64,000 nt of DNA from Mycobacterium sp. HUMS_12744610 (lineage in GTDB: Bacteria > Actinomycetota > Actinomycetes > Mycobacteriales > Mycobacteriaceae): NCBI RefSeq assembly GCF_041206865.1, contig NZ_JBGEDP010000001.1:5642001-5706000 (forward strand). Direction: 5' to 3'. Of this stretch, positions 1-64,000 are shown one piece after another. The stretch's first letter is position 1. Every line of letters begins with the position of its first letter. A program made the position numbers and the translations under genes. The notes under the pieces were generated by a model. That model did no database searches, was not told where the DNA came from, and worked only from the letters and a program-made list of their open reading frames with translations.

Positions 1-2942
1 CCCCGCCCGGCGCGTTCACCGCGATACCGCGCTACTGGCAGGACGCCGCCGCGTGGCTCGACGAGCACAACACCGGGACGCCGCGGCCCGGGCGCGTGCT
101 CGTGGTGCCCGGGGCGCCGTTTGCCACCCAGGTGTGGGGCACCAGCCACGACGAGCCGTTGCAGGTGCTCGGCGACAGCCCGTGGGGGGTGCGCGACTCC
201 ATCCCGCTGACGCCGCCGCAAACCATCCGGGCGCTGGATTCGGTGCAACGCCTGTTCGCCGCCGGGCGTCCGTCGGCCGGACTCGCCGACACCCTTGCGC
301 GCCAGGGCATTTCGTATCTGGTGCTGCGCAACGACCTGGATCCCGACACCTCGCGCTCGGCGCGCCCCATCCTGGTGCACCGCGCCGTCGAGGGGTCGCC
401 GCGCCTGGCGAAGGTGGCGCAGTTCGGCGCGCCGGTGGGCCCCGGCTCCGTGGCGGGCTTCGTCGCCGACAGCGGACTGCGGCCGCGCTATCCCGCGGTC
501 GAGATCTACCGGGTGGAGGTGGCCGGCGACCCCGGCGCGCCCTACTTCGCCGACACCGACGGGCTGGGCCGCGTCGACGGCGGGCCCGAGGTGCTGCTGC
601 GCCTCGACGAGCGCCGGCGGCTGCGGGGACAGCCCGCACTGGGCCCGGTGCTGATGACCGCGGACGCCCGGCGCGCCGGCCTGCCGACACCGCTCGTGAC
701 CGTCACCGACACCCCGGTGGCCCGCGAAACCGACTACGGCCGGGTGGACCAGCACTCCTCGGCCGTAAGGGCGGCCGGCGACACCCGGCACACCTTCAAC
801 CGGGTGCCCGACTACCCGGCGCCCGGCGCCGAAGTGGTGTACGGCGCCTGGACCGGCGGCCGCGTCACCGTGTCCAGTTCCTCGTCGGACGCCACGGCGA
901 TGCCCGACGTCGCCCCGGCCACCTCCCCCGCCGCCGCGGTCGACGGCGACCCGGCGACCGCCTGGGTGTCCAACGGATTGCAGGCCGCCGTCGGGCAGTG
1001 GTTCCAGGTCGACTTCGACCATCCGCTGACCAACGCGGTCATCACCGTGACGCCCAGCCCGACCGCCGTCGGCGCCCAGGTGCGCCGCATCCTGGTCGAA
1101 ACCGCCACCGGCAGCACCACGTTGCGATTCGACAAGGCCGGCGAGCCGCTCACCGCCGCACTGCCCTACGGCGAGACCCCGTGGGTGCGGATCACCGCGG
1201 CCGGCACCGACAACGGGTCCTCCGGCGTGCAGTTCGGCATCACCGAGCTGTCGATCACCCAGTACGACGCGTCGGGCTTCGCCCATCCCGTCGACCTGCG
1301 CCACACCGCTCTGGTTCCGGCGCCGCCGCCGGGCGCGGCCGTCGCGGGCTGGGACCTGGGCCCGGAACTGCTCGGCCGGCCGGGATGCGCCCCGGCGCCG
1401 GACAGCGTGCGCTGCGCGGCGTCGATGGCGCTGGTGGCCGAGGAGCCGGTCACCGTCAGCCGCACCCTGGCCGTGCCGAAGCCGACGTCGGTGACCCCGA
1501 CGGTGTGGGTGCGGCCCCGGCAGGGACCCAAGCTGGCCGATCTGATCGCCGAGCCGAATACCACTCGGGCACAGGGCGATGCCGACACGGTGGACGTCCT
1601 GGGCTCCGCGTACGCGGCCACCGACGGCGACCCGGCCACCGCGTGGACGGCGCCGCAGCGGCTGGTGCAGCACAAAGTCCCGCCGACGCTGACCCTCACC
1701 CTGCCGCGGCCCACCGAGGTGACCGGGCTGCGCGTGGTGCCCAGCGGCGCGGCGCTACCGGCGCGCCCGACGCTGGTGGCCGTCAACCTGGGCGACGGCC
1801 CCCAGGTCCGAGAGGTGAAAGCCGACGGGGCCCAGACGGTTTCGCTGCACCCACGCGTCACCGGCACCGTCACCGTCAGCCTGCTGCACTGGCAGGACGT
1901 CATCGACCGCAACGCGCTGGGATTCGACCAGCTCAAACCCCCGGGGCTGGCCGAGATCACGGTCCTCGGCGCCGACGGCAGGCCGATCGCGCCCGCCGAC
2001 GCCGCCCGCAACCGGTCGCGGGAGGTCGCCGTCGACTGCGACCACGGCCCCGTCATCGCGGTCGCCGGCCGATTCGTGCACACCTCGATCCGGACCACCG
2101 CGGGCGCACTGCTGGCCGGTGACCCCGTACCCGCGCTGCCCTGCGAACGCGACCCGATCGCGCTGCCGGCCGGCCGGCAGGAGCTGCTGATCAGCCCGGG
2201 CGCCGCGTTCGTGGTGGACGGGGCCCAGCTGGCGGCTGCCGGGACGACCGAGCTGCCCGTCGGTTCCGGCGCCGCCACGCCCGCGGCGACCGGAGCGTGG
2301 AGCTCCGATCACCGCGAGGTGCGCGCGCCGGCGTCGCCGCGGCCCCGGGTGCTGGTCGTTCCCGAGAGCGTCAACCCCGGCTGGGTGGCGCGCACCGCCG
2401 CCGGGGTCCGGCTGACGCCGGTGGCCGTCAACGGATGGCAGCAGGGCTGGGTGGTGCCCGCGGGCGATCCCGGCACCATCACGCTGACGTTCGCCTCGAA
2501 CGCGCAGTATCGGGCCGGCCTCGTGCTGGGGCTGGCGCTGCTGCCGTTGCTGGCCCTGCTCGCCTGGTGGCGACGCCGTCGCTGCGACGGCGACCCGCCG
2601 CCGGCACCGTGGGCGCCCGGTGTGTGGGCGGCGGTCGCGGTGCTGGCGGCCGCCGCGGTGATAGCCGGCGCCGCGGGGGTGGTCGTGGCCGGTGCCGCGT
2701 TCGCGCTGCGGTATGCGCTGCGGCACCGCAACGCCGACGCGGTCATGGTTGCTCTGAGCGCGGGCGGGCTGATCCTGGCCGGGGCGGTGCTGTCCCGGCA
2801 TCCGTGGCGGTCCGTCGACTTCTACGCCGGGCATTCGGCGACTGTGCAACTGCCGGCGCTGATCTCGCTCGCCGCGGTCGCGGCTTCCGCGGTCGTGCTG
2901 CCCGGGCGGGCGCGCCGGGCCCGCGACGAGCGCACCGAATAG
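1..2942 (+). CDS. aftD: AftD, alpha-(1->3)-arabinofuranosyltransferase, 3' part only
   Basis: This is the C-terminal part (about 980 residues) of a protein whose start lies left of the window; the frame is open from base 3. AftD is a GT-C membrane enzyme that adds arabinofuranose branches to arabinogalactan and lipoarabinomannan on the periplasmic side. Two discoidin-like carbohydrate-binding modules are visible, each with a DGDPATAW motif (coding about 943-970 and 1624-1647). Four hydrophobic segments follow near the C-terminus (coding about 2515-2915), then a basic tail and TAG. The full family length is about 1400 residues, so the catalytic GT-C half is outside the window. The next gene is the Rv0235c homologue, as in M. 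tuberculosis. Confidence 0.93.
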   Translation, partial: PPGAFTAIPRYWQDAAAWLDEHNTGTPRPGRVLVVPGAPFATQVWGTSHDEPLQVLGDSPWGVRDSIPLTPPQTIRALDSVQRLFAAGRPSAGLADTLARQGISYLVLRNDLDPDTSRSARPILVHRAVEGSPRLAKVAQFGAPVGPGSVAGFVADSGLRPRYPAVEIYRVEVAGDPGAPYFADTDGLGRVDGGPEVLLRLDERRRLRGQPALGPVLMTADARRAGLPTPLVTVTDTPVARETDYGRVDQHSSAVRAAGDTRHTFNRVPDYPAPGAEVVYGAWTGGRVTVSSSSSDATAMPDVAPATSPAAAVDGDPATAWVSNGLQAAVGQWFQVDFDHPLTNAVITVTPSPTAVGAQVRRILVETATGSTTLRFDKAGEPLTAALPYGETPWVRITAAGTDNGSSGVQFGITELSITQYDASGFAHPVDLRHTALVPAPPPGAAVAGWDLGPELLGRPGCAPAPDSVRCAASMALVAEEPVTVSRTLAVPKPTSVTPTVWVRPRQGPKLADLIAEPNTTRAQGDADTVDVLGSAYAATDGDPATAWTAPQRLVQHKVPPTLTLTLPRPTEVTGLRVVPSGAALPARPTLVAVNLGDGPQVREVKADGAQTVSLHPRVTGTVTVSLLHWQDVIDRNALGFDQLKPPGLAEITVLGADGRPIAPADAARNRSREVAVDCDHGPVIAVAGRFVHTSIRTTAGALLAGDPVPALPCERDPIALPAGRQELLISPGAAFVVDGAQLAAAGTTELPVGSGAATPAATGAWSSDHREVRAPASPRPRVLVVPESVNPGWVARTAAGVRLTPVAVNGWQQGWVVPAGDPGTITLTFASNAQYRAGLVLGLALLPLLALLAWWRRRRCDGDPPPAPWAPGVWAAVAVLAAAAVIAGAAGVVVAGAAFALRYALRHRNADAVMVALSAGGLILAGAVLSRHPWRSVDFYAGHSATVQLPALISLAAVAASAVVLPGRARRARDERTE

Positions 2943-3030
2943 CCCGGCTCGGGTCTTGGCTGCCGGTTTACCGGCTGCTTCACTGGATATGCCGGTGGGC
3001 GTGACCGCCACCGTGTGAGGAGTCATGGCC

Positions 3031-4476
3031 ATGGGCTGGTTGTCCGCACCCGAATACTGGCTGGGCAGACTGGTGCTCGTGCGCGGCACCGCGGCCGTCT
3101 ACCTGTTGGCGTTCCTGGGGGCCGCCCTGCAGTTTCGCGCCCTCATCGGGGAGCACGGAATACTGCCGGTGCCACGGTACCTGGCCAGCAGGTCGTTCTG
3201 GACCGCGCCCAGCGTCTTTCATCTGGCCTACTCCGATCGGGTGTTCGCCGGGGTCTCCTGGTTCGGTGCGGCGCTGGCGTCCGCCCTCGTCGCCGGCGCG
3301 GCCGACCTCGCGCCGCTGTGGGCCGCGATGCTGCTGTGGCTGACGCTGTGGGTCCTCTACCTGTCGATCGTCAACGTCGGGCAGGCCTGGTACTCGTTCG
3401 GCTGGGAGTCGCTGCTGCTGGAGGCCGGCTTTCTGGTGATCTTCCTCGGCAACGACCGCGTGGCCCCGCCGGTGCTGACGTTGTGGATGGCCCGCCTGCT
3501 GTTGTTCCGGGTCGAGTTCGGGGCCGGGCTGATCAAGATGCGGGGCGACGAGTGCTGGCGGGACCTGACGTGCCTGTACTACCACCACGAGACGCAGCCG
3601 ATGCCCGGTCCGTTCAGCTGGTTCTTCCACCACCTGCCCAAGCCGCTGCACCGCGTCGAGGTGGCCGGCAACCACTTCGCCCAGCTCGTCGTGCCTTTCG
3701 GGTTGTTCGCACCGCAGCCGGTGGCCGGCCTCGCCGCGGCGGTCGTCGTCGTCACGCAGCTGTGGCTGGTGGCCTCGGGCAACTTCGCCTGGCTCAACTG
3801 GGTCACGATCCTGTTGGCGTGCAGCACGATCGACGACTCCTCCTGGGGCGCGCTGCTGCCCCTGCCCGGGCACCCGGTGCCGGCTTCGCCGCCGGTGTGG
3901 TTCACCGCCCTGGTGCTGGCGTTCGCCGTGGCCGTGTTGTTCCTGAGCTACTGGCCGGTGCGCAACATGCTGTCCGCGCGCCAGCGGATGAACATGTCCT
4001 TCAACCCGTTTCACCTGGTCAACACCTACGGCGCCTTCGGCAGCATCGGCCGGGTGCGGCGGGAGGTGGTGATCGAGGGGACCGCGGACGCCAAGATCAC
4101 CGGCCAGACCGTCTGGCAGGAATACGAATTCAAGGGCAAACCGGGTGCGGTGGGCCGGCTGCCCCGCCAGTGGGCCCCGTATCACCTGCGGCTGGACTGG
4201 CTGATGTGGTTCGCGGCCATCTCCCCCGGCTATGCCCAGCCGTGGCTGCGGCCGCTGCTGCAGCGGCTGCTGCGCAACGACCGTCCGACACTGCGCCTGT
4301 TGCGGCACAACCCCTTTCCCGACGCCCCGCCCCGATATGTGCGCGCGCAGCTCTACGAGTACCGGTTCACCACACCGGCGGAGCTGCGGCGCGACCGGGC
4401 GTGGTGGCATCGCACCCCGGTGGGCGGGTACGTCGCGCCGATGAGGCTGCAGGAGGCGACCTCTCCGAAGCCCTGA
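3031..4476 (+). CDS. Lipase maturation factor-like membrane protein (Rv0235c homologue)
   Basis: A polytopic membrane protein of about 481 residues related to the lipase maturation factor (LMF1) family. Several hydrophobic spans are seen, for example LYLLAFLGAAL-like stretches near the start and a cluster at residues 70-160. The family hallmark of conserved Trp, Tyr and Asn residues is present in NVGQAWYSFGWESLLLE and in the FNPFHLVNTYGAFG region. The bacterial role is not established. The GAGGAG ribosome site at 3017-3022 lies 8 bases before ATG 3031 but only 2 before ATG 3025, so 3031 was chosen; 3025 would add two residues. It follows aftD by about 80 bases on the same strand and is probably co-transcribed. 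Confidence 0.85.
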   Translation: MGWLSAPEYWLGRLVLVRGTAAVYLLAFLGAALQFRALIGEHGILPVPRYLASRSFWTAPSVFHLAYSDRVFAGVSWFGAALASALVAGAADLAPLWAAMLLWLTLWVLYLSIVNVGQAWYSFGWESLLLEAGFLVIFLGNDRVAPPVLTLWMARLLLFRVEFGAGLIKMRGDECWRDLTCLYYHHETQPMPGPFSWFFHHLPKPLHRVEVAGNHFAQLVVPFGLFAPQPVAGLAAAVVVVTQLWLVASGNFAWLNWVTILLACSTIDDSSWGALLPLPGHPVPASPPVWFTALVLAFAVAVLFLSYWPVRNMLSARQRMNMSFNPFHLVNTYGAFGSIGRVRREVVIEGTADAKITGQTVWQEYEFKGKPGAVGRLPRQWAPYHLRLDWLMWFAAISPGYAQPWLRPLLQRLLRNDRPTLRLLRHNPFPDAPPRYVRAQLYEYRFTTPAELRRDRAWWHRTPVGGYVAPMRLQEATSPKP

Positions 4477-4485
4477 GGGCCCCGG

Positions 4486-5640
4486 CTACCTCTGATAGGA
4501 CAGCGCTCCCGTGCCCGCGAGCTTCCCACCCTCGACGATCAGGTACTCGGGACGGATGGGCGTCCCCGCGAAAAAGCACTCCAAGATCTCACGGGTTCCC
4601 GCGGCGTAGCGCGCCTGGGCGGACAGCGTGGTGCCCGAAACATGCGGTGTCATCGCGTTGTTCGGCATGGTGCGCCATGGGTGGTCGGCCGGCGGCGGCT
4701 GCGGGTACCACACGTCGCCGGCGTAGCCGGCGAGTTGACCGCTCGTCAGCGCGGCGGCGATGGCGTCCGGCACGGTCTCCTCGCCGCGCGCGGTGTTGAC
4801 GATGTATGAGCCGCGCCGCATCGTGGCCAGCAGCCTCTCGTCGAACATCCGGCGGGTGTCCTCGTAGAGGGGCGAGTGGATGGACACGACGTCGACGGAC
4901 TTCACCAGCGACGCCACGTCGGGGTGAAACGTCACGTTCAGTTCCCTCTCCACCTCCGGTGCAAGCCGGCGTGTGTCGGTGTAGTGCAGGTTGACGTCGA
5001 ACGGCGCCAGTCGGCGCAGTACCGCCCGCCCGATGCGGCCGGCGGCGATCAGCCCGACGTCCATGCCCTCCAGGTCGTAGGCGCGCTCGGCACAGTCGGC
5101 GATGTTCCAGCCGCCTTCGGCGGCCCAGCGATGCGACGGGAGGAAGTTGCGCACCAGCGCCAGAATCTGCATCACCGTGTGCTCCGCGACGCTGATGCTG
5201 TTGCTGTACGTCACCTCGGCCACGGTGATCCCGCGCTCTTTGGCCGCCTTGAGGTCCACGTGGTCCGAGCCGATTCCCGCGGTCAGCGCCAGCTTGAGCC
5301 GCGGAGCCTTCGCGATGCGCTCCTCGGTGAGGTAGGCGGGCCAAAACGGTTGGGAGATAACGATATCCGCGTCGGACAGTTCACGCTCGAATTCGGAATC
5401 GGGTCCCTCCTTGTCCGACGTCACCACCAGCTGGTGGCCGCTGTCTTCAAGGAACTTCCGCAGACCCAGCGCGCCCGAGACGCAGCCGAGCAGCTCCCCG
5501 GGCGTGAAGTCGACCTTTGAGGGGGTGGGCACGGTGCTGCCGTCGGGATAGCCCGCGATCGCGGGGATGCCGTCGCGGGCGTAGCTGGGCGGGTACCCGC
5601 CGACCGGATCGGGGTAGAGCACCATCACGCACTTGGCCAT
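4486..5640 (-). CDS. fdh: NAD-dependent formate dehydrogenase
   Basis: Oxidises formate to CO2 with reduction of NAD+. The 384-residue protein resembles the metal-independent Pseudomonas sp. 101 enzyme along its whole length. The residues known to act in catalysis are present: Asn147, Arg285 (NTARGEE), Gln314 and His333 (TPHVSGTT). The nucleotide-binding loop reads AAGRIG at 199-204, and Asp222 sits where NAD-specific enzymes carry Asp. The start ATG at 5640 has a GGGAGG ribosome site 7 bases upstream; the longer open frame to 5742 runs into the insertion sequence and is not used. A LysR-type gene lies upstream on the same strand beyond the IS, suggesting the pair formed a regulated module. 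It lies between the Rv0235c and gabD1 homologues, which adjoin in M. tuberculosis. Confidence 0.95.
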   Translation of the reverse strand: MAKCVMVLYPDPVGGYPPSYARDGIPAIAGYPDGSTVPTPSKVDFTPGELLGCVSGALGLRKFLEDSGHQLVVTSDKEGPDSEFERELSDADIVISQPFWPAYLTEERIAKAPRLKLALTAGIGSDHVDLKAAKERGITVAEVTYSNSISVAEHTVMQILALVRNFLPSHRWAAEGGWNIADCAERAYDLEGMDVGLIAAGRIGRAVLRRLAPFDVNLHYTDTRRLAPEVERELNVTFHPDVASLVKSVDVVSIHSPLYEDTRRMFDERLLATMRRGSYIVNTARGEETVPDAIAAALTSGQLAGYAGDVWYPQPPPADHPWRTMPNNAMTPHVSGTTLSAQARYAAGTREILECFFAGTPIRPEYLIVEGGKLAGTGALSYQR

Positions 5641-5647
5641 TGAGAAT

Positions 5648-5653
5648 CCTCCC
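5648..5653 (-). promoter_or_regulatory. Shine-Dalgarno of formate dehydrogenase, preserved at the IS junction
   Basis: Reads GGGAGG on the minus strand, 7 bases before the ATG at 5640. The insertion sequence begins immediately upstream (5655), so the ribosome site survives while any promoter further upstream has been moved about 1.9 kb away. Confidence 0.7.
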
Positions 5654-5654
5654 T

Positions 5655-5675
5655 CTAGCGGGAGTTTCCGGCCTT
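5655..5675. repeat. Left terminal inverted repeat of IS1634-type element
   Basis: Begins CTAGCGGGAGTTTCC and ends GCCTT; pairs with 7520-7540, with a single mismatch at 5670. Confidence 0.88.
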
Positions 5676-5765
5676 CGTTGATCGACGGCCTGATTTGCCC
5701 TGGTGGGGTTGGGTTTTTGGGCAGGGTTGGTGTATTACCCAAGTCGTTGTGTTGGGCGTTGTTGG

Positions 5766-7451
5766 TCAGCGGGTGGGTGCGTATTGGTGGATTGCGAACA
5801 GGTCGGCGAGTCGCTGTTGGGTGGGGCTGGTGTCGGTGAGCATGCGCTGCACGCGGGGCCGTCCCTTGCTGCCGTCGTGGTAAATCAACACGGTCTCTTG
5901 GATGCCGGAGAGTTCGTCGAGTAGTTCGCGTACCGACAGGTGCAGCCCGGCGTGCTCGGTCTGGCGGCGCATCAGGTGGGCGACGGCCAGGGCGAGCACG
6001 CAGTAGAACACGTGCACCCGGATCTTGGAGTCGGTCCAGTGGTGCATCGGGCTGAACGAGACTACGTGGGGGTCTTTGAGTTGGCGGAACCCGAATTCGG
6101 CGTCGGATTGCGATCGGTAGGCGGCCACCACGTCGGGTACCGGCCAGTCGCGGTTGGTGAATAGGATGCGCTTGCCGAACAGCCGTTCTTGCAGGCGCTT
6201 TCGGGCCTTGGTGTCGGTGCGCCAGGACAGCCTCAATTGGGCGGGCGTGTCGCCGGTGAGGGTGGTGGTGATGATGTCGGCGACCCAGCGGGGTTTGAGG
6301 ATCGCGGTGATCTCGGCCTGGACCTGGTCGCGGTCGCGGCGGGTGCGGCCGCGCGCGAGGCGGGCGGCCAGCTCGGCCAGGCGGCGCCGGGCCTTGGCCA
6401 GGGTCTGGTCCAGGCCGCGGGATTGTTTGGCCGCCAGGTTCGCCGAGTGGGTGAGTACCGCTCGGCGGGTGACGCCGAGCGCGGTGACGGTGGTGTCGAC
6501 ATAGCTCAGCTCGGGGTAGCGGTCGTCGTCCACGGGCCGGTAGTCCCGGGTCGGGATCTGCAGCAGTTCGGGGTGATCGCTGGGCGGCAGCGAACCGACG
6601 AACCCGATCCGGTGCGCCTCCACTACCGCATGGTTGTCGCTGCTGTTTTGCCCGGCGTCATAGACCACGGTCAGCGACTCCACGTGCTCGACCAGGTCCC
6701 GGTAGCGGGTGAGCAGTTCGTCGACGACGGTGCTGAACTGGGTGACATCGGGCCGGTCCCCGGGATAGGGGTGGCTGATCACGGGCACCCCGCCGTCGCG
6801 GGTGACGACCAGGGCCAGCCCGACCAACCGCAGATCGGTGCGTTTCTGCTTGGCCTTGCCCCGCTGCGCGATCGGCGCGCGGTCGTTGCCGGTGTCGATG
6901 AAGGTGGCGAAGTTGGTCATGTCCAACGCCAGCCCGGTCAAATCCAGCCCGAACTCGGTCACCATCCGCCGTCCCAGCCGGGTCTCGATCTCACGCAGTT
7001 CGGTCTGGCCGAGGCGGTCCATCGCGTCCCAGAACCGGCGATGATCCAGCGCGGCCCGGTCCAGCTTCACCCACCGTGACCCGGCCGTGGTGGCCCACCA
7101 GTCGGCGAAGCCACGCTTGGAACATGGGTCGACAATCCGGTTCGCGCACGCCAGGGCCACATAGGTGCCCACCGGTGCGGCCGCGTTCGCGTACCGGGGC
7201 GCCACGTCGTTGACGATGCCGGCCACATCCAGCCGGGCCAGCATCGACCACACCGCAGCCAGATCCCCGAACTGCTTGTGCTGGCTACGGATCGGCTGCC
7301 CGGCCGGCGTCGCCGACAGCTTCGCCATCACCTCCTCCGCGCTGCCCAAATACTGCTGCGAAACGATGCGCGGCTTACCTTGCACGCGGGCCGATTCCAC
7401 CAGGTAGTAATAGGTCTGCTTGCCGCGCCGCTTACCCACGATCGACGCCAT
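5766..7451 (-). CDS. IS1634-family DDE transposase
   Basis: A 561-residue transposase that moves the surrounding element by DDE chemistry. It starts MASIVGKRRGKQTYYYLVES, the usual N-terminus of this family, at ATG 7451; an upstream in-frame extension to 7505 is less likely. LDMTNFATFID and VYDAGQNSSDN are candidate acidic positions of the catalytic core, and the C-terminal FRQLKDPHVVSFSP and HVFYCVLALAVAHLM segments fit the family. The length is normal and the frame uninterrupted. It is the only gene in the element. Confidence 0.9.
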   Translation of the reverse strand: MASIVGKRRGKQTYYYLVESARVQGKPRIVSQQYLGSAEEVMAKLSATPAGQPIRSQHKQFGDLAAVWSMLARLDVAGIVNDVAPRYANAAAPVGTYVALACANRIVDPCSKRGFADWWATTAGSRWVKLDRAALDHRRFWDAMDRLGQTELREIETRLGRRMVTEFGLDLTGLALDMTNFATFIDTGNDRAPIAQRGKAKQKRTDLRLVGLALVVTRDGGVPVISHPYPGDRPDVTQFSTVVDELLTRYRDLVEHVESLTVVYDAGQNSSDNHAVVEAHRIGFVGSLPPSDHPELLQIPTRDYRPVDDDRYPELSYVDTTVTALGVTRRAVLTHSANLAAKQSRGLDQTLAKARRRLAELAARLARGRTRRDRDQVQAEITAILKPRWVADIITTTLTGDTPAQLRLSWRTDTKARKRLQERLFGKRILFTNRDWPVPDVVAAYRSQSDAEFGFRQLKDPHVVSFSPMHHWTDSKIRVHVFYCVLALAVAHLMRRQTEHAGLHLSVRELLDELSGIQETVLIYHDGSKGRPRVQRMLTDTSPTQQRLADLFAIHQYAPTR

Positions 7452-7519
7452 ATATGGGTAATACACTCCAGCCCCACAAACATCAAGCACCACAACGCAA
7501 GACACGCCGATCAGCTACA

Positions 7520-7540
7520 AAGGCTGGAAACTCCCGCTAG
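7520..7540. repeat. Right terminal inverted repeat of IS1634-type element
   Basis: Reverse complement of the left end apart from one base; ends in CTCCCGCTAG. Host DNA resumes at 7541, 78 bases after the LysR stop. Confidence 0.88.
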
Positions 7541-7618
7541 GACAACCAATCCCAGTCTCGGAGGTCGACGACGCAGGTGTCCAAGACGAGTTTCCGACTG
7601 CGCGATAGGCCACGCCGA

Positions 7619-8512
7619 TCACCGGTGATAAGGCCGCTCGCGCGCGACCTGTAGCAGCGCGCGGGTGACGGGTGATCCGGGCTCCGCCTTGGTGGTGACG
7701 AGCGCGATGAGCGCCGTGACGGGTGGCTGATCGAGCGGCAGACTGGCTACCCCGGCGGGCGGGCCGAGGGTTTCGATCCATGGCTGCGGGACGATGCTTG
7801 CCCACCGGCCCGTGCGTACGTGGGCGAGCAAAGTCGCCAGCGAGTCGGTCTCCAGCTGCGGCGTCACCTCGAGCCCCTGGCGTTGCAGCGCCTGGTCGAT
7901 GAGCCGGCGCCCACGCATGCCGGGTGTCAGCAGGCACAGCGGCAATTCGACCGCCTCGGACCAGGCGATCGTGCCGGACCGGCCGGTGAGCAATTCGGTA
8001 CCGGCGATGAGCACAGGCCGCTCCCGATACAGCGGGGTGACGACGAGCTCGTCGGTGTCCTGCTGGTCGGGGTAGACGATCCCGGCGTCGAGTTCGAACC
8101 GGCGAACGCGTTCGATGATCCCCGCGGAACGCAGATTCATCTCGAGCCGAACCCGGACCAGCGGATGCGCGGCGCAGAACGGATCCGTGAGCAGCGCAAC
8201 GGTGGTCGAGGCCGCCGGCACCACACCCAACCGGAGCTCGCCGGTGAGACCGGTCTGCAGCGCCGCGACTTCCTGCTTGAGGGCGTCGCGGTCGGCCAGG
8301 ATGCGCCGCGCCCAGTGCACCAACCGCTCGCCTTCGGGGGTGAGGCCCTCGAATTTCTGGCCACGCCGGACCAGTGGCACGTCGAGTTCCTGTTCGAGCT
8401 TGCGGATGGCTTCGGACAGCGCGGGTTGCGAGACATAGCAGGCGCCGGCCGCACGCGCGAAATGCCGCTCGTGGGCGAGAGCTACGAAGTATTCCAACTG
8501 ACGGAACAGCAC
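7619..8512 (-). CDS. LysR-family transcriptional regulator
   Basis: A 297-residue regulator of normal LysR length. The N-terminal winged helix-turn-helix occupies about residues 1-60 (LEYFVALAHERHFARAAGAC, then VSQPALSEAIRKLEQEL). A periplasmic-binding-protein-like effector domain follows from about residue 90. LysR proteins usually regulate adjacent genes, and the nearest partner is formate dehydrogenase, downstream on the same strand but now separated by the IS1634 element. Control of formate oxidation is an inference from position. Confidence 0.9.
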   Translation of the reverse strand: MLFRQLEYFVALAHERHFARAAGACYVSQPALSEAIRKLEQELDVPLVRRGQKFEGLTPEGERLVHWARRILADRDALKQEVAALQTGLTGELRLGVVPAASTTVALLTDPFCAAHPLVRVRLEMNLRSAGIIERVRRFELDAGIVYPDQQDTDELVVTPLYRERPVLIAGTELLTGRSGTIAWSEAVELPLCLLTPGMRGRRLIDQALQRQGLEVTPQLETDSLATLLAHVRTGRWASIVPQPWIETLGPPAGVASLPLDQPPVTALIALVTTKAEPGSPVTRALLQVARERPYHR

Positions 8513-8552
8513 GGAATCATTCGATCACGCCACACGGGCAACACCGCTGCCG

Positions 8553-9646
8553 CTATGCCGCGTCATCGTCGTCGTCTGCGCGGAGCAGTTTCTTGGGGTG
8601 CCAGTGGGTGTTTTTGCGGGTGGTCCAGCCGTGGGGTTGTAGGAGGCGGTGGTGGGGGCCGCAGGCGAAGGTGAGGTCGTCGATGTCGGTGCATCGACAG
8701 GTGGCCCAGTCGGTGACGTGGTGGACTTCGCTGTAGTAGCCGCCCACGGTGCAGGCGGGCGCCGAGCAGCCGCGGTCTTTGGCGTAGAGCACGATTCGTT
8801 GCGCGGGGGAGGCCAGGCGTTTGGTGTGATACAGGGCCAGGGTTTTGCCTTTGTCGAAGATCACCAGGTAGTGATGGGCGTGGCGGGCCAGGCGGATGAC
8901 GTCGGACATGGGCAGGATGGTGCCCCCGCCGGTGAGGGCGCATCCGGCGGCGGCTTCGAGTTCGGCCAGGGTGGTGGTGGCGATGATGGCGGCCGGAAGC
9001 CCGTTGTGTTGGCCCAGCTTCCCGGAGGCCAGGATCGCCCTGAGTGCGGCGAGCAGGCCGTCGTGCTGGCGCTGGGCGGGCCCGCGGGCATCTTTGTCGA
9101 TGGCGTCCTGGGTGGGGGTGCCGTCGATGCAGGGGTGCTCGTCGAGGGGGTTGCACATGCCCGGGGCGGCGAGTTTGGCCCACAGGGCTTCGATCGTGGC
9201 GCGCAGTTCGGGGGTGATCCAGCCGCTCAGGTGTGACTCTTGTCGGGGCCCTGGGCGCCCAGGATCAGCCCGCGCCGCCGGGCCCGGTCCTCGTCGGTGT
9301 AGTTGCCGTCGGGGTTGAGGGCGTTGTCGAGTTGCTCGGCGAGCCCGCTGAGTTGTTCGGGGCGGATTCGGGTGCCGTGGCGGGCCAGGTCGGCTTCGGC
9401 GCGTTCGCGGGTGGGTTGGTCGACCCAGCCGGGCAGCTGGCGGCAGAAGCGGCGGATCACCGCGACGTGCTCGGGTCCGAGCGTGCCCTGGCGCTGACGC
9501 AACGCGGTCTCGGCCAACACCGGGGGCAGGGGTTGGCCGGTCAGCCCGTGTCGCTCGCCTAGGTCGGCGGCCTCGCGGACCCGGCGGGCGGCCTGGGGGC
9601 GCGAGATCGAGGTGGCCTCGGCGATCGCGTGGGACGAGCCTGTCAC
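8553..9646 (-). pseudogene. DUF222/HNH endonuclease (13E12 family), 3' portion, frameshifted
   Basis: The 13E12 repeat family of mycobacteria encodes DUF222 proteins with a C-terminal HNH nuclease domain. The DUF222 part runs from about 9646 to 9230 ([18 protein letters not shown] to [13 protein letters not shown]). The reading frame then breaks near 9240: adding one base restores a continuous join into [20 protein letters not shown] and onward to the HNH domain. The HNH part ([19 protein letters not shown], then [13 protein letters not shown]) is complete and ends at 8553. The 5' side is cut by the IS256-type element. With both lesions the gene cannot make a normal product. Confidence 0.85.
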
Positions 9647-11048
9647 GATTTCTGTGTAAGTCAGAGGTGATTTGACTACGAGTTGTATTCTAGCACAATG
9701 GGATTCGCCCAGGGAATAGTCTGGCGAGTGTGTTGAGCGCCACAGTCCAGTTGTGCGTTCCAGTACCCGAATAGCCTCCTCTCTCGCTGGAGATGTTGCG
9801 CAGCCCGAGGTACAGCAACTTCATCGCGGCGTCCTTGTCCGTGAAATGACCACGGTTCTTGGTGATCTTGCGCAACTGGAAGTTGATCGACTCGATCGCA
9901 TTGGTGGTGTAGACGATCTTGCGCAACTCCACCGGATAGTCCAGGAACGGAACGAATTCCCCCCAGGCGTTGTGCCACACGTCAATTGCACCCGGATATT
10001 GGGCGCCGAATTGCTGGTCGAACTCCTTGAGTGCGAGTTCGGCTCCATCGACGGTCGGCGCACTGTAGATCGCCCGCATCGCGGTGGCGACCTTCTTGCG
10101 GTCCTTATAAGACACGAAGCGCATCGCATTCCTAATGACGTGCACGACGCAGGTCTGCACCACGGTATCGGGATAGATCGAGCGGATCGCATCAGGCAGA
10201 CCGGTCAGCCCGTCGCAGCAGGCGATGAGGATGTCGCGCACCCCGCGGTTGCGCAGGTCGATGACGACCTTCTGCCAGAACTTCGCCCCCTCGGAGTCCT
10301 GGATCCAGCAGCCCAAGGCGTGTTTGCGGCCCTCCAGATCCACGCCAATGGCCAAATAGGCGACCTTGGTGGTGATGACCCCGTTGTCGCCGATCCGCAG
10401 CCGCAGCCCATCGATGTAGAGGATCGGGTAGACCTCATCGAGCGGGCGGGCCTGCCAGGCCTTGATCTCATCGACCACCACCTCGGTGATATTGGAGATC
10501 AACTCCCGCGACACCGACGCCCCATAGACCTCCTGCAGGTGGGCTTCGATATCGCGGGTGGTCATTCCCCGTGAATACAGCGACAACACCACCGAATTGA
10601 TGTTGTTGAGCCGGCGGGTCTTCTTCGGCACAATCGCCGGCTCAAACGAGCCGTTGCGATCACGCGGCGCATCGATCTGCACCGGGCCGTTGACGGTGGT
10701 CACCGTTTTCGGCGTGGTGCCGTTGCGCGAATTTCCCGATCCGCGTCCGGCCGGATCGCCGGCCTCATAGCCCAGATGGTGGGTTAGCTCCGCATTCAGC
10801 GCCCGCTCCAGCACGGCCTTAGTCAGCTGGTTCAGCAAACCGTCCGCGCCGTCGATCGGGGTCCCGGTCTTCACCGCATCCTTAATCAACGAGTCCAGCG
10901 TCTCTTCGGTGAACATCTCGGCCAGCCGCCGCGCCGCGGTCGTCTCCTCAGCCGGCATCTGCATGGTCTTGGTCACAAAACACTCCTTCTGTCCGCCCAA
11001 CGGCGGTCCGATGATGGACCACCCCGGACTTACACAGATGGAATGACA
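9641..11048 (-). mobile_element. IS256-family insertion sequence inside a DUF222 gene
   Basis: About 1.4 kb with one transposase. The inner inverted repeat TCTGTGTAAGTC lies at 9651-9662 and, inverted, at 11027-11038. A further TGTCA occurs at the same 5-base spacing outside each copy (9641-9645 and 11044-11048), which may mark the true ends. No 8-9 base target duplication is seen. The two flanking DUF222 pieces do not rejoin exactly: by family length roughly 40-45 codons are missing, so a deletion probably accompanied or followed insertion. Confidence 0.8.
9690..10976 (-). CDS. IS256-family (mutator-type) transposase
   Basis: A 428-residue transposase starting at GTG 10976, with an AAGGAG ribosome site about 8 bases upstream. 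The same frame continues upstream into the DUF222 remnant, so a longer start would be an artefact. Mutator-family signatures are present: [15 protein letters not shown] with the first catalytic Asp, [13 protein letters not shown] with the second, and the [20 protein letters not shown] signature with the Glu. The [20 protein letters not shown] segment near the N-terminus is also typical. Length is normal and the gene appears intact. Confidence 0.93.
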
Positions 11049-11156
11049 CGCCCCGTGGGACAGGGTGTACGCCTCGCAGTCGAACCCCAGCAGCGTCTCC
11101 AGGTCGGCATCCAGGGCGTCGAACGCCGCACCCAGCTCCTCCCGGTCAACACCCAC
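11049..11156 (-). pseudogene. DUF222 protein, 5' fragment cut by the IS256-type element
   Basis: From GTG 11156 the frame reads VGVDREELGAAFDALDADLE and then LLGFDCEAYT, the usual N-terminus of 13E12/DUF222 proteins, before running into the IS end. It is the upstream counterpart of the remnant at 8553-9646. The open frame reads on into the transposase, which explains an apparent 488-residue fusion that should not be taken as real. Confidence 0.7.
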
Positions 11157-11218
11157 ACCGTCAAACTATGCGCACCCACCGACATTGATCGTGTTCAGCC
11201 GGTTCGGGTGAGGATGGT

Positions 11219-11448
11219 CTTGCTCGTTCGCCGCTGGTGATGACCCTCCCACTGACTGACGTCCTGCTGGATTGTCTTCCAGTTGATTTGTCTCACCAGC
11301 GACGTGCGAGCAAGCACCGCCGAGAGCCCGGCGGGGCGGACATGACCTGATCAGGAGCCTGGCCGTTCCTCATCAATGTCTTGTCTGCCCGCCCCACCGG
11401 GTTGTCACCTACCGCACGGTTCATTGCAACGGAGAGGACACCACCATC
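11219..11448 (+). ncRNA. Putative IS110 bridge RNA region
   Basis: About 230 bases of non-coding DNA directly upstream of the IS110 transposase, with nested inverted repeats. Stem 1 pairs 11219-11240 with 11293-11314 (19 of 22 bases). Stem 2 pairs 11327-11342 with 11386-11401 (14 of 16), and inside its loop TGATCAGGA near 11348 can pair with TCCTCATCA near 11367. IS110-group elements are known to encode a guide (bridge) RNA from a non-coding end, whose two loops pair with target and donor DNA. The position and multi-stem layout fit that; transcription and loop identity are inference. Confidence 0.5.
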
Positions 11449-12669
11449 GTGACATCCCCACACTGCTGGGTTGTTATCGGCGCCGACACCCATCTGGACA
11501 CCATTCATCTCGCCGCTATCACCGACACCGGCCAACTTCTCGGCGACGCCGAATTCCGCACCAGCCCTACCGGCTACCACGCCGCGATCACCTGGGCCCG
11601 CAGCTTTGGTGAAGTCGTAAGCGCTGGCGTCGAGGGCACCAGCAGCTACGGCGCAGGGTTCACACAAGCATTGCATGCCAACGATATTCACGTGGTCGAG
11701 GTCAACCGACCCGACCGGGCCGCTCGCCGCCGACAAGGAAAGTCCGACCCGCTGGACGCCTACAGTGCGGCCCGTGCGGTGCGGGCCGGCGACGGCCTGG
11801 CCGTACCTAAAGATCCCAACACCAATGCACTCAAAGCCCTACTGATCGCCCGCCGCGGCGCCGTGAAAGCCCGCACCGCAGCTATCCAACAGATCAAAGA
11901 CCTCCTGGTCACCGCGCCCGCCGAGCTACGCGAGCGCTACCGCCGCTACACCACCACACTGACACTGGTGCGGGCCCTGGCCAGGTGCCGGCCCACCACT
12001 GGCCAAGATCCGGTCACCATCGCGGTGCTGATGTCCTGCAAAGCCCTGGCACAGCGAGTCGAGTTCCTCGAGCGCCAGAACGACGAACTGACCAACGAGC
12101 TCGACACCATGACCACCGCAATCAATCCCGCACTGCGCGCCGCCTACGGCGTCGGCCCCGACACCGCCGCCCAGCTCCTGGTGACCGCAGGCACCAACAG
12201 TCACCGACTGCGGTCGGAAGCCTCGTTCGCCAGGCTTGCCGGTGTCGCCCCCGTCCCGGCCTCCTCCGGCAAAACCACCCGACATCGACTCTCCCGCGGC
12301 GGAGATCGCGCCGCCAACAACGCCCTTTACCGCATCGCCCTGGTCCGCATGTCCCACGACTCACGGACCCGCGACTACGTCACCCGCCAGACCGCTGCTG
12401 GCCGGTCCAAAAAAGAGATCCTGCGGCTGCTCAAACGCGCAATCGCCCGTGAGATGTTCAAACACCTCACCACGCCCTGCCCGATCGACGACTACAGCGA
12501 CCTACGGCCGACCCGTCCAGCTCAAAACATCACTTTGACCGCCGTCGCTGACCACTTCGGCGTCTGGCCTAACGACATCTCCCGCCTCGAACGCGGCCTC
12601 AAACGCGACGACACCCTCGCCGCCAACTACCGCCAATGGCTAAACACCCAGCTCACCCACGCCGCTTGA
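11449..12669 (+). CDS. IS110-family DEDD transposase (recombinase)
   Basis: A 406-residue recombinase. The RuvC-like DEDD residues are visible: Asp13 in VVIGADTHLD, Glu62 in GVEGTSSYG, and Asp100 and Asp103 in GKSDPLDAYSAARA. The C-terminal Tnp domain has the candidate catalytic serine in APVPASSGKTTRH (Ser272 or Ser273), with conserved LSRGGDRAANNALYRIAL following. It is not IS900, whose protein differs clearly in sequence. The start GTG at 11449 follows GGAGAGGA. The gene appears intact, so the element may be mobile. Confidence 0.93.
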   Translation: MTSPHCWVVIGADTHLDTIHLAAITDTGQLLGDAEFRTSPTGYHAAITWARSFGEVVSAGVEGTSSYGAGFTQALHANDIHVVEVNRPDRAARRRQGKSDPLDAYSAARAVRAGDGLAVPKDPNTNALKALLIARRGAVKARTAAIQQIKDLLVTAPAELRERYRRYTTTLTLVRALARCRPTTGQDPVTIAVLMSCKALAQRVEFLERQNDELTNELDTMTTAINPALRAAYGVGPDTAAQLLVTAGTNSHRLRSEASFARLAGVAPVPASSGKTTRHRLSRGGDRAANNALYRIALVRMSHDSRTRDYVTRQTAAGRSKKEILRLLKRAIAREMFKHLTTPCPIDDYSDLRPTRPAQNITLTAVADHFGVWPNDISRLERGLKRDDTLAANYRQWLNTQLTHAA

Positions 12670-12749
12670 CTTTTAACAGAAATAGGAGCATCAACAAACC
12701 CCGGAATGTGACCACAGAAACCACAGTGACACAAGTTGTTTCGACGGCA

Positions 12750-14399
12750 CTACAGCGTCTCGTCCAGCTCTCCGAGGCGGTTGGTCAGCCGCAGATTCTC
12801 CGAGTAGTCGACCGGGCAGCAGATCAGCGAGACGCCGTCGTCGGCCAGCGCGGTCCGCAGCGTCGGCAGCAGCTCGTCGGCGCTGTCGATGTGATATCCC
12901 TTGGCGCCGAAGCTTTCCGCGTAGGTCACGATGTCCGGGTTGCCGAACTTGACGTAGCAGTGCTCGCCGAGCTCGAGGTCCATCTTCCACTCGATGAGGC
13001 CGTAGCCGCCGTCCTCCCAGATCAACACCACCAGCGGGATCCGCTCCCGCACCGCGGTCTCGATCTCCTGGGAGTTCATCAGGAACGCACCGTCGCCGGC
13101 GACGGCCAGCACCTTCGCGTCCGGCCGGGCAATCTTGACGCCGAGCGCACCGGGCAGCGCAAAGCTCATGGTGGACAGGCCGTTCGAGACCAGGCAGGTG
13201 TTGCGTTCGTAGGTCGGGTAGAGCCGGGCCATCCACATCTTGGTCGCGCCGGTGTCGACCAGGACGACGTCGTCGCGGCCCAGCGCGGCGCGGGTGTCGG
13301 CGACGATCCGCGCCGGCGCCAGCGGATACCGTGAATCCTGTTGCCCCCGAGCGAATTCCTCGGCGAGCAGGCCCGAGCCCGGCACCTCGCCGTCGCGGTG
13401 ATAGCGGTGGCCGTCGAGCGCCTCGGTGAGCGCGTCCAGCGAGGCGCTGATGTCGCCGATGATCCCGACGTCGACGGGGTAGTGCGCGTCGACCTCGGCC
13501 GGGAAGTGGTGGACGTGGATGATCTTCTTGTCGGCCTGCGGGTTGATCCGCACCGGATCGAACTCCTGCAGCTCGTAGCCGACGGCGATCACCACGTCGG
13601 CGTTGTCGAAGCCGAAGTTGACGTAGTCGTGCCGCATGAACCCGATGGTCCCGATGCTGTTGGGGTGGTCGTCGGGCATGACGCCTTTGCCGTGGAAGGT
13701 GCACGCGACCTTGATGCCGAACTGCTCGGAGAAGCGCACCAGTGCCCCGGTCGCGTCGCTGCGGGCCGCGCCGTGCCCGGCCAGCAGCACCGGCCGCTGC
13801 GCCCCGCGCAGGATCGCCACCGCGCGCTCCACCTGGCCGGGCGCCGGCGCGTCGGCGTGGACGACGTCGCGGCGCAGCGGTTTCAGGTCGGGGTAGTCGG
13901 TGTCATCGGCGTCGATGTCCTCGGGCACCGAGAGATAGACCGCCGCCGGGCGCTCGGTCTCGGCGGTCTTGAACGCCTTGCGGAACATCTCCGGGATGGC
14001 GTGCACGGTGGGCACCGCGGCGGCCCAGCGGGTGATCGGGGCGAACATCGAAACGAGGTCGACGTACTGGTGCGACTCCTTGTACTCGCGGTCGTGACCG
14101 ACCTGCGCGGAGATCGCGACCAGCGGCGTGCTGTTGGTGGTCGCGTCGGCGACGCCGAGCTGCATGTTGATCGCGCCGGGCCCCAGCGTGCTCGACACGA
14201 CCGCGGCGCGGCCGGTGACGCGTCCGTACATCTCGGCCATGAACGACGCGGCCTGCTCGTGCCGGGTCAGCACGTAGCGGATGCCGGAGGCGGCCAGCGC
14301 CTGCACGAAGCGGATGTTCTCCTCGCCCGGCAGACCGAAGACGACGGAAACCCCCTCGTTTTCCAGGCACTTGACCATCAACTCGGCCGCTTTAGTCAT
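12750..14399 (-). CDS. Acetolactate synthase-like thiamine-diphosphate enzyme
   Basis: A 549-residue enzyme of the acetolactate synthase large-subunit family, expected to condense pyruvate-derived hydroxyethyl-ThDP with a second 2-oxo acid. Order: PYR domain with Glu48 (RHEQAA), central domain, then a C-terminal ThDP domain with GDGAF at 435-439. It resembles catabolic AlsS-type enzymes (FGNPDIVTYAESFGAKGYHI). The second half of the ThDP motif reads IWEDGGYG, where AlsS has an Asn-Asp pair, so the metal ligand position differs. No regulatory subunit gene is adjacent. The start has GGAGG just upstream. It is divergent from gabD1, with about 80 bases between. The true substrate is uncertain. 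Confidence 0.82.
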   Translation of the reverse strand: MTKAAELMVKCLENEGVSVVFGLPGEENIRFVQALAASGIRYVLTRHEQAASFMAEMYGRVTGRAAVVSSTLGPGAINMQLGVADATTNSTPLVAISAQVGHDREYKESHQYVDLVSMFAPITRWAAAVPTVHAIPEMFRKAFKTAETERPAAVYLSVPEDIDADDTDYPDLKPLRRDVVHADAPAPGQVERAVAILRGAQRPVLLAGHGAARSDATGALVRFSEQFGIKVACTFHGKGVMPDDHPNSIGTIGFMRHDYVNFGFDNADVVIAVGYELQEFDPVRINPQADKKIIHVHHFPAEVDAHYPVDVGIIGDISASLDALTEALDGHRYHRDGEVPGSGLLAEEFARGQQDSRYPLAPARIVADTRAALGRDDVVLVDTGATKMWMARLYPTYERNTCLVSNGLSTMSFALPGALGVKIARPDAKVLAVAGDGAFLMNSQEIETAVRERIPLVVLIWEDGGYGLIEWKMDLELGEHCYVKFGNPDIVTYAESFGAKGYHIDSADELLPTLRTALADDGVSLICCPVDYSENLRLTNRLGELDETL

Positions 14400-14481
14400 C
14401 CGGCACCTCCCTCATCGCCACGATAGTGGCAGGCTGGATATCGGAACCTTTCACACCGACCGCAGAACGAAGGATGTCAGC

Positions 14482-15858
14482 GTGCCCATCGCCACCATCA
14501 ATCCGGCCACCGGCGAGACAGTCAAAACCTTCACCCCGGCGACCGACGAGCAAGTCGACGCGGCGATCGCCCGCGCTTACGCCCGGTTCCAGGACTACCG
14601 CCATAACACCACCTTTGCCCAGCGGGCGCGGTGGGCAAACGCCACCGCCGACCTGCTCGAAGCCGAGGCCGACGACACCGCCGCGATGATGACGCTGGAG
14701 ATGGGCAAGACCCTGAAGGCGGCTAAGGCAGAAGTTCTCAAGTGCGCCAAGGGTTTTCGCTACTACGCCGAGAACGCCGAGGAGCTGCTGGCCGACGAGC
14801 CGGCCGACGCGGAGAAAGTGGGGGCGTCGCGGGCATACGTCCGCTACCAGCCGCTGGGCGTGGTGCTGGCGGTGATGCCGTGGAACTTCCCGCTCTGGCA
14901 GGCCGTCCGGTTCGCCGCTCCCGCCTTGATGGCCGGCAACGTCGGCCTCCTCAAGCACGCGTCGAACGTCCCGCAGACCGCGCTGTACCTCGCCGACGTG
15001 ATCGCCCGCGGCGGCTTTCCCGACGGCTGCTTCCAGACGCTGCTGGTGTCGTCGGGCGCCGTGGAGCGCATCCTGCGCGACCCCCGGGTCGCGGCGGCCA
15101 CGCTGACCGGCAGCGAGCCGGCCGGCCAGTCGGTGGCCGCCATCGCCGGCGACGAGATCAAGCCGACCGTGCTCGAGCTCGGGGGCAGCGACCCGTTCAT
15201 CGTGATGCCGTCGGCGGACCTCGACGAGGCCGTCAAGACCGCGGTCACCGCCCGCGTGCAGAACAACGGGCAGTCCTGCATCGCGGCCAAGCGCTTCATC
15301 GTGCACGCCGACATCTACGAGACGTTCGTCGACAAGTACGTCGAGCGCATGCAGGCCCTGAAAGTCGGCGACCCGACGGACCCGGACACCGACGTGGGCC
15401 CGCTGGCCACCGAGTCCGGCCGGGACGAGATCGCCAAGCAGGTCGACGACGCCGCCGCGGCGGGCGCCACGATCCGTTGCGGCGGCAAGCCGCTGGACCG
15501 GGCGGGGTGGTTCTACCCGCCGACGGTGGTCACCGACATCACCCGGGACATGGCGCTCTACACCGAGGAGGTCTTCGGGCCGGTCGCGTCGATGTACCGG
15601 GCCGCCGGCATGGACGAGGCCATCGAGATCGCCAACGCGACGAGCTTCGGGCTGGGCTCCAACGCCTGGACCCGCGACGAGGCCGAGCAGCGGCGCTTCA
15701 TCGACGAGATCGAGGCCGGCCAGGTCTTCATCAACGGGATGACGGTGTCCTACCCCGAACTCGGCTTCGGGGGCATCAAGCGATCCGGCTACGGACGCGA
15801 GCTGGCCGGGCTGGGGATCAAGGAGTTCTGCAACGCCAAGAGCGTCTGGGTGGGTTAG
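14482..15858 (+). CDS. gabD1: NADP-dependent succinate-semialdehyde dehydrogenase GabD1
   Basis: Oxidises succinate semialdehyde to succinate, linking 2-oxoglutarate or GABA breakdown to the TCA cycle. The 458-residue protein starts at GTG 14482 after GAAGGA and begins PIATINPATGETVKTF, like Rv0234c. Cys266 in NNGQSCIAAK is the nucleophile and Glu232 in LELGGSDP the general base; PWNFP and the Rossmann region around residues 205-225 are conserved. In M. tuberculosis it adjoins Rv0235c; here about 10 kb of accessory DNA separates them. Confidence 0.95.
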   Translation: MPIATINPATGETVKTFTPATDEQVDAAIARAYARFQDYRHNTTFAQRARWANATADLLEAEADDTAAMMTLEMGKTLKAAKAEVLKCAKGFRYYAENAEELLADEPADAEKVGASRAYVRYQPLGVVLAVMPWNFPLWQAVRFAAPALMAGNVGLLKHASNVPQTALYLADVIARGGFPDGCFQTLLVSSGAVERILRDPRVAAATLTGSEPAGQSVAAIAGDEIKPTVLELGGSDPFIVMPSADLDEAVKTAVTARVQNNGQSCIAAKRFIVHADIYETFVDKYVERMQALKVGDPTDPDTDVGPLATESGRDEIAKQVDDAAAAGATIRCGGKPLDRAGWFYPPTVVTDITRDMALYTEEVFGPVASMYRAAGMDEAIEIANATSFGLGSNAWTRDEAEQRRFIDEIEAGQVFINGMTVSYPELGFGGIKRSGYGRELAGLGIKEFCNAKSVWVG

Positions 15859-15933
15859 CTGCTCGCCATTCGACGACGGACAGTGCCTTGTGTGCTCCCC
15901 GGCGAACCGCCGCGTCCACCGAGATGCCGAAGG

Positions 15934-16608
15934 TCATCTGACTTCCTCAGATCGTTGGACGGCTGGCTGGTTGGAGAAGGCTGCAACCAGCACCGCGACG
16001 AGCCTGCGCACTGCCAGCGCCGGCTGCTCCGGGCTGGGCTCGTCGAGCCCGAGGACGGGATCCAGGCCGCGCATGTAAGGGGCCAGGGCGAGGTGCGGGA
16101 AGAGCAACAGCAGCAGCGACAGCAGTGCTTCGGTGTCGGCATCGGCCCTTAGGTCGCCGCGCACCTGCGCGTCGCGGACCAGCGGACGCAACACCTCGAG
16201 GTAGTGCCGGTGGATGACGCTGCGCACGCTGATGCGGGCGTCGGTGTCGACCTCCAGCGTCGCCGCGGCGTGCAGGGCGCGCTCGTGTGGATGCTCGGCG
16301 AAATAGGCCACCCACGCATCCAGCAGGTCGGTGAGGAACACGAAGAACGGCCGGGTCGGGTCGAGGTCGCGGATGAGGTCCTCCACGTAGGCGCGAACCC
16401 GCTGGCTGCCGATGTCGGCGATGTAGGCGTACAGGTCGCGCTTGTCCGCGAAGTACTGGAACAGGCTGCCCTTGGCGACACCCGCGCGGCGCGCGATGAC
16501 GTTCAGGCTCCCTCCGGAGAATCCGTGCGCCCCGAACTCGGACTCTGCGGCTTCTATCACCGCCGCGCGTCGGGCGGGGTCGACACGTGCCCACGTCACC
16601 GTCGGCAT
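15934..16608 (-). CDS. TetR-family regulator (Rv0232 homologue)
   Basis: A 224-residue TetR/AcrR repressor-type protein. The N-terminal helix-turn-helix covers about residues 12-60 (ARRAAVIEAAESEFGAHGFS, then VIARRAGVAKGSLFQYFADK). The rest is a helical ligand-binding domain. It faces the M20 amidohydrolase gene across about 220 bases. An imperfect dyad GAGCGTTGGTCACTC at 16628-16642 could be an autoregulatory site, but the symmetry is weak. Rv0232 sits at the equivalent place in M. tuberculosis, although Rv0233 (an R2-like oxidase) is missing here between it and gabD1. Confidence 0.9.
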   Translation of the reverse strand: MPTVTWARVDPARRAAVIEAAESEFGAHGFSGGSLNVIARRAGVAKGSLFQYFADKRDLYAYIADIGSQRVRAYVEDLIRDLDPTRPFFVFLTDLLDAWVAYFAEHPHERALHAAATLEVDTDARISVRSVIHRHYLEVLRPLVRDAQVRGDLRADADTEALLSLLLLLFPHLALAPYMRGLDPVLGLDEPSPEQPALAVRRLVAVLVAAFSNQPAVQRSEEVR

Positions 16609-16828
16609 GGTGGCTCCCGTCTTTAATGAGCGTTGGTCACTCTACCGTGAGGTGCATCAGGGTCAAGGAGCGTTCCACACACTGGCTGGGTCTTTGCCGG
16701 ACCGACGACGACGGCGCCGGTGCCAGTGCGCGGACTACGGTTGGTCCGAGCGGTGGGCGACCGAATCGACGGGGCGAGATCGACGAGGTGAGCTTCCAGC
16801 TCACTCCGATAGCGAAAGGTCAGCAGCA

Positions 16829-18091
16829 GTGACGACACGCGCACACCTCGTGGACGCCGCAGTCGACGCCGCAGCGTCTCGCCTGGTCGAGTTGTTCAAA
16901 GACCTGCACCGCCATCCCGAGCTGGGGTTCGCCGAGACCCGCACCGCAGGGATCGTCGCCCGAGAGCTGAACGGGCTGGGTTTCGCGGTGACGACCGGGA
17001 TCGGCGGCACCGGCGTGGCGGCAACGCTGCACAACGGCGCCGGGCCGACCGTCATGTACCGCGCCGACATGGACGCCCTGCCCGTCGCCGAAAACACCGG
17101 CTTGGACTATGCGAGCACCGCGCAGGTTTCCGGCGAGGACGGCACCCCGTTACCGGTCGCGCACGTCTGCGGGCACGACGCCCACGTCACCTGGATGTTG
17201 GGGATGGCCAAGGTGCTCGTCGCCGCAACCGACGCATGGTCGGGTACCGCGGTGCTGGTCGGCCAGCCCGCCGAGGAACTGATCGCTGGAGCGCAGGCCA
17301 TGGTCGACGACGGCCTGTACGACGTGGTGCCGAGACCGGATCACCTCATCGGTATGCACACGGCGCCCGGTCCGGTCGGCATGGTGGCCGCTGCCGGCGG
17401 CCCGACCCTGGCCGGCTCGGACCAGTTGGACATCGTGTTCCACGGCGTCGGCGGCCACGGGTCGATGCCGCAGCTGGCCAAGGACCCGGTGGTGATGGCC
17501 GCGCTGGCGGTCGTCGAATTCCAGACGATCGTCAGCCGGATGATCCCCCCGCAGGAGACCGCGGTGCTGACCGTCGGTTCGGTGCAGGCCGGCTCGGCCC
17601 ACAACGTCATACCGACCCAGGCGTTGCTGAAGGTCAATCTGCGATGGTTCGACCCGCAGGTGCGCGAACGATTGATCGACGGGATCAACGCCGTCTGCGA
17701 CGGCATCGCCCGCACCTACGGGATGCCCGAGGACCGGCTTCCGCAGATCACGCTTGCCGGTGGCTGCACGCCGCTGGTCAACGACGAGAACCTGTGCGCC
17801 CGGCTGGCCGCGGCGCTGGGCGAGGCGATCGGGCCGGAACACGTCTTGACGCACCTGGCGCCGGTGACGGCGTCGGAGGACTGCCAGCTGCTCAAAGGCC
17901 CGCACCAGGACCTACCCCTGGCATACCTGTTCGTCGGGGTGGCCGATCCGCAGGTGTACGCCGAAGCGCTGGCGGCCGGAAAGCTGTTCCCCTACTCTCC
18001 GCACAGCCCCGACTACCGGGTCGACCTGGCGGCGGTCCCGTTCGGGGCCAAAGTCGCCAGCCATGTGATGCTCGATCTGCTCGGTACGTGA
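16829..18091 (+). CDS. M20 family amidohydrolase/peptidase
   Basis: A 420-residue zinc-dependent amidohydrolase of the M20D (hippurate hydrolase/IAA-amino-acid hydrolase) type. Metal ligands appear in the conserved positions: HPELGF near the start, CGHDAH, QPAEE, and the C-terminal FPYSPHSPDYRVD. The dimerisation/lid domain lies in the middle (FHGVGGHGSMPQLAKDP). It starts at GTG 16829 with AAAGG upstream. Substrate unknown; N-acyl or N-carbamoyl amino acids are typical for the family. It is divergent from the TetR gene, which may regulate it. Not part of the M. tuberculosis gene order here. Confidence 0.88.
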   Translation: MTTRAHLVDAAVDAAASRLVELFKDLHRHPELGFAETRTAGIVARELNGLGFAVTTGIGGTGVAATLHNGAGPTVMYRADMDALPVAENTGLDYASTAQVSGEDGTPLPVAHVCGHDAHVTWMLGMAKVLVAATDAWSGTAVLVGQPAEELIAGAQAMVDDGLYDVVPRPDHLIGMHTAPGPVGMVAAAGGPTLAGSDQLDIVFHGVGGHGSMPQLAKDPVVMAALAVVEFQTIVSRMIPPQETAVLTVGSVQAGSAHNVIPTQALLKVNLRWFDPQVRERLIDGINAVCDGIARTYGMPEDRLPQITLAGGCTPLVNDENLCARLAAALGEAIGPEHVLTHLAPVTASEDCQLLKGPHQDLPLAYLFVGVADPQVYAEALAAGKLFPYSPHSPDYRVDLAAVPFGAKVASHVMLDLLGT

Positions 18092-18147
18092 GCAGCCGAC
18101 CGCAGCACGCACGGCGGGCACGCGACGAGGCTCGCAGGGTCGTCGCA

Positions 18148-18801
18148 GTCGACGTCGGCGGCGCGGTGCAGGCCCTGGGGAAGGGCTACCTCGACCCGGT
18201 GTTCACCGGCTTCAACTACGACAACGTGCCGACCGTGACGATCAACGGCGCTCTGGGAGGCCTGCTGCCCACCCTGTCCATCCCCGGTGACATCGCGCAG
18301 AACATGACCAACGTCCTCAAGACCGTGACGGATACCTCAATCACCGCCGTGATATCGCTGGTCAATCCGTCGTTCACCACGGGGCTCCCACTGACGCTCG
18401 CGCTGGACGCACTCGGCGCCCCGATCGTTACCGCGCAGGCTGCGGCGCTGAGCGGCACGACGTTCGTCACCGCGGTGCAGACCGGCAACGTCGCGGGCGC
18501 GTTCGGTGCACTCGCCAATGCTCCGGCCGTCATCGCCAACGGCTTCCTCAACGGTCAGGGCACGATCACGCTGGACCTGCCGCCGTCGCTGCTGACGATC
18601 CCGGGCGCCACCACCCAGTCGTTGACCGCGTGAATCCTCACGCCGCTGCAGCCGGTGGTGGCGACCGCGGTGGCCACACCGGTGGTCGGGCCCCCGGTCA
18701 CCCAAACCGTGACGCTCGGGGGCTCGCAGTTCGGCGGTCTCATTCCCGGTCTGCGGGGCGCATTGGCGGATCTCGCGACCGCGATCACGCCGCTGACGTA
18801 G
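18148..18801 (+). pseudogene. GjpA-like outer-membrane porin, N-terminally truncated with internal stop
   Basis: The frame reads GYLDPVFTGFNYDNVPTVTI, GGLLPTLSIPGDIAQNMTNV and further, stops at TGA 18631-18633, then continues in the same frame with ILTPLQPVVATAVATPVVGP and SQFGGLIPGLRGALADLATA to TAG at 18801. Continuity across the stop shows one nonsense mutation. No N-terminal signal sequence or plausible start precedes it, so the 5' part is gone. Composition (Ala, Leu, Thr, Pro rich; AFGALANAPAVIANGFLNG) resembles mycobacterial proteins annotated as outer-membrane porin GjpA; the family call is moderate, the pseudogene call firmer. Confidence 0.6.
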
Positions 18802-18822
18802 CCGCACCTACCGGCGTGGAGC

Positions 18823-20550
18823 TCAGGGCCGCATCCGGTAGGCCCCGCCCATCGGCAGCACGTATTCCTTCCAGACCTGGTCGGAGCGTGCGGGATCGTG
18901 CGCCGGGCGGCGCAGCATCCGCATCGCGAAGCGGCCCTGCTCGTCGGTGGTCGCCTGCTTGTCGTGCAACTCGACGGCGTAGGCGTTGGAGTCGCGGACC
19001 AGCACGCCGAAGATCTCGTCGAGCAGCGCCGGATCCACTCCCGACAGCCCGGCCTCCTCGAGAATGAGCTGCGCGTAGGGCACCACGGCGAACAGCTGGC
19101 CGACGGCGAACGCGAAGTCGACGTCGCGCTGCTGCGCCGCGTCCGGGGTGGCGGCCGCCAGCATCTCGGCGAGCACGTCGATCTGCTCGCGCAGCAACGC
19201 CACATTGGGCAGGTGACCGTAGCTCTCGAACGGCGCGCGCCAATCATGGAAACGCACCTTGCCCAGGCCGCCGGTCGGGCCCTGGGCGAACAGGAAGGCG
19301 TCGTCGGCGGCCTCGTCGCGGCGGCCGATCACGGGCAGCGCGGCATCCGGAGCGAACAGGAAGTTGGGCATGAACTTGGCGAGCAACCCGACGTTGATGT
19401 GGACGGTGCCCTCAAGCCTGGGCAGCAGGCCGATCTCGCGGGTCACGGTCTCGAAGAAGGTGTCCTTTTCCACGCCCTTCGCGGCGATCACGTCCCACAG
19501 CGCGGTCATCACCCGCTCGCCCTCGCCGGTCACCTTCGCCTTGGTGAGCGGGCTGTAGAGCAGGTAGCGACGATCGGCGGCCGACGCGCTGCGCATGTAG
19601 TCGCAGGCCCGGGTGGCGACGAGACGCATGGCGACCAGGCGCAGGTAGGCGTCGGTGAGCAGGCGGCGCACGTGGCTGAAGTCGGTGACGACGGTGCCGT
19701 ACAGCCGTCGGGTGGACGCGTGGGTGATCGCCTCGTACATGGCGTGGGTGCACATGCCCACGGAGCCCCAGCCCAGGTTGTACTTGCAGACGTTGACGGT
19801 GTTCAGGGCGGCGTGGAACGCCCCGGGACCGCGGTGCAAGATGTCGGCCTCGCTGACCGGATAGTCGCGCAGCGCGTAGTTGGCGACGTAGTTCTGCGAG
19901 TTCACCACGTTCTTGATGAGGTCGTAGCGCTCGTGCCGGGAGTCGGCGGCGAAGAACACGTACTCGTCGTCTTGTGCCGGGCCGCCGGCGATCTTGCCGA
20001 ACGTCGACACCATCCGCGCCACGTTGGCGTTGCCGATGTAGTACTTCTCGCCATTGGCGACCCAGCCGGTCCGGCCGCCCGGGCTGGGCGTCAGGACCAT
20101 GTCGGTCTGGTACACGTCGGCGCCGTGGGCCTGCTCGGACAGGCCGAAGGCGAACACCTCGCCGGCCTCGAGCTGGGCGGCCGCCTTGCGCTTGGCATCG
20201 GAGTTCTCGCTCATCCAGATCGGGCCCAGGCCCAGCGCGGTGACCTGGAACGGGTACCAGTAGCTCAGCCCGTAGAAGCCGACGATCTCGGCGAACTCGC
20301 TGATGCGGTAGGTGTCCCAGCGGCAGTCGCCGTGCCGTGAGGTGCCGTACTGCGACGGCGTCAGCAGCGAGGCGAAGATGCGCTCGCGCGCGATGAAGTC
20401 CAAGAAGTCGGAGTACCACACCCGGTCGTGGTCGTCGGCCTTCAGCCGGGCCTTCCCCCGCGACTCGAAGAACTCCACCGTCGCGGCCATGATCTCCCCC
20501 GAGCGACGGTCCGGGTATTTGCGCTGCAGGTGATTGGGGTTGAGCAACAT
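18823..20550 (-). CDS. fadE4: Acyl-CoA dehydrogenase FadE4
   Basis: A 575-residue FAD-dependent acyl-CoA dehydrogenase, catalysing the first step of a beta-oxidation-type pathway. It is longer than the classical 380-residue enzymes, like Rv0231 (about 568 residues). The middle domain has FGLSEQAHGADVYQTDMVL and WVANGEKYYIGNANVARM, typical acyl-CoA dehydrogenase beta-domain sequence. The C-terminal helical domain carries RLEGTVHINVGLLAKFMPNF. The physiological substrate is unknown. It is divergent from php with 74 bases between the starts, as in M. tuberculosis. Confidence 0.92.
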   Translation of the reverse strand: MLLNPNHLQRKYPDRRSGEIMAATVEFFESRGKARLKADDHDRVWYSDFLDFIARERIFASLLTPSQYGTSRHGDCRWDTYRISEFAEIVGFYGLSYWYPFQVTALGLGPIWMSENSDAKRKAAAQLEAGEVFAFGLSEQAHGADVYQTDMVLTPSPGGRTGWVANGEKYYIGNANVARMVSTFGKIAGGPAQDDEYVFFAADSRHERYDLIKNVVNSQNYVANYALRDYPVSEADILHRGPGAFHAALNTVNVCKYNLGWGSVGMCTHAMYEAITHASTRRLYGTVVTDFSHVRRLLTDAYLRLVAMRLVATRACDYMRSASAADRRYLLYSPLTKAKVTGEGERVMTALWDVIAAKGVEKDTFFETVTREIGLLPRLEGTVHINVGLLAKFMPNFLFAPDAALPVIGRRDEAADDAFLFAQGPTGGLGKVRFHDWRAPFESYGHLPNVALLREQIDVLAEMLAAATPDAAQQRDVDFAFAVGQLFAVVPYAQLILEEAGLSGVDPALLDEIFGVLVRDSNAYAVELHDKQATTDEQGRFAMRMLRRPAHDPARSDQVWKEYVLPMGGAYRMRP

Positions 20551-20624
20551 GACGTGACCGTACTGCCAAAACGGCTTCGCCGGGACCCTGTTGGCCGAGC
20601 GCCGGCCGACCTAGCATCAGTCGC

Positions 20625-21605
20625 GTGTCAGAACTCAATACCGCCCGCGGGCCCATCGATACCGCCGACCTCGGCGTGACGCTGATGCACGAGCACGTGT
20701 TCATCATGACCACCGAGATCGCCGAGAACTATCCCGAAGCCTGGGGCGACGAGGAGCAGCGGGTCGCCGACGCCATCGACCGCCTCAACGAGCTGAAGTC
20801 CCGCGGGGTGGACACCATCGTCGACCTGACGGTGATCGGGCTGGGCCGCTACATCCCGCGCATCGCGCGGGTGGCCGCGGCCACCGAGCTGAACATCGTC
20901 GTCGCGACCGGGCTGTACACCTACAACGACGTGCCGTTCTATTTCCACTACCTGGGTCCCGGCGCCGAGCTGGGCGGCCCGGAGATCATGACCGACATGT
21001 TCGTCCGCGACATCGAGCAGGGCATCGCCGACACCGGGATCAAGGCCGGAATCCTCAAGTGCGCCACCGACGCTCCCGGCGTCACCCCGGGCGTCGAGCG
21101 GGTGCTGCGCGCGGTGGCCCAGGCGCACAAGCGCACCGGGGTGCCGATCTCCACCCACACCCACGCCGGGCTGCGGCGCGGGCTCGAGCAGCAGAAGATC
21201 TTCGAGGAGGAGGGCGTCGACCTGAGCCGGGTGGTCATCGGCCACTCCGGCGACAGCACCGACGTCGGCTACCTCGAGGAGCTCATCGCCGCCGGGTCCT
21301 ACCTCGGGATGGACCGGTTCGGCATCGACGTGATCTCCCTGTTCGAGGACCGGGTCAACATCGTGGCGCAGATGTGCGAGCGCGGGCACGCCGACAAGAT
21401 GGTGCTCTCCCACGACGCCAACTGCTACTTCGACGCGCTGCCCGAGGAGCTGGTGCCGCAGGTCATGCCGAACTGGCACTACCTGCACATCCACAACGAC
21501 GTGATCCCCGCGCTCAAGCAGCGCGGCGTCACCGACGAGCAGCTGCACACGATGCTCGTCGACAACCCGCGGAAGATCTTCGAGCGACGGGGCGCCTACG
21601 AGTGA
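20625..21605 (+). CDS. php: Phosphotriesterase-like lactonase Php
   Basis: A 326-residue member of the amidohydrolase superfamily; the M. tuberculosis homologue (PPH, Rv0230c) hydrolyses lactones, with weak phosphotriesterase activity. The binuclear metal site is complete: His22 and His24 (MHEHVF), Lys145 as the carbamylated bridge, His178 (STHTHAG), His207 (IGHSGD) and Asp264 (SHDANCYF). It starts at GTG 20625. It overlaps the following acyl-CoA ligase by 4 bases (GTGA), so the two are translationally coupled. Confidence 0.93.
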   Translation: MSELNTARGPIDTADLGVTLMHEHVFIMTTEIAENYPEAWGDEEQRVADAIDRLNELKSRGVDTIVDLTVIGLGRYIPRIARVAAATELNIVVATGLYTYNDVPFYFHYLGPGAELGGPEIMTDMFVRDIEQGIADTGIKAGILKCATDAPGVTPGVERVLRAVAQAHKRTGVPISTHTHAGLRRGLEQQKIFEEEGVDLSRVVIGHSGDSTDVGYLEELIAAGSYLGMDRFGIDVISLFEDRVNIVAQMCERGHADKMVLSHDANCYFDALPEELVPQVMPNWHYLHIHNDVIPALKQRGVTDEQLHTMLVDNPRKIFERRGAYE

Positions 21606-23089
21606 CGCAGAGCGAGCCGATTCCGCCGATCGGAACCCAGATCTCGGCGCTGGCCGCGCTCGCACCCGACGAGCCCGCGGTCACCTGCGACGGGGTGACC
21701 CTCACCCGCGCCGAACTCGACCGTTCGACGAACCGGCTGGCCCGCGCCTACGCCGAGCGCGGCGTCGGCGTCGGCGTCGGCGACTACGTCACCATGGTGC
21801 TGCCCAACTCCATCGAATGGATCCAGGCCGCGGTGGCGTGCTGGAAGCTGGGCGCGGTGCCCCAGCCCCTGTCGGCGCGGCTGCCGGAGGCGGAGTTGAC
21901 CGGCCTGCTCGAGCTGCGGCCACCGGCCCTGCTGGTCGGCCGCGAAAGCCCCGACATCCCCAGCGTGCCGGCCGGTTTCGCGCCCGACCCGTCGCTGTCG
22001 GACGCCGCGCTGCCCGAGGCGGTCTCGCCGGTGTGGAAGGCGATGGGCTCGGGCGGCAGCACCGGCCGACCCAAGCTCATCGAGTCCGGCGGCGACAGCC
22101 GGGTGCCGGCCGCCATCGGCTATCCCCTCGGCGCGCAGGAGGGCGACACCACGTTGATGTCGGTGCCGATGAGCCACAACACCGGCTTCACCACCGCGAC
22201 GATCGCGTTGCTGATGCGCCACCACCTGGTGGTGATGCCCCGGTTCGACCCGCACGAGTTCCTCCGGCTGATCACCGAGCATCGCGTCACCTTCATGACG
22301 ACGGTGCCCACGATCATGCAGCGGGTGCTGCCCGTCTACCTGGCCGCCCGCGAAGCCGACCCGGGGGCCTACGACCTGTCGTCGCTGCGGCGGTTCTGGC
22401 ACCTGGGCGCGCCGTGCCCGCCGGCCGTCAAGCAGGCCTGGATCGACCTGCTGGGGCCGGAAAAGGTCTGGGAACTCTACGGCGGCACCGAATTACAGGC
22501 GTTGACCTTCATCTCCGGCGACCAGTGGCTGACCCATCGCGGCTCGGTCGGCGTGGTGGTCGCCGGGGAGATGAAGGTGCTCGACGACGACGGCAACCCC
22601 TGCCCGCCGGGCGTGGTCGGCGAGATCTACATGCGACCCGCCCCGGGCAGCGCGCCGACCTACCGCTACGTGGGCGCCACGGCCAAGAACCGCGACGGCT
22701 GGGACTCACTCGGCGACCTCGGCCACTTCGACGAGGACGGGTTCCTGTACCTGTCCGACCGCCGCGTCGACATGTTCACCGTGGGCGGGCGCAACGTGTA
22801 CCCCGCCGAGATCGAGAACGCCCTGTCGGCGCATCCGGACGTGCTGTCGTGCCTGGTCGTCGGGGTTCCGCACGAGGACCTCGGCCAGGTGCCCTACGCC
22901 CTGGTGCACACCGCCGACGGCTCGGGGCTGGACGCCGAGGGCGTGAAAAACTTTCTGCGCGAACACGTTTCGTCGTACAAGGTGCCGCATCATGTAGAGT
23001 TCGTCGACACCCCGTTACGCGACGACGCCGGCAAGGCGCGGCGCTCGGCGGTGCGCGCCGAGATCATGGCGCGATCGCAAGTCCGCTGA
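21602..23089 (+). CDS. AMP-binding acyl-CoA synthetase (FadD-like)
   Basis: A 495-residue adenylate-forming enzyme expected to activate a carboxylic acid as acyl-AMP and then acyl-CoA. The P-loop-like A3 motif reads GSGGSTGRPK, the A5 motif ELYGGTE, and the A7 region DLGHFDEDGFLYLSDRR. The C-terminal catalytic lysine lies in DDAGKARR. Some relatives are annotated as bile-acid-CoA ligases; the substrate is undetermined. The GTG start overlaps the php stop, pairing ring-opening hydrolysis by Php with CoA activation, a plausible two-step catabolic unit. Confidence 0.9.
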   Translation: MTQSEPIPPIGTQISALAALAPDEPAVTCDGVTLTRAELDRSTNRLARAYAERGVGVGVGDYVTMVLPNSIEWIQAAVACWKLGAVPQPLSARLPEAELTGLLELRPPALLVGRESPDIPSVPAGFAPDPSLSDAALPEAVSPVWKAMGSGGSTGRPKLIESGGDSRVPAAIGYPLGAQEGDTTLMSVPMSHNTGFTTATIALLMRHHLVVMPRFDPHEFLRLITEHRVTFMTTVPTIMQRVLPVYLAAREADPGAYDLSSLRRFWHLGAPCPPAVKQAWIDLLGPEKVWELYGGTELQALTFISGDQWLTHRGSVGVVVAGEMKVLDDDGNPCPPGVVGEIYMRPAPGSAPTYRYVGATAKNRDGWDSLGDLGHFDEDGFLYLSDRRVDMFTVGGRNVYPAEIENALSAHPDVLSCLVVGVPHEDLGQVPYALVHTADGSGLDAEGVKNFLREHVSSYKVPHHVEFVDTPLRDDAGKARRSAVRAEIMARSQVR

Positions 23090-23093
23090 GCGG

Positions 23094-23475
23094 TCAGTCG
23101 AGGACCTCGATGCGACACTGAGGCCGGTGCGCGGGCCCGTGCGCGCGGGCCAGCCGCGCATCCAGTGTCACCAGCGTCGCGTCGAAGGCCTCGGCGAGCG
23201 CGACGTAGAACGCGTCCCAGCCACGCACCGAATCGCGTAGCTGCCATGCCCGCTCCAGCAGCCAGCGATGGCCCACGCGTTCCCCGGGCCAGTCCCGCAG
23301 ATCGACGGTCGCCTGCGACGCGCCTGTCGCGTCGAGCCGGCCGCGCAGGTGCTGGGCGCGGATCACACCCATCACTTCCACGTCGATGGCATGCGGCGCC
23401 GCGTGCTCGGTGTCGGCGGCGAGGTGTGTCCGCAACGACCTCGAACAGGCACGAGGCGTCAACGATCAGCGTGAG
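23094..23475 (-). pseudogene. vapC51: VapC51-like PIN-domain toxin, frameshifted
   Basis: The N-terminal strand with the first PIN aspartate (LTLIVDASCLFEVVADT) is read in one frame, from about 23475 to 23425. The rest (RTHLAADTEHAAPHAIDVEV to GWDAFYVALAEAFDATLVTLDARLARAHGP, stop 23094) is in another. The junction sits where the family has additional residues, so a small deletion not divisible by three is the likely cause. No ATG or GTG stands at the expected start. The C-terminal part alone can be read from 23462 but lacks the first catalytic Asp, so RNase activity is unlikely. Confidence 0.75.
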
Positions 23476-23709
23476 GCCACTCGCCGCGCCACTCGTCCAA
23501 CCTGGCCAGCACCTCGGCGGCGGAGACGGTCGAAGGCCGACGTCCGGTTCGCGCCAACCACTGCGCGATCGACGGCCGCGACGCCAGCCGCACCGCCTCC
23601 CGGCGCAAGAGTTCGGGCACCGTGATGCCCTCCTCCGCGGCGCGGCGCAGCGCAGCAGACCGGCATAGACGTCGTCGTCGATGTCACGAATCTGTACCGT
23701 CTTAGGCAT
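23466..23709 (-). pseudogene. vapB51: VapB51-like antitoxin, frameshifted by a 5-base duplication
   Basis: From ATG 23709 the frame reads MPKTVQIRDIDDDVYAGLLR, a normal VapB ribbon-helix-helix start, then shifts. The remainder (AEEGITVPELLRREAVRLAS, RPSIAQWLARTGRRPSTVSA, EVLARLDEWRGEWPHADR) is present in another frame and ends overlapping vapC. The shift coincides with a tandem TGCGC TGCGC (plus strand near 23644-23654); removing one copy restores the expected LLRRAAEEG. The antitoxin is inactive if the sequence is correct. Confidence 0.8.
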
Positions 23710-23758
23710 CAACGCACCGTATCGTGCAAATCTGCATCACTGCTGGTCATCGGCACCG

Positions 23759-24955
23759 TCACGGCGCAATGGCGTCCGCCTCCGCGTCGAAGGCCGGGAC
23801 GTCCGTCGGTCGGCGCCCCTTTTCCCAGCGGCGCAACCATTCTCGGCAGGGCGACTCGACCAGGGCGTAGCTCACCGCGGCGATCGCGAAACCGAACAGC
23901 AGCGTCAGCACCAGCACCGTCGGCATCCGGCCGGTGAAGGGAAATGTCCCGATCACCGGGAACACCATGGCCAGCGCGGCCAGGTGCCACACGAACAGCC
24001 CATAGGACCAGCGCCCCAGCGTGACCATGCCGGTGCTGCCCAACAGCCGGTGCGGCGTGCCGGGCCGGTCCAGCACCAGGGGCGCCACCAGCGCGAAAGC
24101 CACCAGCGAGCCCATCGCGGTCTTCACCGCGAACTGCGCCGGGGTCCCCGGGACCAGGCCCTCAGGACCGGCCAGCGGTGACGCCGCGACCAGGTAGGCG
24201 AGCACCGCGATGACGGCCATCGGCACCCGACGGCGGGCCAGCCGGTGCGGCCACCCGACGTCGCTGTAGACCCACTCCGCCAGCAGCATCCCCGCGGCGA
24301 ACCAGGAGAAGAACGCCGGCGGCCAGTTCAGGGGGTTGGCGCCGGAATCGGCGTGCCCGGCCACCAGGGGGGTCCAGCCCCACGCCCAGCTGAGGGCCGC
24401 CAGCGCCGCGATCGCGGGCACCCGGGCCCGGACCGGGATCCGCCGCGCCAGCAGCGCCAGCAGCGGCAACGCCAGGTAGAAGCCGACCTCGACGGACAGG
24501 CTCCACATCTGGGTCAGCCCGCCGGTCAGGGTGAGCGGTACGTAGATCTGGGTGAGCGTCAGATTGGCCAGCCACACCGTCGGGCTGGCGTGGTCGGCGT
24601 CGGGCAGCAGGGTCAGGATCACCACGACCGCCACCACGTAGGCCGGCATGATGCGGACGAACCGCGACCGCAGGTAGTGCCCGGTGCGGGGGCGCCTCGC
24701 GGGGTCGGTGCCGCGCGCCGCCGCGACGTGGCCGCGCCACAACAGGAATCCCGACAGCGCGAAGAAGACGGCGACGGCCAGGTCGAAGCGGCTGAACAGC
24801 CGGCCGTCGACACCGCTGGAGTGGCCCGTCTGGAAGGCGACATGGGTGACGACCACGCCGATGGCCGCGCACGCGCGCATGCCCTCCACGGCGGGCAGGA
24901 AGCTGCGGCTCCCCCCGACCAGTCGGCCGTCGGTCATCGTCCCGTCGGTCATCAT
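23759..24955 (-). CDS. Acyltransferase 3 family membrane protein (Rv0228 homologue)
   Basis: About 398 residues with roughly ten hydrophobic spans, the layout of the acyltransferase 3 (OafA/YrhL-like) family that O-acylates cell-surface sugars or lipids. The family's N-terminal signature region is seen as FLPAVEGMRACAAIGVVVTH, with the conserved His. ALSGFLLWRG and PAYVVAVVVILTLLP follow in the expected order. Several Met codons (24955, 24952, 24940) compete because a 12-base motif is repeated across the start; 24955 was chosen. The acceptor is unknown. Confidence 0.88.
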   Translation of the reverse strand: MMTDGTMTDGRLVGGSRSFLPAVEGMRACAAIGVVVTHVAFQTGHSSGVDGRLFSRFDLAVAVFFALSGFLLWRGHVAAARGTDPARRPRTGHYLRSRFVRIMPAYVVAVVVILTLLPDADHASPTVWLANLTLTQIYVPLTLTGGLTQMWSLSVEVGFYLALPLLALLARRIPVRARVPAIAALAALSWAWGWTPLVAGHADSGANPLNWPPAFFSWFAAGMLLAEWVYSDVGWPHRLARRRVPMAVIAVLAYLVAASPLAGPEGLVPGTPAQFAVKTAMGSLVAFALVAPLVLDRPGTPHRLLGSTGMVTLGRWSYGLFVWHLAALAMVFPVIGTFPFTGRMPTVLVLTLLFGFAIAAVSYALVESPCREWLRRWEKGRRPTDVPAFDAEADAIAP

Positions 24956-24973
24956 CTCGTCCCGTCGGTCATC
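24927..24973. repeat. Three copies of a 12-base motif across the acyltransferase start
   Basis: CCGTCGGTCATC occurs at 24927-24938, 24942-24953 and 24962-24973. On the minus strand each copy contains ATGACCGACGG, so each supplies an ATG or its context; this accounts for the MTDGT/MTDGR repetition and the ambiguous start. Confidence 0.75.
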
Positions 24974-25163
24974 GTCACAGTGTGCCCGTGATGCCGTGCC
25001 ACATTCCGGGTACACCCCACTACCTGACCGCGGCGTCTGGTTCCTCCGCCGGGGCCCGGTGATCTGCTGTTAGGGTCAAACGGGTTTGCCTGCTGTCCGG
25101 TCCGGCCGGCGGGCCCGGGGAGCAGCGAGGGGCCTCGATGGACCATGAGGAGGACACGGCAAC

Positions 25164-26447
25164 GTGAACCGAGCAGTCATGTTGCGATTCGCCGCGTGCG
25201 GAATCATCGGACTCGGAGCCGCCCTGCTGATCGCCGCGCTGCTGCTGTCGACGTACACCAGCAGCAGGATCACCAGGGTGCCGCTCGACATCGACACCAC
25301 GCTGGTCAGCGACGGCACCGGCACCGCGCTCGACCTGGGGTCCCTGTCCACCGATCACCTGGTGACCAACAAGAACGTGCCGCTGGTCTCCCAGCAGCAG
25401 ATCACCGTCGAGTCGCCCGCCAACGCCGACGTGGTCACGCTGCAGGTCGGGTCGACGGTCCGGCGCACCGACAAGCAGAAGGACAGCGGGCTGCTGCTGG
25501 CGATCGTCGACACCGTCACCCTCAACCGCAAGACGGCCATGGCCGTGTCCGACGACACCCACCCCGGCGGCTCGGTCCAGAAGCCCCGCGCCTTCGGCGA
25601 CGAGAACCCGCCGACCGCGATCCCGCTGCGCCACGACGGGCTGTCCTACCGCTTCCCGTTTCACACCGAGAAGAAGACGTACCCGTACTTCGATCCGATC
25701 GCGCAGAAGGCGTTCGACGTCAACTACGACAGCCAGGACGACGTCAACGGGCTGACGACCTACCGGTTCACGCAGAACATCGGCTACAACGGCGCCGGCA
25801 AGCTGGTGGCGCCCGTCGTCTACCCGTCGCTGTACGGCGGCAACGAGGACGGCAAGGTCACCGCCCCCGCGTCCATGTGGGGCGTGCCCGGCGATCCCGG
25901 CGAGCAGATCACCATGACCCGCTACTACGCCGCGCAGAAGACCTTCTGGGTGGACCCGGTGTCGGGCACCATTGTCAAGCAGGCCGTGCACGCGAACCAC
26001 TACTACGCGCGTGATCCGCTGAAGCCGGAGCTGACGCTGGTCGACTACAAGGTCACCTCCAACGAGGACACCGTCGAATCGCAGGTCAACGCCGCCCGCG
26101 ACGAGCGCGACCGGCTGGCCCTGTGGTCGCGGGTGCTGCCGATCACCTTCACCGCGGTCGGCCTGATCGCTGTGATCGGCGGCGCACTGCTGGCCTCGTT
26201 CAGCCTGCGCACCGAGAGCGCGCTGACCGATCCCGGCCTGGACCGCGGTGACCAGGAGTTCTTCGGCCGCGGCGGCGACGGGCCCGTGCCCGGAGCCGAA
26301 GCCGAGACCGAGAAACTGCCCACCCAGCGTCCCGATCTGAGTCGCGAGGGCGCCGACCCGGATGCGCCGACTCAGGCGTCCGACAAACCGGCCGAGCCCG
26401 AGGCGCCCGAGCCCGACACCCCCGGCGGCGCACCCGAGCGGGACTAG
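25164..26447 (+). CDS. DUF3068 membrane-anchored protein (Rv0227c homologue)
   Basis: A 427-residue protein of the DUF3068 family, some members of which are labelled PorA-family porins. One N-terminal transmembrane segment (about residues 8-30, ACGIIGLGAALLIAALLL), a large extracytoplasmic domain, a second transmembrane segment near residues 315-340 (PITFTAVGLIAVIGGALLA), and a Pro/Glu-rich cytoplasmic tail. It starts at GTG 25164 after GAGGAGGA. The function is not established. It is followed after about 20 bases by the Rv0226c-like gene. Confidence 0.88.
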   Translation: MNRAVMLRFAACGIIGLGAALLIAALLLSTYTSSRITRVPLDIDTTLVSDGTGTALDLGSLSTDHLVTNKNVPLVSQQQITVESPANADVVTLQVGSTVRRTDKQKDSGLLLAIVDTVTLNRKTAMAVSDDTHPGGSVQKPRAFGDENPPTAIPLRHDGLSYRFPFHTEKKTYPYFDPIAQKAFDVNYDSQDDVNGLTTYRFTQNIGYNGAGKLVAPVVYPSLYGGNEDGKVTAPASMWGVPGDPGEQITMTRYYAAQKTFWVDPVSGTIVKQAVHANHYYARDPLKPELTLVDYKVTSNEDTVESQVNAARDERDRLALWSRVLPITFTAVGLIAVIGGALLASFSLRTESALTDPGLDRGDQEFFGRGGDGPVPGAEAETEKLPTQRPDLSREGADPDAPTQASDKPAEPEAPEPDTPGGAPERD

Positions 26448-26468
26448 CCCGGCTCGGACGGGCTCACC

Positions 26469-28162
26469 GTGTGCTGGACCCGGCCCGGGTACGCGCTGGC
26501 CCTGGCGCTGCTGGTCACCGCACCGTTGCTGGGGCCCGGGTATCTGCTGTTGCGCGACGCGGTGTCGACGCCGCGCTCGTACCTGTCCGACGGTGCCCTG
26601 GGACTGACGTCGGCGCCGCGGGCGACGCCGCAGGATTTCGCGGTGGCGCTGGCCTCGCGGGTTCTCGACGGCGGCGTCGTGGTCAAGGTGCTGCTCGTCG
26701 CCGGGTTGTGGCTGGCGGGGTGGGGTGCGGCGCGCCTGGTCGCCACGGCGCTGCCGGCGGCCGGGGCGGCCGGCCAGTTCGTCGCGACCACACTGGCGAT
26801 CTGGAACCCGTACGTGGCCGAACGGCTGCTGCAGGGACATTGGAGCCTGCTGGTCGGGTACGGCTGCCTGCCGTGGGTGGCGACGACGATGCTCGCGCTG
26901 CGGTCGTCGGGGTCGCCCGGCGGCGCGGGCGGGTTCTTCGCCCTCGCGTTCTGGATCGCGCTGGCCGGCCTGACCCCGACCGGGCTGCTGCTCGCGGCGA
27001 CGGTCGCCCTGGTGTGCGTCGGGGCGCCGGGCCCGGGCCGCTCGCGCCGGCTGTGCGCCGCGGTGACGGTGGGCGCCGCGCTGGTGGCGGCGCTGCCCTG
27101 GCTGACGGCGGCGGCGCTGGGCTCCCCGCTGACCACCGCCGCGGCGCCGGGGGTGCGGGCGTTCGCGCCGCGCGCCGAGCCCGGCCTGGGCACGCTGCTC
27201 AGCCTGGCCAGCCTCGGCGGCATCTGGAACGGCCAGGCAGTACCCGCCTCGCGGGCAACGCTTTTCACGATCTGGTCGGCGGTCGCGCTGCTGGGCGTGG
27301 TGCTGGCCGGTGCGCCGGCGGTGGCCCGCCGGCGCACCGCGGCGCCGCTGCTCGTGCTGGCGGTGGTGTCGGTGCTGGTGCCGGCCGCGCTGGCGACCGG
27401 GCCCGGTCTGCACGCGCTCGGCGCCCTCGTCGAGGCCGCGCCCGGCCTCGGCGTGCTGCGCGACGGGCAGAAGTGGGTGGCCCTGGCGATGCCCGGCTAC
27501 GCGCTGGCCGGCGCCGGCGCGGTGGTGACGCTGCGCCCCCGGTCGCGTCCGGCGATCACGGCGCTGGTGTGTTGTGCCGTGCTGATCGCGGCCCTGCCCG
27601 ACCTGGCGTGGGGTGTGGGCGGCAGGGTCGCGCCGGTGCGCTACCCGCCGGGGTGGGCGGCCGTGGCGGCGGCGGTCAACGCCGATCCCCGCGCTGTCGC
27701 GGTGTTGCCGGCGGGCACCATGCGGCGCTTCCCCTGGTCCGGTCCGCGCCGGTGCTGGACCCGCTGCCGCGTTGGGTGCGCGCCGACGTGCTGAGCAGTG
27801 GCGACCTGGTCATCTCCGGGGTTCTCGTGCCCGGGGAGGGCGATCGCGCGCGGGCGGTCCAGGGGTTGCTGCTGGCGGGGCCCGACGCGTCGGCGGCGGC
27901 CAGCGACGGCGTGGGATGGCTGGTCGTCGAATCCGGCAGCGCCGGCGACATGGGCGTGGCGCGGCGCACCCTGGACGCCCTGACGCCGGTCTACCGCGAC
28001 GATCAGATCGCGCTCTACCGGATCGGCGGCGACACCGCGCGCGTGTCCGCGGCCCGGCGCGGCGTGACCCTGGCCGCGCACCTGGCGTGGCTGGCGCTGC
28101 TGGTCGCGGGGGCCGTCGGCGCGGCGGTCAGCGCGGCTCGGCGCAGCACACCAGCCCGCTGA
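26469..28162 (+). pseudogene. Rv0226c-like polytopic membrane protein, one-base frameshift
   Basis: A membrane protein of about 560 residues when joined, with about ten hydrophobic segments. From GTG 26469 the frame reads through AVLPAGTMRRFPWSG and then meets an early stop at 27794. The remaining family-like sequence (APVLDPLPRWVRADVLSSGD to RRGVTLAAHLAWLALLVAGA) is in the next frame, ending at 28162. Adding one base between 27743 and 27744 restores the whole protein. Function unknown; the gene is conserved among mycobacteria beside Rv0227c and Rv0225, so an assembly error is a serious alternative. The 3' end overlaps the convergent glycosyltransferase by 35 bases. Confidence 0.8.
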
Positions 28163-29321
28163 CCAGCCGGCCGGCCTGAACCGCTTCCAGCACACCGCGC
28201 AGCGCGGTCGCGCTCTGGGCCCAGGAGAACTCGCCGGTGCGGGTCTGTGCCTTGGCGCCGAGTTGATCCCGCAGCACGGGGTCGGTCAGCAACTCCTCGA
28301 GGCGGTCGACCAGCTCGGCGCGATCGTCGACCAGGATGCCGGTGACCCCGTCGATGATCGAGTCGGACAGGCCGCCCGAGGACCGGTAGCCGATGGTGGG
28401 CACTCGGTGCTGGGCCGCCTCCACGACCGCCAGACCCCAGCCCTCCTTGCGCGAGGGCAGCACGTGGACCCACGAGCTCTGCAGGACGTGGTGTTTGGTG
28501 ATGTCGTCGACGTGGCCGTGGAAGACCACCGCGTCGGCGATGCCGAGGGAGTGCACGTGCTCGACGAGCCGCCGCCGCCACCAGCCGTCGCCGATGATGT
28601 CCAGGCGCAGGCCGGGGATTCCCGGCCTGCGGCGGCGCAGCTCCGCGACCGCCTCCAGCGCGTCCTCGATCTGCTTGTGCGGCACCAGCCGCGAGAGCAC
28701 CACCACCCGCGGGGTCGTCGCCTGCGAGCCGGACAACGACGGCGCCGGCGCCTCGTCGAGGCCGTTGCGCACGACCGCGATCCGCTCGTCGTCCACGCCG
28801 AGGGCGACCAGGTCGCGGGCCGAGGGCAGCGACACCGTCAGGTACTGGTTGCGCCGGTTCAGCCACGGCGACAGCTTCGACTCGACGAACCAGCCGACCC
28901 GGCCGAGCACCGGCCCGGCCACCGGCCACTGCTCGCGGTGGCAGTGGTGCACCAGCACCACCACCCGGCGCCCGTACACCAGCCTGGCCAAGAACGGCAG
29001 ACCGTTCTGCGCGTCGACGACCACGTCGGGCCGCGTGCGCCGCAGCCGCGCCAGCCCCAGCCGCGCCCCGGCTTCGGACAGGGCCATCATCAGCAGCGCC
29101 CACACGTACACCGAGTAGCGGCCACCGGCGCGCACGATCCGTACGCCGTCGACGACCTCCCGGCGCGGCGCGCCCGGATACCGCGCGGTCCGCAGTGTGA
29201 CGGCGACGCCCGAGTCGGCCAGGTGCGCGCCGATGCGCTGCAGGTAGGCCTCGCTGCCTCCGCCCTGGGGGTGGCCGGTGTCGCGCCAGCACAACAGCAG
29301 TACGGAGCGCAGGGAAGACAT
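28128..29321 (-). CDS. GT4-family glycosyltransferase (Rv0225 homologue)
   Basis: A 397-residue GT-B fold glycosyltransferase. The N-terminal domain has the glycine-rich HPQGGGSEAYLQRIGAHLA loop. The C-terminal domain has VVVLSRLVPHKQIEDALEA and the E-x7-E region PSRKEGWGLAVVEAAQHRVP that contacts the nucleotide sugar. The start ATG 29321 was chosen because the frame upstream is an antisense shadow of the methyltransferase. Acceptor and donor are unknown; its position among envelope genes suggests a cell-wall glycolipid. Confidence 0.92.
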   Translation of the reverse strand: MSSLRSVLLLCWRDTGHPQGGGSEAYLQRIGAHLADSGVAVTLRTARYPGAPRREVVDGVRIVRAGGRYSVYVWALLMMALSEAGARLGLARLRRTRPDVVVDAQNGLPFLARLVYGRRVVVLVHHCHREQWPVAGPVLGRVGWFVESKLSPWLNRRNQYLTVSLPSARDLVALGVDDERIAVVRNGLDEAPAPSLSGSQATTPRVVVLSRLVPHKQIEDALEAVAELRRRRPGIPGLRLDIIGDGWWRRRLVEHVHSLGIADAVVFHGHVDDITKHHVLQSSWVHVLPSRKEGWGLAVVEAAQHRVPTIGYRSSGGLSDSIIDGVTGILVDDRAELVDRLEELLTDPVLRDQLGAKAQTRTGEFSWAQSATALRGVLEAVQAGRLVSGLVCCAEPR

Positions 29322-29363
29322 CGAGTGCAGCCTAGCCGGGGCGAGACTGCATAGGGTTGGCCG

Positions 29364-30143
29364 GTGGCCGTCACCGACGTCTTCGCCCGCCGGGCGACGC
29401 TGGCCCGCTCGCTGCGGCTGCTCTCGGCGTTCCGGTTCGAACGGCGCGACCCGCCACGGTTCTACGGGGCGCTGGCCGCCGACACCGCGGCGATGGTCGG
29501 CGACCTGTGGCAGGCGGCCCGCGGCGAGGCCCCGGCCGGCCGCACGCTGCTCGACGTCGGCGGCGGGCCCGGCTATTTCGCGGCGGCGTTCGACCGGGCC
29601 GGTGTCCGCTACATCGGCGTCGAGCCGGACCCGAACGAGATGCACGCGGGCGGCCCCGTGGGGCCCGGGACGGGGCCGGGCGGGGGCACGTTCGTCCGGG
29701 CGTCGGGCATGGCGTTGCCGTTCGCCGACGACTCCGTGGACATCTGCCTGTCGTCCAACGTCGCCGAGCACGTGCCGCGGCCGTGGCAGCTCGGCGGCGA
29801 GATGCTGCGGGTCACCAGGCCGGGCGGGCTGGTGGTCCTGTCCTACACCGTGTGGCTGGGCCCGTTCGGCGGCCACGAGATGGGGCTTACCCACTATCTG
29901 GGCGGCGCGCGCGCCGCCGCGCGGTACGCCCGCAAACACGGCCACCGGGCCAAGAACGACTACGGGTCGTCGTTGTTCGCGGTGTCGGCCGCCGACGGGC
30001 TCACCTGGGCCGCGAGCACGGGCGCGGCGGTCGCCGCATTTCCCCGCTACCACCCCCGATGGGCCTGGTGGCTGACGTCGGTGCCGGCGCTGCGCGAGTT
30101 CCTCGTCAGCAATCTGGTGCTGGTCCTCAAACCGCGGGAATGA
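29364..30143 (+). CDS. SAM-dependent methyltransferase (Rv0224c homologue)
   Basis: A 259-residue class I methyltransferase starting at GTG 29364. SAM-binding motif I is LLDVGGGPGYFAAAF (about residue 63), the acidic post-I residue is in YIGVEPDP, and motif III-like DDSVDICLSSNVAEHVPRP follows. The substrate is unknown. It is divergent from the Rv0225-like glycosyltransferase with 42 bases between starts, so the two may share a promoter region. Confidence 0.91.
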   Translation: MAVTDVFARRATLARSLRLLSAFRFERRDPPRFYGALAADTAAMVGDLWQAARGEAPAGRTLLDVGGGPGYFAAAFDRAGVRYIGVEPDPNEMHAGGPVGPGTGPGGGTFVRASGMALPFADDSVDICLSSNVAEHVPRPWQLGGEMLRVTRPGGLVVLSYTVWLGPFGGHEMGLTHYLGGARAAARYARKHGHRAKNDYGSSLFAVSAADGLTWAASTGAAVAAFPRYHPRWAWWLTSVPALREFLVSNLVLVLKPRE

Positions 30144-30154
30144 AACATGTTCTC
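30141..30154. promoter_or_regulatory. KstR-like operator upstream of aldehyde dehydrogenase
   Basis: TGAAACATGTTCTC contains the AAC-NN-GTT core (30144-30151) of the sterol-catabolism repressor KstR, whose consensus is T-NN-AAC-NN-GTT-NN-A; the last A is not matched. It lies about 85 bases before the aldehyde dehydrogenase start and overlaps the preceding stop codon. The M. tuberculosis homologue Rv0223c is recalled as a KstR-regulon gene, which supports the reading. Confidence 0.45.
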
Positions 30155-30235
30155 GTTTCGCGTCCCCTTGGGTAGGGTGGCGCCCATGGGCGCCGGCGAC
30201 GATGCAGCGCGAAGCAATGAGGAGGAGCGGCGCAG

Positions 30236-31705
30236 ATGCCCGACATCAAGACCGAATACGACAAGCTTTTCATTGGTGGCAAGTGGACCGAGCCGTCGAG
30301 TTCCGACGTGATCGAGGTGCACTGCCCGGCCACCGGCGAGTACGTCGGCAAGACGCCGCTGGCGGCGGCGGCCGACGTCGACGCGGCGGTCGCCGCGGCG
30401 CGCGCCGCGTTCGACAACGGCCCCTGGCCCACCACGCCGCCGAAGGAACGCGCGGCCGTCATCGCCAACGCGCTCAAGCTCATGGAGGAGCGCAAGGACA
30501 AGTTCACCGAGGTCCTCGCCGGCGAGACCGGCCAACCGCCCACCGGCATCGAGACCATGCACTGGATGAGCTCGATCGGCGCGCTGAACTACTTCGCCGG
30601 CCCCGCCGCCGACGACGTGAAATGGCGGGAGATCCGCAACGGCGGCTACGGGCAGACCATCGTCTACCGCGAACCGATCGGCGTGGTGGGCGCGATCGTA
30701 GCGTGGAACGTGCCGCTGTTCCTGGCGGTCAACAAGCTGGGCCCGGCGCTGCTGGCCGGCTGCACCGTGGTGCTCAAGCCGGCCGCCGAAACACCATTGA
30801 GCGCAAATCTTCTGGCGGAGACGCTCGCCGAGGCCGGCCTGCCCGAGGGCGTGCTGTCGGTGGTGCCCGGCGGCATCGACACCGGCCAGGCGCTGACCTC
30901 GAACCCGAACGTCGACCTCTTCTCCTTCACCGGCAGCTCGGCCGTCGGCAAGGAGATCGGCCGGCGCGCCGCGGACATGCTCAAGCCGTGCACCCTCGAG
31001 CTCGGCGGGAAGTCGGCGGCCATCGTCCTCGACGACGTCGATCTGGCCTCCGCGATCCCGATGCTGGTGTTCTCCGGGATCATGAACACCGGCCAGGCCT
31101 GCGTGGCCCAGACCCGGATCCTGGCCCCGCGCTCGCGCTACGACGAAATCGTCGAGGCGGTAAGCAGTTTCGTGCAGGCGCTGCCGGTGGGCCCGCCGTC
31201 GGACGCAGCCGCCCAGATCGGGTCGCTGATCTCGGAGAAGCAGCGCGCCCGCGTGGAGGGCTACATCGCCAAGGGCATCGAGGAGGGTGCCCGGCTGGTG
31301 TGCGGCGGGGGCCGCCCGGAGGGCCTGGACGGCGGCTTCTTCGTGCAGCCCACCGTCTTCGCCGACGTCGACAACAAGATGACGATCGCGCAGGAGGAGA
31401 TCTTCGGCCCGGTGCTGAGCATAATCCCCTACGACACCGAGGAGGACGCGATCAAGATCGCCAACGACTCGGCGTACGGCCTGGCCGGCAGCGTCTGGAC
31501 CACCGACATCGACAAGGGCATCAAGGTCGCCGAGAAGATCCGCACCGGGACCTACGGCATCAACTGGTACGCCTTCGACCCGTGCTGCCCGTTCGGCGGC
31601 TACAAGAACTCCGGCATCGGCCGCGAGAACGGGCCCGAGGGCGTCGAGCACTTCACCCAGCAAAAGAGCGTGCTGATGCCGATGGGCTACACCATCGAGG
31701 GCTAG
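30236..31705 (+). CDS. Aldehyde dehydrogenase (Rv0223c homologue)
   Basis: A 489-residue NAD(P)-dependent aldehyde dehydrogenase. Catalytic Cys289 (NTGQACVAQ) and general base Glu255 (LELGGKSA) are in place, with AWNVPLF and FTGSSAVGKEIG forming the cofactor site. A purine-rich AGGAGGAGCGGCGCAG stretch precedes ATG 30236. The substrate is not known; a KstR-like site upstream suggests a link to sterol or lipid breakdown. A strong hairpin follows the stop. It is not closely related to GabD1 at 14482. Confidence 0.93.
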   Translation: MPDIKTEYDKLFIGGKWTEPSSSDVIEVHCPATGEYVGKTPLAAAADVDAAVAAARAAFDNGPWPTTPPKERAAVIANALKLMEERKDKFTEVLAGETGQPPTGIETMHWMSSIGALNYFAGPAADDVKWREIRNGGYGQTIVYREPIGVVGAIVAWNVPLFLAVNKLGPALLAGCTVVLKPAAETPLSANLLAETLAEAGLPEGVLSVVPGGIDTGQALTSNPNVDLFSFTGSSAVGKEIGRRAADMLKPCTLELGGKSAAIVLDDVDLASAIPMLVFSGIMNTGQACVAQTRILAPRSRYDEIVEAVSSFVQALPVGPPSDAAAQIGSLISEKQRARVEGYIAKGIEEGARLVCGGGRPEGLDGGFFVQPTVFADVDNKMTIAQEEIFGPVLSIIPYDTEEDAIKIANDSAYGLAGSVWTTDIDKGIKVAEKIRTGTYGINWYAFDPCCPFGGYKNSGIGRENGPEGVEHFTQQKSVLMPMGYTIEG

Positions 31706-31721
31706 CCAAAGCTGACACGCC

Positions 31722-31781
31722 ACGCCGAGCGTGCACTCACCGCGAGATTCCGACTTCTCGCGCCGGGTGCACGCTCGGCGT
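31722..31781 (+). terminator. Long perfect hairpin after aldehyde dehydrogenase
   Basis: ACGCCGAGCGTGCAC (31722-31736) pairs perfectly with GTGCACGCTCGGCGT (31767-31781). Inside, CGCGAGA (31741-31747) pairs with TCTCGCG (31756-31762). A TCTTTTC run follows. This can form a two-tier stem and probably ends transcription; similar GAGCGTGCAC dyads are recalled between other mycobacterial genes, so it may also be a small interspersed repeat. Confidence 0.65.
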
Positions 31782-31793
31782 CTTTTCGGCTCC

Positions 31794-31832
31794 CGGCGGC
31801 CGGCGGCCGGCGGCCGGCGCCCGGCGGCCGGC
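31794..31832. repeat. GC-rich 7-base tandem repeat
   Basis: Five and a half units of CGGCGGC, the fourth being CGGCGCC. It lies between the hairpin and an AT-richer stretch. It is likely to slip and vary in copy number between strains. Confidence 0.8.
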
Positions 31833-32019
31833 TAGTTATTATGCAATAAACCATAGAATCCGGGGCGCGACCTTCGCCCCCAGGGTAGGCATTGTGACAC
31901 TGGTCTCACCCGTTTCGCGTGGTGTGCGGTTTAGTTAGGGAATAAAAGTTGCTGACTGGACGGATGTCTTATATGATTCTCAGCATAATCAAAGGCCCCA
32001 CACGGCCGGGGAGAAAACC

Positions 32020-32151
32020 ATGTGGATCATCGAGCTCAACGTCGGCGGCTACCAGTTCACGCGACAATTGCCGGACCTCAAGCGGCGGCCGTTCCGCTTC
32101 GGTCCGCGCGACATACACTGGCCGGTACCCCGGCATTCGCACGCTGCATGA
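32020..32151 (+). CDS. Small ORF upstream of TetR gene, 43 residues
   Basis: ATG 32020 is preceded by GGGGAG at 32008-32013, 6 bases upstream. The product MWIIELNVGGYQFTRQLPDL continues to a basic C-terminus. The stop TGA at 32149-32151 overlaps an ATG (32148) in frame with the TetR protein, which would allow coupling. It was not recognised as a known family and could be a decayed gene start or a leader peptide. Confidence 0.35.
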   Translation: MWIIELNVGGYQFTRQLPDLKRRPFRFGPRDIHWPVPRHSHAA

Positions 32152-32174
32152 CCCCGGCCATTGGAGGTACGACC

Positions 32175-32831
32175 GTGCCGACTAACAGGCCGACGACCAC
32201 CGACAAGGCTCCCGACCGTCCCGCCGCCAAGCGGTGCGACACGCGCACGAACATGCTGATCAGCGCTGCCGAGGTGATGCGCGAACGCGGGGCGGCCGGC
32301 GTGACCATCGACGAGGTGCTCGCCCGCAGCGGCGCGCCACGCGGCTCGGTGTATTACCACTTCCCCGACGGGCGCAGTCAGATCCTCAGCGAGGCGCTGC
32401 GGTACTCCGGGGACTCCATCACCGCGATGATCGACGACGCCGCCGGCTGGGGCGCGCGGGCGCTGTTGCGCGAGTTCGTCGAGTTCTGGGAGCGCCTGCT
32501 GACCGAGGGTGACTTCGGCGCCGGCTGTCCGGTGGTGGCGGCCGCGATCGGGTCCACCGACGACGAACGCGCGCTGTCGACGGAGGCCGGTGCCATCCTC
32601 GGCCGCTGGTGCGCGGCGATGACGCGGGCGTTCGTCGCCGACGGCTTCGACGAGGGCGACGCCGCCTCACTGGCGGTGATGTCGATCGCCGCGCTGGAGG
32701 GCGCGATCCTGCTGTCCCGCTCGACGCGCAGCATCGATCCGCTCCACCATGTCTGCGATCAGATCGAATTCCTGATCAAGGCAAAGGAATTCGTCATCCG
32801 CAACGGCCTGCCCGACAAGCGGGAGAGCTAG
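32175..32831 (+). CDS. TetR-family regulator, YxaF/LmrA-like
   Basis: A 218-residue regulator. The helix-turn-helix is at about residues 22-70 (NMLISAAEVMRERGAAGVTI, EVLARSGAPRGSVYYHFPDG). The C-terminal domain (GCPVVAAAIGSTDDE) resembles the LmrA/YxaF group. GGAGG at 32163-32167 lies 7 bases before GTG 32175, which fixes the start; an ATG at 32148 overlaps the small ORF stop and is the alternative. Targets are unknown; the upstream aldehyde dehydrogenase and the convergent ligase operon are candidates. Confidence 0.88.
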   Translation: MPTNRPTTTDKAPDRPAAKRCDTRTNMLISAAEVMRERGAAGVTIDEVLARSGAPRGSVYYHFPDGRSQILSEALRYSGDSITAMIDDAAGWGARALLREFVEFWERLLTEGDFGAGCPVVAAAIGSTDDERALSTEAGAILGRWCAAMTRAFVADGFDEGDAASLAVMSIAALEGAILLSRSTRSIDPLHHVCDQIEFLIKAKEFVIRNGLPDKRES

Positions 32832-32833
32832 TG

Positions 32834-33130
32834 CTAGTCGCTGGCCGGTAGCGGCTTGACCTCTTTGAGCTGCAGCGGGGTCGCGCCGATGCTCAGGCTT
32901 CCGGCGCCGGGCTTGGTCACCAGCACCTCGGCGCCGTCGTCGTCGACGTAGCGCTTGCCCATCACGCTGCCCCCGGCGAACGCCGGGTCGAGCTCGCCGG
33001 ACCGCGGCGCGCCGATCTCCACCATCGGCGCGCCACCGCAGCGCAGGTCGTCGAGGCTGTCGGCGCTGCGCACCACGATGACCTGGGTGTCGCACACCTG
33101 GCTGGCCAGACGGGTTCCGTTCTTGATCAT
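32834..33130 (-). CDS. 98-residue conserved hypothetical protein coupled to acyl-CoA ligase
   Basis: Begins MIKNGTRLASQVCDTQVIVV and ends LQLKEVKPLPASD. The start ATG overlaps the ligase stop by 4 bases (ATGA), the signature of translational coupling. No transmembrane segment is seen; it is small, with two Cys residues (VCDTQV and LRCGGAP) that could bind metal or form a disulphide. The family was not recognised. Tight coupling suggests an accessory role for the ligase. It ends 2 bases from the convergent TetR gene. Confidence 0.7.
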   Translation of the reverse strand: MIKNGTRLASQVCDTQVIVVRSADSLDDLRCGGAPMVEIGAPRSGELDPAFAGGSVMGKRYVDDDGAEVLVTKPGAGSLSIGATPLQLKEVKPLPASD

Positions 33131-34638
33131 GCGTGCAGTCCTTCCAACTGTTCGACTATCTCGCGGCGCAGCACCTTGCCGGTGGGGGTGGCCGGCAGCT
33201 CGTCGCGGAACACCACCCGGTCCGGGGTCCGCGACCCCCGCAGGTTTTTGCGGACGTACTCGCGCAGGTCCTCGGGGTCGGGCTCGCACCCCGGGGCCGG
33301 CACCACCACGGCGACGATCGCCTGGCCCCACTGCGGATCCTCCACCCCGACCACGGCGACGTCGCGCACGTGCGGGTGCTCGACGAGCACCTCCTCCAGC
33401 TCGGCGGGGGCGATGTTCTCCCCGCCGCGGATGATGGTGTCGTCACTGCGCCCGCCGATGAACAGGTAGCCGTCCTCGTCGAGCATGGCGATGTCCTTCG
33501 TCGGGAACCAGCCGTCCTCGTCCAGCACGGAACCGATCCCGGTGTAGCGCCCCGAGACCTGCTCGCCGCGCACGAACAACTCCCCGGTCTCCCCCGGCCC
33601 AAGCACCGTGCCGTTCTCGTCGCGGATCTGCACCTCCACGCCGGGCAGGGGCCGCCCGACCGAGCCCAGCCGCCGGGCGCCGGCGGCGTCGGACGCGGCC
33701 TGTGCCGCGCGGTGGTCGTCGGGGGTCAGCACCGCGATCGTCGAGCTGGTCTCGGTCAGGCCGTAGGCGTTGACGAACCCTACGCCCGGCAACAGTTCCA
33801 GCGCCCGGCGCACCAGCGGCAGCCCGACCTTGGAGCCGCCGTAGGCCAGGTTGCGCAGCGACGGCAGCTCGCGGGAGGCTGCGCCGCCGGCCTCCAGCGC
33901 GGTGACGATGCGGTCCAGCATCGTGGGCACCACCGTCGCCGTGGTCACCCGCTCGGCGTTGACCAGCCGGACCCACTCGCGGGCGTCGAAGTTGGGCAGG
34001 TACACCATCTTTCGCCCGGCGTACAGGTTCGACAGCGCGGCGCTCACCCCGGCGATGTGGTAGGGCGGCACACAGATCAGCGCCGCGTCGGTGTCGTCGG
34101 CCGAGGCGAATTCGACGCTGCCGGTCACGTAGCTGGTGAGGTTGTTGTGCGTGAGCTCGACGGCCTTGGGTTGCGACGTGGTGCCCGAGGTGAACAGCAC
34201 GATCGCGACCGAGTCCGGGTCGGCGAACGCAGGGACGTCGGGGCCCGGCTCGCACTCGCGCGCGGCGGTCAGGAAGTCGTCGGAGACCAGCACCCGCGGC
34301 GAGGCGTCCCCGACCGCGTCGCGGTAGCGGGCGTCGACGATCACCAGCGGTTCGGGTAGCCGCCGGATCAGGGTCTGGATGCCCTCGGCCGACAGCCGGT
34401 AGTTGATCGGGGTGAACGCCACCCCGGCGCGGGCGGCCGCGAAGATCAGCACCGGCAGCATGTCGCCGCCGGTGCCGACGTAGGCCACGTGCCCGGCGCC
34501 CGAGGCCGCGATGACGCCCGCGCCGCCGTCGGCGAGATCGCTGAGCTGCTGCGTGGTCAAGCGCACGTCGTCGCAGACGACCGCCGTGCGATCGGGGTTA
34601 CCCGACGCGGCCATCTCGAGCAGCAGCGAAATGCTCAT
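33127..34638 (-). CDS. Class I adenylate-forming enzyme (acyl-CoA ligase)
   Basis: A 503-residue ANL-family enzyme. The A3 motif is LFTSGTTSQPKAVELTHNN, A5 is NAYGLTETSSTI, A7 is the WFPTKDIAMLDEDGYLFIGG region, A8 is RSDDTIIRGGENIAPAELEE, and the A10 lysine lies in PTGKVLRREIV. It should convert a carboxylic acid to its CoA thioester via acyl-AMP. Substrate unknown. It forms an operon with the 98-residue protein downstream. It lies between the Rv0223c and echA1 homologues and is absent from that place in M. tuberculosis. Confidence 0.92.
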   Translation of the reverse strand: MSISLLLEMAASGNPDRTAVVCDDVRLTTQQLSDLADGGAGVIAASGAGHVAYVGTGGDMLPVLIFAAARAGVAFTPINYRLSAEGIQTLIRRLPEPLVIVDARYRDAVGDASPRVLVSDDFLTAARECEPGPDVPAFADPDSVAIVLFTSGTTSQPKAVELTHNNLTSYVTGSVEFASADDTDAALICVPPYHIAGVSAALSNLYAGRKMVYLPNFDAREWVRLVNAERVTTATVVPTMLDRIVTALEAGGAASRELPSLRNLAYGGSKVGLPLVRRALELLPGVGFVNAYGLTETSSTIAVLTPDDHRAAQAASDAAGARRLGSVGRPLPGVEVQIRDENGTVLGPGETGELFVRGEQVSGRYTGIGSVLDEDGWFPTKDIAMLDEDGYLFIGGRSDDTIIRGGENIAPAELEEVLVEHPHVRDVAVVGVEDPQWGQAIVAVVVPAPGCEPDPEDLREYVRKNLRGSRTPDRVVFRDELPATPTGKVLRREIVEQLEGLHA

Positions 34639-34683
34639 CCCCGAACCCCCGAAGTGGACTCTACGAACATAGTGTATCGGTGA

Positions 34684-35475
34684 TCAGGAGCCCGTCCAGC
34701 GCGGCGGACGCTTCTCGGCGAACGCGACGGCACCCTCCTTGGCGTCGTTGGACGCGAACACCGGGCCCAGGATCTTCATCTGTTCGGCGAACATGGTGTC
34801 GCGGCTCCAGCCGCGGGACTCGACGATGATCCGCTTGGTGGCCGCGACCGCCAGCGGCCCGTTGGCGGCGATCCGCTCGGCCAGCGCGATCGCTCCGTCC
34901 AGCGCCCCGCCCGGCTCGGCCAGCGCGTTGACGAGCCCGAGGTCGTGGGCGCGCTCGGCCGACAGGTTGTCCCCGGTCAGCGCCAGCTCCATCGCGACCG
35001 CGTACGGGATGCGCTCGGGCAGCCGCAGCAATCCCCCGCCGCCGGCGACCAGACCCCGCTTGACCTCGGGGATCCCGAACGCCGAGTCCCTCGACGCCAC
35101 GATCAGGTCAGTGGCCAGCGCCAGTTCGGTGCCCCCGGCCAGCGCGTATCCCTCCACCGCGGCGATCAGCGGCTTGTCCGGCGGACGCTCGGTGAACCCC
35201 ATGCCACGGCCTTCGACGACGGGCAGCTCACCCCGGGCGAAAGCCTTGAGATCCATACCGGCGCAGAACGATCCGCCCGCGCCGGTGATGATCCCCACCG
35301 ACAGGCCGGCGTCGGCGTCGAGCCGGTCCATGGCGTCGGCCAGGCCCCGGGCGACCGCGGCGTTGACCGCGTTCTTGGCCTTGGGGCGGTTGATCGTGAC
35401 GATCAGGATCCGGTCCCGTTGCTCGACCAGGACCTCGGGTTCCCCCGCGCCGGCCTCTTCATTCCCTGTGTTCAC
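34684..35475 (-). CDS. echA1: Enoyl-CoA hydratase/isomerase EchA1
   Basis: A 263-residue crotonase-fold protein. The oxyanion-hole loops read TGAGGSFCAGMDLKAF and VEGYALAGGTELALATDLIV, the second with the glycine pair that polarises the thioester carbonyl. FGIPEVKRGLVAGGGG supplies the usual active-site region. It starts at GTG 35475. The reaction is hydration or isomerisation of an enoyl-CoA. The following gene upstream is the Rv0221 homologue, in M. tuberculosis order. Confidence 0.92.
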   Translation of the reverse strand: MNTGNEEAGAGEPEVLVEQRDRILIVTINRPKAKNAVNAAVARGLADAMDRLDADAGLSVGIITGAGGSFCAGMDLKAFARGELPVVEGRGMGFTERPPDKPLIAAVEGYALAGGTELALATDLIVASRDSAFGIPEVKRGLVAGGGGLLRLPERIPYAVAMELALTGDNLSAERAHDLGLVNALAEPGGALDGAIALAERIAANGPLAVAATKRIIVESRGWSRDTMFAEQMKILGPVFASNDAKEGAVAFAEKRPPRWTGS

Positions 35476-35591
35476 GGTGCGCCGAAGCTCCTTACCAAGT
35501 CGGTGGCTGTTCCCGGTTGATGGTAGCGGTCGCCGGAAACGGCGTTAGCGGCAGTCGAGAGTCCGGTTACCCGCCGCGGCGCGGGCCGCGT

Positions 35592-37001
35592 TCAGGCGGG
35601 AGCCATCGCCGTCTCGACGACCGTCAACTCCTCGGAAAGCCCTGCGGCGCGGCGGATCTGGACGAAGTCGGCGACCATGGCCTCGGTCACCTCGTGGGGA
35701 TCCTTGAGGGTGGCGCCGTCGGACAGCACCGAGATGTTGAGCTGGTCGACGTAACTCCACACCGTGATGTTCAGTCCGCTGCCGGCGGTCAACGGGCCCA
35801 CCGAATAGATCTCGGTGACCAGCGCCCCGCCCACCCGGCCGCGCTGCCGGGGACCGGGAACGTTCGAGATGTTCAGGTTGAGCACTTTGTTGTGCGCCTC
35901 CCGGCCGGACGCCCACCGGAAGAAGGATTCCGTGGGTGCCGGCGGCATGTAGGCGGCCCATCGGCTGACCAGCTCGGGGCCCATGAGCTGGTTGCTCTCC
36001 TTGGCCAGGAGGGCGTTCTCGCGGCTGCACCGCACCCGCGCCAGCGGGTCGTCGGAATTCGTCGGGAGGCCCACCAGCACGCCGGTGAACCGGTTTCCGG
36101 AGATTCGCTCGGGAGAGAAGTCGAAACTCATCGGCACCGACGCCAGCAGCGGTTCGGCTTTGCCGTCGTAGCGGAGCAGCAGCGTGCGCAGCGCTCCCGC
36201 CGCCATCGCGAGCACCATGTCGTTGATCGTCGCCCCGAGGCGCTTGCCGGTCTCCTTGACGTCGGCCAGGGCCAGCGTGGCGGTGGCGAATCGCCGCTCC
36301 GGGGTGATCTTGTGGTTCATGAACGTCGGCGGCGGCTCGAACGGCCGGGTCAGCTCCGGGGACAGCTTGCGCGAGCTGCGGCGCACCCGGGCCAGGCCGT
36401 CGGCGGTGTAGCGGATCGTGTGGGGGATCCGGCTGATGTGGCGCAGGTGGTCGGCGAACGCCGAACCCACCAGCCGGCCCGTCGTGGGCGCCGGGTCCGG
36501 CACGTAGGGGCCGCCTTCGGGCCCGGGCTGCAGGTCCATGCCGCGGGCCATCAGGTTGGCCGAGGCGACGCCGTCGGCGAGCGCGTGGTGGATCTTGCCG
36601 ACCACCGCGATCCGGTTGTCGGCCAGCCCCTCGACGAAGTACATCTCCCACAGCGGCCGGTCGCGGTCCAGCGGGGTGCTGGCGATGCGTCCGATCGCCT
36701 CGTCGAGTTCGCGGCGACCGCCGGGAGCCGGCAGCCGCCACGGGCGGATGTGGTAGTCGAGGTCGACCTCGCAGTGCTCGCGCCACATCGGGTGGTGGAA
36801 CTTCAGCGGGATCTCGACGAGCTGATAGCAGAACGGCTCGAGCTTGTTCAGCCGGCCGCCGATGACCTGGCGGAACTCTTCGATGCCGAAGTCGCGTCTG
36901 TCCTCGCTCAATTCGATGACGGCGACCTTGATCGTGTGCATGTGCACGTTCGGCGTCTCGCTGTACAGCAGGACCGCGTCCCAGCCGCTGAGCCGTTTCA
37001 C
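35592..37001 (-). CDS. Wax ester synthase/diacylglycerol acyltransferase (Rv0221 homologue)
   Basis: A 469-residue WS/DGAT enzyme expected to esterify diacylglycerol or a fatty alcohol with acyl-CoA, making storage lipid. The catalytic HHxxxDG motif is complete at residues 138-144 (KIHHALADGVA). The downstream ATINDMVLAMAAGALRTLL and NISNVPGP motifs are also typical. It starts at GTG 37001 with AAGGGG upstream. It adjoins lipC and echA1 as in M. tuberculosis, a lipid-turnover neighbourhood. Confidence 0.94.
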   Translation of the reverse strand: MKRLSGWDAVLLYSETPNVHMHTIKVAVIELSEDRRDFGIEEFRQVIGGRLNKLEPFCYQLVEIPLKFHHPMWREHCEVDLDYHIRPWRLPAPGGRRELDEAIGRIASTPLDRDRPLWEMYFVEGLADNRIAVVGKIHHALADGVASANLMARGMDLQPGPEGGPYVPDPAPTTGRLVGSAFADHLRHISRIPHTIRYTADGLARVRRSSRKLSPELTRPFEPPPTFMNHKITPERRFATATLALADVKETGKRLGATINDMVLAMAAGALRTLLLRYDGKAEPLLASVPMSFDFSPERISGNRFTGVLVGLPTNSDDPLARVRCSRENALLAKESNQLMGPELVSRWAAYMPPAPTESFFRWASGREAHNKVLNLNISNVPGPRQRGRVGGALVTEIYSVGPLTAGSGLNITVWSYVDQLNISVLSDGATLKDPHEVTEAMVADFVQIRRAAGLSEELTVVETAMAPA

Positions 37002-37043
37002 CGCTGCCCCTTGCCCATACGGCGACGATACTCAGCGGTGGCC

Positions 37044-38228
37044 TCAGATGACCTCTTTTGCGCCGATCCGCGCCTTGGTGCGGTGGACCTGGTTGAGGAA
37101 TAGCGCCGTCGCGTGCGCCATCTCGCCGGCCCGCTCGCCGTCGACGAGGTCAAAACCGTGGCCGGCGCCGGGCAATTCGACGTAGCCGACCTTCGAATGC
37201 GACGCCGCGCGCAGCCGTTCGACGAAGCTGCGGGCCTGCGCCACGGGGATCACGGAGTCCTTGCTGCCGTGAATCACCAGAAACGGCGGGGCATTGCGAT
37301 GGACCCGCGCGATGGGCGACGCGTCGCGGAACAACTCCGGGTGCCGCGCGATCGAGCGTTTGACCACAACACGTTCCAGGAAGTCGACGAAGCGGGCGCG
37401 CTCGGGAGTGGAGCGGTCCTCCCAGTCGTAGCGGCCGTAGATGCCGACCACCGCGTCCACGGAAGTGTCGGCCCCCTCCGGCAGCTTCTCCCGGTGCGCG
37501 GGGTCGCCGGGGGTCAATCCGGCCAGCGCCGCCAGGTGCCCGCCGGCCGAACATCCCGCCACCGCAACGAAATCGCGGTCGCCGCCGAACTTGTCGACGT
37601 TGGCCCGCGCCCAGGCGATGGCGGTCTTGGCGTCGACGATGTGGCGCGGCCACCGGTGGTGCGGCGCGACGCGATAGTCGACCGCCAGGCACACCCAGCC
37701 CTGCTCGGCCAACCGTGACATCAGGGCGGACCCCTGGCCCACGCACCTGCCGTGCACCCACGCCCCGCCCGGGAGGAACACCAGGACGGGCGCGGGCTGC
37801 GCCGGCAGGTCTTTGCGCCGCCACACGTCGAGGACCTGCGCGGGGTGGTCGCCGTAGTGCACCGCGCGGCGGTAGAGGTAACGGCGTCTGCGCAGCGCGT
37901 CCCAGATCGGCGGGGTGCGGTCCGCGGTGGGCCATTCGCCGTCGAGATCGGCCGTCGGCACGACTTCCCGCAGCGCCGCGACGGAGACGTCGCGGGTGGA
38001 CTCCCGGTCGCGGCGGCGCGCGTCCTGGATGCCGGGGGTCAGCAGGTCTTTCGTCATCGAGGCCAGGGCCTCGGGCGCCTGCCGCACCCCCCAGACGCCC
38101 ATCGCGGTGACACCGCCCAGCGGCTCCAGGTGCTTGCCGACCACCGGCAGCGACGCCCCTGCAACGCTGAGGGCCAACGCGTAATCACCGGGGCGGGTCC
38201 GTAGCAACCACTTCACGCACGATGTCAT
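37044..38228 (-). CDS. lipC: Esterase/lipase LipC
   Basis: A 394-residue alpha/beta hydrolase. The oxyanion region is FLPGGAWVHGR, the nucleophile elbow is VAGCSAGGHLAAL (GxSxG), and the C-terminal acid and base are plausible in HGSKDSVIPVAQAR and GAGHGFDLVDG. The M. tuberculosis homologue Rv0220 is a cell-surface esterase. The N-terminus has a hydrophobic stretch (DYALALSVAGASLPVVG) rather than a clear cleaved signal. It is co-directional with and just upstream of the Rv0221 homologue. Confidence 0.92.
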   Translation of the reverse strand: MTSCVKWLLRTRPGDYALALSVAGASLPVVGKHLEPLGGVTAMGVWGVRQAPEALASMTKDLLTPGIQDARRRDRESTRDVSVAALREVVPTADLDGEWPTADRTPPIWDALRRRRYLYRRAVHYGDHPAQVLDVWRRKDLPAQPAPVLVFLPGGAWVHGRCVGQGSALMSRLAEQGWVCLAVDYRVAPHHRWPRHIVDAKTAIAWARANVDKFGGDRDFVAVAGCSAGGHLAALAGLTPGDPAHREKLPEGADTSVDAVVGIYGRYDWEDRSTPERARFVDFLERVVVKRSIARHPELFRDASPIARVHRNAPPFLVIHGSKDSVIPVAQARSFVERLRAASHSKVGYVELPGAGHGFDLVDGERAGEMAHATALFLNQVHRTKARIGAKEVI

Positions 38229-38312
38229 GCCCGGTACCTCGCCGTCATTCCGCGAGGGTACCCCCGCGCGCCGCGCGGAAACTGACGTTTGCGTCGAACA
38301 CGTCCGCGTCGC

Positions 38313-39071
38313 CTAGAGGGCCGTGAGGCTCGCGATCACCCGGGCGCCGACGAGGCGCACGTCGGTCAACGTCAGCCCCACCTGCGCGGCCAGCGTGTCG
38401 GCGCTGTCGACACCGACGGACGCCCAGCGGAACCACGGCCCGACGTCGCCGCCGGACTCCAACCGCACCCAGTGCACCCGGATGCCGATGGCCTCGGCGT
38501 CGAACTCGGCGACGCAGCGTCCGCCGCGGCACAGCAACTCGGCGGCGCGGCCCAGGATGCGCAGCGGGTCCCCGCCGAGGCCGATGTTGCCGTCGACCAG
38601 CAGGACCGTCTGCCACTGCCCCGTCCCGGGCAGCGGCTCGAAGACATCGCCCAGCAGGGCCGGCGCACCCCCGCGGCCGGCCAGGCGGATCGCGGCCGCG
38701 GATCGGTCGATACCCAGCGCGGGCACCCCCCGCTGGATCAGCCGTGCCACCAATCGCCCTGGGCCGCAACCGAGTTCGATCGTAGGACCGTTGCACAGCT
38801 GGGTGACGGCCTCGTCGAAGTCCTCGTCGAGCGCCTCATCGGGGGCGGCCGCTTCGCCCGGCGGGGACCGCACCCCAAGCCAGCGGTGAACCGGCAGCAG
38901 CCGCACCTCTCCGTCCTCGTGGCGGATCCAGCATCGTTCACCGCCCAGCGCCCGATCGTAGAGATGCCCCAGCAATTCTGTCCCTCGCTCCTGCCCGGCC
39001 CGCCGGCCCGGGCGCGTGGGGCGCCCGTCGGGGAGGGGTTGTGGCCAACCCGCATCGCCGGGTGCCGGCAT
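38313..39071 (-). CDS. Class I SAM-dependent methyltransferase
   Basis: A 252-residue protein with SAM motif I IELGCGPGRLVARLIQRG near residue 97 and the acidic residue in LGIDRSAAAIRLA. The start is uncertain: the first 30 residues are Pro/Gly/Arg rich and the conserved part begins at TELLGHLYDRALGGERCWI. In M. tuberculosis the place between Rv0220 and Rv0217c holds Rv0219 and Rv0218 instead. The substrate is unknown. Confidence 0.82.
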   Translation of the reverse strand: MPAPGDAGWPQPLPDGRPTRPGRRAGQERGTELLGHLYDRALGGERCWIRHEDGEVRLLPVHRWLGVRSPPGEAAAPDEALDEDFDEAVTQLCNGPTIELGCGPGRLVARLIQRGVPALGIDRSAAAIRLAGRGGAPALLGDVFEPLPGTGQWQTVLLVDGNIGLGGDPLRILGRAAELLCRGGRCVAEFDAEAIGIRVHWVRLESGGDVGPWFRWASVGVDSADTLAAQVGLTLTDVRLVGARVIASLTAL

Positions 39072-39227
39072 GCGCCGCGTCCACCGGCATTCCCACCGAT
39101 ACCCCGATCTTTGCTCGGCTAACCCAGAGCCTGCCAGAGCCGCGCGCCGGCGGCGCGCGGTGGTTCGGCGTGCGGGTCACCGGTTCCGCCGGCGCGGACG
39201 AATCGCCGCGTGCGTAATACTCGATCC

Positions 39228-40121
39228 ATGCCGAACAGCGACGTTCACCCCGACTTGCGCAGAGCCGCCCGATTCACGCCGCGGCACATGATCGGCCCGC
39301 GGACGCTGCGGATCATGCGGGCGGCGACGAGGCTGCGCGGGCGCGGCGGCGCCGGCGACGTCGAGGTGGTCGGGTTGGGTCCGGGTAACGGGGTGCGGGT
39401 GTCCCGGCCCGTCGGCGTGACCGGGCCGACGCCCGCGCTGCTGTGGATCCACGGGGGCGGCTACGTGATCGGCAGCGCCGACCAGGACGACCCGGTGTGC
39501 CGGCGGTTCAGCACCCGTTTGGGCATCACCGTCGCGTCCGTGGAATACCGTCTGGCGCCCGAACATCCGTATCCGGAGCCGCTGGAGGACTGCTACGCGG
39601 CGCTGAGCTGGCTGGCGGGGCTGGGATCGGTGGATCCGGGGCGGATCGCGATCGGCGGCGCCAGCGCCGGCGGCGGGCTGGCGGCGGCCCTGGCGCTGCT
39701 GGCCCGGGACCGCGCCGAGGTCGCCCCCCTGTTCCAGCTGCTGGCGTATCCCATGCTCGACGACCGCAGTTCGGCGTCCGGGGATCACCCGGACCACCGG
39801 CTGTGGAGCGCGCGCAGCAACCGGTTCGGCTGGGCGGCCTATCTGGGCGGCGCCGATCCGGAACTCGCCGTCCCGGGCCGGCGCACCGACCTGGGCGGGC
39901 TGGCGCCCGCGTGGATCGGCGTCGGCACCCACGACCTGTTCCACGACGAGGACTTGGCCTACGCCGAACGGCTGCGGGCCGCCGGGGTGCCGTGCCAGGT
40001 CGAGGTCATCCCCGGGGCGTTCCACGGCTTCGACATGTGGGTGCCCAAAGCCGCAGTGTCCCAAAGGTTCTTCGACAGCCAGTGCGACACCCTGCGCGCG
40101 GCGCTCACCCGGGCGGCCTGA
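39228..40121 (+). CDS. lipW: Esterase LipW (HSL-type)
   Basis: A 297-residue alpha/beta hydrolase of the hormone-sensitive lipase group. The HGGGY oxyanion motif is at residues 75-79 and the nucleophile Ser146 lies in IGGASAGGG. The Asp and His are expected in VGTHDLFHDED and PGAFHGFDMW. The chosen start is MPNSDVHPDLRRAARFTPRH at 39228; ATG 39210 adds six residues. It is the Rv0217c homologue. Confidence 0.91.
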   Translation: MPNSDVHPDLRRAARFTPRHMIGPRTLRIMRAATRLRGRGGAGDVEVVGLGPGNGVRVSRPVGVTGPTPALLWIHGGGYVIGSADQDDPVCRRFSTRLGITVASVEYRLAPEHPYPEPLEDCYAALSWLAGLGSVDPGRIAIGGASAGGGLAAALALLARDRAEVAPLFQLLAYPMLDDRSSASGDHPDHRLWSARSNRFGWAAYLGGADPELAVPGRRTDLGGLAPAWIGVGTHDLFHDEDLAYAERLRAAGVPCQVEVIPGAFHGFDMWVPKAAVSQRFFDSQCDTLRAALTRAA

Positions 40122-40126
40122 GCGGC

Positions 40127-40162
40127 GCTCACATGGCCGCTCACATGGCCGCTCACATGGCG
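40127..40162. repeat. Three tandem copies of a 12-base unit
   Basis: GCTCACATGGCC at 40127-40138, 40139-40150 and 40151-40162 (last base changed). It lies between the lipW stop and the 3' end of the amidohydrolase gene, and the third copy includes that gene's stop codon and last residues. Confidence 0.85.
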
Positions 40163-41466
40163 AAGTAGACGAGCTCACCGCCGATGACGGTGGCCGCGAC
40201 CATGCCGGCATCCAGCTCGGCCAGCGCCGTGGCCGGCGGCTCGCTGAGCACGCAGAGGTCGCCCGGCTGCCCGGGCTCGACGCTGCGGGACCGGGCCGGC
40301 CGATCCGGTTGGCCCGTGAACATCGTCAGAGCCCGGCGCGCCGAGACGCTCTCGCCGGCGTTGAGGACGGCCCCGCTCGGCGTGGTGCGGTACACCGCGG
40401 CGCGCATCGCCGTCCACGGGTCCCCGTGGCCGAACGGCATGTCGGTGGCCAGCGCCACGGGCACCGCCGCGGCGAGCAGCGACGCGACGCGCCACAACTG
40501 CCCGTGCTCGGCGGCGGGGACGTCGGCGAGGTACTGATCGCCGCGCTCGGCGACGAAGTTGGGCTGGGTGACCACCGTGACGCCGAGATCGGCGAGGTCG
40601 GCCAGGGTGTCGTCGGGCACCACGGCGGCATGCTCGATGCGGTCCCGCGGATGGCTTCCGGCGGCGCGCAGGGCCGCGATCGTCACCACCAACTGGGCGG
40701 CGGTGACGCAGTGGACGGCGACCGGCCCACCGCCGGCGTGGCGGTCGGCGATCCAGCCGGTGAGCTCGTCGAGGTCGAGGCGGTCGTCCTGCAGGATTTT
40801 CTTGCCCGGGGACAGGAAACGCAGCCGTGGCCGGAACTCGCCGCCACGGTGCGCCTCGACCAGCGAAGCCATGCCGGCCGGATCGAGGTCGGGGGTGGCG
40901 TCGGTGACGCCGGTGACGCCGTACGCGGTGATGCGACGGCTCAGCTCGGCGAGGTCGCTTTCACGCCGCAGCACGGCGTCCGACCAGCCGCCGTCGGCGC
41001 TGCGCAGGCGCCCGTCGGGATGATCGGCCAGCCCGACCCGGCCCAGCGCCTCGGAGTTGAGGATCCACAGCGCGCCACTGCGGTGCTGGATGCGCACCGG
41101 GATCGTGGGCACCATGGCGTCCAGGGCGCTGCGGTCCAGATCGCCGGCGACCGATTCGTGATAGCCGATGGCGCGGATCCATCCGTCCGGGCCCGGCGTG
41201 GCGTTCGACAGCAGTTGGGTCAGCTCGGCCTCGGTGCTGACGCCGGGGGGCCCGACGACGAACGAGTCCAACGCCGACGCGGCCGAGCGCACGTGCACGT
41301 GGTGGTCATGCAGCCCGGGCAGGACGGTGCCGCCGTTGGCATAGAGCACGCCTTCCCCCGGCCTGGCCTGCAGGCCGTCAGAGAGCGCGGCCACCTCCTC
41401 GATCCGTGCGTTGACCCGGACGTCGACGATTCGGCCGTCGAGCAACGTCGCTTGCTTGATCAGCAT
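40153..41466 (-). CDS. Amidohydrolase superfamily enzyme
   Basis: A 437-residue metal-dependent hydrolase of the YtcJ/amidohydrolase type. The N-terminal beta-sandwich (MLIKQATLLDGRIVDVRVNA) leads to the metal motif LPGLHDHHVHVRS. Further ligands are likely at HCVTAAQ, DRIEHAAVV and ALATDMPFGHGDP. The ATG at 41466 overlaps the CoA-transferase gene by 7 bases, so the two are coupled. The substrate is unknown; together they could handle an acyl amide or lactam through a CoA thioester. Confidence 0.88.
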   Translation of the reverse strand: MLIKQATLLDGRIVDVRVNARIEEVAALSDGLQARPGEGVLYANGGTVLPGLHDHHVHVRSAASALDSFVVGPPGVSTEAELTQLLSNATPGPDGWIRAIGYHESVAGDLDRSALDAMVPTIPVRIQHRSGALWILNSEALGRVGLADHPDGRLRSADGGWSDAVLRRESDLAELSRRITAYGVTGVTDATPDLDPAGMASLVEAHRGGEFRPRLRFLSPGKKILQDDRLDLDELTGWIADRHAGGGPVAVHCVTAAQLVVTIAALRAAGSHPRDRIEHAAVVPDDTLADLADLGVTVVTQPNFVAERGDQYLADVPAAEHGQLWRVASLLAAAVPVALATDMPFGHGDPWTAMRAAVYRTTPSGAVLNAGESVSARRALTMFTGQPDRPARSRSVEPGQPGDLCVLSEPPATALAELDAGMVAATVIGGELVYFAM

Positions 41467-42653
41467 GACGGGCAGCGTCTTTCGGCGATCAGGCGGCGCA
41501 CGGTGCGATTGTCCGCGCCGAGTTCGGCCGCCCGGCCCGAGGGGCGCGGCGGGCGCGGCGGCAGCGCCGGGCAATGCGACACCGACGGCTCGGTCGGCAG
41601 CGCGGCATAGGTCGCGGCGACGCCTGCCATCGCCACCTCGATCAGCTCGCCGCCACCACGGTCGAGCGAGTCGGCCAGCGCCGCGGCGGCCTCCAGCCCG
41701 GTCAGCGGGTCGGCGATGGCGTCACCGCAGAACACCGGCCCCTGCGGGCTGGCGCCGACCAGGCCGCCGCCGACCGCGGCGTCGTCGCCGAACGCCGGCC
41801 TGGGGTCGCCATATCCGCTGATGCGCAACCAGATTCGGCCCGGTCTCGGTGCAAGGTGCTCCGGCCCGAGACCGCGCCGGGCCAGCGCGGCCGGACGCGA
41901 GCCCTCGATCACGACGTCGGCCACCGCCAACAGTTCCCGCAACTCGTCGGCCTGTTTGTCGAAATCGACACAGCACGAAAGCTTTCCAGCGTTGACCCAG
42001 TCGAAGAACGCGCGGTTGCCGTTTCGGGTGCCGTCCGGGCGGCGCGGGCTTTCGACCTTGACGACGGTGGCCCCGGCACGCGCCAGCAGTCGCCCGCACA
42101 ACGGTCCGGCCCACATCGAGGACAGGTCGGCCACCAGCAGGCCCGGCCCTCCGCGGGCGGGCGCGCGCGGGCCCGTTCGGCGGATCCGGGGCGCCGTGGG
42201 CGTGGCCTCACCAAGTCGGGCTGCCGGAATGTCCAGCAGGGTGGCGCGTTCGGTGATCTCCGACGCCGGACGCGTTGCGGCCCAATGCGCGAGCGCCGGC
42301 CACGGGTCCTCGGGCACGTCGTCGGCCCGCAGCAGCGCCGGGACGGCCGCGCGGTCGTCGGGCCGAGACAGCGTGAGCGCACACCAGTCGTCGCGGGCCG
42401 CCAACAGCCGCGTGGCGCCGCCGACCGACACCCGGCCCCCGCGGGAAAGTTCGAGCAGCGCGGCGCGCCCGGTCAGCAGTCCGGCCGCATCGACGTCGAC
42501 ACCTAGCCGGCGAGCGGCGGCGGCGCCGACGGCGTCGGCCCGCGCGAGCACGTTCGCCCGGGAGAAGTCGGGGGGGCCGTCGGGCCGGCCCGTCAGACAG
42601 GCCAGTCCACTGTCACCCCACCTGCTGAGCCACGTGTTCGGCGCCGAACTCAC
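41460..42653 (-). CDS. CaiB/BaiF family (class III) CoA transferase
   Basis: A 397-residue CoA transferase that moves CoA between carboxylic acids. The characteristic LVADLSSMWAGPLCGRLLAR and GATVVKVESPRRPDGTR segments sit around residues 170-210. The catalytic Asp of the family is expected in WVNAGKLSCCVDFDKQ or just upstream. The first 160 residues are less typical and may be a divergent N-terminal extension. It starts at GTG 42653 and is first gene of a two-gene operon with the amidohydrolase. Confidence 0.86.
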   Translation of the reverse strand: MSSAPNTWLSRWGDSGLACLTGRPDGPPDFSRANVLARADAVGAAAARRLGVDVDAAGLLTGRAALLELSRGGRVSVGGATRLLAARDDWCALTLSRPDDRAAVPALLRADDVPEDPWPALAHWAATRPASEITERATLLDIPAARLGEATPTAPRIRRTGPRAPARGGPGLLVADLSSMWAGPLCGRLLARAGATVVKVESPRRPDGTRNGNRAFFDWVNAGKLSCCVDFDKQADELRELLAVADVVIEGSRPAALARRGLGPEHLAPRPGRIWLRISGYGDPRPAFGDDAAVGGGLVGASPQGPVFCGDAIADPLTGLEAAAALADSLDRGGGELIEVAMAGVAATYAALPTEPSVSHCPALPPRPPRPSGRAAELGADNRTVRRLIAERRCPSC

Positions 42654-43623
42654 CCCACCATGGTGCTCGCAGAGCGCCGGGCCCGCGGCGCAGGGGCGAG
42701 TCGGTCACGACGGGCGATGCGCCAGCGAGTGCCCGCGTTTGTGCGCCCCGGGGACCGGGCGATCTCTCCCCTCCGATAAAGACTGGAAGGATCTTTTGCC
42801 GACATTAGCAACACTTTTGGTACGCGGCTGGGCGTACACCCCGTCCCCCGCTTTTGACGATGACCGGGCCCAGCGGAGCCGTGGGGCCGAATCCCTTGCG
42901 CCCGTCGGCTCGCCCGATCCGACCGCCATGGGGCCTGGGCGTATCCGGTCCTCAACGCCCGCGATGCGATGCTTCCGCGCCGATTGTACTGGCCTTTTCC
43001 TTGGCGCCGACTCGTGTGTAGCAGGGCCCGGACGCTTCCGACGCCCTGCGCCGCGAGGTCGCCAGGGTGTCCCATGACATGCAGGCCGCCGACGGCGGGA
43101 ACGGACTAGGCGGCATTACCGGCAGACCCGCCGGATCCGACGGACCTCGGACTACGTGCGGCGCGACCGAGCGAGCGCGCAGCGGCGGGTAGCGCAGCGG
43201 TCGACATCAGATGCCGTTGACGCAGCTCACACCGGTGCGAGCCCAAACCTTGAGGCGGAACGGTGCGCCATGGGCGTAATTGTGACGCGGAGCATATTGT
43301 ACTTGTGTTTTACAGATAATCGGTTTTAAATAGGTCGGTCCCTCATACTCTGAGTGCACTACGGGTCGTAGTCATCGTTGACACATCGGGCCTCGGGAAG
43401 GCAGTCGGACAACCTCCAGCGTTGTTCGACGGACCAGGTGTCACCAAACAGGCAGGCGGTTTCGGATGCAGTCATGCAGGCAGGTGAGTTGCGGGCCTCG
43501 GTGGACGCGTTCACCGGGTCGGCTCGGTGACTCGCATGCGCCTGGGCGGGACAACCGCTGGTGCGGTTGTCGCGCAATCACGGCCCGCACGACGCAGGAG
43601 TCCACCGCCGTTCGGGGCTTGAC
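42654..43623. other. 970-base region without a confident gene
   Basis: No open frame here has a recognisable product. The stretch 43281-43345 is clearly AT-richer than its surroundings and may be promoter DNA for the PPE gene or a scar from transfer. A minus-strand frame at 43359-43577 has four Cys near its C-terminus (ACMTASETACLFGDTWSVEQ, then DCLPEARC) but no clear start signal. The region marks the junction between the lipid-gene backbone and the polysaccharide locus. Confidence 0.6.
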
Positions 43624-44787
43624 ATGATCGACTTTGGTGCCCTGCCACCGGAGGTCAACTCCGCGAGAATGTATGCCGGTCCCGGCGCCGGTTCGCTGGC
43701 TGCCGCCGCGCTGGCCTGGGACAACTTGGCCGCCGAATTGAACTTCGCGGCGGGCCACTACAGATCGGTGGTCGCCGGTTTGACCGCGGGACGATGGCTG
43801 GGCCCCGCGTCGCTGTCGATGGCATCCGCATTCGGACCGTATGTGGCATGGACGGTCGGCCTCGCCGCCCGCGCGGCGGAATCTGCCGGCCAAGCCAGAC
43901 TCGCCGTGGAGGCCTATGAGGCCGCGTTCGCGATGACGGTGCCGCCGACCGCGGTCGCCGCCAACCGGGTTCGACTCGCGACGTTAGTTGCCACCAATTT
44001 TTTCGGCCAGAACTCGGCGGCAATCGCCGCCACCGAAGCCGAATACGGCGAGATGTGGGCGCAGGATGCCGCGGCCCTCTACGAATACGCCGCACATTCG
44101 GCCATTGCTTGCGAATTGACGCAACTGGTCCAGCCGCCGCAGGTGGTCAACCCGGCGGGGGCGGCCGCTCAGGCGACGGCGGTTGCCAACTCCGCGGCGG
44201 CATCGCCGGCACAGCAGCTGTCGCTGACCAACCTGGTTTCCTCTATTCCTTCCATGCTGTCGGCACTTTCGTCGCCCGCTTCGACCCTGGCGGGCCTTAG
44301 CGGCTCGTCGCCGGGTTTCGAGGTGGCGGCCTACGCATTGCCCTCCTGGTCCATGGCGGCGGCAACCCCGGTCTACGCACTGTCCTCCATCCTCGGAATC
44401 GCCCAGAGCGGCCAGGGTTTGGCGGGGGCCTTCACCGCTGTGGAAGGAGCTGCGGAAGGTGCGGCCGCCGAGGCGGCCGGGGCGGCCGCCTCGGGAGCCG
44501 AGGCGCTCGGATCGCTCGGCCCCGGACTGGTGGGGAGCCTGGGCACCGCGACCTCGCTAGGCCCCTTGTCGGTGCCGGCGAGCTGGACGAGCGTCATTCC
44601 CTCGGCCCAGATGATCGGCTCCGTCACCCCTTTGTCGGGCGCCGGCCTGCACGGAGCCGGCATGTCGCCAAGCGTGCTGGGCGCGGCCCCGCGCGCCGCC
44701 ATGGCTGGTGCAGCGAGATCGGTCGGGCCCCGGTACGGCAACATCCCCACGATCATGGCACGCCCTCCCTCCGGCGGATACGTGTAG
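43624..44787 (+). CDS. PPE family protein, SVP subfamily
   Basis: A 387-residue PPE protein. The N-terminal PPE domain starts [20 protein letters not shown] and extends through about residue 170 with WLGPASLSM. The C-terminal half is Ala/Ser/Gly rich and carries the SVP motif [16 protein letters not shown] proteins are exported by type VII secretion, usually with a PE partner; no PE gene or ESX component is nearby. It is the first gene at the left border of the polysaccharide locus on the same strand, which may be coincidence or may supply a shared promoter. Confidence 0.92.
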
Positions 44788-44795
44788 GCCGGGTG

Positions 44796-45053
44796 ATGAC
44801 CACAGACCGGCTCTTTCCCGGAGCACATTCAGCAGTGGCGACAGCCGGCGGCTTCGTCGACGGCGGCGGTTTCCCCTCCTACTCGTGGTCGCGGCGCCAA
44901 GGCAAGCAATCGTGCGTAGTCAGCTATCACGCCAGCGGCGGGCGGGTCCCGGCGGGCGAGTACCGGATCCGCTGGCATGGAGGGGACGTCGGCGTCGAAT
45001 GGCCCCTGGCGACGAGCCGATTGGCGGCGGTAAAGAAGGCGGCATCATGCTGA
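44796..45053 (+). pseudogene. RmlC-like (dTDP-sugar 3,5-epimerase) C-terminal fragment
   Basis: An open frame of 85 residues (ATG 44796, or GTG 44793). Its last third, YHASGGRVPAGEYRIRWHGG followed by DVGVEWPL, resembles the C-terminus of dTDP-4-dehydrorhamnose 3,5-epimerases, which read like GIRWDDPDIGIEWPL. The first 45 residues do not match that family. It overlaps the next gene by 7 bases. It is probably the tail of a former sugar-nucleotide enzyme of this locus; a functional small protein is less likely. Confidence 0.4.
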
Positions 45054-45988
45054 TCGCCCCCACCGGATCCCGGCGCCGCTTTGAGATATCGTCGCATCGC
45101 CAACCGCGGGAAAGCATCGACATGATCCCCGACACGCGATCCGCTGCAGTTGTGCGAATGGCCCTCAGCGGCAGCATCGTTGAGCGTCGCGAATTCGACG
45201 AGGTGTTGTCGGTCATCGCGTCCCGGCTGCAATCGGCATCGGGTGTCGGCTTGGCGGTGGGGTCGGTCAACCTCGACCACTTGGGCCATTTCCACAACGT
45301 CAGCGCGGCGCCCGTCGGCGCGCTGGAATGGCTGTTTCTGGCCGACGGCATGCCGATCGCCTGGCGAGGCCGGCTGCTCACCGGCAAACGGTGGCCTCGA
45401 ATCACCGGCACAGACCTGCTCCCCAGCGTGCTGCTGTTGGCCGAGAGGACCGGTCAGCGGGTCGGCTTCTTCGGCGGCAGCGTCGAGACCCACCGCCTGC
45501 TCTCCGGTGTTCTGCGTGAACGTTTTCCGGCACTTGCTATCTCAGGAATGTGGGCGCCGGACGCACGCAGCATCGCGTCGTCCTCCGCCGAGTGGGTTGC
45601 GGCGATCCGCAATGCGCGCACCGACATTCTGATCGTCAGCCTCGGCAAGCCGCGGCAGGAGCAGTGGATCGACCAGCACGGCTGCGCGTCGGGCGCGCGG
45701 GTCTTCCTGCCGTGCGGCGCCGCGATCGGCCACTTGGCGGGCAACGTCAAGCGGGCTCCCGGCTGGATGCAGGACTGCGGACTCGAATGGCTCTTCCGGT
45801 TGATCCACGAGCCCCGCCGGCTGGCGCGCCGCTATCTGCTGAACGGTCCCATCGCTTTACTGCGCGTGACACGGGCACAGCTCATCCGCTACCCGGGCGC
45901 GCATCGCGCGGTCACGCCGGTCGGCGCCTGCGCCGACCCGTCCGGCACCGGCCAAGTTTGGGTGCAGTCCGAAACGACGAGTGTGTAG
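45047..45988 (+). CDS. WecG/TagA/CpsF family glycosyltransferase
   Basis: A 313-residue GT26-type enzyme that adds the second sugar (often an N-acetylmannosamine-type residue) to a lipid-linked intermediate. Typical motifs are present: VGSVNLDHLGHF, a GTDLLPSVL helix, GFFGGSVETHRLL, and VSLGKPRQEQWIDQHG with the family's G-x-P-x-QE core, then LPCGAAIGHLAGNVKRAP. The start ATG 45047 has AAGAAGG upstream; ATG 45122 is an alternative. It precedes the initiating phosphoglycosyltransferase by 16 bases. Confidence 0.9.
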   Translation: MLIAPTGSRRRFEISSHRQPRESIDMIPDTRSAAVVRMALSGSIVERREFDEVLSVIASRLQSASGVGLAVGSVNLDHLGHFHNVSAAPVGALEWLFLADGMPIAWRGRLLTGKRWPRITGTDLLPSVLLLAERTGQRVGFFGGSVETHRLLSGVLRERFPALAISGMWAPDARSIASSSAEWVAAIRNARTDILIVSLGKPRQEQWIDQHGCASGARVFLPCGAAIGHLAGNVKRAPGWMQDCGLEWLFRLIHEPRRLARRYLLNGPIALLRVTRAQLIRYPGAHRAVTPVGACADPSGTGQVWVQSETTSV

Positions 45989-46004
45989 GCACAGGTTGAC
46001 GGCG

Positions 46005-47510
46005 ATGACCTCAGTAATCCAGCGGCCGACGAACGGTTCACCGGTCACCGCTTGTCCGACACCGCCGCAGGGTCGAAATACCCGGCAGCGCTGGCAGATC
46101 CGGTATTCGCACCGGATACGTGCCACCGATTCGCTGATCGTCTGCGGGTCGGTGATGCTCGCCCAATACCTGCGGTTCGGCACCTACCCGGAACTTTCGG
46201 GTTACCCGGGCCCGCTGATGACGCTGTTCTCATTGGTTTTCATCGGTCTCTGGCTGTCGTGTCTGACGATATTCAGGACAAGGTCGACGCACGTCATCGG
46301 AGCTGGGATCGACGAGTATCGACGCATCTGCAGCGCGTCGTTCTGGACGTTCGGAATCATCGCGATGGTGACGCTCCTCGCCAGGATCGAGCTGGCCCGG
46401 GGCTATCTGGCCGTTGCCCTTCCCGTCGGCACCATCGGACTATTGACCAGTCGCAGCATGTGGCGCAGATACATCTGCGCCAGGCGTGGGCACGGCGAGT
46501 ACCAGACGGCGGTATTGGCGATCGGACACCGGCGCGAGGTTTCACGCATGGTGCACGAAATGCAGCGCAATCCAGTCGACGGTTACGTCGTCGTCGGGGT
46601 GTGCATACCGGGATACGGTCCCCCCCGCGGCGAATCCCTGACGGCCGGATACCGCGAAGTACCCATCCTCGGCGACGAATCCCACGCGCTGGACGCGATC
46701 ACCTGCTGCGGTGCGGACGCCGTGGTGGTGACCCAGACGGAGAAGTTAGGTTTCCACGCGATCAGAAACCTGATGTGGCAGTTGGAAACGACGGATGTGG
46801 ACCTCACGGTGTCGCCGGGGGTCGTCGACGTCGCCGGGGCACGGTTGACCCTGCGGCCCATCGCCGGATTCCCGCTTCTGCATGTCGAGAAGCCGCGATA
46901 CGAAGGGACCCAGCGATTTCAAAAGCGCGCGTTCGACTTCTTCTTCGCGCTGGCAGCGCTCTGTGTATCGTCGCCGCTTCTGGTCGCGTGTGCGATCGCC
47001 ATCAAGCTGACGAGCAGAGGACCTGTCTTCTACCGTTCCGAACGCATTGGTCTCAACGGTCAGCCCTTCACGATGCTGAAGCTGCGCACGATGACGACAG
47101 GCGCCGATACCCAAGTCGACCGTCTGCTGCACCTCAATGAGGGAGCCGGCGGGATCTTGTTCAAGATGCGTGACGACCCGCGCATCACACCCGTCGGCAG
47201 AGTGCTGCGCCGCTTCAGCCTCGACGAACTTCCCCAGTTCATCAACGTGCTGAAACAGGAGATGAGTGTGGTCGGGCCACGGCCGCCATTGCGGCGCGAA
47301 GTCGAGAACTACGACCGTCATGTCAATCGGCGGCTGCTGGTGAAGCCGGGCGTCACCGGAATCTGGCAGGTAAGCGGCCGTTCAGAACTTTCCTGGGACG
47401 AGTCGGTCCGGCTGGATCTGTCCTATATCGACAACTGGTCGATGGCGGGCGACCTCATGATCATCACCAAAACGGTGAAAGCGGTATTGGCAGGCCACGG
47501 GGCATACTAG
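46005..47510 (+). CDS. Polyprenyl glycosylphosphotransferase (WbaP/CpsE-type initiating enzyme)
   Basis: A 501-residue membrane enzyme that transfers sugar-1-phosphate from a nucleotide sugar to undecaprenyl phosphate, the first committed step of lipid-linked polysaccharide synthesis. Order: about four N-terminal transmembrane segments (to residue 150), a Rossmann-like CoA-binding-type domain (AVLAIGHRREVSRMVHEMQR), a fifth hydrophobic segment (FFFALAALCVSSPLLVACAI), then the catalytic domain with KLRTMTTGAD, DDPRITPVGRVLRRFSLDEL and VVGPRPP. The full-length polytopic form suggests a WcaJ/WbaP-like enzyme. It starts at ATG 46005. Confidence 0.94.
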   Translation: MTSVIQRPTNGSPVTACPTPPQGRNTRQRWQIRYSHRIRATDSLIVCGSVMLAQYLRFGTYPELSGYPGPLMTLFSLVFIGLWLSCLTIFRTRSTHVIGAGIDEYRRICSASFWTFGIIAMVTLLARIELARGYLAVALPVGTIGLLTSRSMWRRYICARRGHGEYQTAVLAIGHRREVSRMVHEMQRNPVDGYVVVGVCIPGYGPPRGESLTAGYREVPILGDESHALDAITCCGADAVVVTQTEKLGFHAIRNLMWQLETTDVDLTVSPGVVDVAGARLTLRPIAGFPLLHVEKPRYEGTQRFQKRAFDFFFALAALCVSSPLLVACAIAIKLTSRGPVFYRSERIGLNGQPFTMLKLRTMTTGADTQVDRLLHLNEGAGGILFKMRDDPRITPVGRVLRRFSLDELPQFINVLKQEMSVVGPRPPLRREVENYDRHVNRRLLVKPGVTGIWQVSGRSELSWDESVRLDLSYIDNWSMAGDLMIITKTVKAVLAGHGAY

Positions 47511-47522
47511 GTGGAGTCAAAC

Positions 47523-48074
47523 ATGCCGACCCATAACCGGAACACTCCAGCGCAGCAACCGATTCACCGCCCGGTTTGCCGGTCGCCGTTTCTCGCGCCG
47601 CCACCGTGTGCCCAACCCCCGCGCAGGCACCGCGGCCGAGTCGGCGCAATCGTCGGCGCCGCCTTTCTGGTCGCCGGGATCGCGACGATTGCCGTGTTCT
47701 CGCGCCTGCAGAGCAGCGACTTCAGTTCCCAGGACCGGCACTATCTGGCGGTGATCCGCAATCCCTGCGAACACAGCGAGGTCTTGGACACGACTCGTTG
47801 CAGCAGTTGGGGCCAGCAGCGTTGGCACTGGCCGGATGACAAAACACTGGTCGAGGATGCAAACGACGTCTGCGCGGCGGAGGCCGATGCCCAGTGGGAG
47901 GTGAAGATCCGGACCGGCGGCAGCTTGATCGCGGCACGCCATCCCGCTTTCTTCGATTTGCAAGTTGGGGTGGAGGAGGTCGCCGCGCGCAATGTCTATT
48001 GCCCGAACGTGATTGCGCCCGCCGGCGAGAGCCCCGACCTCGCTGCGGCGATCGGGCTCAAGGGGACGCCGTGA
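47523..48074 (+). CDS. Small single-pass membrane protein, hypothetical
   Basis: About 183 residues. A Pro/Arg-rich cytoplasmic N-terminus, one transmembrane segment (GAIVGAAFLVAGIATIAVFS) and an extracytoplasmic domain with several Cys (NPCEH, TTRCSSWG, DVCAAE, NVYCPN), which likely form disulphides. The DRHYLAVI start and the VCAA...YCPN spacing loosely resemble the mycobacterial DUF732 fold, but this is weak. GGTGGAG lies 6 bases before ATG 47523; GTG 47511 directly follows the previous stop and is the alternative. Position suggests an accessory role in the polysaccharide pathway. Confidence 0.65.
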   Translation: MPTHNRNTPAQQPIHRPVCRSPFLAPPPCAQPPRRHRGRVGAIVGAAFLVAGIATIAVFSRLQSSDFSSQDRHYLAVIRNPCEHSEVLDTTRCSSWGQQRWHWPDDKTLVEDANDVCAAEADAQWEVKIRTGGSLIAARHPAFFDLQVGVEEVAARNVYCPNVIAPAGESPDLAAAIGLKGTP

Positions 48075-48339
48075 CGGTTTGTGTCACCTACGCAGCCTTG
48101 CCGCGCCGCTGCCCCTACCACCGCTCTCCGAGCGTCTGCACTGCCGGCGACGGTGCCCTGCCCGCGAAGTGTGGGCCGGCTTCGATGTAGGCATCTCGGC
48201 GGCGCCCGGGCAAAGCCACGCGTCTAGGCCATGTCGGCCGCACCGCCGTACGTCGGCGACCGCCACGAATTCGCGCAGCGGGCGACCGCCTTCTGGTTTA
48301 TTAGAGGTGCAAGCCGTCTGAGCAGACCTCTGAGCAGGT

Positions 48340-49830
48340 ATGGAGAACACGAGGTGGCCCCCGGTCATGACTGAGCCGACCGCACCCGGAACCGACGCGC
48401 CGGCGATACCCGTCGCGCGGCTGGCCCATGCGTTCTCGGTCCAGCTGGTCTGCCGGGTACTCGGGATGCTGGCCTCGGCAGTGTCGGTGGCGATGACCGC
48501 GCGGTTCCTGGGTCCCGGACGCTACGGCCAGCTGACCGTGGCGGTCGCGTTCGTCGGCATGTGGATCAGCCTGGTCGACCTCGGTATCGGTCGCGTGATT
48601 GTGCGCCGCGTCGCCGCCGGGGGCGCCGACCTCGAACGACTCGTGCGGGTCTACAACGGATTGTCCCTGGTGTACTGCGTGCCGTTGGCGGCATTGGCAG
48701 CGGGCTCCGGGTTGCTTCTCTATCACGATCACGACGTGCGCGTGATGCTTGTGGTGTTGTCGGCACAGCTGCTCATGTTGACGATGACGACACGGCTGGA
48801 GCCGGTTTTTCTGGTCACCGTGCGGTTTTCCGCGGTGGCCGTCTCCGACCTCGTCAGCCGACTGGCCACGCTGGCCGCGGTGACTTTTCTGGTGTTCGAA
48901 CGCGAGGACGTCATCTGGTTCGCGGTCGTACAGCTGATTCCGACAGCGTTGCAAGTTCTGATCCAGAGCCATGCGGCCGGACGGCACGTGTCGTTGCGAC
49001 CGGTCTTCGCGCCGCGGGAGGCTGCTGATCTGTTGCGGGACAGCTTTTTTCTGATGGGAGTGACGGTAGTCACCGTCCTGTACTGGCGCGTCGACGGGGT
49101 GATCTTGTCTTTGGTGAACACGCATACGGAGGTCGGCGTCTACGGGCTGGCCTTCTCGATCGCGATCAACACCCTGATCGTGGCGGTGTTCTTCCTCAAA
49201 TCCACACTTTCGACTGCCACGGAGCTGTTTTCGCGTGATGTCGTGGCATTTGCCGGGTTCATCCGCCGCAGTGTCGAGTTGATGTATTTTGCGGCGGTCC
49301 CGATCGCCGTAGTCGGCGCGTTGGTCGCCGAACCTCTGACCGCATTGTTCGGCAGTCAGGCGTTCGTGGAGCGCGGCGCGCCGACGCTGACGTTGCTGTT
49401 GACCGCAGTGGCGCTGCGCTTCGTCACCACCACCCTCGGCGAGGGCCTGTTCGCCAGCCACCACCAGCGGTTCTGGTTCGGTTTGTCCGCCGCCACCTTG
49501 GCGATCAACGTCGTGCTCAACCTGGCTCTCGACGGCAGATTGGGCGCCGTGGGGGCGGGTGTCGCATTGGTGTGCACGGAAGCGTTCAACATGACCGTCG
49601 CCAGCTGGTGGCTGCGCCGCCAGTGCGGTTACCGTACGCCGGTGCTGTTCTTACTGCGGGTGCTGATACCGACGGGAGCGAGTGTCGTTGTGACGGAGCT
49701 CCTTTCGGGTCAGCACGTGGTACTGGTTCTGGCCGCCGCGGCCATCGTCTACCTCGCCACCAGTGCGGCCGTCGGCCCGCTCACCTGGTCGACGATGTCC
49801 TCCCTGCGCCGGATGCAGGCGACGCCATGA
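48340..49830 (+). CDS. Wzx-like polysaccharide flippase (MOP superfamily)
   Basis: A 496-residue protein with about 12-14 hydrophobic segments. The N-terminus has RLAHAFSVQLVCRVLGMLAS and TARFLGPGRYGQLTVAVAFV, the usual start of the polysaccharide transporter family. It should flip undecaprenyl-linked repeat units to the outer face of the membrane. The start is ATG 48340; ATG 48367 after GAGGTGG is also possible. Its stop overlaps the start of the next glycosyltransferase (ATGA). Confidence 0.9.
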   Translation: MENTRWPPVMTEPTAPGTDAPAIPVARLAHAFSVQLVCRVLGMLASAVSVAMTARFLGPGRYGQLTVAVAFVGMWISLVDLGIGRVIVRRVAAGGADLERLVRVYNGLSLVYCVPLAALAAGSGLLLYHDHDVRVMLVVLSAQLLMLTMTTRLEPVFLVTVRFSAVAVSDLVSRLATLAAVTFLVFEREDVIWFAVVQLIPTALQVLIQSHAAGRHVSLRPVFAPREAADLLRDSFFLMGVTVVTVLYWRVDGVILSLVNTHTEVGVYGLAFSIAINTLIVAVFFLKSTLSTATELFSRDVVAFAGFIRRSVELMYFAAVPIAVVGALVAEPLTALFGSQAFVERGAPTLTLLLTAVALRFVTTTLGEGLFASHHQRFWFGLSAATLAINVVLNLALDGRLGAVGAGVALVCTEAFNMTVASWWLRRQCGYRTPVLFLLRVLIPTGASVVVTELLSGQHVVLVLAAAAIVYLATSAAVGPLTWSTMSSLRRMQATP

Positions 49831-49874
49831 CCCGTCGGGAGCGGGCCTACATGACCCGTCGGGAGCGGGCACAG
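49827..49874. repeat. 24-base tandem duplication over the start of the fusion glycosyltransferase
   Basis: Units 49827-49850 and 49851-49874 share their first 20 bases, ATGACCCGTCGGGAGCGGGC, and differ at the end. Each begins with an ATG in the same frame. Confidence 0.9.
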
Positions 49875-51878
49875 ATGAAGCGCCAGATGGACCGCGCCTA
49901 TCTGCGCCAACCGGCCGGCGCCGGCGTCGCGCCGCATTCCGAGCGCCCGCTCGCCGTGCTGATCGTGTCCCACGCGCCCCACGAATTGCTCGAGATGTGC
50001 CTGAGCAGCGTCGCCGAGCAGGTACCCGAACTACCGGTCTACGTCCACTGCAGCGGCGCCGACGCAGATCCCCGTCGCGAGCAACTCGCCACCCTGTTCC
50101 CCACGGTCCACTGGGTGCCGCAACAGGAAAACCTTGGCTCCTCCGCAGCGTTCAACGCGTTGGTGGCACAGACGCCGGGCGGCACAGACCTGTTGTTGCT
50201 CAATCCCCACTACCGCCTACAGAGCCCGTTGGACCGCACCCGTGAGTTGCTGCGCCGGCCCGGCGTGGCCGCCGTTTCGCCGATGGTTCGTGACGACGCC
50301 GCACCCGGTCGAGAGCCGTGGGACTGTGCGTCACGTCGCCGGACACTGATTCGCTCGCTGGTCGCGGCCGCCGGCTACGCCGAACCGCTCCGCGGCACCC
50401 CCTTGTCACACCTTCATGCCCGGCAGCCTCCCGAATCGGAAAGCATAGCAGGCCATCTGAGCGGCAACTGCCTGGCGATCAGTCGGGCGGCGTGGGACGC
50501 GATCGGCGGTTTCGACGAGGAATTCCTCTGCCACGGTGAGGAAGCCGATTGGCAGGCCCGTGCCCGCGGGGCCGGCTGGCACATTCTGCTGGCCGACGAA
50601 CTCGGCGCAGTCCGCGCCCAGCCGGCGCCCGGCGCGGCCGGGCGCGGAACCGATTCCACGGTCGGTCGCCCAGCGGCTGGTGATCGCCGCGACCGGGATG
50701 TGGAACGCACCAACATCGCCCTGCTACTCGAACACCAGGCCGGCGTTCACGCCGCGGACCTGTTTCTGGTCGGCACGACGCTGCTGGAACGAGTGCAGCG
50801 CCCGAAAACAGCTGTGCGGTGCCGTGATCGCCGCCGCACAGATCTGCCGGCGATCGTGATCACCACCAACCGCCTCGTCTACGGGGGCGCCGAGCGGCAA
50901 AAAGCCCTGCTGGCCACGGAGTTGGACCGCCGCGGCTACCCGGTCACCATCGTGTGCATGCAACGCTTCGGCCCTTTGATCAAGGAAATTCCCCAGGGCG
51001 TGCGCGTGGTGCGCCAGCCCTGGTGGGCGCCGCTCGTCGACCTGCCCACGGGTCCGGCGGTGCTCATCAGTGGCGACACCAACACCGAGACGGGCTTCGC
51101 CACGTTGTGGCGCGCGGCATCCCGCGATCGGCGCTGGTTGGTCGCTCCGCATGTCCCTCCCGAGGAGGACCGGCCGATCTACTCCAGGCCGCTCACCGGG
51201 GCGATGTGCCGCGCGGACGGTTTCGTTCTACTGGCACAACGTCATTGGGACATGCTTACGGCTACTCATCGGCTCAGCGGACGGTGCTTCACCGCACCCA
51301 ACGGCGTCGCCTGGACCGGCTCGCCGCCCCCCCGCGTCCGGGCGGCCGGCGAGCCGCCACACCTGGTGATGCTCTCGCGGATCGTCGAGCACAAAAACCC
51401 GCATCTGTTGATCGACGCGCTGGGCGGCCTCACCGATGCGCGGTGGAGGCTTTCGATCTTCGGTGACGGTCCCGATCGGGAGCGCTTGCAGGCCCTCACC
51501 CCCGCCGGGCTGCGAGATCGGGTGCGGTGGTGCGGATGGTCAACCGGCCCGGGACCCGCACTGGCCGACGCCGATCTGCTCTGCGTCCCGAGCCGATCCG
51601 AGGCGTTCCCGCTGGTGATTCTCGAGGCCATGGCTCGGGCCGTTCCGGTTGCCGCGTCGGCGGTCTGCGCCGTTCCGGAGATGCTGGATTTCGGAGCAGC
51701 CGGCTTTGTCGTGGAGCCCGTGTCGGTGTCGGGATGGCGGGAACACCTGGCCCGGATCCTGGCAGACCCCGCCATTCTGCCGTCCGTTGGCCTCCGCGGC
51801 TTGGAACGCATGCGCAAGCACTACACGGTGGACGCGATGACCGATGCCTATCTCGACGCCGTCAACGCCGTACTGTGA
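49827..51878 (+). CDS. Two-domain glycosyltransferase (GT2 then GT4)
   Basis: A 683-residue fusion. Residues about 45-270 form a GT2-like domain (LAVLIVSHAPHELLEMCLSS, LLLLNPHYRLQSPL, GNCLAISRAAWDAIGGFDEE with the E/D-rich acceptor site). Residues about 345-680 form a GT4 domain (VITTNRLVYGGAERQKALLA, LVMLSRIVEHKNPHLLIDAL, FGDGPDRERLQAL, PSRSEAFPLVILEAMARAVP). It could add two consecutive sugars to the repeat unit. The start overlaps the flippase stop. A 24-base tandem duplication repeats MTRRERA at the N-terminus, giving a second possible start at 49851. Confidence 0.88.
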   Translation: MTRRERAYMTRRERAQMKRQMDRAYLRQPAGAGVAPHSERPLAVLIVSHAPHELLEMCLSSVAEQVPELPVYVHCSGADADPRREQLATLFPTVHWVPQQENLGSSAAFNALVAQTPGGTDLLLLNPHYRLQSPLDRTRELLRRPGVAAVSPMVRDDAAPGREPWDCASRRRTLIRSLVAAAGYAEPLRGTPLSHLHARQPPESESIAGHLSGNCLAISRAAWDAIGGFDEEFLCHGEEADWQARARGAGWHILLADELGAVRAQPAPGAAGRGTDSTVGRPAAGDRRDRDVERTNIALLLEHQAGVHAADLFLVGTTLLERVQRPKTAVRCRDRRRTDLPAIVITTNRLVYGGAERQKALLATELDRRGYPVTIVCMQRFGPLIKEIPQGVRVVRQPWWAPLVDLPTGPAVLISGDTNTETGFATLWRAASRDRRWLVAPHVPPEEDRPIYSRPLTGAMCRADGFVLLAQRHWDMLTATHRLSGRCFTAPNGVAWTGSPPPRVRAAGEPPHLVMLSRIVEHKNPHLLIDALGGLTDARWRLSIFGDGPDRERLQALTPAGLRDRVRWCGWSTGPGPALADADLLCVPSRSEAFPLVILEAMARAVPVAASAVCAVPEMLDFGAAGFVVEPVSVSGWREHLARILADPAILPSVGLRGLERMRKHYTVDAMTDAYLDAVNAVL

Positions 51879-52933
51879 ACGCCTCTCGAGTGCTGTGGCT
51901 TTCGCCGTGGATGCGGTCGCTGGCGCGCGTGCAGGCCGAAGCTCTGCGGCGCCGGGGAACCGACGTACTGTTGGTGACCACCGACCAGCATCCGGAGTCC
52001 GACGCCGCGCGCGACTACGAACTGGTGCTCGACCCGGGTTTGCGAACCGCCGCGTCGTGGCCCGCTATCGTCTCGGCCCGGCGGCGCGTTCGCGAATTTC
52101 GACCCGACGTGGTGATCACCGAACTGGTGCGCGATCCCCGCTGGATCGCGCTGGCCGGCCGGACACCGCGGATTCAGCTGGTGCACGACGCCGGCCCGCA
52201 CGACGCCATAGAACAGCGGCGGGCCTACGAACCGGTGATATTCGACCGATGGGGCGCCCGCTCGGCCGCCACCCTCAGCTACAGCGAGTACGTCGCAACC
52301 GCCGTCGCCACTCGCCGCGACGTAGCCGGCACGCATGTGTATGTGTCGCCGCTCACCAGCGACCTCGACCCCACGCTGGTCCCGCCGCTGGTGGGGCCGC
52401 AAGGACGGCACGGTTTCGCCATGGTCGGCCGGCTCTACCCGTACAAGAACGTCGATGTCGTGCTGGCCGCCTGGCAACGACACGTCGACGGCGGCGGCTG
52501 GCGCGGCGACGACCTCACGCTCATCGGCGACGGACCTGGGTACGAGGGCGCCCTACCCGAACACACGTACCGGCTCTCCGGCTGGTACCGCTACCGCGAC
52601 GTCGTGGCGTTACTGGCCGCCGCTAAAGGGTCGGTCATCCACTACCGGCGTGCCTCACAAAGCGGCGTTCAGGTGCTCTCGATGCAGCTGGGCGTGATGC
52701 CGATCGTCTCCCCCGCCGGCGGCCTGCCCGAATACCAGCCTCCTGGCTGCCCGCCTGTCGGTGTGGACGACGTGGCCGGGCTCGCCGCCACCTTCGATGC
52801 CCTGGCAGACCCGTTCACCGCGGCGACCCAGGGCGCCGCGGCGGCGCGCCACTACGCGCGCCGATTCGCCGTCGACCGCGTCGTGGATCGCTTGCTGGAC
52901 GTCATCGCCGAGGTGCTGGCCGGTGCGGTGTGA
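51875..52933 (+). CDS. GT4-type glycosyltransferase
   Basis: A 352-residue GT-B glycosyltransferase starting at GTG 51875, overlapping the previous stop by 4 bases. The C-terminal donor domain has GFAMVGRLYPYKNVDVVLAA, TLIGDGPGYEGAL and SQSGVQVLSMQLGVMPIVSP, where the usual EGFGL/E-x7-E motif is altered to a Ser/Gln-rich version, so it is divergent. The N-terminal acceptor domain begins RVLWLSPWMRSLARVQAEAL. It is the last gene of the forward run 45047-52933. Confidence 0.82.
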   Translation: MNASRVLWLSPWMRSLARVQAEALRRRGTDVLLVTTDQHPESDAARDYELVLDPGLRTAASWPAIVSARRRVREFRPDVVITELVRDPRWIALAGRTPRIQLVHDAGPHDAIEQRRAYEPVIFDRWGARSAATLSYSEYVATAVATRRDVAGTHVYVSPLTSDLDPTLVPPLVGPQGRHGFAMVGRLYPYKNVDVVLAAWQRHVDGGGWRGDDLTLIGDGPGYEGALPEHTYRLSGWYRYRDVVALLAAAKGSVIHYRRASQSGVQVLSMQLGVMPIVSPAGGLPEYQPPGCPPVGVDDVAGLAATFDALADPFTAATQGAAAARHYARRFAVDRVVDRLLDVIAEVLAGAV

Positions 52934-52954
52934 CGGCAAAATCGGCATACCCGT

Positions 52955-53908
52955 TCACCCCTTCTGGGCGACCAGCGCGACATTGTCCGAGAAAAGACCG
53001 AGCTTGCACAGCAATGTGCCACACCAGCGGCGCAACGCAGACGCGGGCAACAGCCCCAAAATCTTTTCGACTGACGACTCGATCCGCAGGAATAAGAATC
53101 CCAACTTGTCAGAGTCAGCGAAATTTCCGGCGCCCAGGATCGTCGCGAGCACACGAAATCTCCGGGGCACGAAACCACAGTAGACGGAGACGAAACCGGC
53201 CCGCCGCACCGCCTCGGCCAGTTCGCGGTTCGTATATTCTTTAAGGTGCATCCCTTGCGGTTCGGCGATTTTGAAAACACGAGAAACGTCGTGTGGTCCG
53301 GTAAATCTGTTCGGCGTGTTGAATACATATCGCCCACCCTTTTTCAGGATGGAGTGGACGCCCCGCAAATGCCAATCCAGATCGTCGGGATGAAGATGTT
53401 CGATCACTTGATCTGAGACCACGGCATCGTAAGTCCCGGCTGGCTCGAACGTGCCCAGGTGCACACCGTCCGACCTCCCCCAGGAAAGGTTCGGGGGCGC
53501 GTCGGCCACCAGCGCTTCTCCGCGTTTGCCGGTGATCTCGCTCCCCTTGCAGTGGTGACCGTTGCGGGCTAGGTACACAATCAGTTCCCCTTGCCCGGAT
53601 CCGATTTCATAGACCGACTTCGGCGGTGGACCGACTAATTGCAACCATCTCGCGAATCTTTCAGTGGGCGGTGCGGTGTCGGCATCGCCGGAGAACTTGT
53701 TGAGCCAGTCCAACTCGTCGTACAGCCGCGTGTAACAACGATCGAAGACGCCCCATCTTTCGCCGGGGGCGGATTGAAGCAATTCTGCCGTCAGTTGTCT
53801 CTCAAGCTGCCAATGATGCAAAATCATCTGCCGGGTGATATCGACCTCGGCCGGGATGTCGTAGATCTTCTTGTAGCGGGCGATCAACTTTTCTTCCCTG
53901 GGTTCCAT
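52955..53908 (-). CDS. SAM-dependent methyltransferase
   Basis: A 317-residue class I methyltransferase. SAM motif I is VYEIGSGQGELIVYLARNGH near residue 98; the later motifs AVVSDQVIEHLHPDDLDWHL and LKKGGRYVFNTPNRFTGPHD are typical of O- or C-methylation of small or sugar substrates. A helical N-terminal region (residues 1-90) and a C-terminal extension flank the fold. ATG 53908 was chosen; the upstream frame is Arg-rich shadow sequence. It is convergent with the GT4 gene, with 21 bases between stops. It probably methylates a sugar of the repeat unit. Confidence 0.85.
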   Translation of the reverse strand: MEPREEKLIARYKKIYDIPAEVDITRQMILHHWQLERQLTAELLQSAPGERWGVFDRCYTRLYDELDWLNKFSGDADTAPPTERFARWLQLVGPPPKSVYEIGSGQGELIVYLARNGHHCKGSEITGKRGEALVADAPPNLSWGRSDGVHLGTFEPAGTYDAVVSDQVIEHLHPDDLDWHLRGVHSILKKGGRYVFNTPNRFTGPHDVSRVFKIAEPQGMHLKEYTNRELAEAVRRAGFVSVYCGFVPRRFRVLATILGAGNFADSDKLGFLFLRIESSVEKILGLLPASALRRWCGTLLCKLGLFSDNVALVAQKG

Positions 53909-53988
53909 CAAGCTTCTATCCCTAGCTTCGCGATGAGCGGCCAACGGCGCGGGACGCGGTACTGCGTGAACACCCCGACGTCGATATT

Positions 53989-55986
53989 TCAGCGTCGCAG
54001 TGAAATGCGCCCGCTGCGCACCACGATGACCGCGGCACCGACGACGGCCACGGCAAGCCACGCTCCGCCGAACCACCACAGCCAGCCCAGGTCGGAGTTG
54101 CTTCCCGGTGTCGCACCCGCAGCAACCACGTTCCTGGGGTCGACGGTCACAGGGTCATGGCCGGGTACGGACACCACCGCGACACCCCTGATACCCGACC
54201 AGTGCTTCCTGTCGCTGCCGAGCCACCGGAGGAGTTCGTCGAGCTGCGCGGGCGCGCCGTTGGATGTCGCGACCAGCAACGACCGGCCACGGTCGAAGAC
54301 CGCTTGCAGGGAGCCGAACTGGATTGTCGGGTCCAGCGAGAGCGTGGTCGGCTTGCCGTCGGTCCCGAAGGCGTTGAGGGTGATCGGCCCGCTGGACCCC
54401 GCGGACACCGGTAGCACGACGTCGGGATGCTTCCATCCGTCCGCGGCGATCACCACGGCGGGATCGGAGGATTCGAGCGCCTTTTTCGGTGTCGTCACGA
54501 CGGTGTCGATCGGGATCGAGCTGATGCGCTGCAGACCCACCATGATGTCGGCGGCACGCGCGGTGTCACTGAAGGCGCGTGGCTCGATGCCCACCTGCAC
54601 CTTGGGCAAGAGCGCCTGCGGTACAGAACGCAGGCCGTCGGGCACCGGTGGCTTGGCCGGTCTGCTCTGCACGACGGTGTCGCCATCGATGGTCAAGGTG
54701 AGGGCCCGGTCTCCGGCGCCGACGATGGAGAAGTCGCCGCAACGTCCTGCGTTGGCAGCAAGATCCAATGTCACGTCAAGGGCGGTCCATCGCTGCAGCA
54801 GCCGATCCGGGACATCGATCCAGTTGTCGATAACACCATGACCGTCGGTGGGCCAATGGTCGATGGTCTCCTGTCCGATCGTCACGGCGATCTGGCCGCC
54901 CATGTCGGCCGGCGTCGGCGAGTAGGAACCCTGCAGGTGCACCCGGACCCCGTGGATGGACCTGCCAAATCGGGTCTGGTCCAACGGGATCGACACCTGT
55001 GGCCGCAGCGCCGTGGACGTGGCGAAGGGCATCCCCAATTCACGCAGCGTGGTGCTGTCGCCGGGCAGCCGGACGCTGGGCTTCAGCGATCGCACAGAAG
55101 CCCGCGAAGCAAGGGCGAGTCCGGACAGATCGCTGAACAGCAACGCCGCGTTCGATTCCTCGGTCGGCCCCAGAGTGCCCGAGATCAACAGCCACGGCAC
55201 ACCGGTCGCACCCTGCAGGGAAAGCCCGTTGTCCGGTCCCTCTTTGACGACAATCTGCCGCTCCTGCGGTCGCGGCGGCGTCGGCGGCGCCGCCTGTCCG
55301 TCGCCCAGCGAGGCCATGACGATGTCGGGATCCTGCTGGCCGTAGTGCGCGGCCAAGGAGGTGGCGAGTTGAATCGCCGTGTCGGATTCCGCGGGCGAAG
55401 GCGACTGTGGCACGAAGATGGTGATTTTGCGCAGCACCGGGGGCAAGAATTGGGCCACGGTGATGGGCGGTTGCTCGACCCCGGTGTAGCTGATCGATGC
55501 ACGGACAAGACGCAAAGGGCTCCACGGGTAGACGCAAAACCCTTCTTCGGGGACGAGATAGGCGCGCACCGACAACGTCATCCAGTCGTCGACCACTTCT
55601 GCCCCGGTCAGCGGTATGACGATCGGCGCCTGATCGGCGGTGGGCAGATTCATCCTCACGATTTCGCGATCGTCCTGGGCGACGGAGATGATTCCCGAGC
55701 GAAAATTGACCGGCGGCTCGACGGTCGCATTCAATGCGGCGGGCGTCAATCCGTGCGGGACCGGCACGCTCAACTGCATTACGCCGTCTAATCCGTAGAA
55801 GACCATGTCTGAGTCAAACCCCAGATCCTTCAACGACAGAGTCAACCTGGCGGTCGTGTCGGTTTCAGCAGGCTCGGTCGTCGTACCCGGTTCGTCGGGT
55901 TCGGCCCACGATGGCGGCGCACTCAGGGCCAGGAATCCGATCACACCGGCCAGTGCAATCGCTCTGCCCAGTGACTTCGGCATCAT
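53989..55986 (-). CDS. BcsB-like secreted, membrane-anchored carbohydrate-binding protein
   Basis: About 665 residues. A signal peptide (MMPKSLGRAIALAGVIGFLA, cleavage near PSWA-EP), a long extracytoplasmic part, and one C-terminal transmembrane helix (WLWWFGGAWLAVAVVGAAVI) with a basic tail. The extracytoplasmic part resembles BcsB of bacterial cellulose synthase: carbohydrate-binding-like domains alternate with flavodoxin-like ones (LKDLGFDSDMVFYGLDG at the start; MTLSVRAYLVPEEGFC; VHLQGSYSPTPADMGGQIAV). BcsB normally guides cellulose through BcsA, but no BcsA-type synthase lies in the window. Start 55986 was chosen for the compact signal peptide; ATG 56004 is possible. Confidence 0.75.
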   Translation of the reverse strand: MMPKSLGRAIALAGVIGFLALSAPPSWAEPDEPGTTTEPAETDTTARLTLSLKDLGFDSDMVFYGLDGVMQLSVPVPHGLTPAALNATVEPPVNFRSGIISVAQDDREIVRMNLPTADQAPIVIPLTGAEVVDDWMTLSVRAYLVPEEGFCVYPWSPLRLVRASISYTGVEQPPITVAQFLPPVLRKITIFVPQSPSPAESDTAIQLATSLAAHYGQQDPDIVMASLGDGQAAPPTPPRPQERQIVVKEGPDNGLSLQGATGVPWLLISGTLGPTEESNAALLFSDLSGLALASRASVRSLKPSVRLPGDSTTLRELGMPFATSTALRPQVSIPLDQTRFGRSIHGVRVHLQGSYSPTPADMGGQIAVTIGQETIDHWPTDGHGVIDNWIDVPDRLLQRWTALDVTLDLAANAGRCGDFSIVGAGDRALTLTIDGDTVVQSRPAKPPVPDGLRSVPQALLPKVQVGIEPRAFSDTARAADIMVGLQRISSIPIDTVVTTPKKALESSDPAVVIAADGWKHPDVVLPVSAGSSGPITLNAFGTDGKPTTLSLDPTIQFGSLQAVFDRGRSLLVATSNGAPAQLDELLRWLGSDRKHWSGIRGVAVVSVPGHDPVTVDPRNVVAAGATPGSNSDLGWLWWFGGAWLAVAVVGAAVIVVRSGRISLRR

Positions 55987-56434
55987 CACCCGATCAGTAT
56001 GCATTGCTCATTGCACTTCAACCCAATTCATTGATGATTCCCTCTGCCCCGGGGTGCGAAAGTCGATCCGGCCGGGGTTCCCGCGATCGCGCCTCACCGC
56101 CGAAATGCCGACGTGAATTGGGCGAATTCAACGCACGAGGAAGGCGCCAGCCGGGTGAACGCAGATATCCGCCATGACCGTGGATCGGCGATCTTGTCGG
56201 CGTGGACCGATCCGGTCGTGGCGACCATGCCGTCGGCCGGATCGGCCCTCGCCCTGCGGGCCTTGAAGGTCCCGGAGGCGGCCGTGGCATGTGTTTGCTA
56301 GGGTCGCGACTGACGCCGGCCTCGCGGCCGGGGATTCCCCAGCGGGATGCAGCAGGTCGCCAGGAAGGACGCCGTCGGGTGCGCGAAGCACGGCCGCCGA
56401 GAGAGCGTCGTTCGCCGCGTGGGCCGGCTCGCGG
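55987..56434. other. Intergenic region between divergent BcsB-like and GT4 genes
   Basis: About 450 bases if the GT4 gene starts at 56435, or about 300 if it starts at ATG 56291. It should hold promoters for both. No clear operator, repeat or small gene was recognised. Confidence 0.5.
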
Positions 56435-57559
56435 GTGAAGGCACCGGCAGCGACACGGCAGCCGATCCGGGTGCTCACGATCGGCAACGCACCGGCCGGG
56501 CCCGACAGTCGCGGCGGCATGGCGACCGTGATGCGATTGATCATCGAGGACACCGACCCGCGGTTCCATATCCGCCACGTGACCACCTATGTCGACGCCT
56601 CCGCCGCGACGCGGCTGCGGACGGGCATCTCGGGCATGCTGAAGGCATCGGGGCTGCTGTTGTTCGGGTCCGTCGACGTCGTACACGTCCACTACTCGTG
56701 GCGCGGCAGCATCGTGCGCAAGTCCGTCCCGTTGTTCGTCGCGCGGCTGCGGGGCGTCCCGTCGATCGTCCACGGCCACACCTCGCATTTCTTCCCGTGG
56801 CTCGACGGCCTGCCGCCGCCGCTGCGACGCGCCGTGCGGGCGGCGCTGCGCGCCGACTATTCGGTGGTGCTCGCCAGATCCCACATCGAGAAGTCCTGCA
56901 CGCGGCTGGGATTCGACGAATCCCACACCAGGCTGCTCTACAACCCGGTGGTCATGCCTGCCGCCACGCCGTCGCCGCGTTCGGGTCAGCCGGTGCGAGT
57001 GGTGTCGCTGGGCAGACTGGGCACCAACAAGGGAACCTACGACCTTGTCCGCGCGGTCGGCATGCTGCGCGACGACATCCGGGCCAACGTGCGGATCACG
57101 TTGGCCGGCGACGGGGATGTGGACCAGGTGCGCGCATTGGTCGAGGCCAGCGGGCTGGAGGACATTCTCGCCGTCGTCGGCTGGGTCGACTCCGCCGAGC
57201 GGGACCGACTGCTGGCCGAGTCGGCGATCTTTGTCCTGCCCAGCTACAGCGAGGGACTGCCGATGGCGGTGCTGGAGGCCATGGCCAACGGGGTGGCGCC
57301 GGTGACCACCGCGGTGGGCGCGATACCCGAGGTGGTCACCGACGGGGTGAACGGCGTGCTGGTCAGTCCCGGCGATCCCGTCCAACTCGCGGCCGCGCTG
57401 CAGTCGCTCGTCGCCGATGCCGAACTGCGCAACCGCCTGGCCGCCGCCGCGCACGCGCGCGCCGGCGAGTTCGACGTCGCCCACTGGCGGGCGGCGCTGC
57501 ACGACCTGTGGCTCACCGCCGCACGCCAGGGGGCCGGGGGGCCCGGCGCGCGGCGGTGA
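56435..57559 (+). CDS. GT4-family glycosyltransferase
   Basis: A 374-residue GT-B enzyme. The acceptor domain has IGNAPAGPDSRGGMATVMRL, with the glycine-rich loop, and DVVHVHYSWRGSIVRK. The donor domain has VSLGRLGTNKGTYDLVRAVG, AGDGDVDQVRALVE and the E-x7-E motif PSYSEGLPMAVLEAMANGVA. GTG 56435 is chosen because the conserved part starts about 10 residues later; ATG 56291 would add 48 low-quality residues. Its 3' end overlaps the convergent deacetylase by 47 bases. Confidence 0.88.
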   Translation: MKAPAATRQPIRVLTIGNAPAGPDSRGGMATVMRLIIEDTDPRFHIRHVTTYVDASAATRLRTGISGMLKASGLLLFGSVDVVHVHYSWRGSIVRKSVPLFVARLRGVPSIVHGHTSHFFPWLDGLPPPLRRAVRAALRADYSVVLARSHIEKSCTRLGFDESHTRLLYNPVVMPAATPSPRSGQPVRVVSLGRLGTNKGTYDLVRAVGMLRDDIRANVRITLAGDGDVDQVRALVEASGLEDILAVVGWVDSAERDRLLAESAIFVLPSYSEGLPMAVLEAMANGVAPVTTAVGAIPEVVTDGVNGVLVSPGDPVQLAAALQSLVADAELRNRLAAAAHARAGEFDVAHWRAALHDLWLTAARQGAGGPGARR

Positions 57560-58610
57560 TCCCGCGGCCGCCGCCGTAGCGGCGCGGCAGCCCCCCGGAG
57601 ACCATGAGCCGGAAGTAGGCGAACGACGAATCGCTGCCCACTGCCAACCGCGGCAGCGCCAGCGGGTCACAGTGCGCATCGGCGAATCCGGGGGCGGTCG
57701 ACAACGCCCAACGCACGCCGCGGCCACGCAGGACATCCTTGGCGCGCTCGTCGAAATCATGCGGGCGGCCGTTGGGATACGCGAAAATCGTGGGCTTCGA
57801 CCCGGTCTCATGTTCGAGCACCGAGCATGAATCGATGATCTCGCGCTGGACGTCTTCGTCGCTGCAGCGCGCCAGAATCGGATGGGTCACGGTATGGGGA
57901 TGCAGTGTCACCAGGCCGTCGTTGATGATCTCGTGCGCTTCGTCCCAGGAGAGCATCTCGAACGGGCCCGGGTCACCGTCGCGGTAGCCCAGCACCGCGA
58001 GAATCTGCTGCAGCACCGCGATACGTCGCGCGTCGGCCAGGTCTTTGAGACGATCAACCGCGGCCGCGTAGACCCCGCCGCGGGCAGCGGTACCGCCGAG
58101 GGAACGTGTGCCCAGCCCCAGCGCGCTCAGGTCGACCTCGGTTGCGGTGGTGCGGGCGATGGCCAGCCAGAGCCGGTCGGCCCACAGGGTCTGGTCGCTG
58201 CCCATCGGACCCGTCGCCAGAAACACCGCCGCGGGAAGCGCCAAATCCCGTAACACCGGAACCGCGTTTCTCGCCAGATTGCGGGTGCCGTCGTCGAACG
58301 TGATGGCCAGGGCGCGCGGCGGCAACGTCCCCGCCGCTAGCCGATCCAGGGCCTCGGCGAGCTGCAGGACGGTGAAATGCGCGCGGAGATAATGCAGTTG
58401 ACGGCGAAAAAGCGCCGAGCCGAGCACATGCCAGCAGGGCGGCGACAGTGGTTCTTGTTCGACACCGTGGAACATCACGATCAGGAGCCGGTCGCGGTGG
58501 CGCCGCCGCGCGAATGCCGGAACCCCGAGGGCACACAGCAGTCCGGCCGCGACGTTTTTCGTCCACGTGCGGATCGCGGCCGGCGCAAACTCCCTGAGCC
58601 CTGCCATCAT
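57513..58610 (-). CDS. Polysaccharide deacetylase (NodB/CE4 family)
   Basis: A 365-residue CE4 protein. NodB motif 1 is LAITFDDGTRNLARNAVPVL with the Asp pair, motif 2 is LHPHTVTHPILA with the zinc histidines, and motif 3 includes YPNGRPHDFDERA. An N-terminal hydrophobic stretch (VAAGLLCALGVPAF) may anchor it. It probably removes N- or O-acetyl groups from the polymer or an intermediate. The start is ATG 58610 (or 58607). Confidence 0.88.
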   Translation of the reverse strand: MMAGLREFAPAAIRTWTKNVAAGLLCALGVPAFARRRHRDRLLIVMFHGVEQEPLSPPCWHVLGSALFRRQLHYLRAHFTVLQLAEALDRLAAGTLPPRALAITFDDGTRNLARNAVPVLRDLALPAAVFLATGPMGSDQTLWADRLWLAIARTTATEVDLSALGLGTRSLGGTAARGGVYAAAVDRLKDLADARRIAVLQQILAVLGYRDGDPGPFEMLSWDEAHEIINDGLVTLHPHTVTHPILARCSDEDVQREIIDSCSVLEHETGSKPTIFAYPNGRPHDFDERAKDVLRGRGVRWALSTAPGFADAHCDPLALPRLAVGSDSSFAYFRLMVSGGLPRRYGGGRGITAARRAPRPPGVRR

Positions 58611-58971
58611 CTGTGAGACCCTAACGCGACGCCGAGCCTGACTTGAAGACCGATGCCCGTACCGCCGGCGGCCCGGCGCGATGATGCAGGCCGACAACAG
58701 ATCCCGGCTGCAGGGACGCCGGTCCGATCCGGCCGATGCGTCCCAGGCCGCGACGTGCCGCGGCGGGCCGCGAACCGGTGCAGCCATCATCACCACATGC
58801 GCGACAAACCGTGGATACGGTCTAAGGTGGCGACGTGGCCAGCCCGAGCGCTGAACGGCTCCCCGAAACCCGTCGATCGTTCGACGGGACCGCGACGCGT
58901 GGCCGCCACTGCTACCACGGATTTCAGGCCGAGGTTGCGGCCGGCCGGTGCGAGCACCTGACGGTGATCGG
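58611..58971. other. Intergenic region between divergent deacetylase and FkbM genes
   Basis: About 360 bases. Open frames here are Arg/Pro-rich and show no protein-like conservation pattern. Probably promoter DNA for both neighbours; no specific motif recognised. Confidence 0.5.
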
Positions 58972-59916
58972 GTGAGCGGGCCACTGCGGGACATCCTGTG
59001 CCCGGCGCGTCTGACACACATCGTGGATGTCGGGGCGAGCCGGAGCTGCGGCGACTGGCCCTACACGCCGATGCTCGAAGCGGGTTTGTGTCATGTGACA
59101 GGCTTCGAGCCGGCGCGCGAGGCGTTGCTCGCCCTGCAAAAAGCGTGTGGGCCCAACGAGTCCTACCTTCCTTACGCTCTGGGTGACGGCACCACGCAGA
59201 CCCTGAAGGTTTGTCCGGCTCCGGGCGGGATGACCAGCTTGCTCGAACCCGATCTGACAGCGCAAGGACTTTTCACCCTCTTCGATCCGTTCGGCGTGGT
59301 GGTCGATCGCGTCCCGGTCGACACGCACCGGCTTGACGACATCGATGAAATCGAGCATCTCGATCTGCTGAAGATCGACATCCAGGGAAGCGAGCTTTCC
59401 GTCTTCGAAAACGGCCGGAACAAGCTGGCCGGGGCGGTGGCAATTCAGACCGAGGTGTCGTTCATCACGTTGTATCAAAACCAGCCCTCATTCGGCGAGG
59501 TCGATGTGGAGTTGCGGCGTCAGGGGTTCCTACCGCACTGCATTGCCGGGGACGTGAAGAAATGGATGATCGGCGACTTCGCTGTCGGCGGAAATCCCGA
59601 GCGGGCGCTGAATCAGATCCTGGAAGCCGATATCGTCTATGTGCGCGATTTCTTCCGTCCAGACGGGATCTCCGACGAGCAATTGAAGCATTTGGCGCTG
59701 ATAGGGCACCACTGCTACGGGTCCTACGACTTGGCATTTCGCTGTCTGCAATTGCTGGAGGAACGAAACGCGGTGCCGGCACGCGGCGCGCAACGTTATC
59801 TGAAAAGCTGCAAGAGTTCCTTACGGGGCAAAAGAGCGCGCTGGTGGGCGGAGTACAACGTGGCACGCCTGAAACAGCGCGGACAAAAATGGGTGAGGTC
59901 GGCGGCGCCGAGTTAG
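58972..59916 (+). CDS. FkbM-family methyltransferase
   Basis: A 314-residue SAM-dependent methyltransferase of the FkbM type. IVDVGASRSCGDWPYTPMLE forms motif I, GFEPAREALLALQKACG contains the acidic residue, and LDLLKIDIQGSELSVFENGR is the FkbM signature. These enzymes O-methylate sugars in many exopolysaccharide and O-antigen loci. GTG 58972 was chosen; GTG 58948 would add eight residues. The Lys/Arg-rich C-terminus (LKSCKSSLRGKRARWWAEYN) is beyond the core fold. Confidence 0.88.
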   Translation: MSGPLRDILCPARLTHIVDVGASRSCGDWPYTPMLEAGLCHVTGFEPAREALLALQKACGPNESYLPYALGDGTTQTLKVCPAPGGMTSLLEPDLTAQGLFTLFDPFGVVVDRVPVDTHRLDDIDEIEHLDLLKIDIQGSELSVFENGRNKLAGAVAIQTEVSFITLYQNQPSFGEVDVELRRQGFLPHCIAGDVKKWMIGDFAVGGNPERALNQILEADIVYVRDFFRPDGISDEQLKHLALIGHHCYGSYDLAFRCLQLLEERNAVPARGAQRYLKSCKSSLRGKRARWWAEYNVARLKQRGQKWVRSAAPS

Positions 59917-60016
59917 CAAACCGGCGGGAGTGGCGCCCCGGCAGTTGATGCCGCGCAGCTGTCTACGGTCGCCACGATCGGGCCGCCGGGTGCACCGGGA
60001 ACGCTACAGTGACCTG

Positions 60017-60973
60017 GTGCTCAGCCTCGAGACGATGGTCGCCGAGGGCCTCTTCATCTGCCCACGCTGCGCCGGCCCGGTGCGCCCCGCCGATGGATCA
60101 TGGCGTTGCTCGAACGCGTCCTGCCGATACGCCGAGGAGCCCTTTCCCGTGGTTTCGGGCGTACCGGCACTAGTCGACTTCGACCGCAGCGTGCTCGACG
60201 TCGACAAGTTGCGGGCTTCGGGGGGCGCATCGCCGATCCGCCGGACCGGGTTCCACCGCGTGCTGAATCGACTGCTCCATCCGGCCAACACCACCGCGTC
60301 CGCCAGCGTCGCCCGCATGCTGCGCCTGCTCGGGGCCGATGATGACGCGGCGCGGCGAAGACCCCGAATTCTCGTGATCGGGGGCGGTACCCGGGGCGAC
60401 GGCCTGGCGGCACTGTATGCCGAGCCGGCGGTCGATCTCATCGCCTTCGACATCTACTTCAGCCCCGCGGTGCAATTCGTCGGAGACGGTCACGCGATCC
60501 CGCTGACCGACGGCTCCGTCGATGGCGTGGTCATCCAGGCCGTGCTTCAGCACATGCTGGAGCCCACGGTTGTGGTGAACGAGATCCACCGCGTTCTGCG
60601 CAGTGGCGGAATCGTCTACGCCGACTCGCCTTTTCTCCAGCAGGTGTGCGAAGGGCCGTACGACTTCACCCGTTTCACCGATAGCGGCCACCGGTACTTG
60701 TTCCGCAGCTTCGAGTGCGTCGACTCCGGCTGTGTGGCCGGAGCCGGCACGGCGTTGCGGTGGTCGCTCGACTATTTCGTGCGGGCGCTGACCCGATCGG
60801 TCCGGCTCGGCAGAGTCACGTCGCTGTGCTTTTTCTGGCTCAGCTTCGTCGACCGAATGCTCGACCCGGGACATTCCCTGGACGCGGCCAGCAGTGTTTT
60901 CTTCCTCGGCCGCAAGAGCGCCGCCCCGATCACGCCGACCCAGATCATCGGCTACTACCAGGGCCGAACGTGA
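60017..60973 (+). CDS. Methyltransferase with N-terminal zinc ribbon
   Basis: About 318 residues. The N-terminus has a Trm112-like zinc ribbon, FICPRCAGPV ... WRCSNASCRY, followed by PFPVVSGVPALVDF. The class I methyltransferase domain has ILVIGGGTRGDGLAALYAEP and DGSVDGVVIQAVLQHMLEP. Motif I is less canonical than usual (GGGTRG). GTG 60017 or ATG 60035 are possible starts. It follows the FkbM gene by about 100 bases on the same strand and probably acts in the same decoration step. Confidence 0.82.
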   Translation: MLSLETMVAEGLFICPRCAGPVRPADGSWRCSNASCRYAEEPFPVVSGVPALVDFDRSVLDVDKLRASGGASPIRRTGFHRVLNRLLHPANTTASASVARMLRLLGADDDAARRRPRILVIGGGTRGDGLAALYAEPAVDLIAFDIYFSPAVQFVGDGHAIPLTDGSVDGVVIQAVLQHMLEPTVVVNEIHRVLRSGGIVYADSPFLQQVCEGPYDFTRFTDSGHRYLFRSFECVDSGCVAGAGTALRWSLDYFVRALTRSVRLGRVTSLCFFWLSFVDRMLDPGHSLDAASSVFFLGRKSAAPITPTQIIGYYQGRT

Positions 60974-61018
60974 GGGCCTTCGGGGCCGCACCGGCGCCGA
61001 CGTCGCACACCGCCGAAG

Positions 61019-62485
61019 TCAGACGCGCGCAGCCGCATACGCCGGCGCCGGGTTGACACCGATCCGGGCCCCGTCCCGGCCCGTGCTTGCCATGCCGGCG
61101 AACGCCGTCGTCGCACCGAGAGCAAGGCCCAGCGCCAAGGCGTCGATCGGCATCTCCGGCAGCGGCCACACGGCCGATATCGCCAGGAGTGCGGCGCTGA
61201 CCGCGGCGCTGATCTTCGCCGGCGCGGACGCACGACGCAGCGCACGGATCAGCGGAGTGAGGGCGAACAGAGCGAACACCACCATGCCCACCGCCCCGGC
61301 TTTGACCCACCACCACAGGTAGAAATTGTGCGAGTAGGTGGGTTGGTACTTCGTGCTGAACTCGTCGTCTCCCGACGGCAGCTGATAAACGTAGCCCAAG
61401 CCGTGGCCGAACACGGGTGCCCGCGCGATCGCGCGGTTGAGGTTCCTGATTTCCTGCAGCCGGTCCAGAGTCGACGTGTCGACGGCGAGCGCGCCCGTCG
61501 AAACCCCGCCGAGCACCCGATGGTTGAACGCGGCGAACTGCTTTGCCAGCCATACTCCGCTCGACGAATCGCGCAGGACGAACAGTGTTGCTGCGACCGT
61601 CACCACTGCCACCAACGCGGTGATCACCGCAAGGGCGACCACCCGGCTCAGGCTCGACCATCTGAAGCTGGCGAGCAAGGCCACGATGGTGGCCACCGCC
61701 AAGGCGATCAACGTGTTTCGGCTGACCGACAGCAGCGTGATGATCAGCGCCGGAGGACCCAGTGCGAGAAACACCGCGGGCCTGATCTGCCCGACGACCG
61801 CGGCGGCGGCCAAACCGGCCAATACGGCGACGGCCGGAGATTGGGTGGCGACGATGATGCGGAGGGCATCGCCGGCGTCGGTCCCCGTCAGGTTTTCCGC
61901 CCGGCCGGCCAGTCGGACGGCATGCAACGAACTCACGACTGCCATGCCCGCGGAGAACCACAGGATCAAGACCATCGTGCGCACCACCCCCTTGACGTAC
62001 CCGCCGTACACGACCAGCAACGCCAAGATGTACCCGCCGACCATTTCGAGCAGGGTCGTCGATTCGAGCATGACGATGTCGGCGGCATGTCCGGTGACCA
62101 CACCGACGACGGTGAAGAACAGCACCGTCAACGTGAGCAGTCCGGGCAACAGGTAGTCGGCGAACCGCAGTTTCACCACCGGAAGCAGGTAGCAGATCGC
62201 CAGCAGCAGCGCCACCTGGTAGGCGTTGATCACGCCCGGGCCGACGACTTTGCCGACGTGTAAGCCCGCCGGCAGCGCCGCGAAAGCCCAGAACAATGCC
62301 ACCCCCACCATCGCCTCCCGTTTAGCCCAGTAGACGACCAGACTGAACATCGCTGCGATCAGCAGCGCTCCGTGGACGCTGTCGCGCACCGAGAACACCC
62401 CGACCAGGAAGCAGCCGAACAGGAAAAGCCCTAGCGCCAATCCAGCCACCGCGAGGCGGTAGCGACCCCCCATGTAGAGGATCAC
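61019..62485 (-). CDS. Wzy-like O-antigen polymerase/ligase family protein
   Basis: A 488-residue protein with about 12 transmembrane segments. The large periplasmic loop lies at about residues 310-390, and the segment TYSHNFYLWWWVKAGAVGMV matches the O-antigen ligase/polymerase signature with its conserved His. RVLGGVSTGALAVDTSTLDR and GHGLGYVYQLP are also in the expected loop. It should polymerise flipped repeat units, or transfer the finished chain. Its start overlaps the Wzz/kinase stop by 4 bases, linking polymerisation to length control. Confidence 0.88.
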   Translation of the reverse strand: MILYMGGRYRLAVAGLALGLFLFGCFLVGVFSVRDSVHGALLIAAMFSLVVYWAKREAMVGVALFWAFAALPAGLHVGKVVGPGVINAYQVALLLAICYLLPVVKLRFADYLLPGLLTLTVLFFTVVGVVTGHAADIVMLESTTLLEMVGGYILALLVVYGGYVKGVVRTMVLILWFSAGMAVVSSLHAVRLAGRAENLTGTDAGDALRIIVATQSPAVAVLAGLAAAAVVGQIRPAVFLALGPPALIITLLSVSRNTLIALAVATIVALLASFRWSSLSRVVALAVITALVAVVTVAATLFVLRDSSSGVWLAKQFAAFNHRVLGGVSTGALAVDTSTLDRLQEIRNLNRAIARAPVFGHGLGYVYQLPSGDDEFSTKYQPTYSHNFYLWWWVKAGAVGMVVFALFALTPLIRALRRASAPAKISAAVSAALLAISAVWPLPEMPIDALALGLALGATTAFAGMASTGRDGARIGVNPAPAYAAARV

Positions 62486-63863
62486 GCCGGTCTCCTGGCC
62501 TTCCCCCGATAGGTCTGGGCCGCGGCCCTGGTATGTGCGGGCATGCGGGTGTTGGTCAGCACGACCCCGACGACCTTCGCGCCGGCCAAACGCAGAGCGC
62601 TCAACGCCTCGGTGAGTTCGTCGATCGTGGTCCGCCCCGCCCGCACGACCAACACCGTGGCCTGCGTGGCTCCGGCCAAAAGTCCGGTATCGGCCGTCGC
62701 CAGCACCGCTGGGCCGTCGACCACCGTCCGGTCAAAGTGTGACGACAGCTCTGCCAGTACCGTGTCGATGACTTCCGGGAGGTAGGCGCTGCAGGGCAAA
62801 GCGTCGCGGCGGATGGATCGCGACGCGAGGATGAACAGCTTCGAAATCGCCGTCGGCTTGGTGGCTTCCGCGGCGATGTCGGGGTTGGCCAGCGCGCTCG
62901 CCAACCCTTCCCCCGATGCGACCTTCAGCAGACTGGCGATCACGGGTCGACGAATATCGCCCTCGACCAGCAATACATCTTCGCCGAGTTCGGCGAAGGC
63001 CATCGACAGATTCAACGCCGTCGTCGTGGTTCCTTCACCGCCGAACGGCGCCGCTATCAGCACCCGACGAACGTCGGGCCCCATTGCCCGGAGCAATCTG
63101 GTGCGCAAGCCGCGGACAGCGTCGTCGAAGGTGACGTCGGTGCCGAACCGCGGCGCGGTGCCGCGCTTTCCGGGCAGCTCCGCCAAAGTCGGCAGGCCCG
63201 TGACTTGTTCCACCTTCGCCCGGTCACGCACGCTGCGATCGCTGGCGTCGCGGGTCAGCGCCACCGCGATACCCAAAAGCACTCCGGCGACAAGCCCGAT
63301 CGCCATGTTGCGCATCGGCACCGGCCTGCTCGGCCGATCGGGTATCTCGGCCTGTTTGACTACCGTCGCCCTGGCGACCGGTCCGGATTCATTCGCCCGC
63401 CGCTCACCCGCGTTCATCGGGACAAGATTCGAATCGAGCGTCGCGACCATCCCGGCAAAAGAATCGGCCATCGCCGCCGCGAACAATGCGGCGCGCTTGG
63501 GACCGGTGTCGGTGACGGTGATGGTGAACAGCATCGATTTCGCCGCGTACTTCACCTCGGTTTCGCTCGCCAGGGTGTCGGGGCTGATCTGGAGCTGGAA
63601 TTGGTTGACCGCGCGTTCTGCCACGGCTCGGCCACCGGCGATCTCGGCATACGACGACAATCGGTCCAGGGCGGCCTGCCCGCCGTAGTAAACGTCAGTG
63701 AGGTCGGTCGCCCCGGAAAAGGAGACGAGAATTGTTGCCGAGGACGGTATGCCTTGTTCTGAAAGACCGTGACGACCGCCGCACCGACCAGACACGCCAG
63801 CAACGCGCTGACGACGAGTTTCCAGCGCACGAGGAGGGTCCGGACAAAGGTGCGGAAATCCAT
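62482..63863 (-). pseudogene. Wzz chain-length determinant/BY-kinase fusion, one-base frameshift
   Basis: When joined, about 460 residues. The N-terminal Wzz part starts MDFRTFVRTLLVRWKLVVSA at ATG 63863 with GGAAGG 7 bases upstream, and includes the first transmembrane segment to VFQNKAY. The frame then shifts near 63750; adding one base links it to SATILVSFSGATDLTDVYYG and the rest. A second transmembrane segment (NMAIGLVAGVLLGIAVALTR) leads to the kinase domain: Walker A APFGGEGTTTTALNLS, Walker A' LLVEGDIRRP, Walker B TVVDGPAVLATAD. The C-terminus has one Tyr rather than a Tyr-rich tail. It would control chain length by phosphorylation cycling in this locus. Confidence 0.82.
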
Positions 63864-64000
63864 CCATTAGCCTTCCTCGATACGGGTCACGCGAATGGCG
63901 TCGGTCCTCTGCACTGAATACCGCGGCGCAAATTCCAGTGGCATTATGCCGCATCGCCGACGGGTGGCATCCCAATCTAGTCCCGCCGCCTGAGCGGGCA

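What the first reader, a model, noticed from the sequence alone, without database searches (positions are those of the whole stretch)
45047..63863. Complete Wzx/Wzy-type exopolysaccharide locus in a mycobacterial backbone
The sequence shows an initiating polyprenyl glycosylphosphotransferase, WecG/TagA-type transferase, Wzx flippase, several GT2/GT4 glycosyltransferases, three methyltransferases, a deacetylase, Wzy and a Wzz/BY-kinase within 19 kb. Known mycobacterial capsular glucan and arabinomannan are not made by this logic, so the locus could produce an undescribed surface polymer. Its alternating gene orientation suggests stepwise assembly.
Basis: partly seen in the sequence, partly recalled or inferred. 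Interest (0 to 1): 0.85.

Follow-up and report, generated by a model that had tools for sequence, protein, structure and literature searches.

The report
PPE-led mycobacterial exopolysaccharide locus
A mycobacterium carries the genes to build a repeat-unit sugar polymer by the Wzx/Wzy route, and many relatives keep the same core together with a mycobacteria-type PPE surface-protein gene at its head and a cellulose-export-like protein without its synthase, which makes it testable how such sugars cross the mycobacterial outer membrane.

Summary
In detail: 45.1-64.0 kb encodes WecG, glycosylphosphotransferase (GPT), Wzx, a GT2-GT4 fusion, two GT4s, three methyltransferases, a deacetylase, Wzy and a Wzz/BY-kinase. 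It is not peculiar to this genome: of 198 genus genomes, 41 have a GPT at least 65% identical and all 41 also have the Wzy; named relatives share the core with exchanged decoration genes. (1) A PPE gene heads the locus, same strand, in 68 of 74 GPT-bearing named loci; these PPEs form one clade and stay while the genes between PPE and GPT change and, in two groups, the neighbourhood changes. (2) The 671-aa 'unknown' is BcsB-like; 0 of 24 GPT-linked copies have a CelA-like synthase within 7 kb, 34 of 44 others do. (3) Right of the window lies a lipoprotein with a glycoside-hydrolase fold. No Wza-family match in this genome, 1 of 198 overall. Caveats: the co-polymerase frame is broken here; the polymer and all export roles are inferred.

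The parts
43624..44787 (+). PPE protein (PPE-SVP type), head of the locus
   Evidence: PF00823 E 8.9e-62, PF12484; one clade with 67 other locus PPEs
45122..45988 (+). WecG/TagA/CpsF-type glycosyltransferase
   Evidence: PF03808 E 7.9e-48 on this start
45981..47510 (+). polyprenyl glycosylphosphotransferase (initiating enzyme)
   Evidence: PF02397 E 2.7e-67, TIGR03025
47511..48074 (+). 187-aa protein with one predicted membrane helix, role unknown
   Evidence: DUF732 only below its cut-off; M. helveticum 89% identical
48340..49830 (+). Wzx flippase
   Evidence: PF01943 E 4.3e-21; 12 hydrophobic segments
49827..51878 (+). GT2-GT4 fusion glycosyltransferase
   Evidence: PF13641 and PF00534
51911..52933 (+). 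GT4 glycosyltransferase
   Evidence: PF13439, PF13692 (scanned as 51527-52933)
52955..53908 (-). methyltransferase, 57% GC
   Evidence: PF13489 E 5.1e-15 (scanned as 52955-54079); GC
53989..56004 (-). BcsB-like protein: signal-type and C-terminal hydrophobic segments, no synthase partner
56291..57559 (+). GT4 glycosyltransferase (GT4b); true start may be downstream, near 56435-56471
   Evidence: PF00534 E 1e-34
57513..58610 (-). polysaccharide deacetylase (NodB-like)
   Evidence: PF01522 E 7e-18 (scanned as 57513-59021)
58948..59916 (+). FkbM methyltransferase
   Evidence: PF05050 E 1.4e-23
59930..60973 (+). methyltransferase (type 11)
   Evidence: PF08241 E 6.2e-11
61019..62485 (-). Wzy polymerase candidate
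   Evidence: PF04932 E 1.2e-15; 13 hydrophobic segments
62482..63975 (-). Wzz/BY-kinase co-polymerase; N-terminal membrane segment in another frame in this assembly
   Evidence: PF13807, PF01656, TIGR01007 below cut-off; frames compared

Best explanation
A chromosomal Wzx/Wzy-dependent heteropolysaccharide locus, old and widespread in slow-growing non-tuberculous mycobacteria. GPT loads the first sugar phosphate on polyprenyl phosphate; the GT2-GT4 fusion, two GT4s and WecG extend it to a repeat unit of at most about six sugars (by enzyme count); methyltransferases decorate it; Wzx flips it; Wzy polymerises it under the Wzz/BY-kinase. Outside the inner membrane a deacetylase and a GH-fold lipoprotein trim or release the chain, a BcsB-like protein binds or guides it, and a dedicated PPE protein, sent out by type VII secretion, holds it on or helps it over the mycomembrane. 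Shown by sequence: gene content, core conservation, PPE and BcsB linkage, folds. Inferred: the polymer, sugar order, and every role outside the cytoplasm.
For: Profile hits for each step. All 41 genomes with a GPT of at least 65% identity also have Wzy; Wzx in 57 of 198. PPE upstream on the same strand in 68 of 74 GPT-bearing loci, median gap 72 bp, no opposite-strand gene between; one clade, support 100/95; kept across 13 gene arrangements and away from the TetR site. BcsB fold and loss of the CelA partner. GH fold with an invariant Glu pair. No Wza family in G000. PPE10 supports capsule integrity (PMC4900558, passages); PPE64 is a mycomembrane channel with a biofilm role (PMC12802285, abstract).
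Against: The co-polymerase frame is broken in this assembly and a lipoprotein copy is split, so the locus may be failing here. In M. genavense (L111) only a PPE fragment was called. Fast-growing and Mycolicibacter relatives have Wzx loci without a PPE (L109, L116, L118, L119), so PPE is not needed for the pathway as such. PPE was found at 1 of 43 GPT sites of other clades. An upstream TetR family is also common next to the PPE, 54 of 63, so part of the linkage is plain synteny. WecG, deacetylase and BcsB-like genes are not in every relative. No chemistry, expression or secretion was tested.
Confidence: 0.8

Rival explanations
1. The PPE is only a conserved chromosomal neighbour; the polysaccharide pathway works without it.
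For: A divergent TetR family flanks the PPE in 54 of 63 loci with room, so the region is syntenic anyway. Relatives without PPE exist (L109, L116, L118, L119). 1 of 43 other-clade GPT sites has a PPE.
Against: In the window and M. helveticum the TetR orthologue is about 4.2 Mb away, in kansasii-complex genomes about 23-26 kb away where on one contig, yet the PPE stays at the locus. The genes between PPE and GPT take 13 arrangements. A second GPT cluster of this genome, and L179, also begin PE-PPE with PPEs outside the clade.
Confidence: 0.3
2. The locus makes a short lipid-linked oligosaccharide that a ligase puts on a lipid or protein (glycolipid or glycoprotein route); the 'Wzy' is that ligase.
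For: Pfam PF04932 is named O-antigen ligase and covers ligases as well as polymerases (the second half recalled). Mycobacteria make many glycolipids (recalled).
Against: A Wzz/BY-kinase co-polymerase lies next to the Wzy in the window and in nearly all relatives where both were fetched; a GH-fold lipoprotein and a deacetylase fit a polymer better.
Confidence: 0.12
3. In this strain the locus is decaying and inactive.
For: Two broken frames within about 5 kb: the co-polymerase and the second lipoprotein copy.
Against: The other fourteen genes of the locus are open and match M. helveticum at 89-98%. Both breaks may be assembly errors in GC-rich DNA. Intact co-polymerase genes exist in relatives.
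Confidence: 0.15
4. The BcsB-like protein belongs to a cellulose-type synthase elsewhere in the genome and sits here by accident.
For: One GPT-linked genome (G057) has a CelA-family match on another contig.
Against: No CelA match in G000; 0 of 24 GPT-linked copies have one within 7 kb and 23 of those 24 genomes show none among the rows used.
Confidence: 0.1

Closest known systems
Wzx/Wzy-dependent exopolysaccharide and capsule loci
   Same: GPT, Wzx, Wzy, Wzz/BY-kinase and glycosyltransferases in one cluster with a conserved frame and exchanged decoration genes
   Different: No Wza-family exporter; a PPE gene at the head; a BcsB-like protein without synthase
BcsA-BcsB cellulose-type synthase modules
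   Same: The 671-aa protein matches BcsB over most of its length; mycobacterial relatives at 45-53% usually sit beside a CelA-like GT2
   Different: No CelA-like synthase within 7 kb in 24 of 24 GPT-linked copies and none in G000
PPE10 / ESX-5 capsule integrity and PPE64 mycomembrane channel
   Same: PPE proteins tied to capsule or biofilm and to passage through the mycomembrane (PMC4900558 passages; PMC12802285 abstract)
   Different: Those papers do not describe a polysaccharide operon in what I saw; I did not compare PPE10 or PPE64 with the locus PPE
GH-fold hydrolases of EPS loci such as PslG
   Same: TIM-barrel match, PslG among the Foldseek hits (rank 46); Glu pair invariant in 22 of 22
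   Different: PslG identity about 11%; sources name the family DUF4832; no activity shown; gene lies right of the window
M. marinum epsH biofilm glycosyltransferase
   Same: A mycobacterial glycosyltransferase linked to matrix make-up (PMC12167362, passages)
   Different: A single gene; no Wzx/Wzy locus in the passages I saw; not compared by sequence here

Membership tests
Wzx/Wzy-dependent polysaccharide pathway | Initiating polyprenyl glycosylphosphotransferase | tested here: met
   PF02397, TIGR03025 over cut-off
Wzx/Wzy-dependent polysaccharide pathway | Wzx flippase of the MOP type | tested here: met
   PF01943 over cut-off, 12 hydrophobic segments
Wzx/Wzy-dependent polysaccharide pathway | Wzy polymerase | tested here: met
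   Wzy_C over cut-off, 13 hydrophobic segments; polymerase against ligase not separable by profile
Wzx/Wzy-dependent polysaccharide pathway | Wzz/PCP co-polymerase encoded in the locus | tested here: met
   GNVR and kinase domains; intact in relatives, frame broken in this assembly
Wzx/Wzy-dependent polysaccharide pathway | Outer-membrane exporter Wza (diderm Gram-negative members; recalled) | tested here: not met
   PF02563: none in G000, 1 of 198 genomes; this concerns the Gram-negative form only, not the pathway as such
Wzx/Wzy-dependent polysaccharide pathway | Repeat-unit polymer that needs the locus | not testable with these tools
   needs gene removal and chemistry
BcsB | BcsB fold over most of the protein | tested here: met
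BcsA-BcsB cellulose synthase | BcsA/CelA catalytic partner | tested here: not met
   TIGR03030: no match in G000 at E 0.001; 0 of 24 linked copies
PPE proteins | PPE N-terminal domain | tested here: met
   PF00823 E 8.9e-62
PPE proteins | Secretion by a type VII system | not testable with these tools
   no secretion assay; PE partner gene found before the PPE in 14 of 68 loci, not in the window
Clan GH-A glycoside hydrolases (lipoprotein right of the window) | TIM barrel with catalytic Glu on strands 4 and 7 (recalled) | tested here: inconclusive
   fold matches and Glu pair invariant in 22 of 22; strand numbering and activity not proven

The most novel reading that the evidence does not exclude
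Slow-growing mycobacteria fill the place of the missing Wza exporter with a locus-dedicated PPE protein and a BcsB-like periplasmic guide freed from its synthase: together they carry a Wzy-made polymer through the periplasm and over the mycomembrane. That would give one PPE clade a defined job and be a new kind of polysaccharide exporter.
Probability: 0.2. Interest if true: 0.93.

Novelty: new variant of a known kind. Interest (0 to 1): 0.7.

Why it matters
How polysaccharides reach the mycobacterial surface and what most PPE proteins do are open questions. Passages of a review and of the M. marinum epsH paper say that the machinery of mycobacterial biofilm polysaccharides is not known (PMC6364259; PMC12167362). 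A deletable locus that ties one PPE clade and a synthase-less BcsB to a Wzx/Wzy pathway turns both into gene-removal experiments in environmental species. Its variable middle also predicts species-specific surface polymers in the avium, scrofulaceum, gordonae and kansasii groups.

Tried and rejected
Rejected as genes: 56018-57811 - and 56347-57559 + read in its first-called frame (no family, odd composition). PHROGs gave nothing for five proteins, sequence search of the PDB nothing for the lipoprotein, the BcsB-like protein and the false ORF; the fold search then placed the first two. The scan of 43.3-46.0 kb found 0 promoter-like and 0 terminator-like sites; it neither shows nor excludes one transcript.

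Limits of counts. PPE at GPT sites of other clades: 1 of 36 fetched for the purpose (L179) and 0 of 7 fetched earlier; how many PPE genes those genomes hold was not measured, so the misses are weak. PPE tree: 30 of 66 own-genome PPE matches had loci; two of these 30, copies of rows already in the tree, were left out, as was the short fragment of L111. PE was sought with one gordonae PE as query, so 14 of 68 is a lower bound. BcsB/CelA: the first 68 rows printed, with GPT and CelA places copied by hand; later rows and rows under 45% identity were not used. G048 counts as unlinked because its contig is short. The core counts are lower bounds, as stretches end 10 kb from Wzx. Kinship of the 198 genomes to each other was not modelled: related species are not independent.
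Full report
Setting. The window is G000:C1:5642001-5706000 of a 6.42 Mb, three-contig genome. AftD at the left end and 66 PPE matches mark it as a mycobacterium; the nearest named locus is M. helveticum, Wzx 98% identical.

The observation. Left to right: PPE, WecG, GPT, a 187-aa protein with one predicted membrane helix, Wzx, a GT2-GT4 fusion, GT4 (all +), methyltransferase and BcsB-like protein (-), a second GT4 (+), deacetylase (-), FkbM and a third methyltransferase (+), Wzy and the Wzz/BY-kinase (-). All fifteen are free of internal stops as read, and all but the co-polymerase match M. helveticum along the gene as far as shown. In the co-polymerase the N-terminal membrane segment is in another frame than the rest, while M. 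helveticum and seven other relatives printed have it in one. Right of the window follow a 610-aa lipoprotein, a second copy split in two, and three more methyltransferases, then MaoC-like, acyl-CoA dehydrogenase and AMP-binding genes.

Distribution. Among 198 genus genomes GPT relatives (E<=1e-30) occur in 150; 41, this one included, are at least 65% identical. Wzy occurs in 47 (E<=1e-10), among them all of those 41 (counted from the rows). Wzx occurs in 57 (E<=1e-60). A scan of named genomes with a Wzx alignment confirmed 83 stretches and kept 80: M. helveticum, the kansasii complex, avium-complex species such as M. colombiense, M. scrofulaceum, bohemicum, gordonae, asiaticum, genavense, triplex, Mycolicibacter, and at 40-49% a few fast growers and one Gordonia. 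Core genes found in these 80: Wzx 80, GT2GT4 75, GPT 74, GT4 73, GT4b 51 (lower bounds). The middle differs between species and genes turn round. Locus GC is 66.1%, flanks 69-71%; one methyltransferase is at 57%. So the locus is old and shared, with exchanged decoration genes.

PPE. In 68 of 74 GPT-bearing named loci a PPE gene lies upstream on the same strand; in none of the 68 does an opposite-strand gene intervene, and the median gap to the next ORF is 72 bp. Without PPE: L112 (no room), L071, L109, L116, L118, L119; six of the 80 showed no GPT. In L111 the PPE is a fragment. A PE gene precedes the PPE in 14 of 68, three of them confirmed by Pfam; none was found at the window locus. In the tree the 68 rows (67 named loci and the window) are one side of a branch, support 100/95, against 28 other PPEs of this genome and two from other GPT clusters. 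Thirteen gene strings, by best seed label, fill the space between PPE and GPT, from nothing (4 loci) through one dTDP-sugar isomerase (24) to NTP transferase, PIG-L, epimerase, isomerase and WecG (10). Upstream, a divergent TetR family is present in 54 of 63 loci with room, so part of the linkage is plain synteny. Yet the orthologue in G000 is at 1.46 Mb beside a third lipoprotein copy, 4.2 Mb from the locus; in three kansasii-complex-type genomes it is about 23-26 kb from GPT on the same contig and in a fourth on another contig; and the PPE is still at the locus in all of these. A second GPT cluster of this genome (PE, PPE, GPT by Pfam) and L179 also start PE-PPE, with PPEs outside the clade.

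Export. The Wza family PF02563 matches 1 of 198 genomes and not G000. PPE10, an ESX-5 substrate, is needed for capsule integrity, and its authors name export of a lipid or carbohydrate as one option (PMC4900558, passages). PPE64 is described as a mycomembrane channel that also acts in biofilm (PMC12802285, abstract and outline). From this I propose that the locus PPE serves retention or export of the polymer. This is inference. That capsular glucan and arabinomannan are made by other routes is recalled, not tested.

Print. Ten searches of an open-licence library: in the titles and abstract openings listed I saw no description of a mycobacterial Wzx/Wzy locus or its PPE. One search is void (a cut word with whole-word matching); some searches listed only 20 of 39, 15 of 25, 15 of 61 and 15 of 117 papers. 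Passages in PMC6364259 and PMC12167362 say that the synthesis machinery of mycobacterial biofilm polysaccharides is not known.

Verdict. An ordinary pathway type in unexpected company: new variant of a known kind. The polymer is likely; the PPE and BcsB roles are open and directly testable.

Noticed in passing
L005:14204-18500 and L006:719-16557 (own genome C1, 1.410-1.431 Mb): A second GPT cluster in the same genome: PE, PPE, GPT, ketoacyl synthase, AMP-binding enzyme, amine oxidase, GH71-like protein, GDP-mannose dehydratase, epimerase and two GT4.
   Followed up: partly
L003:4045-8479 (window-equivalent 64.0-68.5 kb): Two tandem copies of the GH-fold lipoprotein, the second split into two ORFs in this genome; a third copy at C1:1457981-1459606 beside a TetR gene.
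   Followed up: partly
G075:C1:335721-336032 and G115:C1:310954-311577: Two 3.3 Mb single-contig genomes of the genus keep only stop-ridden remnants of the lipoprotein, as in a reduced genome; species not named by the tool.
   Followed up: no
window 9690-12669: A Mutator-type transposase and an IS110-type transposase gene side by side in a stretch of lower GC.
   Followed up: no
window 3-4476: The end of AftD is followed on the same strand by a lipase-maturation-factor (LMF1) homologue.
   Followed up: no
G081:C36:135469-144859: A CelA-BcsB pair a few kb from a second BcsB-like gene beside Wzx: a possible source state of the synthase-less BcsB.
   Followed up: no
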